Below, piece by piece: positions 1-64,000 of a stretch of 64,000 bases of DNA; position 1 is the first letter of the stretch, and every line of letters begins with the position of its first letter. A program made the translations under genes and the position numbers. The stretch is from positions 806,001 to 870,000 of the forward strand of contig CM007990.1 of assembly GCA_002189035.1 (NCBI GenBank), read 5' to 3'. This DNA is from Utricularia gibba. Taxonomy: Eukaryota > Streptophyta > Magnoliopsida > Lamiales > Lentibulariaceae. The notes under the pieces are model-generated. The model was not told the DNA's origin. It did no database searches and saw only the letters and a list, made by a program, of their open reading frames with translations.

Positions 1-640
1 ATTTCATACATAATTTTTTGTTTTAATATAAATAAAAAAATTAGTGATATATTTAATCCCTTATGTAATATATCATTACTTACAACACGTGTAATTAAAA
101 TAATTTAATTTATTTAATTCTTTTTAAGTGGGCATTTTCCCCTCAAAATATGAGTGAATAATCTTTTTATTAATTATATTTTATAAATTTATATTACCAA
201 TCAAACATATTTTATAATTTATTTAATACAATTAAAAATTATAATAATGTCAAATCACAAAAGAGGCAAAAATGTGAGGTGGGAGGAAGAGGAAATCAAG
301 AAAACGGGGGTGGCGGAGATTGAGGAGGGAGCAGCCGGCGCCCCTGCAAATCGGTGGTACAGATGATTTTCTTTTTTGCAGAAACGGCGAAAGAGGGCGC
401 CGGCTTCTACACATCAATCGTGGGTTCGGTGAGCCACCAAATCAAAACCCTATGTTGGTGTTCAGATCAAATTAAATGCGCCTTCGCCAACTCCGCCACT
501 TGTGTTCCTTCGTTGGGAGCAGCAGTAGCACCCAGTATCAGTTTTGCAGCGCAGGGCAGGCGCCGTTTCTCCTCTTTTCCCGAACCCTACTCCATCCCCT
601 TCCCCTTACACTTTCTTTAATACGCTTCGCACACATACCA
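1..640. other. Upstream spacer of the PLATZ gene
   Basis: Bases 1-240 are very AT-rich with no credible reading frame. From about 240 to 640 the composition becomes mixed and pyrimidine-rich, as expected of a plant promoter and 5' leader. The short open frames here have no recognisable family motif and I do not call them genes. Confidence 0.5.
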
Positions 641-650
641 CTTCTATTTC

Positions 651-659
651 TATATATAT
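651..659 (+). promoter_or_regulatory. Probable TATA box of the PLATZ gene
   Basis: A TATATATAT run lies about 150 bases before the proposed start codon at 812, within CT-rich sequence typical of a plant core promoter. It would give a 5' leader of roughly 120 bases. Position-based inference only. Confidence 0.45.
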
Positions 660-811
660 CTTCTCTCTGCTGTGTACCCATCTTTGTGCTTCTCAAGTTT
701 CGTCTTTTCCTCACACCTCTTTAGAGGGTTTCTGTTTTGCTATATGTACCCCCTTGGTGTATAGATTTTCTTCAGTTCCCCTCTCCTGGGAAGAAGCAGA
801 AGAACGAAAAC

Positions 812-1965
812 ATGGTGGGCATTTCTCTTCTCCTCTATGAATTTTGTCATTGTTTCTGATCCGTAGTCTTTCTGTGAATTGTGTTTTTTTTTTTTTTTGT
901 TGTTGCTGGTTTGGGGTTGTTTTTCTGTGATTTTGGCTTCTAGGGTTTGTTTTTCTTTTGAACTCTGCGTCTTTCGTATGAATTCGGTTTCTCTTGTTTT
1001 TGAATTCTGCGGTGTAGTTGGTTTCGTCGGAAGTTCTTCCTTCATGGCTGTCTGTGCTGTTGGCTGAGAAGTTCTTCAACGCCTGTATAATTCATGAAGA
1101 TTGTAAGAAGAATGAGAAGAACGTGTTTTGTTTGGACTGCTGCGAGGGTATTTGCCCTCACTGTCTACCGTCTCACACCTCTCATCGTCTTCTCCAGGTA
1201 ATCTCATCAATTCCCCTTCGTCGTCTTCTTCTTCTCTGTAAAACTTTTCTGATTCTGAGAAAACGTTGTGCCCAGATAAGACGATATGTGTACCACGACG
1301 TCATAAGGCTTCTCGATGCTAGCAAACTCATGGATTGCTCCCATGTTCAAGTAAGTTTTTACAGAAAAGTTTCTTGGGAGAATTTGAACGAACTTCGTTG
1401 TTTCTCTGTGAATTCAGATGTACACTACAAACAGTGCCAAAGTGGTGTTTCTCAATCAACGGCCGCAGGCACGGCCGCCGCGTGCCTCCGGTAGCCTCTG
1501 CGTCACCTGCGACAGAAACCTCCAGGAATCGTACCTCTTTTGCTCCCTTTTTTGTAAGGTGAATTTCGAAATCCCGAATCCATTTTTGCTCTCATAGTTC
1601 ATTCAAGTGATGAATCTCAACGGACTGAATCCCATGTTCAGATTCAGCACATTCTGCAGAGTGGAGGCAAGCTCTCCGACCATCTCCGAAATTGCGAATT
1701 CCTTGCTTTACCGGAGCCCGGGCTGGACGACGGACAATTGACGCCAGAGTCGGTCCTCGATCCCGACCCGGCGACCACAGAGTCGGGTTCCAGTAGCGAG
1801 TGCCATAATGTGAGCTGTACGGCGACGACAGAAGCGGTGGTCAGGAAAAAGAGAAGCAATCTTGTCTCCGTCTGCCGGAACCCGTTCCGCACAGTTTGCC
1901 GGCCCGCATCCCTCGCCGGCGAGTCTCGCCGCAAATCCACGCCACATCGCTCCCCCTTCCACTGA
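812..1965 (+). CDS. PLATZ-family zinc-dependent DNA-binding protein
   Basis: The product is a plant AT-rich-sequence and zinc-binding transcription factor, expected in the nucleus. Five exons fit: 812-814 (ATG alone), 1018-1197, 1276-1350, 1418-1558 and about 1642/1648-1965. All internal junctions have GT-AG and keep frame, giving about 240 aa. Exon 2 carries WLSVLLAEKFFNAC, then NEKNVFCLDCC and ICPHCL. Exon 3 has RRYVYHDVIRL and MDCSHVQ. Exon 4 has TNSAKVVFLNQRPQ and CDRNLQESYLFCSLFCK. These are the PLATZ signatures in order, with the Cys/His ligands present. The last exon is a variable Ser/Thr-rich tail with a basic RKKR. The one-codon first exon is the weakest part; the true start could be further upstream. 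The last acceptor is ambiguous by two codons. Confidence 0.88.
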
Positions 1966-4900
1966 CCCGCTCTCCAAAGGCAAGTGAGTTGGAAGGGGGG
2001 GAGGCGGAGGGACACAATTGGCATTTAGGTAGGGAGGGCATTTCGGTCAATTCAAGTACGCCCAGTTTTTGCCTTTTTTCACCCTCCGCTGGCGCAGTTA
2101 GTTTTTGTTTTCTTACTTGTGTACCGTGATACGGACGGAAATGGCTAGTCTGATCTTTCTTCTTTGGGAGTGGTGACAGACGGTGGTCTAGTCTACGGCG
2201 GGCCGGATCTCTGGACCCGGCCGTATCCCCTCTGTGGCCCCCCACCTTCGCCGATGGACAGTGCGGGGCGGGAGCTTTTGTAATGGAAACTTGAAAAGCG
2301 TTTCCTTTTTTGTCTTGGTTGGGGAGTTAGTTTTGTCTGGTTGCGAACTCATGGTGTGTGTCTGTCTTTTGGTGTGCCGGTGGCTCTCATGGACCACTTG
2401 GTTTCTGTTTCGGGGTGCGATGCCCAGGAACCCAGAATTCCACTTGCTCCTTGACACCCGGACGTCATCCAAATCTTGTCCGAAGTTCAGATCCGATGTA
2501 AGAGTCTGCAGTTTGGCGTTTGGGAAGGTGGAGAGGTGAGAAACGGGGATCGGGACCAATCACGTAAGTTGGGTAGTTTTCTAAACACAGTAAAAGACGG
2601 TGGATATTTTTTAAATTAACTCCAATTTGGCGGCCACTGAGACCAGGCTGCGATCTGGGCCGCAGTTAATTAATGCAGAGGTCAAGCAGTCGAGGTTAGA
2701 ACAGGTAATGCAGAGTTTGAAACGTTGAAACAGAATCTATCTTCTTCTTCTTCTTCTGCTTTTTCTTCTCTGCCAACTCCGATGAGTTCAGAGAGGAGGT
2801 GAGACAGTCGTCGGTGGTTGGGGAGGCTATGGTTCCATTCAAATTGTCTCATAAAAAAAAAGAAATTCTACTGATAAAAAAGGTATAAATATGACGTAAT
2901 AATATGAAACTACTATGTAACATATATTTTCTGGAAAATGGAATTTTGATCGAGAGTTACCTTACTTACCATCCCTAACCCAAGTTTGACGCCCATTAAG
3001 TAAAAGCCCAATTCGGCCCATTTAGCTCCCAGAGAAGCCCGTTTTCGATAGTGCAGCACAACAAAAAAACAAAACACAACAAGGGCTTTGCTGGACTTGA
3101 AATAACGGTTTTAATCAGCTCAAAATCATGGAACATAAATAGAGTTATTAGAATAAAAAATTGATCTAAATTAAATAAAAATGTATAAATTTATAAATTT
3201 ATAAATTATTAATAATTAATTAAATCTATTTTTTATTAATATGATTCACATTTATTACATATTTAAAATTCACTTATATTTTGACCAAAAACTCTTCATG
3301 CTCTAAGCATTTCCAACCGAAATAGCAAGAAGCATGTAGCAGCGTATGAGAAGCATTCTCCACGAAATGGGACTTGGGAACCTTAGAAGGGTTACTTAAC
3401 TGCGCCAAACGGAAGAAAAAACCAGGGGTAGGTTGATTTCCGACCGTGTCTCCGGTGACCCTTCGAGGAATCAGGAGGGCGTGGTCGGTAGCCTGGTCAC
3501 TGAAGCTCCCCCCGGTGCAATAATGCTGCGAGCGTGAATTAACTTCTGCAAGTAGAGCACCAGATTCTAAAACTTACCTCAGGAATAAGTTCCTCGCCCC
3601 CAATTACTCACTCTCCACGGTACACTCTATTCCCTGAATTATCCATCCATCTATCTTATACCAGCAGTCACTCACTGGTGTAAATAAAACTACACAAGTA
3701 ACCCAGATTCTATGTCACCAGGATTTAATTCTTGGCGAGCATTCTGATGCGGGTCATCTCAGTTCCCATCAGGAACCATTCTCGTTCCACCGTGAAACGC
3801 CCCGTTCCATCGGTTTCCTGTAAAACCGCTTGCTTTCACTGTAGATGACGACGGTTCCATGGCTTCAGAGTTGTAACTGAAATCGTAAGGTTTTGGTTCA
3901 GTTCGAGGTATTTAAAGTTGGGAAACAGCGTTTCCGATTCATACTAAACCCATGGTTTAAAACCTATGAACATTGTTAACATTTGTTATTAAAACTTGAA
4001 AAAATATTAAAAATAACGATGTGTTTCCTACGCACCAGATTTATATAAACATGCGAAAAGCATTCTTTATTTGCATGACCTCTAGATACTTTAAACAATT
4101 GTTATGAGAACTTAAAAAAATCATGTAAAAAATAAAGTATCTAGTAAGTATCCACATGAATTGTTATAGATGTTTGAAAATTAATATATAAAAAAATCAT
4201 TCGATTCCAATTTTGATTATGTTCATCGTTTGTTCTTTTTTAAATCGAATTGAAATCATAAGTGAAGTAAATAGTAAACTATGATTTATAAATCGACGGT
4301 TTGAAAAAAATCTTTCGATTGAAACCGATCCGTTTGGAGGATAGCTTAAAAAAGTACTCATCTTCACTTTATATCTTACATACTAAACACAAAACTACAC
4401 ATACAATGTATAATTTTTTCACACACTCATTTGACAGCAGTTATTTTAAAAAATCACACTCCCTTTGGAAGGCATAAACATAGGAACCCTACTTTAACCG
4501 TGGGATTGGGATAGAGGCAAGTAATTAAAGAGACAAGTGATTATTGGTAATGAACTACTCCCACCAAATGCAATAATAATTCTTAGTTATTGATCTCCCT
4601 ATGTCCCTCCCCCCCATGCTCCAAACTTTTGTCCCTGCTTTCAAAACAGATTAATTGAGAATTTGGCAATAATAGTTTCCAATATTTGAAAAAATTGTAA
4701 CAATGATCCCTCAATTGTAATGTTATTTCTAATGTCTTAAAATATTGATAAAATTGATTCAAAATAATTGAAAGATTAGTCCATTACTAATCGTATCTAG
4801 TTTTTGAATAATTGAATACTAATAAAATGATATCGCTTAAAATATATAATATAGGAGATTAATTATACCAAATGCGGTAAAATTTGGAGATTATTAATGT

Positions 4901-6270
4901 ATACATGAAAATTTGATGATTTATTTTGTGAATAAGGATCAATTGAGTAATTTATAGTAAAAAGTAGAGATTGATGTATTAAAATATTGAAAATTGAGGT
5001 TTTTTGATGGAATTTTCTCATTTTTTATTATAATTTACCAAATTAGAAACTGATTGAACTCATTTTCAATTAGTACTCCAATTTAATAAAATCAAACCCT
5101 GTTAATGATATTTATTTTTGAAAAAGGGTGAAATTGTATTTACCCTTTTTATTATTTCAATAAAAATTGTGTGATTTTTAAAAGTACCCATTCACTATTT
5201 CTGTAAAAAAATTAATATTTAAGATAATGATTTTCTCACATTATAAATATCATAATGCTTCCAATTTTATTCAACAAAATTCACCTACTTTTTTGAATTG
5301 CCTGCGTGCACCATAAAGTGGCGCAGTGAATAATGAAAATGTACAGTGGGGCGAACTCTCTCGATCTGGGCCGTCCGTTGGGAGGGATTCATCCACAGCC
5401 GTCGGATGCTGTTTCCCCGCAGGTACAAAATATTTCGTCCCTCGTCCGGTCAGGATCAGTTTCGAAAGCGAGGCTGACGCCATGAATGTACAAAAGTACC
5501 CCTGAGATCGATACACGGTGAGGCGTGGGTGCCAGGGGTACTTTCGGGGTTTCGTCTTGTCTGTCCCCCGCAGGAGCCCTGCAACCGCCGGTCCCGGTGG
5601 AAAACAGCCGCCTTAGTCTCACCACCCAATCCCGCGCGTGTGCCCCACTGCCTACCCTGTGAAATTATCACGTCACCACGAATAATATATTGTACATTTC
5701 ATATTTAAAAGAAACACACAAATATATTCAAAATATATAGTTATTTTTTTGTACACGAAACCCATTTGTATTTTTAATTTTTTATAATAATTGGAATGAA
5801 TAGTAAATTTTGTACTAGATATTTTTGATTCATTTAATACATTTCTTGAAATAAAGAATGAAAAAAATATTAAATAAGGTATGGGTGAAAATTGCATGAA
5901 AACGGAATTAACGACCAGGGAGTGGGACACGCGCGGGGGGTGGGCGTGGGCGGGAGGTTTTATGAAGAGACGAGAAGCCCTAGCAATAGAGATAAAAAGG
6001 AGGAAAACAGTAGACTGGGGGAGCGAGAAATAGAGATAGAGAGAGAATGGTAAGGAAGGAAGCGGGGGTCGGGGTCGGAGAATGGAGACATATAGAGGAC
6101 GGCCGGTGCACTTTTCTACGCCTTTTCTGAAGGCAGCGCAGCCCGGCACGCGTCCACGGCAGCAAATTTGAACCCATTTGCTTCTTCGTAGCTAAAAATT
6201 GAAACCAATGCTCCAAATCTGCCTTTCCATAAACCCCTCTTGTCGTCTAAAAGCAGCAGCAGCAGAAACG
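1966..6270. other. Intergenic region between PLATZ and GRAS genes
   Basis: About 1966-2580 is GC-richer, probably 3' UTR and downstream sequence, with no family motif in its open frames. A CTT microsatellite lies near 2740-2757. From 2830 to 5270 the sequence is mostly AT-rich with no gene. A GC-richer block at 5290-5670 and the segment 5890-6270 are probably promoter and leader of the downstream GRAS gene. Open frames there show no homology I recognise. Confidence 0.45.
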
Positions 6271-6339
6271 ATGAACTCCGGCCGCCCAAGTTTTCATTTT
6301 TTTCCCGTAGGCATGAGTGTCTTCTGCTGCTACCCTTGA
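6271..6339 (+). other. Upstream ORF in the GRAS leader (22 codons)
   Basis: An ATG at 6271 opens 22 codons ending in TGA at 6337-6339, 111 bases before the main start. A second in-frame ATG lies at 6313. It would lie in the mRNA leader if transcription starts upstream of 6271, which is likely but not shown. Peptide content is unremarkable; any role would be translational damping of the main ORF. Confidence 0.3.
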
Positions 6340-6450
6340 CTTGAGAGTTGATCTTCTTCACTGCGTCGTCGTTTTGCAGGGCGGCTGGGGGATTTCGTGG
6401 CTTCCGTTTTGTTTTTGCTGTGTGTGGGTATTTGGGGATTTTGTTTTTAG

Positions 6451-8811
6451 ATGAAGGGGATGCCCCTGGCCTTTGATTTTGAGGGGAAGGGGGTGTTAGA
6501 CTTGGAGCTTATTGTAAAAAATCAAGGATTTTTCTCTAGTGGTTGTGCTGATTTCTACCAGGGGAGCTGCTTCTTCAACAACTGTTTTGTTGAGCCTACT
6601 TCTGTCCTGGATTCTGTTACAACTCCCAGTCAACTCACATCTTCCTCGACACTGTCTTCATCTCTCGGCGGCGGCGGCGGCGGCGGTGGGGGAGGAGCTG
6701 CTTTTACTGACTCTGCGGCTCTGGCTTTGGCTTCCGACGCGAACCCATCTAGTAAATGGCAGCAGCAAGATTCAACCACTGCCACGAGCACCAATGCTGG
6801 AGGGTCTGAGCCGGGGCTCCTCCCGATTCCGACGTCTCTTGAGATAGGAGGGGCCGTAGGCGGAAGCAGAGAACACCCGCAGAGATTTGAAATGGATGAC
6901 TGGAATTCCGTGCTGTCGGAGTCCGCCGCTGTTTCCCCCAGCCAAGAGCAGGCTATTCTCCGATGGTTTATGGGTGATGTGGAAGACACCGGTTTAGGTA
7001 ACCTGAACAAAGTTTTTCAAACGGGTGACGGCGGTGGTGGTGCAAGTGTAATGCCGTCGGCGGAGTACGGTTTTAGCGGTGGCTATGGGTCTGTGGATCA
7101 GGGCTTTTCTGGAAACCATCTGGGTGGTGGTCTCGTGCCCGCTCTTCCTGTCTTTTCCAGCAACGATAACAGATTCAGTACTTCGAAGCTTGGAATTTTA
7201 CCCAGTTCCGCGCCGTCAAGTCTGAAGCTTTCTTCGAATTCCCACGGCCTTGTTCACCCTTCTCCGGTTTTTAGCAGTTCAGGTTCCATAGCTTTCCAAA
7301 ATCAAACCCCATTTGATTCTCCTGCTGAAACGAAGCCGCAGACTTTGAATTCTGGTCTGCAGATGAACCAGAACTATCAAAATACTTCCTTTGTCCCTCT
7401 TTCATACACACAGCTGCAAGAGCAGGGTAGTGTTTATCTCCCCCCTCAGGCCAAAAAGCGAAACTTCCTTGGAATGGATGAGGATGGCATTCGCCCTGCC
7501 GGCGAGATCTCAAAAGGGCCATTCATTGACACTGGGCAGCAGGAGCATTTAATGGGAAGGTTCCTCCCGTTTAGTCTCCAGCAGCAGGTTCCTCATCCGC
7601 TTCAATGGCCTCCGCATCATCTGCCCCAGAGGCCAATCACAGAAGAAGAGAAGCCAAAGTTTGTTGCTGGGAAAGATTTAGAGAACTGTCATCAGCAACA
7701 GCAGCAGGCTACAGCCGATCAGCTGTACAAGGCGGCGGAGCTACTCCAGACAGGGAATCTAGTACTCGCGCACGGGATATTGGCGCGGCTCAATCACCAG
7801 CTTTCACCAATCGGCAAGCCTTTTCATCGGGCTGCTTTCTATTGCAAGGAGGCGTTACAGTTGCTCCTCCATTGCTCCAGCAACAACCTGAGTCTTCCCT
7901 ATTCGACTCCTCGGTCACCTCTTAACCTGGTTTCGAAGATTGGGGCTTACAGATCCTTCTCAGAGATTTCCCCACTCGTACAGTTTGCCAACCTCACTTC
8001 CAATCAAGCTATAATTGAAGCATCCCAGGGATCTGAGAGAGTTCATATAATTGATTTCGATATTGGGTACGGTGGACAATGGGCTTCTCTGCTGCAAGAA
8101 TTCTCCACACAGAGTGGATGTGCTCCTTCTGTGATGATCACTGCCCTGGTATCTCCCATGACTCATGATCAGGTGGAGCTCAGTCTGACTCGAGAAAACC
8201 TGATTCAGTTTGCAAGGGAGATCAATATTTCATTCAAGTTCCAGGTTGTGAGTATTGATTCACTGAGTTCTGCATCTTGGTTGAGACCTGCACACTCAGC
8301 AGACAATGAAGCAATTGCGGTGAATCTTCCTGCTTCATGCCTTGCAACTTACCAGTTCTCACTGCCCTCTGTCCTTAGGTTCGTGAAGCAGCTGTCGCCA
8401 CGAATCGTGGTCGCCGTCGACTGGGGGTGTGACCGGACTGATCTTCCCTTTCCCAACACCGTAATTCATGCCCTTCAATCATACTCCAGCCTAATGGAGT
8501 CCCTTGATGCTGCAGCTAATGCCCCTCTGGATGCTATTCAAAAGATAGAGAGGTTCTTGCTCCAGCCCGGGATCGAAAAACTGATCCTGGGCCGTTTTTG
8601 TTCTCCAGAGAAGATGCAGCACTGGAGGTCTATGCTGTTGTCAGTTGGATTCTCCCCTGTAAGCTTCAGCAACTTCACGGATGCACAGGCAGAATGCATC
8701 ATCAAAAGGACCCCCGTTGCAGGATTTCAAGTGGAGAAGAGGCAGTCTTCGCTTGTTCTTTGCTGGCAAAGGAAGGAGCTGATTTCAACTTCAGCCTGGA
8801 GACCCCATTAG
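6451..8811 (+). CDS. HAM: GRAS transcription regulator, HAIRY MERISTEM (HAM/SCL6-22-27) type
   Basis: An intronless 786-aa GRAS protein. HAM proteins keep shoot and root meristems undifferentiated and act in the nucleus with WUSCHEL-type partners (family knowledge). The N-terminus, MKGMPLAFDFEGKGVLDL, is the conserved HAM opening. A poly-Gly run encoded by a GGC repeat follows near residues 71-81, then a long Ser/Gln-rich region. The GRAS domain begins near residue 420 (QLYKAAELLQTGN). It includes the ILARLNHQ segment over the miR171 site, VHIIDFDIGYGGQW near 530, and the SAW end (WRSMLLSVGF... LVLCWQRKEL). Length is typical of HAM members. The start is the first ATG of the long frame and coincides with the conserved N-terminal motif. 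Confidence 0.95.
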   Translation: MKGMPLAFDFEGKGVLDLELIVKNQGFFSSGCADFYQGSCFFNNCFVEPTSVLDSVTTPSQLTSSSTLSSSLGGGGGGGGGGAAFTDSAALALASDANPSSKWQQQDSTTATSTNAGGSEPGLLPIPTSLEIGGAVGGSREHPQRFEMDDWNSVLSESAAVSPSQEQAILRWFMGDVEDTGLGNLNKVFQTGDGGGGASVMPSAEYGFSGGYGSVDQGFSGNHLGGGLVPALPVFSSNDNRFSTSKLGILPSSAPSSLKLSSNSHGLVHPSPVFSSSGSIAFQNQTPFDSPAETKPQTLNSGLQMNQNYQNTSFVPLSYTQLQEQGSVYLPPQAKKRNFLGMDEDGIRPAGEISKGPFIDTGQQEHLMGRFLPFSLQQQVPHPLQWPPHHLPQRPITEEEKPKFVAGKDLENCHQQQQQATADQLYKAAELLQTGNLVLAHGILARLNHQLSPIGKPFHRAAFYCKEALQLLLHCSSNNLSLPYSTPRSPLNLVSKIGAYRSFSEISPLVQFANLTSNQAIIEASQGSERVHIIDFDIGYGGQWASLLQEFSTQSGCAPSVMITALVSPMTHDQVELSLTRENLIQFAREINISFKFQVVSIDSLSSASWLRPAHSADNEAIAVNLPASCLATYQFSLPSVLRFVKQLSPRIVVAVDWGCDRTDLPFPNTVIHALQSYSSLMESLDAAANAPLDAIQKIERFLLQPGIEKLILGRFCSPEKMQHWRSMLLSVGFSPVSFSNFTDAQAECIIKRTPVAGFQVEKRQSSLVLCWQRKELISTSAWRPH
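7776..7796 (+). promoter_or_regulatory. miR171 target site
   Basis: The 21 bases beginning GATATTGGCGCGGC and ending TCAATCA match the canonical miR171 complementary site of HAM-class GRAS mRNAs. It encodes ILARLNHQ, the usual position between the leucine-repeat and VHIID parts of the domain. Cleavage is predicted between complement positions 10 and 11. The match is seen in sequence; regulation is inferred from the family. Confidence 0.92.
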
Positions 8812-9370
8812 ACATTCATCATCACTCATAGCACCCTCTGGTGCGTCATCTCCAACTCACTCTCCCAGTTAATCAATCGCCTGGACTCAATCGTATCTGT
8901 TCCTTCATATGACTATTAATTTTGCCAAGTGCCGCTGCAGCCTATCTTGATGTTTTTCAATTCTTCTGCAAGTCGTGTTGGTTAAAAACAAAAACAAAAA
9001 TGGTACTTTTGCTGCAGCAGCTGCTGTTGGCCTCCTAACTGTGATACAACGAACATTGAAGGGCTTAGGAATTCTAATCCTGCTTCCTTTTATTTACATT
9101 CCGCTTAAATCTGCATATGCAAAATTACCATCAGAACTCAGGAGACAAGCAGCTGATGAAATAAACAGGCAAATGCATTAATATAAACGAAGCAGCAATG
9201 GAAATGTATAAATATAGCCACAAAATAAGTAATGTGCTTGGAGCAACTACGAACGTCAAGGCATGCTGCTCAAGGTCCCAGAAATACTCTCTACCACAAA
9301 ACGGATGGGTAAAGAGTTCATCACATCTGTTAACCAAATTGTCTAAATTCCTGTCCGTGCATTTGGTTGG
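8812..9370. other. GRAS 3' UTR and spacer
   Basis: This holds the probable 3' UTR of the GRAS gene followed by unassigned sequence. A 68-codon frame near 8975-9181 has a hydrophobic stretch but no family motif, and I leave it uncalled. Confidence 0.4.
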
Positions 9371-9709
9371 CCCCAAGAGTATGCCTATCAAACCGGCCAC
9401 AACAAGGGAGATGAATGGATACCGTTGCTTCTCTGAGCTTGGCGCCTCAGCATCTCCACAGTGCACATACAAGAGAACAAAGCCCAATCACTGAAATATG
9501 CTAGATGGTGTGTTGTTGAATGAAAGGAGAATTGAAGTTCAAAGTGTTGCTGATTAAACAAACAGCCTCGAAACATGTTTTAGCCATACATACACAAACT
9601 AAGGATATTGATAGGAAAGTCATAACTAGAAGCTGTAGATATGATCGGATGATGCTTACCACTTCTCGCTCAAGCTTTTGATTTAGCTGGACGGCAGACC
9701 TCTTCTCTT
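9371..9709 (-). pseudogene. VAP27-like gene fragment (coiled coil and tail anchor), frameshifted
   Basis: VAP27 proteins are ER tail-anchored MSP-domain proteins. Read on the minus strand, 9709-9660 encodes EKRSAVQLNQKLEREV and ends at a GT donor. 9456-9371 then encodes EMLRRQAQRSNG followed, in another frame, by YPFISLVVAGLIGILLG. That is the order of the VAP27 coiled coil and C-terminal membrane anchor. A one-base loss between SNG and YPF breaks the frame, and the expected AG acceptor before the GAG codon is mutated to TG. The retained intron points to DNA-level duplication or capture rather than retroposition. The MSP domain is absent nearby. It could be read as a 118-aa membrane protein, but only through the frameshifted tail. 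Confidence 0.65.
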
Positions 9710-9957
9710 CTGTTTAGCTTGGAAACTAAGGTCATATGTAAAAGAAACTCCAGCATTCACCAGAGCAAGTTATGAAATAATGCTTTCCACTACATAATCT
9801 ATTTCATCCGATTACCCATTTTTCGAACCAAGTTACGATGCCCGTCCACATCAGCAGCACAGAACACGTCAAGAAAGAGATGCAAGTCTTCTAATTCTAC
9901 CATCTTGATTGAAATTCACTAGAGAATATCTAACAACACTATATTCACAAGAGAATA

Positions 9958-10038
9958 TCATTGAAGCTGCTGTCGCTGCCACTTACCGGCTACCAACAGA
10001 GATCGAGCAGCTAGCTTCCCCAGCAATCCCCTCACCAT
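9958..10038 (-). pseudogene. Succinyl-CoA ligase beta-subunit 5' fragment
   Basis: A 26-codon frame opens MVRGLLGKLAARSLLVAG and continues KWQRQQLQ then stop. This resembles the mitochondrial presequence of plant succinyl-CoA ligase (ADP-forming) beta subunits, where an NIHEYQ segment follows. That segment and all catalytic exons are missing, so only the targeting end remains. It lies in the same orientation just upstream of the VAP27 fragment, suggesting that pieces of unrelated genes were brought together, for example by a gene-capturing transposon. The match is short and made from memory. Confidence 0.5.
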
Positions 10039-10189
10039 GTCTGAGTTATTTCTTCGCGATCCTACTGCGCAAGATTAGACTGTACGAATACGGTAAATTG
10101 AACCATCATCCACCGTAAATCTCACACAGAAAACAAATCGACGACCTAGAGCCGCCGGAGGAAGAAAATCACCTTCGGACTGAACTGAT

Positions 10190-11393
10190 TGTAACGACCC
10201 GCGACCTGCACCCTAGGCCATTATTGACACCTAACACTCAGTATTGGTGTCCCAATCATTATGGGGTGGGTTAGGAACGTGGTCGAGGGTGCATTCCTCC
10301 CTTGCCACACCGCCATTCTTGGCACCTAGCGATCCCCGGCAGCATCCCTAGCCGGATCCTTTCGCCAAGACTCACCAAACAGCACAAGGAGCGAAGTAGA
10401 TATTTTATTAAGTCAAGACAATTCAAGGTTCCACACCAGGCGGCAAGCCTAGGCGCACGTCGCCACAACACAAAGGAAGAACGAACACAACCAGCAAGGA
10501 AATAGAGCTAAGTCACGAAGATAGAAGTAAGACAGCAAGTCTCGCCACACAGCCATCCACCACACATCCCAGTGATCACGCCTCACTCAACATCCACCTC
10601 CCCTGCACCCGCCTCGCCATCAGCCACGCCACCTACACAGGAAAGAGTAAGGGAAGTCAGTCCTATGCCACACGGCTCCTTCCCTAAGCCTAAACTACAC
10701 ATATTCACGAAGTTTCCCATCCGCACGATTCATCACTGCTGTTCGCACACGCTGCCCCCGCGAGGCATCTCCGTAACTTCTCGTATCGGCTCGCAGCCCA
10801 TCCTAGGCACCTCCGATGTTCTCATAATCAATCCGAACACCTTTCCACACAGAATCCTACATGTTTGGCACCTCTCCCACTGAGCACCAGTGCTCAGTGT
10901 TACAGCCATGACCGTAGTTCGATGGCCCCGCTTATTGCTTGCATGGCCTCACGACCCGCGTCTTCGCCGCGTTGCCATTGGGGGTGCACTCCCCAATCCC
11001 GCCGTAGCTCACAACCCCTCGATCACACAGCGAGGTGCCTCGATCACACAGCGAGGACTTTTAAGAACAAGACCATATCTCCACACACAAAGTTAGCTTC
11101 CACCAATCTGTCCCGCAGCGCAATTCAACCATAAAGCCCTTACCTTTGTGCGTTTTTCGTCTTCCTCTTGGAGTGGCTGCCGTCCCTCTCAGCTGGTGTC
11201 CCTTCCAAGGGCTCTAGCCCTTCTACTTATACCCGTAATTCGTCCTATCGGGTCCATCCTAAGCCCGTCGGGTCTACCCGGAAGACACGCAAGTCTAAGG
11301 GTTGTTCACAGGTACCCTCCCTTTTTAAGGTCAACCCCTTACCATGACCGCATCTTTGTCTCTTTTCTGAGGATTTGGGTCGGGGGTGTTACA
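10190..11393. mobile_element. Solo-LTR-like element (about 1.2 kb)
   Basis: The block starts TGTAACGACCC and ends GGGTGTTACA, giving TG...CA ends with a TGTAAC/GTTACA inverted pair as in many plant Ty3/gypsy LTRs. It is clearly more GC-rich than its flanks and carries no retroviral coding domain. A 16-base motif (CGATCACACAGCGAGG) is repeated in tandem near 11022-11057. Flanking five-base sequences (CTGAT and GGTGC) do not match, so a target-site duplication is not evident. There is no second LTR in the window. Orientation cannot be fixed. Confidence 0.55.
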
Positions 11394-12150
11394 GGTGCAC
11401 CCTAAAACGAACGCCGCTGGGGTACCCTTCCCCTACATGACCTCCGGAGTTCGTTTTACTGTTATTTAAAAATTATTCCAAATAAGTCTAATGACGTGGT
11501 TATTCAATATGTCTATTACATACTCGGTAACATTATATTTTAACGCAACCACAACACTCAGCAAAGATACAAATACCTTCTTGGTTTTTTTTTTTTTTTT
11601 TTGAGTAAGTTTGACACCAGCATTCTAACTTACAACAAGAATAAAGATTTTAATTCATAAGTTTCAAAATTATGTTATATATCTTCTAATTTCCTTTTTT
11701 TTTTACAAATAGTTTGTTTTTTAATTTATTCAATTACATATTTAATTTCTCATGTTATAAAAAATAATTGATTTTGATTCTAACGTCGTTATAAAAAATC
11801 ATTATATAAAACATGATATAATTATTGTCAATTTAAATTATATGAGATATAAATATGATATAACTATCATCACTTCTAATCATACCAGATACAAATACGA
11901 TATGACCATCATCATTTTACCGAACTTGGGACATGAATGCAAAAAGATCAAATATTAAATTTTATTGAGTTTAAATAAGAGACAATATATGATATCGTAA
12001 ATTGATTCACTTTTTAAAAATTTTGAAAATTGTTTAGATTTTCGTTGTAGGGTTTTGAAAACTTTATGTGTATGTTTTATAATTTTGAAAATTAAGGATT
12101 ATAATATTTATAGTTTTATCTTTTTTAATTATAAAAATATTATTCATAAA
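11394..12150. other. AT-rich spacer
   Basis: After about 60 GC-rich bases the stretch is AT-rich with homopolymer runs, and I see no gene or RNA in it. Confidence 0.5.
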
Positions 12151-12156
12151 GGGCAG

Positions 12157-14109
12157 CTCCAGGTGCGGCGGCGTTGCGATTATGTGGGGTGCTCTGGCGA
12201 GGATGCGGCGGAGGAGATCCCATCTCCTTCCTCCATATACGAGTTTCCTTCCTCCCCAGGAACCTAGTAACCCCCTGTGCCGTCAGCACCTCCCGATTCC
12301 ATAGCCCAGCCGTTGTTGCTGCTGGTACGTTCCTGCTGCGGCAAAAACAAAGGATTCTGAATCTCCCCAGAACTCACCCACAAGGGACCTGATTCCTCCC
12401 CACGAGAAAACGAGGAAGGATGGATGCTGGCGGCAGAGTGCGGCACGACATCATCGGAAAGTTTGAGTCCAGAAAAAGCCCGATCAATACCCTGATCGGA
12501 AGCCTGAAGATTGCAAAACGAGGCTGCATCATCTCCCGGCGAAAAGTTTGCGAACAGCAGCAACCACTGATCGGAGAGGAAAAGACGGGGATGAAATGAA
12601 TGAAAGGGGTGTGGGGATAAAACAGGGAGAGGAACGAGAAAAGGCAACCAACGGAAAAGGAGGCGGCAGCCCTGTACAAGTGGACGCCGTTTGGAAGATC
12701 ATGGCGTTGAACATGCATGGCTGCGTAGGCCATGAGAGACATGAGGAGCTTGATGAAGACAGCAGGAGCGTAGCTCGGTAGAGGACTGCGGCGGTCTGCA
12801 CAACCGTTTGGAGAAGACAGACAGAAGTTGACGAACACATTCAAATTCTTGGCCCAATATATACTCCCGGTCATAAGCTGTCTGTCTTCTCCAAACCGTC
12901 GTGCAGACCGCACAGTCCTCCACCGAGCTACGCTTCTGCTGCCTTCATCAAGCTCCTCATGTCTCCCATGGCCTATGCACTATGCAGCCATTCATGTTCA
13001 CGCCATGATTTTCCCCAACAGAAGAAACGGCGTCCACTTGTACAGGCTGCCGCCTCCTTTTCCGTTGGTTGCCTTTTCTCGTTCCTCTCCCTGTCTATCC
13101 CCACACCCGTTTCATTCATTTCATCCCCGTCCTTTCACTCTCCGATCAGTGATTGCTGTTCGAAAACTTTTTCGGGGGAGATGATGCGGCTTCGTTTTGC
13201 AATCTTCAGGCTTCCGATCAGAGTATTGAACGGGCTTTTTCTGGACTCAAACTTTCCGATGATTCCTGCCGTACTCCGCCACCAGCGTCCATGCTTCCTC
13301 GTTTTCTCGTGGGAGGAATCAGGTACTTTGTGGGTGAGTTGTGGGGAGATTCAGAATCCTTTGTTATTGTTGCTACAAGAATACGAGCCTCTTGACGACT
13401 CAGAGTGTTCTTACTTTTGCCCTTGATTATAACAGGCTGAAGCAAATCATTCACTAAATTTAGACAATCCGATGTTGGAGTAGCAACATCCATAACGTAT
13501 GAAAGATATCTCAGTTTCGTGTATGCATCGGAAACTCCATAGTAAGATGCAAACTCAGCCGTCAACCACGCAGTGGCAAGTTTCTGTGCTGAAACTGTTG
13601 GATTTTCATTGCAGCCTCCAACACGCACTTGTGGCTGTTTTCATCTGGAGTTGTTGAATAACTGATCGATAATTGGATTCTTTTCTTCCAACTTGCTCAT
13701 GCTCCGGTTCATGGTATAGGAAACATGTACGTAGCTTCTCACCCAATTCATCAACAATATCAGCCACCTGAACCTCGATCAAAATGTCATCTCCGAGTCC
13801 ATCCGGCAGGAGTATTCGGATTCCGCTTTCTCCTGCTGCATTCTCACAGGATCCTCTTCTTGAGAGCTTTTTAGTCGTAATAGACAGGAATATGATTCTG
13901 GTACCACTTCGTAAGATGGTGAGCTGCCCCTCCAAGCATTAACAACCAGCAGCAACAACGGCTGGGCTATGGAATCGGGAGGTGCTGACGGCACAGGGAG
14001 GTTGGGTTACTGGGTTCCTGGGGAGGAAACTCGTATTCGGAGGAAGGAGATGGGATCTCCTCCGCCGCATCCTCGCCAGAGCACCCCACATAACCGCACC
14101 GCCGCCGCA
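12157..14109. repeat. Nested long inverted repeat with fam-B sequence
   Basis: Inner arms are 12346-12824 and 12888-13366, about 479 bases each, separated by a 63-base loop. Outer arms of about 165 bases lie near 12162-12325 and 13944-14109. The right side is interrupted at about 13380-13940 by a foreign segment. Both inner arms carry degraded fam-B sequence (for example APAVFIKLLMSLMAYA on the minus strand) plus a Ser-rich frame containing NLQASDQ. A transcript through the inner arms would fold into a near-500-bp hairpin. Neither arm keeps a convincing intact gene. Confidence 0.8.
13400..13900 (-). pseudogene. Fragment of a plant C2-like protein gene (At4g24610/At5g65440-type)
   Basis: On the minus strand, about 13840-13700 encodes PDGLGDDILIEVQ, then QVADI, EKLRTCFLYHEPEHE and QVGR. 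About 13580-13400 encodes EFASYYGVSDAYTKLRYLSY and MDVATPT, then LVNDLLQPVIIKGKSKNTLS. These blocks occur in this order in a large plant-specific protein family I recall as At4g24610/At5g65440-like; the assignment is from memory. Segments between them are missing and frames change, so this is a broken copy. It sits inside the right arm of the inverted repeat and has no counterpart in the left arm, so it was inserted or captured after the repeat formed, or lost from the left side. Confidence 0.6.
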
Positions 14110-14330
14110 TGGATTCCTGCGTAGGGAATGACAGATGTGAGGAACACGATGAAGACAGCAGGAGCGGAGCTCGACGGAGGACTGCGGCCTGCTCCACAGC
14201 GCTTTGGAGAAGAGAACTCATGAACGGGACGACACATTGAGTAAGGGATTTGAACATCTTCATCGTGGAGGGGGACTTGCAGAAGGAACAGGAGATGATG
14301 GCAATGCCCACCCTCACCGGAAATGTTCTC
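14110..14330 (-). pseudogene. fam-B copy, minus strand
   Basis: Reading down from about 14317, the frame gives GIAIISCSFCKSPSTMK, then LTQCVVPFMSSLLQSA. The rest of the fam-B motif (APAVFIVFL, PYAGIHAAAVRL) is in a different frame, so the copy is broken. It pairs as an inverted repeat with the plus-strand copy at 14660-14870 across the AT-rich block between them. The original function of fam-B is unknown to me. It looks like a short hydrophobic protein. Confidence 0.55.
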
Positions 14331-14331
14331 C

Positions 14332-14680
14332 TGATTAAAATGCTACAAGTCTTCTAGAGTTTATATAATAAAAAAATAACAATATTATTACGTAAATACA
14401 TACTATATATTACGTTAATATAATAATAGTAATAAATTATTATAATATATATAAGTAATTAAAATATTTTATAAATTATAATTAAATATTTTAAAAAATG
14501 ATTTAATTATAAATTTATAAAATATTTGTTTTATTTTTTAAAGGTATTTATTTATATATTATCTTTTAATAATTTATTACAATTTATTATATTAAAGTAA
14601 TTTTTTTTTTTTTTTGTATTCACATAATATTATTGTTATTTTTTTGTTATAAAAAGACTAGAAGACTTGTAGCATTTGAA
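14332..14680. repeat. AT-rich inverted-repeat (MITE-like) block
   Basis: The ends are inverted copies: TGATTAAAATGCTACAAGTC on the left and the complement of GACTTGTAGCATTTGAATCA on the right. The interior is almost pure A/T and the pairing extends inward through TTGTTATTTTTTT-type sequence. The right half contains GTTATAAAAAG and resembles the 5' modules at 24.3, 28.1 and 31.6 kb. It therefore looks like two promoter modules joined head to head rather than, or as well as, a classical MITE. Confidence 0.6.
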
Positions 14681-14719
14681 TCACTTCTCCAGGGAAAACC
14701 CCATCGTCTCCTATTCCTT

Positions 14720-15080
14720 CTGCAAGCCCCCTTTCATGATGGAGATATGCCGTCCCTGGTCATGAGTTCTCTTCTCCAAGCCGTTGTGCAGACCGCCACA
14801 GTCCTCCATGGAGCTCCCGCTCCTGCTATCTTCATCATGTCCCTCGCGTCTCTCGTGGCCTACGCAACCAGCCATGCGGCGGCGATGAGATTACGTCGGG
14901 TGCTTGGTTGCAAAGGCATGAGGGACACGAGGAACTTGATGGAGACTGCAGGAGCGCAGCTCGGTGGAGGACTTTGGTGGGCTGTAGAACGGCTTGGAGA
15001 AGAGAAGTTACGATATATTGAGTGATGAATTTGAATATATTCATCAGTTTCTCCGTCATGGAGGCGGCGGCTTGCAGATG
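14720..15080. repeat. fam-B hairpin (inverted copies)
   Basis: The plus-strand copy (MSSLLQAVVQTATVLHGAPA at about 14763) faces a minus-strand copy. Core arms are about 14758-14869 and 14906-15012, with a 36-base loop; weaker pairing extends to about 14720 and 15080. The left arm has lost roughly 55 bases relative to the right. A TATA-like TTATAAAA sits upstream at 14647-14654, so a plus-strand transcript would form a hairpin. Confidence 0.7.
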
Positions 15081-15354
15081 GAAACGGAACCTTACGAGGG
15101 GTTCGAAGATTCAAAACTCACTTTCAGGTCTAATTTGTCATATCGTGTTGGATTTCCCAAGGATCCCAGAAACCTGATTCTGAAAACCTCTATTACTCAT
15201 ATGTGGGTGGTTTGTGCCCATGTTTTATTAATACGTTTATATATTCAATGTGTTTCATTAATTTCCAGAGATCGAGATCTTGTTTTAGATGGATATCTTG
15301 AATCTTGGTAATCAAGAAATTATCTTGATCGTTTTTCATTTTGGTGTTGATTTT

Positions 15355-15761
15355 CATCAGTGTATTTATAGCTACTTTCTTCGCGATGTGGATGAGTGTC
15401 CTGAAGGGGATATGGCCGCAGTTGGACGACCTTCTGATAAATGAAACGCATGGTTTCCCAGTTTCAGAGGACGAAGATCGGCGGGGAGAGCACAACCGGT
15501 ACGTAAAAGGAGCACCAGTAAGTTGCGAAGACAGAGTAGGAAAAGGGTAGGCGCGACTGCTGAGAAGGAAGCAGGATCAACTCGTCCCATGGAGCATCTA
15601 CTCCCCATCATGGGACGAGCAGCATCGCTGCTTCCTTCTCGGCAATGGCTTCAGCCCATTTTCTCCTCTGTCTTCGCACCTCCCCGGTACACCTTCTACG
15701 TACTCCTCGCCGATCTTCGTCCTCTCGAACTGGGAAACCACGCATGTTGTTTATCAGAAGG
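15355..15761. repeat. fam-A hairpin with sense leader fragment
   Basis: A short sense piece at 15355-15431 (FFAMWM, GIWPQLDDL) is followed by an antisense copy of the fam-A 3' half (15432-15591), a 17-base loop, and a sense copy (15609-15761, SPIFVLSNWETTHVVYQKV). Arms are about 155 bases and diverged. The order sense leader, antisense arm, loop, sense arm recurs at 25.7, 28.4 and 31.9 kb. Confidence 0.75.
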
Positions 15762-16153
15762 TCGCCAAAAGGGAATAGGAGTAACCTGTGGATCCTGTTC
15801 AAGTTACAACAATGAGAATATTGAAATTTAAATATATAATAAACATGATTTATATTAATAAATATTACTTTATTCTAATATTTAAATATATATATTTCAT
15901 TTTTCGATGTGAGATTGTTTATTATAATATTTGACCTTATGTTGAATTGATATTTGATCCAATTAAAATTTATTTTTTTGTGATTAAAGGTAATGTTGTT
16001 CTAATACGACACCGTGGGAAGAGTTGATGCTCCTCCTTGCTTCCTTCTCATCAATCACCATAACCCTTTTCCTCTTTCTCTTGACACGTCTGCGGTACTC
16101 CTTCATATTGATAAGAAAGAACAAATAATCCAATATTGGAATTTAAAAATATA

Positions 16154-16359
16154 ATAATAAATATATAATAAATTATAAATCATTATTAATCAATTAAATA
16201 CAATATTTTCTAATATGATTTATATTTTTGTGTATTTGAATTTCACATGTTTGTTCATAATAAATATATAATAAATTATAAATCATTAGTAATCAATTAA
16301 ATACAATATTTTCTAATATGATTTATATTTTTGTGCATTTGAATTTCACATGTTTGTTC
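16154..16359. repeat. Two-copy 103-bp tandem repeat
   Basis: Copies 16154-16256 and 16257-16359 are nearly identical, each ending CACATGTTTGTTC. They are AT-rich and non-coding. A diverged relative lies near 23930-24010. Confidence 0.85.
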
Positions 16360-16489
16360 GATTCATCAGATTTTAAATTTCAACACATGCCCTTGGTCAC
16401 CCAACTACAACCATATCCTGTTTAGGACATCGAGATACAGAGTGCTCTTAATTACAAATCCTTATAATATACGTTTGATGTGCGAATGA

Positions 16490-16800
16490 ATAACTTTACA
16501 ACATAAAATTTTTATAAAAAAATAAATTTAAGTATAATTTTACACGCATAATATAAAATTATAATAAAAAGATAAAAAAAGATTGGTAATACATATTTTT
16601 CTAAATACAAATTGGATAATTTTTTAATTTCCCCATTAAAAATTTAAGTCAAATCAAACAACACCTATAAATATCATATCCAACTAAAAAAACAGAAATT
16701 AATATTTTAGGTTTTAAAATAAAAATTTAACGTTTTTTAATTATATATAAAACTTTATTGTCCTATAAAATGAGGAATTACAGTAAAAGTTAAAAATTAA
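16490..16800. repeat. Dispersed repeat shared with 33.1-33.45 kb
   Basis: This stretch and 33110-33450 share a series of blocks in the same order: TTCAAGTATAATTTTA-like, AATCAAACAACACCTATAAA, ATATCATATCCAACT, and CTATAAAATG.GGAATTA. They are direct copies, probably moved together with fam-A units. Confidence 0.65.
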
Positions 16801-17001
16801 ATCACATATTTTTTCCCTATTATCATAAATGCCTCACACGGTGAACGGGTCTGGTACCAGACCTTCCCGACAGGAGAGAGCACGTGCCTGTGGATTTAAG
16901 ATACCGAGACCATTCCGACACGGCGAGGACCCAGGCAGGCCTGCCTGCATGCAGACACTCGACGTCATCGTTGACTTTCTATAAATAGCACTGCCGGCGG
17001 G

Positions 17002-17463
17002 TCACGCCGGCGCGGCGTCCGCCGTTGCGTCGTCATCTTGCCAACTCCTAGCCTTGTGGTAAATGCGCCGGACGTTTTCCCAATTCACGACGGCGAAGGT
17101 GGGCGGCGAGAGCACCAGGGGGACGTAGAAGGAGTAGTGGGGAGAGACGAAGAGGGAGAAGAAGGAAAGGGTTGCGACGATTGCCGAAAATGAAGCTGGA
17201 AGAAACATCAGCTCGTCCAACGGCGGCCATATCCCGTTCAGGGCATCGATTGTCCAAAACGCGAAGAAATTGGCGATGAAGAGTCTCATCATGGGGACCT
17301 GCAGAGGGTCTATCCCCCGTATTTGGTATGTCACCAGAAGGATACCCAGCGGGATCGGAATCAACCTCCCCGTGACGATCTTGAACACCTCCCGCAGCGC
17401 CTTTATCATCTTCGGACCCCTCGGAGGGTTCCCTTTCTCGGCCTCCGGCGGCGGAGCTCCCAT
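17002..17463 (-). CDS. fam-A intact member 1: small multi-pass membrane-like protein
   Basis: An intact single-exon frame of 153 aa starts with ATG at 17463 and ends at 17002. I do not recognise the family. The N-terminus is Pro/Gly-rich (MGAPPPEAEKGNPPRGPK), followed by KALREVFK. Hydrophobic segments then lie near residues 34-46 (RLIPIPLGILLVTY), 59-79 (MRLFIANFFAFWTIDALNG), 85-107 (LMFLPASFSAIVATLSFFS) and 113-128. The tail is acidic and basic (YHKARSWQDDDATADAAPA). This suggests three to four membrane passes, but orientation and location are unknown. A TATA box lies 78 bases upstream at the same spacing as in member 2. It is unpaired, unlike most broken copies nearby. Coding GC is far above the flanks. 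Confidence 0.75.
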   Translation of the reverse strand: MGAPPPEAEKGNPPRGPKMIKALREVFKIVTGRLIPIPLGILLVTYQIRGIDPLQVPMMRLFIANFFAFWTIDALNGIWPPLDELMFLPASFSAIVATLSFFSLFVSPHYSFYVPLVLSPPTFAVVNWENVRRIYHKARSWQDDDATADAAPA

Positions 17464-17540
17464 GGCCGGTTCTGCGAAGGAAAGGAGGATGGAAAATTGA
17501 AGGAACCTCTCTTGAGCTTGAGAAGTAACGAGGAGTGAGC

Positions 17541-17551
17541 TTATATATATA
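17541..17551 (-). promoter_or_regulatory. TATA box of fam-A member 1
   Basis: Minus-strand sequence CTATATATATAAGCTC lies about 78 bases before the ATG, leaving a leader of about 45 bases if transcription starts 30 bases downstream. Confidence 0.6.
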
Positions 17552-20500
17552 GAAGTTGATGAGCAATTCAGATTTCATTGCACGAGGTTGGAAATCTGGA
17601 ATTACACCAACTGTAGAAACCAAAAGTTACCACCCTCAGCATCCACATATAGGCCTAAAGAAGGGCATTAACCGCACCCAGAAAAGGAGTCGACTTGAAC
17701 ACTGCAGTAAATTTTGTTGGCTTTAAATTCCAGCTGGTTGCACCACAGAGCCACTTGCCGTCCTTTATATAGTGAATTAAATTAAATTAAATTAAACCCT
17801 AAACCCTAAATTCGTAACCACTAAATCTCATTAACAAGTAAACCCTAAACCCTAAAAAAAATTTAGCGTCCAAAGCTGTTTAAAGTAAACTTTCATTGTG
17901 TGTTTGAATCATGGAAAATGATAATTGTTTACTTTGCTGGTATGAATGGTTTGACTGAGAGATAACTCTGACTCACATTTAGGATGCATGAATGGGGTGT
18001 GTTGAAGGTCGAGAAGATGACCACGGGATTCCGGTTCCTCAGAGCTGATTCATTGCACAGAATCCAAGTAGATTGTGGGAGAAGGGGTAGATGGAAAACT
18101 TCAATGAGAAGAGAAAAATGTCACTTATTTTGAATTCCAGATGGTAAGCTCAGCGTGGTTAATCACCTAGTAAAAAGAAAAAACTACTGCGAATTCGGAA
18201 CTATAAGTGGGTAATTAAACTAGTGAAGGGGAGGAATGTGTCACAACTCTGATCCCCGTATCTCACCCCCAGCTTCATGATGTCTTGTGTTCTTTCTCTG
18301 CATTGCGGCGCTCCTTTATTTTAATGTGGTTTTGGATACTGTATGGGCACATTTGCGGCTGCCCCTTTAAGTAGGTTTCTTGTTTGAGGAACATGAACCA
18401 AAACCGCTCGTTGTTTTTGAGTTTTTGGTCATGAAATGGATGAACTTGAAGCAGCACATGTAACGCAGAGGGGATTGATTCCTTCTGGTGATTGTATATT
18501 AAATCAGGCTTGTGTAAATTGATTTGGTTTATGTCGAATAAACACAAGAAGAGCAAGATCCTCCATTCTTGGATTCATCACTGTGATTAATCCCCATCCA
18601 TTTCGAATGAAAAACAAAACATGGAGAGAATCCCAGCAGTCTCTTTATTACATACAAAAGGTACAGCAGAAGCAAGGCCAAGAGGGCACTGCAGTGGGCC
18701 TCCCGTGCAGGTCCTCCTCCAACTTGCCTTCTCCATCTCCAATGGAGTTCTTCTCTCGCAAACCCTGAAACAGAAACTGGAGCATGCATAAACTTCTCCC
18801 ATCACGAGGGCATTCCTTTCATTGCATCGATCACCCAATTCGCCATTGATATGCCCCGAGAAGCATCCACGCAGAAAGATGATGGAACTGCATGGAACAA
18901 CACACACATGTGATTCCTATAATGAAAACACACTAATCACGATTCTCTTTCAAAGAGCGAATGCGTAAATGCATTGGGGCAGGCTGTCTGTGTTAGGTCC
19001 TCGCAGTGTCGTGGATAGCTGCGGTCGGGGGCAGTACAGCAGCGGGACACCACGTCTCCCGATGCCAACTCCGAGTCCCATCGTCTTGTTACTCAAAAGC
19101 AGCCCCTAAAACGAAGCCTCAACGTTCCCTTTTTCTCCCAGTCCCAGTTTCCAAAATCCCGATCACCACACTCTCGATTGCATTCCGCAGATTTTTCATG
19201 TTTCGGTCATTGCAGAATTTCAAATCGATCAACGGTGAATGAAATCAAACGAACACATAAAAACCCACAGCATTTCTCTTACATCCTCACGTTTGTCCGT
19301 AAAAAAAAACGGTAATACCTAACGTTTCATTAAGAAAATCCATTCCGAAAAAAGTTTTATAAATTACGTGTGCATCGTAATAAACAAAAATGGTTTTCAA
19401 TACACGATTGTTTTTTTGTACGCATATTCGAATTATTACGAATTTCACTTTTTGAGTCACTAAGATATTTCATGCTATAAAATGATTAGAATAAGGATTT
19501 GATGTTCTAATATCATGTTTGTCCCCGAATTCATTAATAATATAATTAAATATATTATAATCATGATTAAATATATAAGTCATCTTTTTGAATAAAAATA
19601 ATAAATAATACAAAATTATAAAAATAAAAAGATACATATTAACACATGAATGTTATATCAAATTTTAAAAATAAAAAAATTAAAGGAATTCTTTGCTTTG
19701 ATAATTTTATAAAGTGACTATATTTAATTTTTGAAAATTCTATTGTTTAATAGTTCTTTAGTAAAATTTGAAATTAAGATTTTGTGAAAATTATTAAATT
19801 TCTTAAATATCTATTTTAGTGATTAAATTAGAGAGTAATTAAAAAAAATCAGATTACTCACTTTTTATTTATTCTAAAAATACATGTACATCATAATATT
19901 AAATAATTCAACCTTACAACATAATTTTATATTAGCTATACAAACAGTTTTATAATAATAATAATAATGATTGATTGCTCAATCAGTACGGCTTAAGAAG
20001 CCAGGCCTCGTTGATTTCAATGCACGGATTAGGTGATGTACGGCAGCCCAATAAATTGATTAAATTAATTAAATAATTAATATTTACTAGTGGATTTTGG
20101 GCTTACGTGGGAAAATAAACAAAAAATTCCCCATTATATTTTATTAAAAAGGCACCAAATAAAATATTTAAACAGCTTCGGAATCAATGACTGTCTGCTC
20201 CGATTTAGAATATTTAAATAGCTTCCGAAATTTTATGACACCTCTGTCCCGTTGTAATAAAACAACCGGGCCCACTGTCGGAACCATTGGGAGTGAAAAG
20301 GGGCCCAGGAGGTAAATGGCAAGATTTTATTATTATTATTCAAATTATAATGATAATAATAGTATTAATATCAAGATTATTTAAGGAGAAAAATAAGTTC
20401 GTTCGTTCTTCTTAAGGTTTCATGTGTTTGACGGGTTTGCGGCGCCATTTTTTTTCTTTTTCTGGCTGCAGAAAGAGCATTTGCCGATTTGCGGCGGTCT

Positions 20501-22800
20501 TTTTTAGTTATTATAATTTATTATTTCCTTTTATGTTTTTTTTCAATGGTAAATAAAAAAATTCTGAATAAAATGATTTTCGAATTATTCGAACTCAAAA
20601 TGTCCTCTTTTCAATGCTCCATCTAATGTTTTAATGACTAAATATTCATAGTTTAAAAGATTCGATTGCGATTCATTTTTTTCTATTTAAAAAAAATAAA
20701 TTTGATCAAACTTCTATATTGAATTATTTAATGTCCAAAATGGTTTAATCGTGATTTAATTAGGTTTTTTAAAACCTTTTGTATTGAGACTATGTTTGTT
20801 TCTATTTGAGTTCGAAAAATTAAATTAAAATACTTAAATCATGATAGCTTGGATTTGATTTTTTATAATGTGATCACGTTTTTATATATTTGAATTTGAT
20901 GTGTAATCATAATTATTAATTTTAATATAAAAAATCACTGTCATCTCGACTCCAAGTGATGTCTAATGCAAACACGCTCGTTTCATATCAGAAAAATCGC
21001 GTAAAAAATGGGTTTTTTTCTGGAATTACTTCTGTAGATGAGAAATAACCAGACTTTTACCGATTTTGTGCCAAGATACTTAGAATGAAAATCATTAGGT
21101 TAATTGAGTTGGTAAATGCTAGCGCGGTTTGACTGTGGTAACTCAACAGTTTGGCGAGCGACAAGTTCAGACAAAACCCAGAGAAATGGCGCTGGTCCTC
21201 TGGGAATCAGACAAATGAAATAAAGAAAACATTTGTCTACGGGTACGAAGGAGCTCGGAGGCTGCACCAGCCACGACGCAGAGCCTGTCTCCATTTAATA
21301 AAAACACTCATTTCCCCATGGGAGCCAGCCGAGGAAGAACGCCAAGGCACGGATACCACTGCGCAGAGATCAAGATTCAAGAGTCGAGGGTCGTAGGAGG
21401 TAGATGCGACAATTTAATGTACTGTTTTTTTCACCGCGGTGGGAAAAATTTACCGCCGGAGACGATGGATGGATTACTGAAAATTGAAGAAGATTGGGTG
21501 GGTTAAGAGATGAATGGATGTGATAACGAACTTACTGTTCGGGGGCCGATGTCGGTTCTGGTGATCTGAACGGCGGCGCGTCATTGTTTGTTCTTCTACT
21601 TGTAGTCACTGAAAGCCGCGATGGGGACGTTTGCGGCTCTCCATACTGCGAGCGAAAGAGGCGATTGCGGCTGCTTTTTTTTTTGTTAAAAAATTAATTT
21701 TCCATGTAATGTTATATATTTTATTTCGTGAAAGTTAGAGGAAATGAAAAATGGGAAGAAAAACATGAAAATGGGAGTTGATTCTTGTGCTAATGAAAAC
21801 GAAACACAGTCGATAATGTAGTATTTGGTTGATAGGATTACGAATTATACAATTTTTATTTTATGAGTTTAAATAAACACAGAATTATAAGGGTTTTTGA
21901 AATTTTATGTATTTCGGTTTATTTAAAACTATGGAAGAATATGTTGGAGTTAAAAGGAATATCAAACAGGCATTATTTATCATCATACATTACGTTTGGT
22001 TGTCATTAATGATATTATAACAATATTTAATTGAAGACAAATATTATTTTAAATAAAATAGAAATGTATTAAAATCAAAATTAAAATAGGTTACCAATAA
22101 ACCTTCATTATGCTTGTAAAGTATTCTAGTTAATAACGTATTTAAATTATTTATGTTTATATAAAAATGCATCATATCAATTTTATAAATATGTGAGTCA
22201 AATATATTATTATATTAAGAAATTATGAATATGAAATAAATTAAACATAAAATTTACATAAAATAAGAGTTTTGATAAACATGATTTGATATTCATGTAA
22301 ATGTTTTACATGTAATACATGTACTGGAAAACAAGAGATATTTATAAATCTGACCACTCTTCATGTCTTTTTCATGCATTTAGTCAAAAAATTTTATTAT
22401 ACGTAGCTACTTTTTTCATACATTTAATTAAGAATGATCATTTTTTCTAATATATCTTCGAAAACACATTTATGAATGAGGGGTAGTTTTAAAATTTAGA
22501 GGCATGAACAAGCATATATGGAATACGAATTTAGTAACTAGGCTTGAGTCCACTAAGTGCATTGTTATTGAAGTAATGCCATATTGAAATTAAAGATGTG
22601 ATAAATGTAACAAGTATATGAAAAATTTAAATATACATAAAATATAAATCACATTAAAATAAATAAGATCTAATCGATTATTATTAATCTTTAATCTCTT
22701 TTAAATTTAATTGTCTCATTTTTATGTTTTGCCAATGCATGTGACATCTAGTTTACATTAAACGAGTTGCTAGACGCGCAGCATATTCAATTCAAATTTC
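17552..22800. other. Long gene-poor spacer
   Basis: Telomere-like repeats lie at 17798-17855 (listed separately). The stretch 18270-19260 is less AT-rich and has minus-strand frames of up to 106 codons, but none shows a family motif or splice pattern I trust. 19260-21090 is AT-rich. 21100-21670 is GC-richer and could be a small unrecognised transcript. 21680-22800 is AT-rich. No gene can be supported. Confidence 0.4.
17798..17855. repeat. Interstitial telomere-like repeats
   Basis: Two short clusters of CCCTAAA units (AAACCCTAAACCCTAAA) are separated by about 30 bases. They match the plant telomere heptamer and the telo-box. A degenerate cluster also lies at 38814-38860. Confidence 0.75.
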
Positions 22801-23031
22801 ATTAACAAAAGCTTCATTTTCTCAGATGCTTTTCTGTTTCAGCTCTCGATTTCATGGCAAGAACAGTCATAAATGCATGTGGTATAGCAGTCCATGGAAC
22901 CCTTTCTTTTTGTCCAGAACAGTAACAAACACCACACATCATACTCTACGTACTGAGATTCAGGAACTAAAGCTAACAGTCCAGCAGCGATTCTACTCTT
23001 ACTCCTAGCACTAGACGGCTCGTCTCTCCGG

Positions 23032-23478
23032 TCACACTGGAGGCGACGGCGGCTCGGAATCCACAGCTCCCTCTTCCCTTTTGGCGACCTTGTGATAAAG
23101 CACTCGCATGGTTTCCCAGTTCGAGAGGACGAAGATCGGCGGAGAGAGCACGAGGGGTATGTAGGAGGAGTACCGGGGAGGTGCAAACAGAGAAAGGAAG
23201 GAAAGGGTTGCAGCGATGGCGGAGAAGGAAGCAGGGAGGAGCATCAGCTCGTCCCATGACGGGGAGTAGACGCCGCTCAGGGCGTCGATTATCCAGTAGG
23301 CGAAGAACATGGCAAGGAAGAGCCGCATCATCGGAACCTGAACAGGATCCACCCCTTTTACTTGATACGTTACCAGAAGGATCCCCAATGGGATCGGAAT
23401 CAGACGCCCCGTGATTTCCTTGAACACCGCCCGCAACGCCTTCATCGTCGACGGCCTGGATTTCGCCGTCCGCCGCAT
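23032..23478 (-). CDS. fam-A intact member 2: small multi-pass membrane-like protein
   Basis: An intact frame of 148 aa starts at the ATG at 23478 (MRRTAKSRPSTMKALRAVFK). The frame stays open to 23556, but no ATG lies further up and the TATA box is there, so the shorter start is chosen. The order matches member 1: RLIPIPLGILLVTYQVKGVD, PVQVPMMRLFLAMFFAYW, DELMLLPASFSAIAATLSFL, YIPLVLSPPIFVLSNWETM and a charged Pro-rich tail. Three to four hydrophobic segments suggest a membrane protein of unknown role. Many broken copies at 25.7-33 kb resemble this member more than member 1. Confidence 0.75.
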   Translation of the reverse strand: MRRTAKSRPSTMKALRAVFKEITGRLIPIPLGILLVTYQVKGVDPVQVPMMRLFLAMFFAYWIIDALSGVYSPSWDELMLLPASFSAIAATLSFLSLFAPPRYSSYIPLVLSPPIFVLSNWETMRVLYHKVAKREEGAVDSEPPSPPV

Positions 23479-23553
23479 CAACCAGGGCCTGAAATCGAGG
23501 ATCAGAAGGGAAGAAAGGATGTACAGTGTGGCCTTTCTTCGCCGTGTTGGGTT

Positions 23554-23563
23554 CAATATATAG
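23554..23563 (-). promoter_or_regulatory. TATA box of fam-A member 2
   Basis: Minus-strand CCTATATATTG lies about 76-85 bases before the ATG at 23478, the same spacing as in member 1. Confidence 0.55.
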
Positions 23564-23579
23564 GTAGATAGGAGGAAGA

Positions 23580-24280
23580 AGAAACTCTAGACAGAGGGAT
23601 CTGGTGGGGGATGGGAATCATCCCCCATACCTCTACATTTATCTCACCTTCACTCCAGCCTTTTCTCCTTGCTTCAGCTCAAGTTGAAATAAACTAAACT
23701 ACATTCAATGCTGCAAACGAGAGAAGGAATGACTCGCAGCAAAGGAAGCATTGAAAATGAAGACATGAGGAAGTACCCGGGGATGGTACTTCGAATGCAA
23801 AATACTTATCACATTTGTTGATCAATTGTGGGGAAGACGAGATCTGCTCCTTTAATTCAACACACTCAAATTATTAGAACAAACAATCACGACGTTATTT
23901 TAAAATAAAATAATCAATTATATGAAAAATTATATATCATATTAATCAATTAAATTTAATATTTTTAATGTGATATATGTATTTTTATATATTTAGATTT
24001 TAGGTATGTTTATCTATTCATCAAATTCTTCATTTGAATAAGAAGAAAGTCAAAAGATCAGGATGGCAAATATCATAATAAAATCAAGAAACGTCGACCT
24101 ATCCGCAATTAAATGAAACCTGCACAAGCGAAAGGTCATGGCCAATCCACGTCGGCCATCTATTATTTACCAATTTTTACGTAAATTTTTTTTTCAAACA
24201 CTCTTTAAAAATACATATAATATGGACGACAAAATATGTTAGATACAAAATTAATTTAAAAATTTTATTAAAAAGCTGTA
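23580..24280. other. AT-rich spacer upstream of fam-A unit 1
   Basis: Mostly non-coding and AT-rich beyond 23880. No gene seen. The distal part (from about 24190) resembles the sequence before unit 3 near 31480. Confidence 0.45.
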
Positions 24281-24284
24281 AAAT

Positions 24285-24450
24285 AATTAATTAAATCAAT
24301 TTATGAAACATTTTTTTATTATTTAAACGTATTATTAACGTATTTTATTTTAATAATTTATTACTGTTATTATATTAATGTAATATGTATTATGTATATA
24401 CGTAATGCTATTGTTATTTTTTTGTTATAAAAACACTAGGGTTTGGACAG
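24285..24450 (+). promoter_or_regulatory. Shared AT-rich 5' module with TATA (unit 1)
   Basis: Nearly the same AT-rich sequence, ending TTGTTATAAAAACACTAGGG here, precedes the units at 28.2 and 31.75 kb and, more diverged, the fam-B copy at 14.65 kb. The TTATAAAA at 24425-24432 sits about 30 bases before a conserved leader (CCTCATCCACAACACT). It behaves like a promoter that was copied with each unit. Confidence 0.6.
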
Positions 24451-25150
24451 TGTATCCTCATCCACAACACTCCTCCAGGACAAACCTTCCCGGTGACCGT
24501 GGAGGCCGTAATCGCCTCCTATTCCTTCTGCGGGAGGTGTTCAAAACACTCTGCAGGTCTCCAGGATGAATTTCTTTGCGTATTGGATGATCGATGTCCT
24601 GAACGGAATATGGCCGCAGTTCAACGAGCTTCTGATAAATGACAAGAATGGTTTCCCAGTTCGCGGGGGTGAAGATCGGGGGAGAGCACGGGTTGGAAAT
24701 TTGGTGTTGGAGAAGAGCTGTGTGTGGAGAGTGGTTTAGAAAGAGTACCGTCGATGTGCGAAAATAGGGAGGAAGAAAAGGCTTCCCGTGATTCGAGGGA
24801 GGAACATCAACTCCTCCCACCGTCCAAGGCGCTGCGGGAGGTGTTCATCACGGAACCTGTTTCCCGTCTCCACGATGAAACTATTCATCGCTGAATTCTT
24901 CGCGATTTGGATGATCGATGCCCTGAACGGGATAGGGCCGCCGTTTGACGGCCTTCTGGTAAGCGATATGAATGGTTTACCAGATCAAGAGGAGGAAGAT
25001 CGGTGGGGAGAGCAGGAGCGGTGCGTAGAAGGAGTACCGCTGAGGTGCGAAGAGAGAGAGGAATGAAAGGCTTCCGGTGATTCCTGAGAAGGAAGCAGGG
25101 AGGAGCCGATGGAAAGTAGATCCACCCTTTCTCCCCTACCGATCCTCGAT
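24451..25150 (+). pseudogene. Two rearranged fam-A partial copies (unit 1, first part)
   Basis: Each copy has a short sense piece (about 24565-24635, FFAYWMIDVLNGIWPQFNEL; and about 24830-24950, including MIDALNGIGPPFDGL). Each is followed by the antisense of the fam-A C-terminal half (24640-24830 and 24955-25120). Neither can encode the protein. The second has a 92-codon open frame across the sense/antisense joint, which is chimeric and not a real domain. Confidence 0.6.
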
Positions 25151-25218
25151 TTCGTACCCTTTTACATCGGCTCCTAACTGCTTCCCAACAAGACTTGTAG
25201 TATTTTAATTATGAGTGC

Positions 25219-25562
25219 TCAGAAACTGATGAATATATTCAAATTCATTACTCAATATGTCATGAGTTCCCTTCTCCAAACCGTTGTGCAGCCTACGACA
25301 GTTCTCTATCGAGCTCCCGCTCCGGCTGTCTTCATCATGTCCCTCAGTCTCTCCTGACCTACGCCAGCATCATGCGGCGGCGCGCGCGATTCTGTTGGGT
25401 GCATGGTTGCGTAGGCCATGAGAGACGAGGAATATGATGAAGACCGCAGGAGCATAGCTCGGTGGAGACTATGGCGGGCTGCACAACGCTTTGGAGAAGA
25501 GAACTCATGACTGGGACAACAAATTGAGTGATGAATTGGAATGTGCTTATCAGTTTCTCCGT
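25219..25562. repeat. fam-B hairpin 2
   Basis: Arms 25219-25365 and 25409-25562 carry opposed fam-B copies. The plus-strand arm has ATGAGTTCCCTTCTCCAAAC; the minus-strand arm reads MTEKLISTFQFITQFVVPVM then SSLLQSVVQ. The loop is about 43 bases. The right arm runs straight into the N-terminal region of a fam-A member-1-like copy at 25575 (RRKRNLPRGSKMMKALREVFK region), so the two families are physically fused here. Confidence 0.7.
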
Positions 25563-25574
25563 CATGGAGGGGGG

Positions 25575-26490
25575 GCTTGCAGAAGGAAACGGAACCTTCC
25601 GAGGGGTTCGAAGATGATGAAGGCGCTGCGGGAGGTGTTCAAAACCCTCTTTCACGTCTCCATGATGAAACTATTCATCTCTAATTTCTTCGCGTTTTGG
25701 ATGATCGATGTCCTGAACGGGATATGACCGCCGTTGAACGACCTGCTGATAAACGACATGCAAGGTTTGCCAGTTCAAGAGGACGAAGATCATGTGCGAA
25801 GAGAGAGAGGAATGAAAGGCTTCCGGTGATTCCTGAAAAGGAAGCAAGGAGGAGCCGATGGAAAGTAGACGCTGCTCAGGGCGTCTAATATCCAGTAAGC
25901 GAGGAAATGCCAAGGAAGAGCTCATTGGGACTTCAAGAGGTCCACTGCTTTTACGTCGTAGTTGCCATATGGATCTTCAGCGGGATCGGAATCAAACTCC
26001 CGGTGACTGCTTTGGAAACCTCCCCAACGCCTTCATCTTCAAGGGGATCCACCCCTTCTGATGAGGGCGTTGAGGGGAGGTTTTCAAAGCAGTCACCAGG
26101 CGTCTGATTCCGATCACACTGGGGATCCTTATGGCAACTTATGACGTAAAAGCACTGGATAAGTCCCAATGATAGGCTTTTCCTTGTCCTTTCCTCGCTT
26201 ACTCGATAATAGACGCCCGGAAGGCGTCTACTTTCCATCGGATCTTCCATGCTTCCTCCTCCGCAATCGCAGCAACCCTCTCCTTCCTTCCTCTCTTTGC
26301 AGCTCCCCGGAACTCCTCTTACGTACCCGTCGTGTTCTCCCCGCCGATCTTCGTCGTCTCGAGATGGGAAACCATTCGTCATTTATCAGAAGGACAAGGC
26401 TAGGAGTAGGGAAGATGATGACGTGGTGGTGGACGGCGCGCCGCCACCCTCTCCGGTGTAACCCGCCGGCGATACTATTTTTCAATTAGG
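25575..26490. repeat. fam-A hairpin (unit 1, last part)
   Basis: A member-1-like sense start (25608-25740, MKALREVFKTLFHVS, then FFAFWMIDVLNGI) is followed by the antisense arm 25743-26036, a loop of about 23 bases, and the sense arm 26060-26393. The left arm has lost about 60 bases. The sense arm continues to the conserved unit end (CTCTCCGGTGTAACCCGCC at about 26450) and ACTATTTTTCAATTAG. Multiple frameshifts prevent any full-length protein. Confidence 0.75.
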
Positions 26491-26499
26491 TCGAAATAT

Positions 26500-26980
26500 C
26501 TAACAACACTATCTCCTTAAATATCTAACTTTGTTCTGTTCCTATTTGCCGAACATGCAATATCAAAAGGATGTTTTAAATTCAAAAACTATCAAGCAAT
26601 ACTATAACAGAATAGAATTTAACCTTAGCTTAGGACCTGTTATATGTTATAAATTTATTGGAGTTATTCTATTTAATTTTTTAATATTTTAATCTTTAGC
26701 CATTTTGTAATAAAATCAGAAATTTTGAATTTATTGAATCTATTTTTTCTAAATAAGAGATTCACTTTTTGATAATAGATTAATTGAATCTTTAGACATT
26801 TTTCTAAATAAGAGATTAATTAGAAAAAATATAATATTTATTTTTTATATATTGTAAAAATATATTTATATCATAAAAATAAATTATATAATAATTTAAT
26901 ATATTAAACTTTACAATATATATTTAAGTTTATTAAATTTTATAATATAATTTTATGTTATATTATAAAACTTTATGAGT
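26500..26980. other. AT-rich spacer
   Basis: Non-coding, very AT-rich, no feature seen. Confidence 0.5.
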
Positions 26981-26983
26981 GTC

Positions 26984-27101
26984 GAATACCATTTCAGCAA
27001 TAATATCTTTACTGTTGATCCAAGGCTGGCTACTGCACTCTGGAGGAGAAACTTATCTTTGGCATGTCCTGAGGCGCCTCTTTTTGTGCTTGCATTGTAA
27101 C
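26984..27101 (-). pseudogene. VAP27-like MSP-domain fragment
   Basis: Minus-strand 27101 downward encodes VTMQAQKEAPQDM, then in another frame AKDKFLLQSAVASLGSTVK, then a frame giving an IIAEM-like end. This is the second half of the MSP domain of a plant VAP27 protein. At least two small deletions break it: after QDM, and at the codon after TVK. It complements the C-terminal fragment at 9371-9709 without overlapping it, so both may derive from one parental gene. Confidence 0.7.
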
Positions 27102-27174
27102 TTAAGTACATAGAAAAAGAATCAGAAAACCCTAAACTGCTAACAGTCAAACACGAGTACACTCGAATACCCGC

Positions 27175-27590
27175 GTCATCGGACAACAATATTTATGAAA
27201 CTCCATGCTTTCGATACACATGCCATGAGTGGAAGAATTACATATGTAAGAAATTTTACTATGTGAACTGTAAAGAGATTCAGGTGTTATCAGACAACAA
27301 TCTTTACAGAATTTTATGCTTCGGATAGACATGCCATGAATAAAAGAATTACAGATGTAAGAAATTTTACTATGTGAACTGTAAAGAGATTCAGGTGTTA
27401 TCAGACAACAATCTTTACAGAATTTTATGCTTCGGATAGACATGCCATGAATAAAAGAATTACAGATGTAAGAAATTTTACTATAGATTTACATGTCATC
27501 ATACAATAATCTTTATGAAACTCCGTGCTTTCCATAAACATACCATGAGTGGAAGAATTACAGATATAAGGAAGTTCACTATGTAAACAA
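27175..27590. repeat. Tandem repeat, about 111 bp, four copies
   Basis: Copies start near 27175, 27285, 27396 and 27495. The two central copies are almost identical (period 111); the outer ones are diverged and the third is shorter. Each contains CATGCCATGA and AGAAATTTTACTAT. The minus strand stays open across the first three copies (a repeated CNSFIHGMSIRSIKFCKDCC-like peptide), but I see no sign it is coding. Confidence 0.85.
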
Positions 27591-27599
27591 AAAACATAA

Positions 27600-28030
27600 T
27601 GTTGCTGATACAAAAATCGCAAAAACAAAAATCTTGTATGTGTATTCTCTTCTATTACAACAAAAAGGATAATAAGGCAAGTTGTAGACAGTAGCTTTTA
27701 TAGACACAAAGCATAACAAACTTCATACGAAAATAGAATCTAATAAGATTATGTTTCAGATCTCAATAGTATAATTAAACCTGCGAAATGCTGATCGAGT
27801 TGCTCACTTCCAACGGCTGTATAGCTTTTATTACTCGGTATTATTTCAATATTCCAAGATTATCTTTTAGCTTAACATGAACTTGTTCAAGCACGTAATC
27901 CCCGCTTGATACGTGTAGCAGATATTCTTGAAACGTATCTCAAACACCCTAATTTGGTCAGCTTTGATTGGGAGAACATTCCAAGTCTTAGCAAGCTTTT
28001 TAAAAAAAAAAAAAATCTAAATGAATGATT
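27600..28030. other. Unassigned spacer
   Basis: No gene recognised. Parts near 27790-27850 loosely resemble 31090-31140, which suggests a dispersed repeat. Confidence 0.35.
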
Positions 28031-28039
28031 TTTTTTTTA

Positions 28040-28195
28040 AAAATGAATTATAAATTTATGAAATATTTTTTATTATTTAAATGTATTATTTATGTATTAT
28101 ATTTTCATAATTTATTACTGTAATTATATTAATGTAATATATATATTATGCATTTACGTAATGTTATTGTTATTTTTTTGTTATAAAAACTGTAG
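28040..28195 (+). promoter_or_regulatory. Shared AT-rich 5' module with TATA (unit 2)
   Basis: Second copy of the module described at 24285, with TTATAAAA at 28181-28188 followed by the leader GTGCATCCTCATCCACAACA. Confidence 0.6.
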
Positions 28196-29190
28196 GGCTT
28201 CGACAGTGCATCCTCATCCACAACACTCCTCCAGGACAAACCTTCCCGGTGACCGTGGATGCCGTAATCGCCTCCTATTCCTTCTGCGGGAGGTGTTCAA
28301 AACACTCTGCAGGTCTCCAGGATGAATTTCTTCGCGTTTTGGATGATCGATGTCCTGCACGGGATATGCCTGCAGGCTGCGGTTGGACGACCTTCTGATA
28401 AATGACACGAATGTTTTCCCAGTCGCGGGGATGAAGATTGGGGGAAAGAGCTGGAGCGGTACGAAGAAGACGTCCCGCTGAGGTGCGAAGAGAGATCGGA
28501 AGGTAAGGGCCCCAGTTATTAGTGAGCAGGAAGCAGGGAGGAGCATCCACTCCTACAACCATGGAAAATAGACGCTGCTCAAAGCGTCTATTACCCAGAA
28601 AAGAAAGAACATGATGAGAAAAACCCTCATTCTGGGGACTTCAAAGGGGATCCAACAGTTTTACGTCATATTTGACTAGAAGGATCCCCAAAGGGATCAG
28701 AATCAAACGGTCGACGAGTGCTCTTGAAACCTACCGCAAGTCCCTCATCGAACGTTTGATTTTGATCCCTTTGGGGATCCTTCTAGTCAAATATGACGTA
28801 AAAGGGGGGATCCCCTTGAAGTCCCTATGGTGAGGCTCCTCCTCATCATGTTCCTTGTTTTCTGGGTAATGGACGCCTTGAGCAGCGTCTATTTTCCATC
28901 GCGGGGAGGAATGGATGCTTCTCCCTGCTTCCTGGTCACTAATCACTGGATCCCTTTCCTTCCGATCTCCCTTGTACCGCTCCTGCTCTCTCCCCCCATC
29001 TTCATCCTCACGAACTCGGAAACCATTCGTGTCATTTATCAGAAGGACAGGGCTAAAAGTAGGGAAGATGATGACGCGGTATTGGACGACACGCCGCCGC
29101 CCTCTCCGGTGTAACCCGCCGGCGGTACTATTTTTCAATTAGCTTTAATTCAAACTTTTTCACAAACAACAAATAATTTGCATATTCATA
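28196..29190. repeat. fam-A hairpin unit 2
   Basis: Order: leader 28196-28320; sense piece 28321-28390 (FFAFWMIDVLHGI); antisense arm 28391-28709; loop of about 42 bases; sense arm 28752-29046; C-terminal tail (DDDAVLDDTPPPSPV) with stop near 29112; and a unit end shared with unit 3. The sense arm reads RLILIPLGILLVKYDVKG, then a stop, then VRLLLIMFLVFWVMDALSSV. Arms are about 300 bases and look closely matched. A plus-strand transcript from the module at 28040 would form a long hairpin. Confidence 0.8.
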
Positions 29191-29199
29191 CATTAATGC

Positions 29200-29658
29200 A
29201 AGATGAATTTCTTTGCGTTTTGGATGATCGATGTCCTGAACGGGAAATGCCTGCAGGCTGCAGTTGGACGACCTTCTGATAAGGACACGAATGGTTTCCC
29301 AGTCGCGGGGATGAAGATTGGGGAAAGAGCAGGAGCGGTACGTAGAAGGCATCCCGCTGAGGTGCGAAGAGTGCGATAAAGGAAAGGGTTCCAGTGATTA
29401 CTGAGAAGGAAGCAGGGAGACGCATCAACTCCTCCCACGATGAAAAGTAGACGCTGCTCAGGGCGTCTATTATCCAGAACCCAAAAAACATGATGAGGAA
29501 GAGCCTCATCAATGGAACTTGAACAGGATCCACACCTTTTTCTTGATATGTTACGAGAAGGATCCCAGTGGGATCGGAATCAAACGCTCCATGATTGCCT
29601 TGAACACCTCCCGCAGCTCCCTCATAGTCAGCGGGTAGGGTTTCGCACTGCTCGCCAT
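29200..29658 (-). pseudogene. fam-A near-complete pseudogene
   Basis: Starts MASSAKPYPLTMRELREVFK at 29658 and covers the whole fam-A length on the minus strand. One base is missing in the PLGIL region (GGATCCCAGTGGG against GGATCCCCAATGGG in the intact member 2), and another near the NWETI region, where it shares the lesion with unit 2's left arm. At its end it meets a short member-1-like sense piece (29203-29270) immediately after the unit 2 end. It looks like the left half of a hairpin unit whose right arm is absent. Confidence 0.7.
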
Positions 29659-29659
29659 C

Positions 29660-31560
29660 CAGGCAGAATCAGGGTATGAAATACGAGTTCAGGAGAGGAG
29701 AAATGATATGCGGAATCAGGGTAGAAATACAAGTTCAGGAGAGGAGAAATGACGCGCGTGGTAACGTTTTTTTGGGTTCGCCTTCGCGTATTACATAGGC
29801 GGAGGGTCAGTTATGGTATAACTGTGGCGTTCTTGATTCAGTTCAGGAAATGAATCAAAACCTTGTGGGCGAAGTTAAGCCATCTTGTTTCAATTTTGGA
29901 TATGATGAGGACACTTAGTCAAATCTCTCGCAACGTTTTCATATCGACTAGTTGGATTTCATATGCTGCGCAATAATATGTAGCGAAAAAGGTTAGGTGA
30001 ATGCTGGGGTGGTCATTTCTGAGAAAATGAAAGCAGAAATAGCAAACCGGAACGACTTCACCCCAGTCGAAGACCCCACCGTGCCACAGAAGTCATGGGG
30101 TTTGAATGCGGTAGTTTTTCGGGCTCGAACGAAGTGAGAGGTAGGGAGAGCTCGAAAAAAGCCGAGGAACGAAGTGGCTCGACGATAGGGAGAGAACGCG
30201 ACGAAGTCGAAAAAATGCATACTAGGTATTTTTTAAAAACACTCGTTCATTGGGTGTTGCGTGGCATGCCTGTAGGGTTTTTTTTAAAAAAATACCCATT
30301 GCATTTTAAGTGTGTTAAAAATATAATCACGCTATATGCATAGTGTGTGAGAGAGAAATACACTAGTTAGTGATGAGTCGGCTTCTAAAAGATTGTTAAT
30401 ATGACACATTCTGAAAAGCGGCCGGATTACGGCATAACAGACGGCCGATATCTGAAAAGCGAGATCGTATAGCAGTTGTAGAAATCAACCGATATTTGCA
30501 AACGTCAGGATTCGACCAGATTGAGCTCTTCTATAAATAGAAGAAATCATTACGCAGAAAGGGTTGAATTCTAAGAACTATTCAACTTGTATCATCTTCT
30601 TCGCCATCTCCATCTAGTGGAAATCTTCTTCGGCGAGGTCCGATAGCTCCGTGGTTTTTCTGTACTCCGGCGATTTCCAGATAAAAATCTCCACTTACTC
30701 TTGTTTCAACCGATCAAACCGAACCAATCACGAAAAACACTTAAGTGCGATATTCCCGATCGCACCTATCATACTAAATCGGCTTCTTTCAGGATACCAA
30801 TTTTACTCATAACATTTAGATTTAAAAAACACCTCATGCCTAGAGCATCGAGTTCATGACGTACTCATATTCACACCTATTTACCGTTATTCAGGGGGGA
30901 GGCCCCCCACGTGTGCATAGGTTTTTGAGTTTCTCAATCACTTTTAAAAATCAATGTGATCTAACCAATTAAAACTTGTACATACGAGATACTTAATTCA
31001 TTCTCAGATCCAAGGATTAAAGGAATATTATTCCATATAAATTAATTTAAATTGATTTCAACTAGCAATATAGAATTACACATCTATTCTCCAATTCAAC
31101 GGTATTTGCCTTTTATTGCTCAGCATTAATTTAAATTGTACCATTAAACCTGAGGTGCAACTCAACATTGAAGTATAAATATGAATTGAAACCAAACGTG
31201 TAAAAGTAGTTTTTGTGTCATGAATATTACAATATCTCTCTCAACCATTGCTCCCCAAGTCCTTCAGTGCATAGCTTCAAGTTAGGAAGCTCAAAACTAG
31301 GCTAGGCTTCAAATTCAGATTCTATAAAACGTCTCCTCCTTTCAAGTCGCCAACAAGAACAAGAAATGGAAAAGATATTAAAAACTTTTTCGGTCGCCGG
31401 TGGCGGATCCCCGTCGAACACTTTGTGAGAACGACGAAAGGGAGAGAAGAGACCCGGTTTTTTTTTTTTTTCATCTTCAATTATTTAACAATTTTTAACG
31501 CAACGACGCAATATGTTTTCATTTTTTAAAACACAAACTAAATTAAAATTCTATTAAAAA
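29660..31560. other. Unassigned region with repeat remnants
   Basis: 29660-30350 includes GC-richer sequence rich in CGAAGT/CGACGA-like motifs with no gene match. 30387-30778 is listed separately as a possible element. 30900-31560 is AT-rich with no gene. Retrotransposon debris is likely, but I cannot name families. Confidence 0.35.
30387..30778. mobile_element. Possible LTR-like insertion (392 bp)
   Basis: The segment is flanked by identical nine-base copies TCGGCTTCT (30378-30386 and 30779-30787). It contains a strong TATA (CTATAAATAG at 30531) and promoter-like sequence as in LTRs. The ends lack a clear TG...CA, so the flanking repeat may be coincidence or part of the element. Confidence 0.3.
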
Positions 31561-31569
31561 CTCTAAACT

Positions 31570-31745
31570 AATTAATTAAATCAATTTATAAAAAGATTTA
31601 ATTATAAATTTATGAAATATTTTTTTCATTATTTTAACGTATTATTAACATATTTTATTTTAATAATTTATTACTGTTATTATATTAATGTAATATATAT
31701 TATGTATTTACGTAATGTTATTGTTTTTTTTGTTATAAAAGCACT
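31570..31745 (+). promoter_or_regulatory. Shared AT-rich 5' module with TATA (unit 3)
   Basis: Third copy of the module, with TTATAAAA at 31733-31740 followed by GCACTAGGGTTTGGACC. It is nearly identical to the unit 1 copy over its last 100 bases. Confidence 0.6.
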
Positions 31746-33090
31746 AGGGTTTGGACCGTGCATCCTCATCCACAACACTGCTCCAGGACAAACCTTCCCG
31801 GTGACCGTGGACGCCGCCATCGTCTCCTATTCCTTCTGCAGGTCTCCAGGATGAATTTCTTTGCGTTTTGGGTGATCGATGCCCTGAACCGGATATGGCC
31901 GCAGTTGGACGACCTTCCGATAAACGACAGGAATGGTTTCCCAGTTCTTGAGGATGAAGACGGTGGAAGAGAGGAGGAGCGGTAGGTAGATGGCGTACCG
32001 CTGAGGTGCGAAGAGAGCGATAAAGGAAAGGGTTCCAGTGATTGATGAAAAGGAAGGAGGGAGGAGCATCCACTCCACCCACGATGGAAAATAGACGCTG
32101 CTCAAGGCGTCCATTACCCAGAAAACAAAGAACATGATGAGGAAGAGCTTCATCATGGGGACTTCAAAGGGGATCCACCCCTTTTTACATCGCAGTTTAC
32201 GAGAAGGATCCCCAATGGGATCAGGATGAAACGATCCATGAGCGTTTTAGAAACCTCCCGCAACGCCCGCATAGTCAATGGGCAGGGAACCGCACTGCAC
32301 GCCATCTAGGATGAATCGGGGCTTGAAATTGAGGATCAGAAAAGGGATCCACCCAATTCTTTCCTCGCACAGTACGAAACCCAACGCGTCGACGGTGAAG
32401 GCGTTAGGGGAGGTTTCTAAAGCGGTCACAGATCGTTTGATCCCGCTCCCATTGGGGATCCTTCTGGTAAACTGCGATGCGAAAAGGGGTGGATCCCCTT
32501 GAAGTCCTGATAAAGGAAGATCCAATGTGCCCACACTCAAGGCAGTAGAATATGACCGTTAAAGAATAATTGTTCATGTATTTAAATAGAATTGCAGTGT
32601 ACAAAAACTCATGGAATGAATGAGAACTCACTTCTTCCTCCTCTGTATTTGCTGCTTCCTGTTTCCACATCCGTGTAGATTGGTTTCTTATCAAGTCCCC
32701 ATGATGAGGCTCTTCCTCATCATGTTCTTTGTTTTCTGGGTAATGGACGCCTTGAGCAGTGTCTACTTTCCGTCGTGGGAGAAGTTGATGCTCCTCCCTG
32801 CTTCATTTTCATTAATCACTGGAAGCTTTTGCTTGATTGCTTTCTTCGCACCTCAGCGGTACGCCTTCTACGTACGGCTCCTGCTCTCTTCCCCCATCTT
32901 CATCCTCACGAACTGTGAAACCATTCGTGTCATTTATCAGAAGGACAAGGCTAGGAGTAGGGAAGAGGATGACACGGTATTGGAAGCCACGCGCCGCCCT
33001 CTCCCGCCGGCGGTACTATTTTTCAATTAGCTTTAATTCAAACTTTTTCACAAACAACAAATAATTTGTATATTCATACCTAATAGCTCA
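31746..33090. repeat. fam-A hairpin unit 3
   Basis: Leader and sense piece at 31746-31912 (FFAFWVIDALNRIWPQLDDL), antisense arm 31913-32267, 132-base loop, then sense arm 32400-32507 plus 32694-32944, split by a 186-base insertion. Without the insertion the arms are about 355 and 354 bases. The antisense arm holds most of a fam-A protein (MMKLFLIMFFVFWVMDALSS...). The loop keeps sequence like the 5' leader of intact member 2. The sense arm ends in the conserved unit tail and a 3' flank shared with unit 2. Confidence 0.8.
32508..32693. mobile_element. 186-bp insertion in the unit 3 sense arm
   Basis: The insertion begins TGATAA and ends TTATCA, giving a short inverted terminus, and is flanked by AGTCC on both sides (32503-32507 and 32694-32698). 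Removing it restores GAAGTCCCCATGATGAGG, exactly the complement of the uninterrupted left arm. This is direct evidence of a later insertion. The element family is not identified; five-base duplications and six-base termini are not diagnostic. Confidence 0.65.
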
Positions 33091-33109
33091 ACCTACACCA
33101 CAAATGACC

Positions 33110-33450
33110 ATCATATTTAAAAAAAAAATACAAATGATATTCAAGTATAATTTTATATGCATAATTTTAAATTATATTAAAAAATAAAAAAAGATGGGCA
33201 ATCAAACAACACCTATAAATACGTGTTGGTTAATTTTTAATTTCCCCATTAAAAATTTAAGCTAATCAAACAACACCTATAAATATCATATCCAACTCTA
33301 CAAGTAACAAATGCTCCATCGCTAATAAAAGGTTGTTTCTCGAGTAATAGTGAATGCAACAAAATAAAGATTAATATCTTAGGTTTTTAAAATAAAAGAT
33401 TGATTATATATTGCTATAAAATGTGGAATTATAGTAAAATTCATTTGTAA
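33110..33450. repeat. Dispersed repeat shared with 16.5-16.8 kb
   Basis: See the partner copy at 16490-16800. This copy additionally has a local partial duplication of CAATCAAACAACACCTATAA near 33200 and 33260. Confidence 0.65.
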
Positions 33451-34076
33451 AGTATTTACAAATGGATATTTACAATTTATTAAAAATAAAAAAAAGCTTC
33501 TAGATTTTTTTTAAAAGTAAAAGTCATTTGTAATTTATAATAAAATTTATTGTACAACGTTACAATTTTTTTTCCAGAAACCAAAAAGAAAAACAAAAAA
33601 AAACAAATATTCTACCGTTTTCTAATAAAGAAAATGAAAAAATGGAAAGAATGAGGGCCGCGGCCCATCTTTGGACCGTTGGGGAGAGAAAAAATAGGGA
33701 AAAAGCCCTAAGCCCCGTTTCTTGACTGGAATTTCTGGTCTGCAAAGAGCAAAGAGGTTAGATCGGATTTCTCGTCTTTTGTTACTGCATGAATTCGGCT
33801 TCATTTAAGAATTAGCTCTCAATTTTGTTGAAAGAAAATTCAAATTTCGGTAGTTTCAGAGAACATTGGCTGGTCTGCGAACCAGCGCCGCGTATGGGTG
33901 TGATACCGGATGAATTTGAGACTAAACAGGACTTGTTTAAATCTTCCGCTTGGAAATCGTAGAATTGAGCACTGTATTTTGGTCGAAGATCTTGTTCCTT
34001 TTTTTTTTTGATAAACAATGACTTTCTTTCCCCCGGATGCGTTCTTGATGGGTTATTTGGGTGTTGCGTCAGTGGC

Positions 34077-34928
34077 ATGGCGGGAGCAGGGAGTTCCATG
34101 ACGTACTCGTTTCTTCTATTCGTGGCTACACTATCTCTGCAAGAAGTATATAGAGCAAAGTTGGCATCGTCAGAGCTATTCACCATTCTTGGAGGATTTA
34201 CCAGCTCTCTGTTGTTCCTGCTTCTGCTGACTGTAATTTCTCGTGTCCATTTAGCGAATTTGAATCCAGTTTGATTTTTTTTTTCCTTAATGTAATGGCT
34301 TATACCTTTCATCGACAGTGTATAGATTCTTATGCATGGATCAAGGGCTGACCTTGGTGTTCGTTGTGCTGTTTATTCCCAAAAGTCTTGTCTTTGTCTG
34401 TGAATAATTGGTCACGTTTGTGGTTTTCTTTTATTACCGTATTACTGTCTGACATCGAATCTATTCCCCAGTTCATTGGTAATTATCAGGAAACACTGGG
34501 CGTTAAAACTGGGTGGGGTGCAGGTATGATTCTGTCATTTCAATATGGATTTTAGGCTTCATAGAGGTTCATGAAGGTGTGGATCATCCGACGCTACTTT
34601 TCTGTTTCTTTAATCCAAATGCTTCTGATTTCTTGAATTTTATTCAGTTATTGCGGCGGAAGCAGTGGCGCTGATAGCAGCCAGCACCGTTCATCGTGTT
34701 TGTATCACAACTTGGTAAACAACCATCCTTTAGACTGTTGGAAACTTTTCTGCCGTATGAATGTGCTCATGTTTTAATTTTAAGAATGTGAATGTATTCT
34801 GGGTATTTCACAACTCACTATTCCTTTCTACGTGCAGTTTTTTGTTCTCCGTAGTCCTATTGTATGAGGTCAATAAACTCTCAGAGATGCTGCTGTCCAA
34901 GACTGAGCCCAAGACTAAAAGGTTTTGA
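34077..34928 (+). CDS. KRTCAP2-type oligosaccharyltransferase subunit
   Basis: Homologue of keratinocyte-associated protein 2, a small subunit of the ER oligosaccharyltransferase complex that N-glycosylates nascent proteins. Four exons, 34077-34232, 34472-34523, 34648-34714 and 34838-34928, join in frame with GT-AG borders to give 121 aa. The start MAGAGSSMTYSFLLF is followed by LSLQEVYRAKLASSELFTIL and GGFTSSLLFLLLL, GNYQETLGVKTGWGA, AEAVALIAASTVHRVCITT and a hydrophobic FLFSVVLLYEVNKLSE, then a Lys-rich tail. That gives about three to four membrane segments, matching family length and order. It lies just upstream of SEC61 beta in the same orientation, a functionally related ER gene. Confidence 0.92.
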
Positions 34929-35383
34929 GAGAAATTTACATGCATCAGTAGAGATGGCCCCTGAATCATCATCCTGTTTTATCTGTACTTGTGTTCTTGA
35001 TAACTGATGAGCTGACAATCATGTATACTTGTGCTTGTATACTTCCTTTTGATCAATGAACTTCTAGACTGGAAGCCAGTCATATGCTTGGCAAAGGCCT
35101 TTTCCTTGCCGGTTTTAAACCGGATTCGGGCCGGAATCCGGTTTAAATCGATATTAACCGGTTCGTCTCGTGGGTTTGAACCGTTTGAGAATTATGGAAT
35201 TTGTGAAGCTGCACGAAATGGGAATATGTTTTAATAAAATTTGTCCATCTTCATCCATTAAGAGCAAGATTATTCTAATGCAGAATCTCCTAAGCTTCAT
35301 TACCCTTGATTGTTGTTGGAAGTTTTTGAAAGATGGACTGGGAAGTGTGAAAGACTAGATTACCCCCGTTCCAAGTCGTCGGG

Positions 35384-35390
35384 TATAAAA
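35384..35390 (+). promoter_or_regulatory. TATA box of the SEC61 beta gene
   Basis: GGGTATAAAATGG precedes a leader region starting near 35410. The leader appears to contain an intron ending close to the start codon, with a candidate acceptor at CTGTAG just before 36124. Confidence 0.5.
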
Positions 35391-36127
35391 TGGTGGAGGA
35401 GAAACCTAGAAGGAAATTTCCGTTTCATTCCTGGAATTTCCGCCCTGCAAAGAGGTTAGATCTGATTCATCGCATTTGTTTCATTTGATCTTTGTATCGC
35501 ATGCCGTTTCAGATCGATCAATTGTGTGGTTTTCTTGGTTCGATTTGTCATTGTTGGACGTTCAGAGGATTTGACCGTGTTTGCGCGTCGATGAAGTGTA
35601 GCTCTTTGATTTTCCGAAGGAAACTAGTCCCTTTTTTGTTTCGCCTGCGAATGAGCGGCTTGTGAGTGCAGATTTTTGGGTTTACTTGCGATGTCTGATG
35701 ATATTTTGGAAATTTCAACCCTTTGTATGCTCGTTTTTGTATTTTGAGACTCGGTCAAATTTCTTGAGTGTTCTCGCATCCAAATTGTGAGATGATCGCA
35801 ATTCCAGTTGTCTAGGGTTGCAATGTTCGTTTTATTTTTTGCGATAATTAATCAAAACTCAAACCGTTTCGTTAGGCAGTTGAATTTCGTAATGCACAGA
35901 GTATGTGGTTCGATGGAAGCTCCTTGTGCAATGGGTTCTGTCAGAAAACGTGTCTGTGTGTATAACTTGACTTTTGTGTCCTACATGGAGTTCTGACTTG
36001 TGAATTTTCCATAGTCTCCAACTCTTTTAAATAATGCTTGTTGCTGGTTCTCATATTTCCAAGTTTACATCTTCTTGGTGTTGGTATTCACTCGTGCTTC
36101 CATTGCAAAAAGTGAGGCTGTAGAGAA

Positions 36128-36376
36128 ATGGCAACTGGTGGAGCTGCACCCCAAAGAGGAACTGCTGCTGCAGCTGCGGCAAACCTCCGGCGAAGGAGAA
36201 CCACATCTGCTGGAGCTGCTGGTGGAGCAGGCGGCACCATGCTCCAATTCTACACCGACGATGCTCCGGGCCTCAAGATCTCCCCAAACGTGGTGCTGAT
36301 CATGAGCATTGGCTTCATCGCCTTTGTGGCAATACTCCACGTCATGGGAAAGCTCTACTTCGTCCGCAGAGAATAG
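36128..36376 (+). CDS. SEC61B: Protein transport protein SEC61 subunit beta
   Basis: An 82-aa tail-anchored beta subunit of the SEC61 translocon, which passes proteins across or into the ER membrane. The coding part is one exon. The N-terminus is Ala/Gly-rich and basic ([16 protein letters not shown]), then comes the conserved [20 protein letters not shown] and one membrane helix ([20 protein letters not shown]) with a short RRE end. Length and order match plant SEC61 beta throughout. The start is the first ATG after the probable 5' UTR intron. Confidence 0.96.
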
Positions 36377-36619
36377 GGCTTGCTCTCAAATCCATGTCGA
36401 ATTTTGTACTGTTAAGACAACCAGAGCATCTCACCTTACACCCCTTCATCAGTTGTAACGCACTGCCTGGAGCCCTACTGCTGCCCGACCTCAACCAGGA
36501 TTGCATTTTATTTAAAAAAAATACAAATTTAAAAATGTTTTTTTATTACAAAATGTGTAGATTTCAAGGTTTTATTGTATTAAAAACGTTTATTGAAATG
36601 TGATTTTCAAGAAATTGAA

Positions 36620-37140
36620 TCAAAATGCTACTAAATATTCCTCTATAGACAATATTCAATTTGTGTATGGTAATGAGACACTTGCAAGAGATGAGATCCT
36701 CCAAAAACAAGAAATTCATTGAATTATCGTATTGAGTAGCAACATTTATTTTTTTTATAGTTTTTTTAAAAATATAAATTATTACAAACTAATCATTAAT
36801 TTCATCTATTAAAATAAAAAAATATTATTAAAACTGATTATTATTCTTTTTGAAACGCGTTCATGATTGCCGTGCGGTACACGCGAGACGGTTGAGAAGG
36901 AAGGAAATCTGACATGGCACTGAAATTGTGATAAATTAAAAAAGGGTTAGCGTAGTTAAACCCTACGATAATTCTCCTCTTCCCCTTGGAATGAAACAGT
37001 GCGCTCGTCGACGCCGGTGAGTCTTCTCCGCCGCCGCGACGTGGGAGGCTGTCCAATCAGATTCTTGGCGGCGGACCCTCCACCGTCACTGCCGGACACC
37101 CTGAATTTTTTATTTAAATGATCCGCATTTCAAAAGTGTT
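36620..37140. other. Spacer between SEC61 beta and the SPL gene
   Basis: AT-rich to 36840, then mixed sequence to 37140. Short open frames only, no gene supported. Confidence 0.4.
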
Positions 37141-37168
37141 CATTTGATTGCTGAATGTCGATATTACA

Positions 37169-38051
37169 TCACTGCAGAAAGAAAGAAGAAACTTCACTTG
37201 GGAGGTTTTCTGAAGCAGAGTTGGCGGCGGGGGTGGTTTCCATCCGAGACTTGGTGGAGTTGTCCAGACTCGACGGCTGGGGTGGCTTTCTTCTCCGGCG
37301 GTTGTGATCCGCCAGCCTTCTCCGGCAACTCCTCTTCCCGTTATCGAATTCAGACAGCAGGTGGAATCTACAAAGAAAGGGAAGTAAAAGACCCCTGAAA
37401 TCGATTTGCCAGCGATGGGTGGATAGACGGAGACTGACTCCTTGTTCAAAGAACTGTGAAATGGCAATGAGAAATGCGATAGAACCTGCTACACTGTTGG
37501 CAGAATCGTTGAGTGAGGCCGGCGGTGATCACGGTGGCGGCTTTGGAGTGAAACTCACAAACCTTATGACGGCGATGATAATGCTTGGCGTAAGTGAGAT
37601 CGGCGTTGCAGCCCTGAGCTTGGCACCGGGGAGCATGAACGGAGCCAGAATCGAAGATTCTCGAACGGTGATACAAAAGATTCAAAAAATCATCATCGGA
37701 GGAAGAGAAATAGGTACGCCCACCAAAACCCAGGTTCAATCCAATTCTACTGTTCGACTCAAAGCTCCAATGCTCGGGTTCATTTTTCGGAACCACCACG
37801 AACCCCGACGCCATCGCCGCCCCCTGAGCAACCCCTTCATAGAAACCAAAGAACCCGGGGCTTATACCCTGGTGGTGGTGATACAAATAAGCCTCATTTG
37901 TCGGCGCCGCGGCGAACTGAACCTCCGGGAGCAAAAAATTTCCAGGGTAAGGATCCAAAACGTGAGCATTGTTGGAAACCTGAGACGACGATTCTTCCCC
38001 TGTGACCGCAAGCAACATCGGCGATGGATTCCCCCACTGGTAATCCAGCAT
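37169..38051 (-). CDS. SPL8: SBP-box transcription factor, SPL8-like
   Basis: SPL8-type proteins act in anther development, fertility and gibberellin response (family knowledge). Exon 1 is 38051-37486 and exon 2 is 37367-37169, giving 254 aa. The start [10 protein letters not shown] matches the SPL8 opening; the frame extends upstream to another ATG at 38237, but that stretch looks like leader. IGLNLGGRTYFS and [15 protein letters not shown], typical of SPL8, precede the SBP domain from about residue 142. It has C-x4-[22 protein letters not shown] across the intron, then [20 protein letters not shown] and the bipartite nuclear signal. The intron falls after CS(R), the usual place in SBP genes. 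The C-terminal tail is only about 35 aa, shorter than in Arabidopsis. I see no miR156 site, as expected for SPL8. Confidence 0.9.
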
Positions 38052-38349
38052 CTCCACCCAAGAACTGGAATTGCTCTCTGCTCCACTGCAAGTACATATA
38101 TACATGGCATCGGTATGGGCCAGGCAGAGAGAAGCCAGCTCCGTTCCCCTCTTCGGTATTCGTGCCAAAAGCAGAGGAAAATTCAAAACCCTAATGGTGG
38201 AAGGAATTAAATGTGGCGACCCTGTGTTCCACGGCATTTACTCCATGGGGCCCTGGTCGCCGGGCCCCGGCTGCCGGACCACCGACCCTGCAAGTGAAGC
38301 CGGTGGCAAAGCAGGGTTAATCATTCCCCTCCTTCAATGCACGTGACTA

Positions 38350-41300
38350 AATAATTACACCAATGCCCCAATTATTAGCTTAATTACAGCGACAACACCC
38401 TCGTTAGTTACACGCCTGTTTTCTTAACCACCAACACCATCAGCTTTTTTTTTTCTTCAAAAAATTACGTTTTTTAAATGAAAATTGAGATTATATTTGA
38501 TTTATTTAAATTATTTAAATGTGGTCATATTTATAAAAAAATATTTTTTAAATATTTTCCCTTCTATTTTTTTTTATATTTTACATTTATTTCGAGTATT
38601 CATCTTTTTTATAATTAAAAATTTTTCAAAGTATAATAAAAAATATTTTTCAAATTTTGAATTATGAAACTTTGTATAATGTTACTATACAATATTTTAT
38701 AAATTTAATTACTAGGAGAATTAATATAAATATAAATATTTTGACAATACTTTCTATTCATTAAACACATGAAAATTAATATTTATAAGTAACATTTTTT
38801 AATAAAAAAGGCTAAACCCTACACCCTATAAACCCTAAAACTTAAAACCCTAAACTCTAATGTTTTATCAAATTTTTAAATTTTATTTAAATTAATTTAT
38901 TTTACGTTGAGTAATGAGAAATTTAAAACATTGGAGGGCTTTTACAACCACGAATCTTTTTAATTTTTTTACCTTTTTTTATTGACATTATTATTATTAT
39001 TTTTTGTTTTATCTCATTGGTTGGGGCCCACAAGGAGTATTGCGTCAATTGAATGAAAGTTTCATTACAAATGGTCCACTGTTGGTGTGATGTGCCCAAA
39101 CATTTAAAATATTATATATTTAGATATATTTTTTTATTTATTTAAAAATGTAATAATTTTTCTGCATCACTTTTAACCTGTTTGCCATGGCGCAGACCCC
39201 CCCTTCTCCCGCCGTCCCCCTCTCTGCATTTATTGTGCATTACGAGTCCTCATGCATGGGTTCGCATTCCCACATGAAATAGCGGAAGCGGACGGTGTTT
39301 TCGAGGGCTTTTGTGGGGGTTTTTGGAGGGGAATCCCAAGAGAGTAACTGTTAAAAGGTGGCTGGAGGACTATGGGAACGAACTGGAACCAGATCGATGG
39401 TCTTGTAGTAATGAGGCCTGCCTGTGTATTGTCTCTGTGTCTTGCTCCTATTATTGGCTGCCCCCACAGTGGGAAATATGGGTCGAAATTGGAAGGGCGG
39501 TCGAGAGTGAGCTTTCACTGACGCAAACAAGAGACACAACAGAACAGACCTTTGGGGTGTTCTGAATGATTGTCAGATCGAAACCAACTTGCCTCCTTCA
39601 ATAATTAATTGCAGTTTGTGTGGTGTGCTGTTTTCTCTGCTCTGGGATTTGAACTTGGGAAGCCCTCTTTCTAATTTCGTTCTTTGAGCCCTTGTTCACA
39701 ATAGCACAGTAGTCTGGTTATGGCCTGGTTCTGGGGTGATGATCACACATGGCAGGGATTGGGGATTTGGGGTTCCAGATTTCAGTCACAAAATGCTTCA
39801 TACGGATGCCATTGCAGGGATTGGATGCTCTTGATGCAGCAAAACGAGGGTAAACTCTGATGGGGTGGATGTTTCTCTTGCAACTACTGTGGTAAAGATG
39901 GGAACTCAGGTGGTGAAAAGGGGGGTCAAGTTTGGTGTTACAGTGGGAAGCTTGGGCGTACTTGGGAGTTCCCGACAAGGCAGTTAGATGTTGATCGGTG
40001 AAGTGGTGAGTGGTTGCGGACATAATTGCGAGACAAGGAAAGAGCTTCCCTGCCGTGGCAGTGAAACAAAGATCTGTGCTCACAAAACAACCATTTTTCT
40101 TGCATCCAAGAAAGGGATCCTTCATCTGCACCATTCATTGAATGTGCATATTTTAATATTTCCTCTTCCCGATTTTCAAAACACTGTTCTGCAGATCACA
40201 CACTCCTCCCACACCTAGTGGGAGTGCACAAACTCCCTGGCATTGTTCTGTGCACCAGCATTGGTTTTCTCTCCCAAACTGCCAACTCCTTCAGCTTGCT
40301 TTGGAGCCAGGAGCGAAACCCCAGAGAGCATGAACTGGTTTGGTTTGGCATCTCATCCATCCTTGGAGATGAACTGGGGCAGCTTAATGGGAATGGGTGG
40401 CATTCTAGAAGAGGATCCACATTTTGTCCCCACCTTGACAAGTCCCCAGAAGATTTAAAAGAAGCAGAGGGCAATCAATTGCCCCGCAGAGGGTGAATGC
40501 CGGAAAATTAATACCAGAAGATGAGCAGAAATGGATCCCCACCTAACGCAACTATCACACACACACACACGCCCACACCGAGTGGGAAAATGCAACTGAA
40601 AACTACTTCCAGACAGCCAAAGTCGGCCGGCGTTCCACAATCCTGACAAGAACTCCTATCTGAGAGGTGTCATGGAGTCCTCCGACGTGGCATCCCGATG
40701 ACGCTCCTCCGGCCCATTAACAGCGGACTCCAGTCTCAACGCCTAAATGGATCTGTTTTACATTGTTACTTCATACTTGGCATTTTTTAATCCGATAAAT
40801 GAACGATGATTAAATATTTTTCTAATATAAGATACGAATTATACACATACACATATATTATATGATTAAATATATTACGTGCATTGATTTATCTATAGAT
40901 CGATTTCAACATGGTTTTGGAGCGAATCGATATGTGAATAGTTCAATATTGAATGCTTAACTAAAGCTTTATATTTTGAAAAATGGGAAAATTTATGTAG
41001 ATAATATAAACTCTTTGTTCAAATGATATAATTGTGACAAATTTGATTCTTTGATCCCTTCTCATGCTCGTCTACTGCGCTGCATACCATTTATGTCTCC
41101 GTTTTTTATCATTAAATTTTTTTTAAAAGATAAAGTAGTTAAATATATTTGTAAAAAATATTTATTCAATATAATTTTTTAAAATATACAATAGATTATT
41201 TATCTATTCATATTAATTTAATTATAAAAAAAATATTAATTCATCACCCTCCATCGGCATTACACAATATTTTTCGTTTCAAAAATTCAATTCTTACTAT

Positions 41301-42020
41301 TTTATATTTTTCTCATCTTTGATTAAAAACTTATTTGGTGGTCACCTAAAATTATATCGGATAAAACACGCTTAATTTTAAAGTTATTATTAAGAATCAT
41401 ATAGCGTGCTTAAGAAAAGATTTCATACAAGATTTGGATAGTTTTACTTGACCTAATCTTCTTACTGTTTATAATCGATATGAAATTCATCTAAAATGTT
41501 TTATTATCTTTACTTGAATGAAACCTTATATTGTATCACAATTGTATCTATTGATAACTTATAAATTGTATTTTTTCGAATAGTTATGCTAATAAACATT
41601 CAGATAAAGTTCATATGAAACATTTTTCAGTTTTTTAATTCTAAATTATTCAAAATACAACATACAGATAAACTGATATGTATACGTGATCAAACACACG
41701 ATATATTTATATATTATGACGATTGACTATTGAAATTAGGATAAAAAGTAAGATTTAAAAATGTATGAAACATACCAATGCGTATTGACTGTATTATTTT
41801 AGAAGATTAATGGTGCCATTTTGAAAAAAAAATAATGACTTTACAATTATCAAAATTCAAACGACACGTGTAAGAGTTTTTCTTCATTACGCTGTCTTCT
41901 TGGAATTGCGAAGACCGCTTCGGCTTTGCATTGAGATTCTTGATTCCTCCAAATAAACATCCGGAGCTTTGGGAGGAATTGGTATGTTTGTCTTCGTTGG
42001 ATTGGTTCGGGATCAATTTG
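38350..42020. other. Gene-poor spacer
   Basis: 38440-39170 is AT-rich with a degenerate cluster of AAACCCTA-like units at 38814-38860. 39170-40740 is GC-richer with unassigned frames under 140 codons, none with a family motif; it may hold a non-coding transcript. A CA microsatellite is at about 40556-40570. 40750-41800 is AT-rich. No gene supported. Confidence 0.4.
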
Positions 42021-42029
42021 GTTTCCCCC

Positions 42030-44462
42030 ATGGATTCTGAAAATTCCAGGAGGGGAGTATCAGGTAATTGTTGCGTTTGATACGCAGGATTTCGTATTTT
42101 TGTGTTGTTTTGGGGTTTTGGTTGAGGTGGTCGCTAATGGTCCTTTGCTCTCAATCTCGATTCGGGTGTGAATGGCAGATTTGGAGAGGGCGACGGTGAG
42201 GGAATATCGCCCTGGTCTTCCTCAATTATTCACGTCGGTCCCAACTTTGAGTGAAGCTGCTTCTTATCTTGCCGAATCGACGTCTATCTTCACTCGCTGT
42301 TTGCCTGGTACTTCTGTAATCCTTTTTACGGTTCTCGGATTAGAGGCCATAGGATTGTTTGCTGGCATTATTTTTGAAATGATTCAATTTATATGAGGAT
42401 TATGGAATGTTGATACCAGATTCGTGTAGGAAATTGAATGTAGTAAGGCGAAGCTATAGGGGTGTTTTACGTTGTCTTGCTTTTCCCGTGTGATGAACTT
42501 CATGTTGTAGTTACCCAGACAAGGCTTTGCCTTGTATATTTTGAGTAAAATCTGTCTGTGTGCTGCTTCTCATCATCATTAGGGAGAGATTTGAAGATGT
42601 GTTACTTTTTTGTAGTAAGATCGCTCTCCCAAGATGATGATGATGATCGTGAAATGTTGTCATTTATCTCGGAAGAGGCTCGGCATATAACATCCAGTAG
42701 GAATGCTTCTTTACCAGGTGGATTTTCGTCAACTCAATCAGTTAAAACCGCACTTGATGCTCCAGAAGTCCATGGTGGAATAGCTACGGTCTCAAGTGCA
42801 GAGGTCCATGCTACGGTCTCAAGTGCAGAATCCTCTCAAAATCCCAACACACTAGTTTTATCTAGTACCACCAACACAAGCGGCACTTCCATCTTTCAAG
42901 GGTACAGTTTAATTCATCACAGTTTGATAGCAGTAGCCAGTAGGGGAACTCATTTTTGCTGTTTGTCACCTCTGCATTGTATTGAAAGCATTTACTGTTA
43001 CTTCTATTCATTTCAAAGTTTGAGTCTTGTGTCAAAATGAACAGATTGTATTCAGCTAACACGTTTTTCTTGTTACTAGACTCATTGAAAAGGTCAGGAG
43101 GACAGTTCGTGGCTCAGCTGATGACATTGCATGGTTACAGCATGATCCAGAAATGCCCCCAGTGGTGGATGGAACTGAAAGATTCACTGCAATTCTTGAT
43201 GATATACGGTAAAGGTATCTCAATAACTCTTTTGAGTAGAACATGTTTTTTTGATTTGGAAATTCTTCTATTCCTACAGGCATGGATTGCATGGGTTGCC
43301 AAATCATTTGATCTACTTACTAGTCCCAGGTATTTTCCACAACTCTATTTGGGTTCACCTATCATGCAGCGCTCTTTTTCGTTCGAGTGCCGATGGTTTT
43401 ACCCGTCTCTAGGTCTCTTCAGTAACCATGGACCCCTTTATTTCGTGAACACGAAAACAAGCTTTTCAAAACTAGGACTCACCTGCCACATAGCCAAAAT
43501 CCACAGCGAGGTATGTCATTTTAGCATGATGCGTGCTTAGTCCTTCCCCTGTTACATAATCAATTTGAATTTCAGGCTTCAGTAGAGAAGAATGCAAGAG
43601 AGATTAAAGAATATATCGAAGAACTGCATTGGGGGTCCAAGAAAAAAGTTCTAATACTTGGACATAGTAAAGGGGGTGTAGATACAGCTGCTGCCCTATC
43701 TATGTATTGGGATGAACTCAAGGGCAAGGTTGCTGGACTAGCACTAGCACAGAGCCCTTACGGTGGAAGTCCCATTGCCTCCGACATCTTACGTGAAGGG
43801 CAGATAGGCGATTATGTGAACATCCGTAAACTAATGGAGATCCTGATCTGTAAAGTGATCAAGGTATATCTAGAACATGATTGCTCATCTTTTTCCTTGA
43901 AATGTGATTGATCCTTCTCTGCTGAGTGCATCACAAAGTTGCAACAATGAACCATTTCCTAATATCTTCGTGGATTGTGAAGGGTGACTTGCAGGCTCTC
44001 GAGGACTTGACCTACGAGAAAAGGAAGTGTTTCCTGAGAAAATACAAGCTGCCGGAGGAGCTCCCCGTTGTTTCTTTCCACACGGAGGCAAGCATTTCCC
44101 CTGCAGTTTTAGCCACACTGTCCCGTGTCGCTCATGCAGAGCTCCCCATGTTCGGCGAACAACCAGCCACACTTCCAGTCATGATTCCTCTGGGTGCTGC
44201 AATGGCTGCATGCGCACAGCTGCTTCAGATGAGATACGGAGAGAAGAGCGACGGCTTGGTGACACGACGAGACGCCGAAGTTCCGGGCTCCGTCGTCGTC
44301 CGGCCGAAACGCAAGCTAGATCATGCTTGGATGGTGTATTCTTCTCTGAACGATGATCCATCGGAAGCCAGTGCTTCACAGGTATGTGAAGCGCTTCTAA
44401 CATTACTAGTTGAAGTTGGACACAGCAAGGGACATGAGCCAGGCAAGCTGCTGGACAGTTGA
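42030..44462 (+). CDS. Plant alpha/beta-hydrolase superfamily protein (lipase-like)
   Basis: Eight exons fit: 42030-42063, 42179-42307, 42616-42901, 43080-43208, 43280-43329, 43413-43510, 43576-43863 and 43983-44462. All junctions are GT-AG and frame-consistent, giving about 497 aa. The start MDSENSRRGVSDLERATVRE precedes a low-complexity Asp/Ser region. The core has LPNHLIYLLVPGLFSNHGPL and KKVLILGHSKGG, the nucleophile elbow GHSKG with Ser near residue 273, then GLALAQSPYGGSPIASDIL. It resembles a plant family I recall as At2g44970-like, but the substrate is unknown. The third exon could instead begin at 42583, adding 33 bases in frame. A late acidic/His residue pair cannot be assigned by eye. 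Confidence 0.82.
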
Positions 44463-44965
44463 AATGAATCACGTGGGATAATTAACTTCACTGTTAGACT
44501 TTTTTTTAAATATAATAATTTTGATTTAATTTGAGGATAATACATTTTGGGCCAAGTTTTTGATTCTTGGGGAAGGGGAAGCCCAGTTGAGATGTTACAC
44601 CAAGCCCAATTGTGGGATAAGGGGTTTTTTGGTAATTTCATTAATCAATGTTAAAATTGAATGTCGAATTAGCCCTCAGCGTTGATGACCATTTTACTCA
44701 CTATTAGGATAAATTATATTTGAAATAGGATTTATGTGAATTTAAAAATATTTTAAATGTAATTTTTCTTTTGTATTAAATACATATTTTTATATAAAAT
44801 TGGTTAACAAACAAATTTATTTATTTTTTATAACATCTAAAGGATAGAATGGTAAATTGTAATTTCTTCAGATTTGTGAAAGGCAGTTGGCCCAACGCAT
44901 TTGTTTATTGGGCCTGGTTCGATTCTCATATTGTTCGTGATCAGATGCTCCGTCGTCGATTAGCC

Positions 44966-47900
44966 ATGGAGGAAGCCCGAAGCACTGGGAACCAGCGTCC
45001 GAGCCTGGACTCTCGCAACGTTCTTGTTACAGGGAAGCCGATTCGCGCATCCGTTGAGGCTTCCGTTCCGGCGGCGAATCTTAAGAGGCCGCGTAGCGAC
45101 GCGGTAGTGGAAGGGGAGTCGGGATCCACGGGTGATGTACCGGATGCGAAGAGGCGCGTGAAGGCGATTCATGATGTTGTTTATCGTATTGTAGTGCCGC
45201 CGAAGCAGATTGGTAAGGTCATAGGAAGAGCGGGTCATCGTATTCAGAAGATTCGGGAGGATGCTAAAGCTACGATTAAGATTGCGGACACCATTGGCGT
45301 GAGTGGATTAATGACAACTTCATTTTTTGCTTATGCTTCGGGTTGCTTGGGGATTTGATAATAAGTGATCTTTTTTACAGTTTTTATTCGTAACCAAGGC
45401 CATATTTATTCTTATCGATGGATAAATGCTGTTTTCTGAATTATACTGAACCAGATAAGACATGGTTTAGGCCTTGGGTGGGGGGTGGGGGGGAGGAGAT
45501 TATGGAGAAAGATCTTCAACTTGATTTTTTTATTTAAGGTGCAGTAAGATCTCTCTGGACGTAATTTATTCATTTGATGCAATGGCGCTTTAGAAGTTTG
45601 GGGTGAGCAAGAATGGGCCGTATCTATCTTTTAATGTATGTTACATGCTGGTATTGCGCCATTGAAATTTGATGGAATGGCTTGAATTAACATGACAAAC
45701 TACTTACAAAGCCATTTACTTCCTCTACTTTTGTCTTTTGCTTGACAGACAGGGAACTATGTTTATAATGGATTCTGGACTTAGATCATTAAGACGGGTC
45801 AGGTCTATGTGTCTGTTCGGATTCTACACCCTCCTGGAACTTTTCAAATGGTTTCGGGAACTGATTCGTGTTAGGTTCAGCACAATAACAATTGTATTTA
45901 GGTCAGACATGCCCCCTTCTTTATCTGGAAATGATTTCATCCCCTCCCCACCATTTCCCTCCCCTTTCTCTACTTTCAATCTCGGTTCTTTCTTTTTCTA
46001 TTGAAAGAGCCATCCCCTGCCCCGCCCCTCCCACGCTGTGCTCCGTCGGCAGTTTCCATTTTCCAGTCTGCTTTTTTTTTTTTTTTTTTGTGTGTTCCAT
46101 TTTATTCTACTTTTTTGGTATTATATGCATTGGTGATTTTCAGAGGACTTGTATTTGCTGTTGACGGGATACAATTCCTGAGTTGATGGGCAAATGCTTA
46201 TGCCTTATAGCCCATCCCCACCCCATAGTGCCACATTTCTCGAAGCAATGATGTTGACTGGGTGTTTCAGATTCTGATCCTGTAATGTGTTGTCAAATGG
46301 AAATTTATGGTTTTACCGTTTTTTTAAATCCTACTCTAGCCTTAAGTTGATTCTAATGCAATTGTTTATTTTTTGAATAAATTTCATTTTGTACTGCTAT
46401 GATATATTTCTTTTTGTGAAAGCTGAACTTTGGCTATATGTTGCACAGCGGCATGAAGAAAGGGTAATTATTATCAGTTCCAAGGACAATGAGAACACTT
46501 TCTCAGATGCTGAGAATGCCCTGCATCAAATTGTGAGCCTAATACTCAAGGTTGTAAGAGAAAACTTCTGAAATTTTAGTGAGCATCAGTAGTCCTTTGA
46601 ACATACAATATTCATATAAATTTTCAATTACTCTCAGGATGATGTTGGCGACTTGGATGCGGTGAAAATTGGCCCTGGACACATCACAGCTAACACTGTG
46701 AGGCTTTTGATTGCGGGATGTCAGGCAGGTGGTTTGATTGGGGTTTCTGGTCAGAACATAGAGAACCTTAGGAGTGCATCTGGAGCGATGATTACTGTTC
46801 TTTCTCCGAGTCAAATGCCTCCGTGTGCATCCGCCCATGAGTCAGATCGTATTGTACAGGTTGTCCGCACGTTCACTCAACAACATTTAAACATGAGTTT
46901 GCGTATTTCTCATTTACCTCCCTCTTGCTTTCCTGTAAAAAATGATAATATTTATGAAGTACCTTTTCGTATTATTTTCTCTTTCATGCTAGTTTTAGTT
47001 CCTATTTATTCCCGTCTGGGGTGTCCTTAAGGTTGCTGTTGCCGCAGATATCCGGAGACGTTCCTGCTGTTTTGAGGGCTGTGGTGGAAATAGGATGCCA
47101 GCTCAGGTAGCTGCTATTTCTTTCTTTGATTTCTATGCGAGTCTACTTAATTCTTTCTCACCTACCCTGTAGGGATAATCCACCTAAACAAGTAATATCC
47201 ATCAGCCCAACTAATGATGTTGGGCTTCATAAGCAGCCTCAACAGTACGTGGATCCCAACTCAGGTAGTGAAAAACTTTCCACGAGCATTACTTTCATGT
47301 GAACGTGTTTAATAGTATATTCTTGTTTTGTATAAAAACTTTGCGTCACATTTGTTGTCAGCTGATTATGCAACCCTGGACCTTCTGGTACCTGAAAATC
47401 TGGTTGGTGGATTGATTGGAAGGTTTGGTGCCAATATTTCTCGGATCAGGAACGAATCTGGAGCAAATATCAAGGTGGAATTCTGATCTTCGAAACGGCA
47501 CTTATTAAGCATATCACTTTCCACTCGGGTGTCATGTGTGGGTGCAAGTTACTGTGCATTATCATGGGCATCATTGTCTTCTACAGGTTTATGGCGGGAG
47601 AGGTGAACAAACACAGCGGCAAATTCATTTAAGCGGCAGCGCCCAGCAGGTTAATCCTGTTCTCATTCTTACCTTCGATGAATTATGAATCAAGTTTATA
47701 CACCTGCATTCTTGACAATACTGATCCTCCATCAGGTTGCTCTCGCAAAACAAAGAGTTGATGAATATGCATACGCCGAGCTGATGCGTCAAGCCGGTGG
47801 CCAATTGATGCACTCCCACCTGACTACCCAATCCACCATGTAAGTGATAATAAGTTTCTCAACACCCCCACCCCTCCTGCACACACGTCGAGTCGAAGTA

Positions 47901-48199
47901 GGTACCAACAATCTCTCTTTTTTTTTTGCAGGCCAGAGATGCTGAGTACTCTATACCCCAGATACAGCCATCTCCAAAGCTTCTACGCTGCCAGGTTCAC
48001 ATCTCAGCACCCTCATTTCATTCAAGGTTACCATTTTTCACCCCATCATTCCCCTGGTTCTCACAGCGCTCAGCAAATGGGGTTGGTCGCCACAATCCCA
48101 GCCCTTTACACTCCAACTGCAGTCAACCAGGGGCCGGTCGCCTATCCTTCATCTTCATCGCTCTCCAACCATGATCCTGCTTACTACACAAACCAGTAG
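44966..48199 (+). CDS. Three-KH-domain RNA-binding protein (PCBP/PEPPER-like)
   Basis: Nuclear poly(C)-binding-type KH protein, expected to act in mRNA processing. Nine exons: 44966-45298, 46449-46550, 46638-46859, 47048-47106, 47173-47264, 47362-47474, 47587-47649, 47736-47839 and 47932-48199, giving 451 aa with all phases consistent. KH1 is near residues 72-140 (VYRIVVPPKQIGKVIGRAGH, then RHEERVIIISS). KH2 is near 160-235 (RLLIAGCQAGGLIGVSGQNI). KH3 is near 270-335 (DLLVPENLVGGLIGRFGANI, then AQQVALAKQRVDEY). Each has the GxxG loop. The tail is Tyr/His/Gln/Ser-rich and low-complexity. The first intron is long (1150 bases). Two in-frame ATGs lie upstream (44849, 44945); the one chosen starts the acidic N-terminus usual for the family. 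Confidence 0.88.
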
Positions 48200-49088
48200 C
48201 TGCCTGATCCCCGCCGATCATCACTGTAAAGATTCATCCTCAGCCGTGTGCAGGTGAATGCCCCTTTCTGCTGTGGTGTGGTTTGTCTATATGCTTTCTA
48301 GTTTATCGGTAATTCAGCACCTTCCTGATATGGTGCATCCGTACACATCGTCCCCATGTGCCCTAAGCTGCTACACTATCCTCAAAATTGTCTGAACAAC
48401 CCCAGGGACCCAACTATTCTAACATGATGACGTTTGCTCTGTCCATCTTTTTTGTGTCCAAAAAAAAAAAAAGCAAAAATCCTTTTCGTTTATGATAATT
48501 ATCCCTGTAATTAATTAAAAATGAATTTATTTAATCTAAGTGTTGAATAATTGTATACGAAATCGCCGCCATTTAAAAGGGTTTTTAGTCGTCTTCTTGA
48601 TTAGCGAGAGATTAGAAGAAGCAGACAGATGAGGAAGAGAGATGAAAGAGGAAACGCCGATGCCGCCGCCCCTGTGCTTTTGTATGACGTTACCTTGAAC
48701 AGATAATGAATATGCTCTCTGGGATGCTCTGGGAATCTGCTTTTCTTCATCCTTGACCATACGTGTATAGCTGTGTTGTACCCTTTTTTTTTTGTTTTTT
48801 TGTTCGGAGGAGTTTTTACGTGGGTTTTTGTGTTACAGACAAATCGTGGTCCAGAAGATGCGGAATCTCTGTTCTGCCTGGGATTTGGTTTATTGGGGCT
48901 GTCGAATTTTTAGTATTCAGGAGTAGGTGGTTGGGTTCTCTGGGTATTGGGATTTTTTTTTTCTTTTCGAATTGGGTTTGGGTAAAGGGGGCTTCTTGGT
49001 GTTCGTTCGTGGAAAGCATCTGATCTTTGCGTATTTCAGAAATTGGTTTCTGAATTTTCTGATTATCAGTCAGAAGGGGGTATAAAAA

Positions 49089-51297
49089 ATGTATATTGAG
49101 GAGTTGAAGGAAGGGGGTGCCGAGTCAGCTGAGGACCAAGTGGCGCATATTCATCCTTTTGCTGGCGCTGTTGCTGTTTGGAACCCAAAGAGGGTTTTGG
49201 TTGGAGCTGGTGCTCGTGTGCTTTTCTATCCCACCTTGCTATATAACGTTGTCAGAAACAAGATCCAGCCTGAGTTTCGTTGGTGGGATAGGGTTGATGA
49301 GGTAGTGAATTTGTGTCAGCCTGTGATCTAATCTAGCCGTAGGTTTGGAGCTAGTTGCTATTGAGCAGTTTGTTAGTTTTGTGGACTTACCTCTCAATAT
49401 GCTTATTGCGAAAGACAATTAGGGATTTTGCTTGTCTTTATGATGTGTTAAATTTGTCATATGCAACCGAGATAAAAGTGATTTTCAAAATCAAAAAAGC
49501 ATCAAGGCCTTTGGTGGAGCGTTATTACATATTTCCTAAATGCAGTCTAATGTTTTCTCACATCGGTTTTAATTTTCTGAATCTTTTTTTGACTGCCCTG
49601 CTTAATATGGTGTGTGTAGTTTGTGTTGTTCACCTCTTGTTACATTCATTGCTACCAACTGCTTGTGTGTGCAGTAAGAGATGTATGCCCTAAAATGTCA
49701 TTTATTATGGAGTTTTTTGTTTGCGAATTTTCATTTGCTGATTTGCACAGTTTCTTAAGTGCAATTATCTAGTATGCGTTGTGTTGACTTCAAGTTTTTC
49801 CCAGTTTCTTTTGCTTGGAGCTGTTCCTTTTCCTACTGATATTCCTCGCTTGAAGGCCCTTGGTGTATGTGGAGTTGTTACCCTGAATGAACCATATGAG
49901 ACACTTGTTTCGACTTCACTGTACCGTGTAAGATGTAGTTTATGCATATTCTTATGATTTTCCACTGGAATAAATCGGGGGTGTGCAGCTTTGAAAAATG
50001 AAAATTTGAGTAACAAGTCAAACGATAGAGTATTTCTGTTGAGAGAAGCCAAAAGCATGTGAATGTTTAATACAGCAGCAGATTTTGGTGAAAAGTGAAA
50101 AATATAATTTGGCGGTTTTGCAGACATGATTCATTTAGAGATGATTGAGCTTGTCTTGCAATCAGATTTTCTATCATGGATTCATTAAAATCTGCATTTT
50201 ACTTATCTGAATAGAAGGTTCTGCACAGATTTCCATGAATCCGTGGTGGAAAATTCGGTTGCAGGACAAGTTCATTCTCTTGTATAAATGTGCTTCGCAG
50301 ATTTTGTATTCATGTTGGAGTACAGCATTCAGTTAAAACTGATAGCATTTTCAAATCCTTCGTCTTCATGACCTTCACATATGTAAAATGAATTAGCTGC
50401 TTATGTTTTCTTATGCTGACTGTAGCATCATTGCATCGATCACTTGGTTATTCCTACCAGAGATTATCTTTTTGCTCCGGTTCTCCAGGATATCTGCCAA
50501 GCTGTAGAGTTTATCCACAGTAAGTTGCATAAACAACCATTTGTGCTTTGATTCCCAACTTCCATGTGTATACTGTTGTTTCAGGGAACTCCCTTTCTGG
50601 GAAAACAACATATGTTCATTGTAAGGCCGGCCGAGGACGCAGCACTACTATCGTACTATGTTACCTGGTATTCTTCATCTGATGCTGAAAATATCCAGCA
50701 CAGCAGAGCATGAGTTTTCCATCTTTGACATTGTTTCCCCCATCTGAAACCCTTTGGTGTAACAGGTGAAACACAAGGAGATGACGCCTGAGGCTGCATA
50801 CGAATATGTCCGCTCCATAAGGCCAAGGATCATGTTGGCATCATCCCAATGGAAGGTATGAACATGTCTCCTGGAGTCATATTGGTATTTCCATCATCTG
50901 ATTGCAGACCACTGAATGGCTGTCACAAACGCAGGCCGTTCAAGACTATTACCTTGGATTGAAGCAACCCAAGGCGGCCGATGCGTTCGACGACATTCTG
51001 GTTTGCAATTCTCCAAGCTTCCCCTACAAAGCAGTTCCAGATGATCTGGATTACAGTTCCTTGGTGCTGATCACTCAATCCGACCTCGATGGCTATGTGG
51101 AAGACAAACCAGTTGGCGGTACAGATAACCAGAAGAGGCTTGCTGAAGCAGCAAACCTTGCTTGCAGGGTGCAGTATGCTCGTCATGCAGCCAAGTCCAG
51201 GCTTTCATGTCTATGGCTGCGAGGCCAAAAGGCACCAAGCAAAGAGATCACCAGCCCCGTGAGGAGCAGCATCGGTGTAGACATTCGTGTTTGTTGA
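49089..51297 (+). CDS. PTPMT1: PTPMT1-like dual-specificity/lipid phosphatase
   Basis: Plant PTPMT1-type phosphatase. Family members dephosphorylate phosphatidylglycerophosphate in mitochondria during cardiolipin synthesis. Six exons: 49089-49301, 49805-49927, 50426-50519, 50585-50667, 50766-50855 and 50935-51297, in frame throughout, 321 aa. The sequence has MYIEELKEGG, then KRVLVGAGARVLFYPTLLYN, RWWDRVDE, LLGAVPFPTDIPRL, GVVTLNEPYETLV and HLVIPTRDYLFAP. The catalytic loop is VHCKAGRGRST, a CX5R motif with Cys and Arg present, followed by VRSIRPRIML. A C-terminal extension of about 120 aa (DYYLGLKQ..., TQSDLDGYVED) ends RVC. An alternative acceptor before 50908 would add codons to exon 6 but fits the family less well. 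Confidence 0.9.
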
Positions 51298-52282
51298 TGG
51301 CAAACAAACACACAAACGGAGGTGATGCTTCTTTCATCCCCATCCAGGTGAATGAAAAATAAAAATGGGGTTCTTTTTTTCCCGCTTCGCCGTTGATGTT
51401 TTTGCGATTCAAGGAAGTGAATCATCAAACCCTTGGTGCTGTTTGGCTGAAGATGCTGCTTGTATTGGAATGTCTGACCTGCTACTGCTTTCTGTAACTT
51501 TTGTTTGTGTGGTGCACAGTAACAGAACGTCAATCAAAAGGCAATCTTCACCATCCGTCAGCCTTGATCAAACTCAACAGAAACGCAGACAGTTTTCCCG
51601 ATTATTTTTGAAAATTAATCATCTTTGATTTTTATTTCATGCACAAACTATTTTTTTTATACATGTGATATTTATTTTTCTCACATATTAAAACTAATAT
51701 GATTATTTTTTTAATACATGTCGATTTTCGCCACGTGCGATTCGAAGTGGGTTCCACTCACGTAAACTCTCTTTTTAAAGAAAAAATAATATCCAATTTT
51801 TTTCGAAACATTTCTACTTATTTTAATTCAAGTTGCGTAAATAAAATTCAAGTTTTGATTTGATTTTTTTTCTAGAACAACAATAATGAAGAATTTTTTT
51901 TAATAAAATATAAAAAATAAGAAATATTTTAATTTTTTTCATTTTTTGATGCTCGTATTTAATAATAAAACTAATTTTAAGCGTTGAAGTTATTTTTAAC
52001 CTTACACTTTAATCTTGGACCTTGGAATGTATATATACATCACTAGGGTTTCTAGATCCTTCTAGACATTCGAAGGTTCGAATATCATGGGCCTAATTAA
52101 CTGGGCCGTAATCACTTGAAAACGTTCCAATCAGGCGTCATAAGGGTTATTTTGTATTGATTCCGCAATTGGGTTTTTGATTGGCCCGGGTAAGTACTTG
52201 AAGCCCATTTTATGTTACACGCTTCTCCTCTAGCTCGCCGGATGCAGATTGCCGACGCTGTCTCCGGCGGCTGCCCAATGTC
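51298..52282. other. 3' UTR and spacer before the PPR gene
   Basis: 51298-51620 is probably 3' UTR of the phosphatase gene. The rest is AT-rich, then a mixed promoter region from about 52010. No additional gene. Confidence 0.45.
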
Positions 52283-54958
52283 ATGTCGGCAGCCTGCGGC
52301 ATTTTTACGAAGGATCTCAAGTTCAGCCTATTGCGGTCTCTCGTTCACCGAACTTTTTTGGAAGTGCTGTTTGTTCCTCTCCAAAGGCAGGGGATTAGTT
52401 TTCAGTTGATACCGGTAGCTTATTTTGGGAGCTCTAGTACGATTCAGGTTGCTTCGGGTTTCGAATTTATTGAACAGATTTCACCGTTGGACCGTAATCT
52501 CGTTAGTTCAACCTCGAGGACGATTCCGGTTGCTGGGAGTTTTGATTTTCTTCAGCAACTTTCACCATTAGACCGTAATTTCGTTACCTCAATCGATGAT
52601 TTTATAAATGCAAATGAAAGACGCAGGCTTGCCGTTGCACTTTCGAGTATTGTTAAAGAGGGAAACGGGGATGTTTTATTGAGGTTTTCTAGTGAATTTT
52701 GTAGTTTTAACCTTGTACAGATGATGAAACTACTGCCGGATCGGCAGCTTGCGATCGCATTTTTCAGATGTGTGTTTACTGATCATTCGAAAAGTGTGGT
52801 TCAAAGATGTTGTCGGGCTGTGTGTATATTAGATTCTGAAGATTTTAGGTTTCTAGCACAAGATTTGCTCACATGGGTGATCCGTGCTATAGGAGAACAG
52901 AGGAGTCATGAAGAAGTATGGCACGAATTTCGTGAGACTTGGTTTGATTTTCACATTCTAGATACACTAATGCGCGCCTTTGTAAATGCAGAAATGGCAT
53001 CTACTGCTCTGGAAGTTATTTCCAGGATTAGAGAAGTTGGTTATAGGCCCTCTATATCAGCGGTTTGTGTTTTACTAAAATTGCTATTTAACTCTGGTGC
53101 GTTTAGTAGTGCGTGGAAGCTCTTAAGAGAGATGATCCATAAGGGGCCTGTGCCTTCACTTTATGTGTACAATATGATGATTCTTGGATTTTGTAGAAAG
53201 GGGAGCATTTGTATTGGAGAAAGCTTGTTGTATGTCATGAGAAAGTTTCGATGTGAACCTGATGTCTATACCTATAATATTCTGATCAATGCATATTGTG
53301 TCAGGGGTCGGACACAGGATGCATTACAGTGGTTACAGTTAATGGTTGAATGTGGTTGCAGCCCCAGTTCTGCTACCTTTAGCACACTCATATCTGCATT
53401 TTCCAAAGAGGGTAATATTATGGAAGCAAGAAAAATCTTTGATCAAACGCAAGAAATGGGTGTGCTTCCTCACACTGTATTGTATAATGCTATGATGGAT
53501 GGCTACGTGAAGGCCAGAGAGATTGGCCTTGCAAAAATGCTTTATCAAGAAATGAAGAGCAAGGGTGTGGCTCCTGACAGCGTGTCTTTCAACATTTTAG
53601 CATCCGGTCTTTGCAAGTATTCCAAGGAGGTGATCAATGATACGTATCTGATGAACTTATCACATGATAGATGTATTTCAGGACTATGTTGGGCAGGGAT
53701 GCTTGATGAAGCTTCAGAACTCTTGGAAGATTTGCTTGAGAAAGGTGTGCCTCTTACAGTATTTTCGTTTAACACCTTAATCGATGCTTTCGCCAAAGCT
53801 GGCTTCTCTGGGAAAGCTTTTGATACGTATGAAAAAATGGTGGAATATGGACAAACTCCTTCTGCTTCCACATTTTCTTCACTACTACTAAGTTTATGCA
53901 AAATTGGAATGGTAGAAAAAGCTAGATCCTGTATGTATGAGATGATACAAAAGGGGTATCCCCTAAGCAAAGTCGCTGTTACGAATGTTCTAGACAGCTA
54001 TTTCAAGGAAGGTGACTTTGATGGAGCTCAGGGTCTATGGGATCAAATGCATATGCTGGGGATGGCTCCTGATGCTGTTGCCTTTTCTGCTTTTATTGAC
54101 GGTCTTTGTAAGGAGGGTTTTGCTGAGGAGGCATATGGCTCGCTCTCAAGGATGATTCGAAGTGGACTTGTGCCCAACAACTTTGTCTACAATTCTTTGA
54201 TCTTCGGTTTCTGCAGTCAAGGAAAACTAGATGATGCTTTGAAGCTAGAGTGTGAGATGAGGGAGAGAGGATTGGTACCAGACGTTATAACCTTCAACAT
54301 TATCATCAGTGGCTTCTGTAAACAGGGAAAGATGAAGGAAGCCATGCATGCCTACAAGAAGTTGCACCAGCGTGGATTCATCCCTGATGTGGTAACATAC
54401 AACACTCTGATCTCTGGATACTGCAAGCAGTTCGACATGCTTGCTGCTGAGGACTTGGCCAACACCATGAGGTACACAGGCCAGCCCCCTGATATCACAA
54501 CCTACAACATTCAGATTCATGGTTACTGCAGAAGCCAGAGGATGGATCAAGCCATTGTGGCGTTTGAAAGTTTAGCATCTGTTGGGATAGTCCCAGATAA
54601 GGTTACCTATAACACTCTTATGACCGGTGTGTGCCATGATATACTTGAGCGTGCAATGATGCTGACAGCAAAGTTCCTTAAACTGGGGTTTTTACCAAAT
54701 CTGGTCACAGCCAACATGCTGTTGTCGAACTTGCGCAAGCAAGGGCTGCCTCGGCAGGCGTTGATGTGGGCGCAACGACTGAGGGAAGTTTCTTTCGAGT
54801 TTGATGAGATAACTCATGGCATATTGGAGGATGCATCCCGTGATTTAGAGAGTGGTGTGGAGTACAGAGAAGAAATGGTAGCCAGGGGGCACTTGCTGGA
54901 CTTTCTGATGCGCATAACGTATGATTTCATCCAGAAAAGCAAGACTGGGTCTGGGTAA
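52283..54958 (+). CDS. P-class pentatricopeptide repeat protein
   Basis: Intronless 891-aa PPR protein; this class binds organellar RNA to process, stabilise or translate it. The N-terminus has basic and hydrophobic residues compatible with an organelle presequence but is not diagnostic. From about residue 230 to 850 there are roughly 16-18 tandem 35-aa motifs. Examples are YVYNMMILGFCRKGSICIGE, DVYTYNILINAYCVRGRTQD, VAFSAFIDGLCKEGFAEEAY, DVITFNIIISGFCKQGKMKE and DVVTYNTLISGYCKQFDMLA. There is no DYW, E or SMR tail, so P class. One repeat near residue 440 (SGLCKYSKEVINDTY...) is irregular. I cannot say which PPR orthologue it is. Confidence 0.93.
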   Translation: MSAACGIFTKDLKFSLLRSLVHRTFLEVLFVPLQRQGISFQLIPVAYFGSSSTIQVASGFEFIEQISPLDRNLVSSTSRTIPVAGSFDFLQQLSPLDRNFVTSIDDFINANERRRLAVALSSIVKEGNGDVLLRFSSEFCSFNLVQMMKLLPDRQLAIAFFRCVFTDHSKSVVQRCCRAVCILDSEDFRFLAQDLLTWVIRAIGEQRSHEEVWHEFRETWFDFHILDTLMRAFVNAEMASTALEVISRIREVGYRPSISAVCVLLKLLFNSGAFSSAWKLLREMIHKGPVPSLYVYNMMILGFCRKGSICIGESLLYVMRKFRCEPDVYTYNILINAYCVRGRTQDALQWLQLMVECGCSPSSATFSTLISAFSKEGNIMEARKIFDQTQEMGVLPHTVLYNAMMDGYVKAREIGLAKMLYQEMKSKGVAPDSVSFNILASGLCKYSKEVINDTYLMNLSHDRCISGLCWAGMLDEASELLEDLLEKGVPLTVFSFNTLIDAFAKAGFSGKAFDTYEKMVEYGQTPSASTFSSLLLSLCKIGMVEKARSCMYEMIQKGYPLSKVAVTNVLDSYFKEGDFDGAQGLWDQMHMLGMAPDAVAFSAFIDGLCKEGFAEEAYGSLSRMIRSGLVPNNFVYNSLIFGFCSQGKLDDALKLECEMRERGLVPDVITFNIIISGFCKQGKMKEAMHAYKKLHQRGFIPDVVTYNTLISGYCKQFDMLAAEDLANTMRYTGQPPDITTYNIQIHGYCRSQRMDQAIVAFESLASVGIVPDKVTYNTLMTGVCHDILERAMMLTAKFLKLGFLPNLVTANMLLSNLRKQGLPRQALMWAQRLREVSFEFDEITHGILEDASRDLESGVEYREEMVARGHLLDFLMRITYDFIQKSKTGSG

Positions 54959-55885
54959 AAAAAAAAATTAAACCTTGCCAATGATCCTCCAAGCAAGGGT
55001 CTATAAGCATTCGAAATTGAGGCATTTATCTTTCAGAAGACATGGATGAGAGTAACGGCTTCTGGATGCCCCTGCAGCATCCTGTTCATTTTTGAATCAG
55101 TTGTTAGAAGGTAATGCCCATTTGAGTAACTATACTGTTTTCTTACTCGTTCTTAATGGCTTCTGGATACGGCTGCTACCTCCGGCAGCACACCAGGATG
55201 GAAGTTTTTCTAGGACTTCTGGATGACGATTACACCGTTTCATCCGGTTGTCATCTTCCTCCTCGTTCAGGAATTCTCGTTTCCCCTGGTCGCTGATGCA
55301 GACTGGAATCCTGGAGAGGCAGAGAAAGATCAGTGTTACAAGATTAATAGACTGGGATTCCAGGAGGCGCCATCAGCAGGTTCCATTGTTTGTGTTTATC
55401 ACTGTCTGCCGATTTCTTTGTCCCTATATAACAGCAACTTTTTGTCTTCTTTGGGGTGTGCTACAGCTGCAGAGAAACCAAGCAAGCATACGGAAAAGTT
55501 TGATGAACACATGATTTTACTCTGGGTGAAAATCTGCAGATGGTGTCTGCGCATTGGACGTTGGAAAGTTAGATGGCCATCCCTGAAACCTTGAACTTCG
55601 TCAACATTTCTTCTGTACTACAGGATAGATGTAGTTTGACAAGAATGACACAATTCAAAGTGTTAACAGGGCAGGGCAAACAATGCTGCTATACATAAAC
55701 AATCATACTCGAAATTTTTTCAAAGACATTCATCCTGTATAGAATATAAAGTATGGATAATAAGTCCAAGCTACAGAAACGCGACGGAGCTAAACCTAAT
55801 CAGCGTTCCACATCATTCACAACACAGGAATAATCCAAATGCCAAGGTGGCAGGGAAGAAAGGAGATAATGCAGCGGCAAGCTCA
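54959..55885. other. Convergent 3' region between PPR and metacaspase genes
   Basis: The two genes converge here. The stretch probably holds both 3' UTRs. Short open frames (55223-55594) have no family motif. Confidence 0.45.
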
Positions 55886-57865
55886 TCATAGAGAAAAAGG
55901 CCTGGAGTATACGTCAAATGCTTGGCAAGACGTTAGTTGAGGCTCCTGCAGGAACAACAACAACAACTTGTAATGCTAGTAAAAGAAAAGCTGCAGCATT
56001 GAGAGGGGCTTTGTGCTGTGATAAATCCACTTAGACGATTGTTGAAGTAAATAAGGAACCAGATTTTGGATCAAATAGTTGGAGGCAAGAACGGAAAATT
56101 AGGTGGGCTGATCGACAATCAGCTTTGGTGAAAGTCTAAAATGTAAATCCAGACGCATCACTTGCTAAAGACAAACCAAAACGTGCCAAGTGATTTGAGG
56201 GAAAGAGCATAGAATCACCTGTCTTAAGCCACCCGTGCTTAAACTACCTCCTGTGATGAGCATAGTCAAAAGAGACGTTACCACACCACCTCCAAGGTCA
56301 GGAGTTGAACCCCCAGCATCTCGAATTGCTGTTCGCATTGCATTTAACATGCTACCATACGTGGCTGCGTTGCCTCCACGTTCAATCGCTTGAATAAAGC
56401 AGAAAGTCATGGCTCCTGTTGAAGTGATTTTTGACAGAGCCTGTGAGGCAAAAATGAACCGGATTGGGTTGTGTTCAGATAACATCTATGATCAACGCAA
56501 TTTATACGCAGTGATAATGTATTGCTTACAGATGTGTCAGCTGAAGTCTGATCATCATTACAGCCGCTGAAAGAAATTACCTCCCCACCATTTGTGCCTT
56601 TCCAAACCCCTGATCGTGGCCGATGATCTTCCCACGCATACTGTCCACTCCTGTTTGCCATTTCCATAATTATCAAACATGCCACTCATGTTTCAATAAA
56701 CAGCAATCTCTCACCGGTTCATCCTGCAAAGAAAGGGCAAATCCAGAACTGTCCCGCTGTGGCAAGCGTCTATTATGGCATGAAGCTTGACACCAGCAGG
56801 AAGAGGTCTGACGATAGTTGCATTAATCTCGTCATCTACAAGCATGCCCTGTGTTTCAAAGTCAAGAGGGCATAAGGTTTCATCATATCCATCAACCTCA
56901 TCTCCATTGTAGTTCCTTTGTCTCGAACCATGACCCGAGTAGTGGAAAACCAAGGAATCGCCTGGCTGGCATCCTTGCACAAGCCAAAACAGCGCCATAC
57001 GCATGTTTTGCTTCGTCGGAATTCTGTATGGGTCAGTTTCTTCTTCTGCATTTAAATTTATTTTTTTCAAACTCACTTGAAAACGAAACATATGCTGTGA
57101 AAATAGCCATCAATCTTTCTCCTGTAGGTAACATCAGCATATGCTATCTGCATCTTCTATACTAAAACAACAACCTTTCTATCCGTAGAGGCGAAACACA
57201 ACCCCAAAAGAAGGCCGACATACAGTAATCTTCACCCATATCGTGAAAAAATTTTCATAGCCGTGTCAATTTGCGAAGCCTATATCATGATAGCAATATA
57301 ACAGGAACAAGCATGTATTACAGAAAATTTATCACGGAAAACGACAGTACCCTCTCCTCTTACCTGTTAGCATGAGTATGGACGATTCCGGAAATCGAAA
57401 CTTGTTGATGAGAAGATACTTCATGCACTTGGCATCATTAATGCATCCTTTCAGCTCATGGCGGGAGAACCTATAAGATATGCCGACGATCACAGCTCTC
57501 TTGCGGCCTTGAGGACTGGGTGAGGCCCCATGCGGAGCGTGGAAGTACGGCGACGGAGGAACCGGCGGCCCTGGATTCGTCGCCGCGTGAGAAGATGGCC
57601 CGTTGCGTGGATCGGCTATGCGCGTTACGGCATGACAAAGAGCGCATCGAATCGAAGCAGCCCCGGGGGTAACTGCAATGGGGTGCGACAATTGGAGCAA
57701 TTCACAAGCATGTACATCTCGAAGCTCCGGTGAATCCGACGACGCGACGAAGACCTTTGATCGGAAAACCCAAGGGAATTTCACGAAACCGCCGTTGAAT
57801 GAAACGCCAACTTTTCCAAGCGTTGAAAGTTGTCGAATCTTGGGCCGTAAAGGCAACAAGTTCAT
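55886..57865 (-). CDS. Type I metacaspase (MC1-like) with frameshifted LSD1 zinc finger
   Basis: Cysteine protease of the plant metacaspase family (AtMC1-like regulators of cell death). Exons on the minus strand: 57865-57364, 57045-56715, 56650-56530, 56440-56219 and 55945-55886, giving 411 aa as read. Catalytic His is in YSGHGS (about residue 206) and Cys in DACHSGT (about 262). SGCNDDQTSADTS and ALSKITSTGAMTFCFIQAIE follow, and the end is FDVYSRPFSL. The usual start, MYMLVNCSNCRTPLQLPPG at 57717, is in a different frame from the following AASIRCALC. One base seems missing at CCCCCGGGG (57661-57669 on the plus strand), cutting the LSD1-type zinc finger. The long frame bypasses this by reading from an ATG at 57865 through what is normally leader. 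Either a real mutation or a sequencing error. Confidence 0.85.
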
Positions 57866-58660
57866 GCCCCCACTTCAAATGACGTAACTACCCTTTTCCC
57901 GCGTCAGAATTATCTCCTGCTAACATGTAGGGGACGGCAACCCTCCACGGTAGCCTTTTATGTTGGTCTAGTAACAATCTGGTAATTATTACGCATGACA
58001 TCAGCATTTAAAAAAACAGGATTAAACCAAACCATTTTGAATTTGATCATCATTTAAACCACTGCCGGGTTCCCTTTCCCCACCCAAACAGACTGCCTGA
58101 TGCACCTTACTCAAGACTTTCATCTTGACATAAATAAAGAAGCAAAACACAGGCAAAAAAAGGTGATGGAATACGAAGTAGAATCAACCTAGAGTTTTAC
58201 ATGTACTGCATGGATATGAAACTTATGTGCACATTCCCCAGGACAATTCAAGAAGTTGATTCCCAGTGAAATCCCCATTTTCTGTCCCTTCTCTGGGGTT
58301 GAGATCAAAAGCAGGCAGTTAACCTAGTGAAAGATCTCTCATACAGGGAACAGCATACATGGAATGGAACTAAAAGTTTAGCTGAAAATAGATTTGCAGC
58401 AAAGGCGATCTCTTCAGAGAACATATATGGGTAGATACTTCTCAACATGGAATGAATGAAAAGATTATAAGGTCTGAGAACTCTGGATGTGAAACCTGCA
58501 CGACCTTCATGCTAAGAGATGATCATCCGATACGCTTGGCAACATGGAGACTCGGTGAGCCGCGTGGCTAGTCAACAACTTTTACACTGAAGCAGCCAGA
58601 TGAGTGCCATTCACATGAAGTGGAATCACAGACTGCAGGTGTTTTATGTGACCTTGATCT
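57866..58660. other. Promoter of metacaspase and 3' flank of CK2 beta
   Basis: Holds the upstream region of the metacaspase gene and probably the 3' UTR of the CK2 beta gene. No further gene seen. Confidence 0.45.
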
Positions 58661-60425
58661 TCAAGGCTTGTGCATTTTGAAGCCAAAAACTCTAGGAACG
58701 TAGCTCTGTGTTGGCTTCTGTGGCTTGAGATGTCCGTATGTCATCAAGAACAGATGCGGAAATGTAGTGCCGAAATATGCTCCATCAATATCTTTCAAAG
58801 TCAAGGAAAAATTGAGGATGGAAGAAAGTTAAAAAAAGTAAATGAAACAAGAAATAAACCACAAAAAAATGTGAGATATGATTGACTCTTGATAGTAAAA
58901 AAAAGGGACAAGGATACTGCCTTGGTACTTGGAACGAGGATAGTAGACGTCCTCGCATTTGGGACAATAAATCTTTGCGGTACTGGAGCGAGGGATGTCT
59001 GACTGACCAACTGGAAGGCAAGGCTGCCCACAGCAATAAACTCTAGGGCATCTTCCGAAGTCATAGTTTTTGTACTTCTCCAACTGTGGTATGTCTCAGA
59101 TCAAGGTGATGAAAGAAAACAACAGATGGAGATACTAAATATGGAAAATTAAAATACTACTAGAACTAATGATATTACCATGGCAGCCATCCCCTTGGTT
59201 GTCAAAATGTACCGAACATGAATAAGTCCATACAGCATTTCAGCTGCTGATTCAACAAGTTCATTCTGCTCCTCTGTGAACATATCACCTGGGTCACCAT
59301 CAAAGATATTGACACTCTAAACACGAACAGAGTAAGGGAAAAACAAAGGATATAGAAATATTTAATACCATGAGAGGACTCAACATCCAGAATAAGGTCA
59401 AGAGCATAATCATAGTATGGTACTTGGCTACTCAATCCACAAAGATTAAAATCATCCTGAATATACTCATCATCGACCTCGCAGAAGAACTCATTTCCCC
59501 GCAGGTTGCAAAACCATGAAATCCATGAGGTATCATCGCCCTCGGAACCACTCACATCAGATTCTTCACTGTCTGTTTCAGATTCCTCTGAAAAATAGGT
59601 TGTTATCCACAAGTATACATCGGTAAAGTTGACTTTTAATTATATGAAAACTAAATACGAACAGAATAAAAAAATATTTGCGTGCAAGAACATAGTAAAC
59701 AGGCACCTTTATCTACCACAACAAAAGAAAAAACCTTCAGGGAACTTTCCAAGGAGGTACTAGGTTTCAAGATAAAAATCAGAAAGCACACAAAAAAGAG
59801 GCTCGTTAGAATACCATACTCAAAAATCATAATTAAAACATGGCAAGTGACACTCTTAAAACATTTCTAGCTTCTTAAAATTTGCGCCAGATCTCGGACA
59901 TAACTCAACCGTTGATGGAGAAAGCACTCTTAAAACTGGTTACTGCTCCAAAACGTCGTTCTTATTTGAAGTAAACTAGTCACACCACGAGTCAAGTCAC
60001 AGCTAGGGGAATTCTAAACTCGCGAATACATGGGCACAAATTCAGAAGCTACATTTTCAGCATCTCGGATGGCAACAAGAAGAAAACTTATCCACAACCA
60101 CTTGAATATTGAAAAAAGCAAGCAGGACAAGCTCAAGAGCAGCAGCTTAACCAACCGAACTAGCTACAGCAAACAAAAAACAAACACCTTGGTCTATACC
60201 GTCAGAGAGCTTGTTTTTGTTCGCGGATAGAGCCGACGAAGAACGGTTGTCCCTGGACTCAAAATTCTTCCCAACGGAGGCCACGGAAGACATGGCACCC
60301 TTGTTTCTAGAGGTCGAAGGCGACGACCTGTCCAATTGCTTGTCCAACACATCGTTGATTCGTTTCCGATCCAGCGTCTCCCCGCCGCCCTTCGATGAGC
60401 CGCCGACCCCCCGATCTCTGTACAT
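58661..60425 (-). CDS. CKB: Casein kinase II regulatory (beta) subunit
   Basis: Regulatory subunit of protein kinase CK2, which dimerises and joins two catalytic subunits. Five exons on the minus strand, 60425-60200, 59587-59369, 59288-59179, 59083-58918 and 58791-58661, join in frame to 283 aa. The plant N-terminal extension ([26 protein letters not shown]) is followed by an acidic stretch ([19 protein letters not shown]). The core then has [40 protein letters not shown] and the zinc finger with [11 protein letters not shown] and [17 protein letters not shown]. The end is [20 protein letters not shown] then [18 protein letters not shown]. All four zinc Cys and the usual C-terminus are present. 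Length is typical for plants. Confidence 0.95.
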
Positions 60426-60489
60426 GCTTGGCCCGATTCCCGAAATCTAGATCCTGCCCTAAAAATCTACAAGCACGCAATCGAAACAA

Positions 60490-61830
60490 GGTGAAGGAAG
60501 ATCATTCGCCACGACTACCCCTCTGATGGAAGAGGTGAAATGACAGCTAGGGTTTTCTTCGATTACGAGAAAATAGGTGTAAAAGAAATCATCAAAAAAG
60601 AAAAAATATTTATTAATACTGTACACACATTTCGGTCTGGATCATGACATCCCTAGTGTTGGTCCGGTTTAATCCCCCGAATATAATAGTTATTTTATAA
60701 ACATTTTTGAATATTCGTATGACTTTTTAATACTCTTTGGTATTGTTTCATTTCAAAAAAAATATTTTCGTGTTACAAATATAGATTCCAAATATTAAAA
60801 AATAGACATTTTAGAAGGCTTCAATTTTTTTAATATTAAAAAATTGTTGAAGCATTTCTAAATTTTTTAATCACTTTTTTGGAGCATATTTATCGGAACT
60901 ATCTTTTCACATGAGTTTTAATAGTCAATCGTGTGTCTTTGATTTTTATAATAATATTTTAAATATTTAAAGTTATTTCTTAAACTTAAATTTAATTATA
61001 GTTATACATATGATTATTTATTAAATTATCATATCAAACAAATATTTAGGATCTATTTGAAATGGATTTTTAAAAATAAATAAAAAATGTGATTCTATAA
61101 AAGTGTTTTTTTTTTGTGTAATTTATGTTTGGTTCACCAGTTTTAAATAGATAGAAACGAAATGTATTTTTTCTGTAACTTGTTTCATGTAAAGTATCTC
61201 TTTATATTACTAATTTGTCCTCTAATTTTTTGTAATTTTGCATCGTTGTAAAATAGAGTGAGGATAAATAATTTGTTGAAATTTAAAATAAATTAAAAGT
61301 TATATAAGTAAAATACATTTCATAAATATTTCATTTTTTTATTGAAACAGAGATCTCTTAATTCATTATCTAAAAAACGAAATCATTTCACTATTTCAGT
61401 TACATGTGAAATAGAATTAACTCGAAAATCATTTATAGAAATGTTTTTATTGAAATTGGAATAACATCAAACTTACCCTTATTGATATGCAAGATTCTTT
61501 TTTACTCCCTTGAGAACATAGTATAGTTTATAATAAAACAATACTTGACAAGTAAATATAATATGGCATTATGGAATTTTAACTACATTTTAAAAAATAA
61601 ATTTTAATTTTAATTTTTTGTATTATAATACAATTTAAAATGCAATAAACTCCTCAAATGAGATTTAAAAAAGGGTAATAATTACTTTTTGTGTTTTAGG
61701 GTTTAATTTGTAAAAAGGTTTGTGAGATGGTATAAAGTGGTACACCTCCTTCAAAATCGTGTTTGTGCCACGTCAGAATTTAGGATTTGGGGAGGAATAT
61801 ATGGGGTGCGGCTTCTTCCGCTTTCTTTTG
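60490..61830. other. AT-rich spacer between divergent genes
   Basis: Region between the CK2 beta gene (leftward) and the RRM gene (rightward). AT-rich with no gene; the ends probably contain both promoters. Confidence 0.5.
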
Positions 61831-61832
61831 TG

Positions 61833-61839
61833 TATAAAA
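61833..61839 (+). promoter_or_regulatory. TATA box of the RRM gene
   Basis: TATAAAA lies about 200 bases before the start codon. The leader between them probably contains an intron with donor at CTTAAG|GTTAGT (61923) and acceptor near 62032, inferred only from sequence. Confidence 0.5.
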
Positions 61840-62037
61840 ACCTCCAGATTTCCATATCGTTGCTAGGGTTTCGTAGATTTGCGGATTTGTTGCGCAATTT
61901 CTCTTCCAGCTGTTGTCTTAAGGTTAGTATGTTATTGGGTTCTTGGTAATTTTTAGTGGGCGATGTTGTTATCGTTGTTGTTTCACATGCGTTTATTGTT
62001 TTGTGGGTGAAGTATTGTTGTGTGATTTTCGAGAAGG

Positions 62038-64000
62038 ATGCCTCCGAGATCGGCGAAAAGGAGAGTGGCGGGCCCCGGCAGCAGGCGAGCTGCTCGGGGG
62101 CGAGGGATGGCGGCGAAGCTTGTGGCACATACCCAGGTTGAGAATCAGACGGAGGAATCAACACCGAAGGCGGATGAAGAGGTTGGGTTTGGGGAAGCAG
62201 TAAAGATCGATGAGAGCGTAAAGGCTGACGAAGTGGAGGAACAATTGGTTGAGGTTAAAGAGGTGGATACCGTGGAAAAGATACCAGTGGAGGAAATAAT
62301 TGTGGATAAGGATACAGATTGTGGTGCAAAAATAACGGGGGAAGAGGAGATATTGGAGCATAAGGAGGCGGGAATTGTGGAGGTGTTGGAAGAAGAGGAG
62401 ACTGAAGTTGATTCTAAAACTGATTTGGTTTTGGGGGAGACAGAGGCTGCAATTATGGAGGAGGTGGAGGAGCAAAAACTGAACGAGAATGAGGATGATC
62501 TACTCAAAAGTGAGTACATACTGTTTTTTCTGCCAAAAAAGTTTTATTTTGTGCAACATTCTGCTCAAGCTTGAAAGGGGGAAGCCTTGCGAATGAATGG
62601 CTTTATTTAGTGTGCATTATGTTGCATTTGGGAGTCGTTCTCATGGTCACCATGGTGGCTGCTATTGGATAAGAATTAGTTAAGCAATGGAAGCTAGAGG
62701 CGATGATATGATTTGGCCTGAGTTTTAAACTTCACCCAATAATTACGTTATTGCATCCTGAATTCATGAACTGCCTTCAGTTCAATGGTCTTAAACAGAG
62801 TTCTTCTCTGTGTCTGGATACATATCTTATGCGGCCAATCAACAGAGTTCTCTTTTTTCAAGGACACTGTCCTCCCAAGATGCGTGATTGTCTCATAATT
62901 ATGATTCACGCATTTTCTTCCAAGTTTGGTGTTTTATTCGTAAATCAAGAGTTGCAATGGTTCAACTGTTGACTTATTATTGGGTGTCTCTATCTTGTTG
63001 CTTAAACCTAGGTCATGACTACACAAAAGAATCGAATGATGAGTATGAGAAAGATGAGAAGTTGGAATTGGAGGATAATGATCCTGATTATGAGCCTGAA
63101 GATTATGGTGGTGTATACTACGATGAGAGAGAACTGGAGCAGGATCACCTTGAGGGCGGGAAAATAGATGAAGATACAGATGAAGTTCTTGAAGTTGAAG
63201 ATGAGGGCAATGGAGTTCTAGGAACAGATACTAACGATGAACTTGAACATGATGAAGATGATGTGCCGGCTGTAGTGGAGCATGCTGATATGGTTGATGC
63301 TGTTGAGGACGAAGAACATAAAGAAGTGGTCAAGGAAAGACTGAAGCGGAAGGAATTTGAAATATTTGTTGGAGGTTTGGACAAGGATGCAACTGAGAGT
63401 GATTTGCGCAAGGTTTTCAGTGAAGTTGGTGAGGTCACCGAAGTCAGACTTATGATGAATCCACTGACGAAAAAGAACAAAGGTTTTGCTTTCCTGCGGT
63501 TTGCAACTGTTGAGCAAGCAAAGCGAGCCTGTATTCAGCTGAAAAATCCTCTGGTATATCCTCATCAAAATTTTTGTCTTGTTTCCACTTTTTTCCTCTG
63601 CTTACTATTTTAGCAACCACTGGACTACAGATTCATGGAAAACAGTGTGGTGTTACTCCAAGCCAAGACAGTGATACTCTATTCTTAGGTAACATATCCA
63701 GGAATTGGACAAAAGAAGCTGTAAGTATTGCTATATTTCACTTTATGCATTAAACGATTAAACAGGAAGTTTCTGGTCGACCATGTTTTTACTTTTTGTG
63801 CTGTCAGTTGAAAGAGAAGTTGGGGCGATATGGTGTTAAGAATGTAGAGGATTTGACTCTGGTTGAAGATAGCAACAATACAGGGATGAACCGAGGATTT
63901 GCATTTTTGGAGTTTTCTTCTCGAGCTGATGCCATGGATGCTTTTAAGCATCTTCAGAAAAGAGATGTATTCTTTGGAGTGGATAGACCCGCAAAGGTTT
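62038..64000 (+). CDS. hnRNP Q/R-like multi-RRM protein (LIF2/At2g44710 type), 5' part
   Basis: RNA-binding protein with acidic N-terminus, truncated by the window end. Exons: 62038-62509, 63012-63553, 63631-63720, and 63808 to beyond 64000, all in frame, giving about 432 aa so far. A basic start (MPPRSAKRRVAGPGSRRAAR) precedes about 270 residues rich in Glu/Asp/Val. RRM1 begins at KEFEIFVGGLDKDATESDLR, with RNP1-like KGFAFLRF. RRM2 begins at DTLFLGNISRNWTKEA, with NRGFAFLEF. The sequence closely follows the plant family I recall as At2g44710, related to LIF2. A third RRM and a Gly/Arg-rich tail are expected beyond 64000. Confidence 0.9.

Follow-up and report, generated by a model that had tools for sequence, protein, structure and literature searches.

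The question raised by this locus was why some 21 kb of the Utricularia gibba genome should hold head-to-head copies of small genes, and whether these copies could act through hairpin RNA. The window, that is, the whole 64-kb stretch of DNA that was analyzed, contained 118 self-matches at E ≤ 1e-8 (direct and inverted together), 117 of them within 12.16-33.30 kb, and its remainder (1-11500 and 33501-64000) held no inverted match of at least 80 nt at E ≤ 1e-6. The background for inverted repeats consisted of this remainder and of gene loci; the gene-locus controls showed inverted matches of 69-71% at L010, L012, L013 and L032 and an 86% pair of 118 nt on either side of the gene of L028, and ten further fam-D locus copies showed no inverted matches. 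A preliminary description had proposed a hairpin-RNA (hpRNA) cluster aimed at its own intact paralogues. The anatomy fitted this more strongly than that description knew, as TATA cassettes were shared and oriented into the hairpins, sense arms retained the gene 3' end, exact 21-mers of intact genes were present and similar units occurred elsewhere; silencing, with the paralogues as its aim, was a reading of that anatomy. Together with the like loci, the field probably represents long hairpin-RNA silencing loci, a reading favored over neutral debris.

The copies had been assigned to two families, fam-A and fam-B. Both sets of sequences were recovered, but not as separate families, as a fam-A query matched a fam-B gene on contig C2 (C2:986138) at 31% (E 1.8e-6); they were subfamilies of one family of membrane-like proteins of about 140 aa, comprising subfamilies A, B, C and D. 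The intact fam-A genes of the field were:

17002..17463, minus strand: A17, intact fam-A gene, 153 aa; dN/dS to relatives 0.24-0.43
23032..23478, minus strand: A23, intact fam-A gene, 148 aa; dN/dS 0.23-0.32

No other copy in the window was both full-length and open, although some shorter pieces were also open, among them a fragment at 32620-33030 (136 aa) and an unpaired copy at 29.3-29.6 kb. Intact fam-A and fam-B genes were constrained, with dN/dS of 0.23-0.43 over seven pairs. The three distinct usable fam-D comparisons gave 0.44, 0.51 and 0.88, the L026 and L077 rows being unused (wrong ORF picked) and the remaining rows being identical copies. The fam-A hairpin arms clustered with A23 (support 100/99) in a tree of 15 of the 16 rows, from which the short copy X24a had been excluded beforehand and in which 5 of 12 inner branches were weak. 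Pfam gave nothing near its cut-off (best E 0.37; 0.064 for 13 members), PDB held no relative of A17, the only query, and a word-based search of limited reach in a protein database returned no relatives (57 candidates at E ≤ 1; 8000 at E ≤ 0.1). That database covers plants, because a control query, the GRAS protein of the window, returned 526 proteins from it, Lamiales first. The family appears to be a lineage-restricted orphan.

All seven inverted repeats listed in the preliminary description were real by arm alignment (identities computed without gap columns) and by folding against shuffles:

12321..13388, minus strand: H12, fam-B hairpin; arms 12321-12824 and 12878-13388, 93% over 492 columns, loop 53; z -62.5 and -65.5
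14767..15006, plus strand: H14.9, fam-B hairpin; arms 14767-14870 and 14905-15006, 82%, loop 34
15422..15768, plus strand: H15, fam-A hairpin; arms 15422-15591 and 15609-15768, 83%, loop 17
25221..25558, plus strand: H25, fam-B hairpin; arms 25221-25370 and 25403-25558, 83%, loop 32
25795..26301, plus strand: H26, fam-A hairpin; arms 25795-26037 and 26060-26301, 86%, loop 22
28391..29046, plus strand: H28, fam-A hairpin; arms 28391-28718 and 28744-29046, 89%, loop 25; longest helix 51 bp
31913..32944, plus strand: H31, fam-A hairpin; outer arms 31913-32164 and 32693-32944, 89%; longest helix 73 bp

Homology of H26 with other copies reached 25739-26393, and H28 was preceded by a leader (28318-28382) and followed by a 3' tail ending at ~29191. 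In H31, inner arms (32167-32297 and 32370-32500, 81%, 72 between) lay inside the 528 nt separating the outer arms, the right arm was broken at ~32508-32690, and a 3' tail extended to ~33079. Fold z values of the seven hairpins on both strands, rough at 10 shuffles each, ranged from -10.4 to -65.5, whereas those of four control stretches lay between -2.1 and +0.5; 28196-29190, which the preliminary description had singled out for folding, gave -24.2 (20 shuffles). Perfect helices of the window reached 50, 51 and 73 bp, and one of 91 bp was present on contig C321. The field therefore contained long inverted repeats capable of extended dsRNA, as is characteristic of hpRNA loci.

MIRNA genes can arise by inverted duplication of target genes, and Allen (2004) reportedly traced their origin to foldbacks from target-gene sequence. 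The field shares with them foldbacks built from the target gene's own sequence, and young MIRNA genes formed by this accepted route had been put forward as one reading. That reading was not supported, and is extremely unlikely, as stems measured about 100-500 bp, units were amplified in arrays, and no Rfam family reached its gathering score in 11500-33500. An inverted duplication has also been reported for Arabidopsis siRNA02 (PMC350667).

Additional to the seven were a palindrome at 14080-14904 (72% with gaps), in the center of which two cassette copies lay divergently, and an outer stem likewise missed before:

12164..12326, minus strand: outer (3') arm of a leftward fam-B unit; pairs with 13945-14109, 91% inverted match
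13945..14109, minus strand: outer (5') arm of the leftward fam-B unit; pairs with 12164-12326

When 14345-12150 was folded, these outer arms formed helices of 61 and 53 bp, and the leftward unit was a nested hairpin of -1442 kcal/mol over 2196 nt, a value without shuffle control. Unpaired broken copies lay among the hairpins:

24562..25120, plus strand: part of the P24 unit; sense leaders 24562-24630 and 24886-24950, together with fam-A pieces in antisense orientation
29199..29682, plus strand: X29, leader and unpaired antisense fam-A copy without its own partner arm; z -0.9 and -2.1, control-like

The spacers contained dispersed repeats, 26640-27150 having at least 40 genome matches.

In the typical unit, an AT-rich TATA cassette and a short leader in sense orientation were followed by an antisense arm, a brief loop and finally a sense arm with the gene 3' end. 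The units were shown to share a common descent. In an alignment of the five cassette copies in the field, every copy pointed into hairpins:

14360..14520, minus strand: cassette P14 minus; TATATAAA at 14367-14360 on the minus strand; reads left to H12
14495..14654, plus strand: cassette P14 plus; TATAAAA at 14648-14654; reads right to H14.9 and H15; overlaps the center of the palindrome 14080-14904
24280..24432, plus strand: cassette P24; TATAAAA at 24426-24432
28034..28188, plus strand: cassette P28; TATAAAA at 28182-28188
31585..31740, plus strand: cassette P31; TATAAAA at 31734-31740

These cassettes look promoter-like by sequence and may promote a transcript through both arms. The 11-mer containing the TATA motif showed no conservation excess (0.891 vs 0.854 overall) in these copies, which, unlike those of the cassette type found on C321, were not each excised around TATAAAA. 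A genome search outside the field returned no copy of the window cassette except one weak match on C413.

Contig C321 carried a second array within 827.2-839.7 kb, with four cassette-plus-hairpin units of subfamily C. Its cassette type was found on four contigs; on C451, at 2480.5-2486.3 kb, it adjoined a fam-A inverted repeat and pointed the way to another hairpin, of fam-D (z -33). Four more places with a cassette were read, and two of these were without a hairpin. Among the eight copies of this cassette, TGTATAAAAGG had a mean identity of 0.977 vs 0.784 overall, a conservation biased by construction because the copies were cut out around the TATAAAA match. In total, 13 hairpins were found at three loci in four subfamilies. 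Head-to-head joints are a recognized error type of long-read assembly, and the inverted joints might have been such artefacts. This is hardly credible, because the arms differed by 7-18% in the window; they also differed by 4-24% on C321 and by 10% in the fam-D hairpin of C451, both arms of which were present in a 96% copy on a second contig, C177.

The units could also be transposable elements (foldback elements, MITEs or gene-capturing elements) with fragments of the family inside them. Their inverted-repeat form, dispersed repeats in spacers such as the one noted above and the spread of the C321-type cassette would agree with this. However, hairpin and window-cassette DNA was confined to the field rather than dispersed, bar gene relatives and the one weak match (the fam-B query also matched its own relatives on contig C2 at 878 and 986 kb and on C304), and unit ends varied among copies, making such an origin very unlikely.

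Matches of siRNA length to intact genes were found in several units, as expected of hpRNA silencing loci. H15 contained 13 exact 21-mers of A23 and H31 contained 5; H12 shared 5 and 9 with two B genes, the P24 unit shared 3 with A17 and 1 with A23, and H26 had a single exact 21-mer of an intact gene. On C451, the fam-D hairpin matched each of five fam-D genes in 4-24 exact 21-mers, and the fam-A inverted repeat had 72 of its neighboring gene. H14.9, H25, H28 and the palindrome shared no exact 21-mer with the genes tested, nor did hairpins C1 and C2, the only C321 units tested. A control stretch of 20 kb gave zero 21-mers at up to 2 mismatches to any of 13 genes.

By this reading as silencing loci, genes of one lineage-restricted family, coding for small membrane-like proteins, would have given rise by inverted duplication to hpRNA units, which their cassettes would allow Pol II to transcribe. 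The stems would then be processed to 21-22-nt siRNAs by DCL4/DCL2-type enzymes, and these siRNAs would silence the intact paralogues in trans. Some of the units, at least, are likely to be transcribed and diced; that they silence the intact genes to a meaningful degree is plausible and somewhat less secure.

To our knowledge, most plant inverted-repeat silencing loci stand alone and are directed at conserved genes. In the bladderwort, a single orphan family appears to be the source of hairpins at three loci in four subfamilies, with cassettes common between loci, and, if transcribed, these would show the birth, amplification and target-matching of hpRNA loci. Similar systems were reported in Drosophila simulans, where the hp-tHMG cluster comprises 13 tandem hpRNAs in about 27 kb (PMC10317233) and the Nmy/Tmy hpRNAs act against Dox-family genes (PMC10292708). 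These systems resemble the field in that a young gene family has yielded tandem hpRNAs, its solo paralogues lie between them, and related genes have several hairpin loci. They are animal systems of an HMG-box/protamine-like family in which siRNAs and Dcr-2 dependence were shown, whereas the bladderwort family is a membrane-like orphan with predicted siRNAs. The soybean I locus is likewise a plant cluster of inverted gene copies (27 kb, chalcone synthase), for which siRNAs against intact family members were shown (PMC3804491, PMC6710647). Its target, as described there, is a conserved enzyme, whereas in the bladderwort an orphan family is involved, the hairpins are short and numerous, copies are broken, and several loci share a cassette. 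The Tpd1 hpRNA of Teosinte Pollen Drive is also a long plant hpRNA meant for a protein-coding gene via diced siRNAs, which here are predicted; it is a single hairpin that yields 22-nt siRNAs and has a known pollen phenotype, in contrast to arrays described so far at the DNA level (PMC11390486). A speculative and rather improbable extension by analogy would be that plants have their own version of the conflict between Dox genes and hpRNAs in Drosophila: a lineage-restricted, repeatedly duplicating family of small membrane proteins, which might be selfish or do harm in one tissue or another, would be restrained by subfamily-matched hairpin arrays with shared promoter cassettes, repeatedly re-formed from genes. 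The species in question has a truncated DCL3, and its small RNAs are mostly of 21 nt. Small-RNA libraries of U. gibba have been described (PMC8333044).

The evolution of the arms bore on whether the field is instead neutral debris, in which pseudogenes of a duplication-prone family acquired local inverted copies by repair or template switching and were later duplicated with upstream AT-rich DNA, with no RNA function. In the arms of the seven hairpins, plus-strand mismatches numbered 67 G-U vs 72 A-C, with no strand-specific pairing bias, and a pairing constraint on the stems was unsupported. The C1 and C2 arms diverged as quickly as their own cassettes (11-13% vs 12%). Arm drift and the lack of strand bias would suit neutral debris, as would the unpaired broken copies at 24.6-25.1 and 29.2-29.7 kb and the cassette places without hairpins. 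The two arms of a hairpin may also group together because a pseudogene had drifted before it was inverted. Against neutral debris stood the reappearance of the design at three loci and across four subfamilies, its cassettes pointing into hairpins, as well as the long perfect helices and the subfamily-matched 21-mers, and we consider neutral debris a serious but less likely explanation than silencing loci.

Arm co-variation was counted as sites within-hairpin : same-arm : cross. The counts were 13:6:0 for H28/H31 (all 6 same-arm sites in the outer 8 columns), 20:2:2 for H26/H28, 27:4:2 for H26/H31, 3:0:1 for H15/H26 and 1:5:1 for H14.9/H25; on C321 they were 3:29:1 for C1/C2, 49:1:3 for C1/C4, 24:0:0 for C2/C4, 14:0:1 for C3/C4, 5:1:1 for C2/C3 and 20:0:1 for C1/C3. 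The counts might suggest compensatory change, but several sites clustered and the pairs disagreed; they were not taken as proof of selection, because arm-to-arm gene conversion, or inversion after pseudogene drift, which neutral debris would also allow, fits equally. The cluster had been described as possibly self-amplified, and amplification of finished hairpins was supported for some pairs, namely C1/C2 (29 same-arm vs 3 within-hairpin sites) and H14.9/H25 (5 vs 1).

The seven inverted repeats claimed in the preliminary description (hairpins H12, H14.9, H15, H25, H26, H28 and H31, named by their position in kb) all proved real by self-comparison and arm alignment. The field that holds them, 12.16-33.30 kb, contained 117 of the 118 self-matches at E<=1e-8 in the 64-kb window, and outside it no inverted match of at least 80 nt was found at E<=1e-6. 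Arm identity within these hairpins was 82-93%, gaps excluded. Folding, which had been proposed as a check, also bore the claim out: z was -10 to -81 on both strands of nine stretches (the seven repeats, the palindrome 14080-14910 and the whole unit of cassette P24), vs -2.1 to +0.5 for four controls, scores that are rough because only 10 shuffles were made for each. The longest uninterrupted helices predicted were 50 bp (H12), 51 bp (H28) and 73 bp (H31). The right arm of H31 carries an insert of about 185 nt (32508-32690), either side of which AAGTCC seems repeated when the flanks are read by eye. Elsewhere in the field, a dispersed repeat at 26640-27150 had at least 40 genome matches, some adjoining fam-D genes, and 27175-27605 is a tandem repeat of four copies of a 111-nt unit.

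The small genes encode membrane-like proteins, and the two intact fam-A copies both have hydrophobic stretches:

17002..17463, minus strand: A17, 153 aa
23032..23478, minus strand: A23, 148 aa

Two small-gene families had been described here; groups A and B stood, and their separateness did not. Searched with A23, the genome (100,091,633 bases in 516 contigs, the window being C2:806001-870000) yielded 42 matches at E<=1, counting the window's own pieces; these included an intact fam-B gene at C2:986 kb, and fam-A and fam-B are therefore one family. Genome searches added subfamily C, on contig C321 with a 40% relative at C1:3435540, and subfamily D, on C451, C177, C16 and at C1:6663168. Contigs C16 and C177 look like duplicates of part of C451, judging by identical matches, and were not counted separately. 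The dN/dS was 0.23-0.43 across seven fam-A and fam-B pairs and 0.44-0.88 across the three usable fam-D pairs. Pfam, PDB and protein database searches found no relatives outside the host genome. The protein database does hold plant proteins, as a control query with the window's GRAS protein gave 526, the best named relatives among the best 120 being from Lamiales (Paulownia, Sesamum, Handroanthus; 61-62% identity). Within reach of these searches, the family looks lineage-restricted.

A TATA-bearing, AT-rich cassette, roughly 160 bases long, occurs in five copies, all oriented into hairpins; across the genome it matched these five places and, weakly, one on C413.

Cassettes of the field, with TATA-to-arm distances taken from coordinates
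P14 minus: reads towards H12; TATA about 260 nt before its unit's outer stem
P14 plus: reads towards H14.9 and H15; about 120 nt before the first paired arm
P24: reads towards H25 and H26; about 795 nt before the first paired arm
P28: reads towards H28; about 210 nt before the first paired arm
P31: reads towards H31; about 180 nt before the first paired arm

Ahead of its first paired arm, the P24 unit has pieces in sense and in antisense orientation that do not pair. P14 minus and P14 plus lie divergently within the palindrome 14080-14904. The leftward unit, which holds H12, was predicted to fold as a nested hairpin whose outer helices measure 61 and 53 bp, at -1442 kcal/mol over 2196 nt with no shuffle control. 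Sense arms retain the gene's 3' end: 16983-17301, which takes in the stop codon of A17 and reaches about 20 nt past it, matches 33021-32692. The fam-B unit seems to have been built onto a former fam-B gene, because pieces at 12222-9964, to its left, are collinear with the 3' flank of the C2:986 kb gene.

The same design recurred elsewhere. A second array at C321:827.2-839.7 kb comprises four subfamily-C units (hairpins C1-C4), each ordered cassette, antisense arm, loop and sense arm, with TGTATAAAAGG immediately preceding the hairpin in all four. Their fold z was -20 to -45 (8 shuffles), with helices of 17, 20, 21 and 91 bp, and the antisense arm of the fourth is the array's only full-length fam-C frame. 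Nine short matches were found between C321 and the window, none of which linked the hairpins or cassettes of one array to those of the other. A genome search placed the C321 cassette on C255 (two), at C2:875 kb, on C451 (two), in a C177 copy and at five short places. Beyond C321 there were five main places, and at four of them the downstream sequence was read. One, C451:2485101-2486300, held a newly found fam-D hairpin behind the cassette (C451:2485.5-2486.2 kb; arms 90% across 291 nt, fold z -33), of which C177:3050-3770 is a 96% copy with both arms present. At C451:2480.8-2481.1 kb, a fam-A inverted repeat (94 nt, 95%, fold z -30) is adjoined by a cassette reading into it, with the TATA just about 13 nt from the arm. 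The C255 place had an antisense fam-C piece (65% across 189 columns) and no hairpin in the downstream sequence; C2:875 kb had no hairpin downstream and a single weak 31-nt match (E 0.003). The locus C255:2006501-2009000, which lies between two cassette copies, has a long open stretch of 295 codons. The hairpin total was thus 13 (7 + 4 + 2), at three loci and in four subfamilies.

The window hairpins were compared with 13 family genes for exact 21-mers.

Exact 21-mers shared with family genes
H15: 13 to A23
H31: 5 to A23
P24 unit: 3 to A17, 1 to A23
H26: 1 to C451:2480
H12: 5 and 9 to the two fam-B genes

The palindrome 14080-14904, H14.9, H25, H28 and X29 (an unpaired fam-A copy, 29199..29682) had none to any of the 13, and H28 had 30 21-mers with at most two mismatches to A23. 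A control 20-kb stretch of the window had no 21-mer within two mismatches of any of these genes. The C451 fam-A hairpin shared 72 exact 21-mers with the gene at C451:2537 kb, and for the C451 fam-D hairpin the count was 4-24 per gene across five fam-D genes. The copy at C451:2492 kb, one of these five, has an in-frame stop and also lies between a 118-nt inverted pair of 86% identity. Hairpins C1 and C2 had no exact 21-mer to the C321 fam-C frame.

The field is a candidate hpRNA locus and likely works like an hpRNA cluster. Pol II transcripts of the units would fold into long stems, these would be diced to 21-22-nt siRNAs, and the siRNAs would act on the intact paralogues. The maize Tpd1 hairpin (PMC11390486) and the soybean I locus (PMC3804491) serve as models for this mechanism. 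The nearest layout was the Drosophila simulans hp-tHMG cluster, with 13 hpRNAs in ~27 kb and three paralogues outside inverted repeats (PMC10317233). For U. gibba, 52.8% of small RNA reads are reported to be 21 nt and 14.4% 24 nt long, DCL3 to be truncated and RDR6 to be present in two copies (PMC8333044). No report of hairpin arrays of this kind in Utricularia was met in the literature searched, itself seen in part, and such reports may exist. The main rival is that the repeats are neutral debris. Counting against a hairpin-RNA role, arm alignments showed no strand bias in mismatches, the C1 and C2 arms drift at the pace of their cassettes, some hairpins lack exact target 21-mers, and some cassette places lack hairpins. 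What neutral debris explains poorly is the recurrence at three loci and in four subfamilies, cassettes included. Nor does imperfect matching of the arms have to count as a flaw in an hpRNA locus: inverted-repeat-disrupting substitutions are described as protecting hpRNA transgenes from self-methylation (PMC9263138).

The fam-A copies and the sense leaders pointed to different genes. In a tree of 15 copies, A23 grouped with the field's fam-A copies, 10 of 10 included (100/99), and A17 stood apart; the sense leaders instead matched A17 at 85-93% (17206-17309 and 17381-17437 vs 25748-25586; 17210-17271 vs 24630-24569 and 31915-31854). By sequence comparison, H28 and H31 are derivatives of one unit, their divergence being 10% in the cassette, 12% in the leader and 6% in the 3' tail. 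Grouping by hairpin was seen at 13 sites of their arms and grouping by arm at 6, every one of these 6 falling in the outermost 8 columns; no site grouped crosswise. This pattern suggests arm-to-arm conversion. Unlike H28/H31, the site counts for H14.9/H25 (1 within hairpin vs 5 same-arm) and C1/C2 (3 vs 29) support amplification of a finished hairpin.
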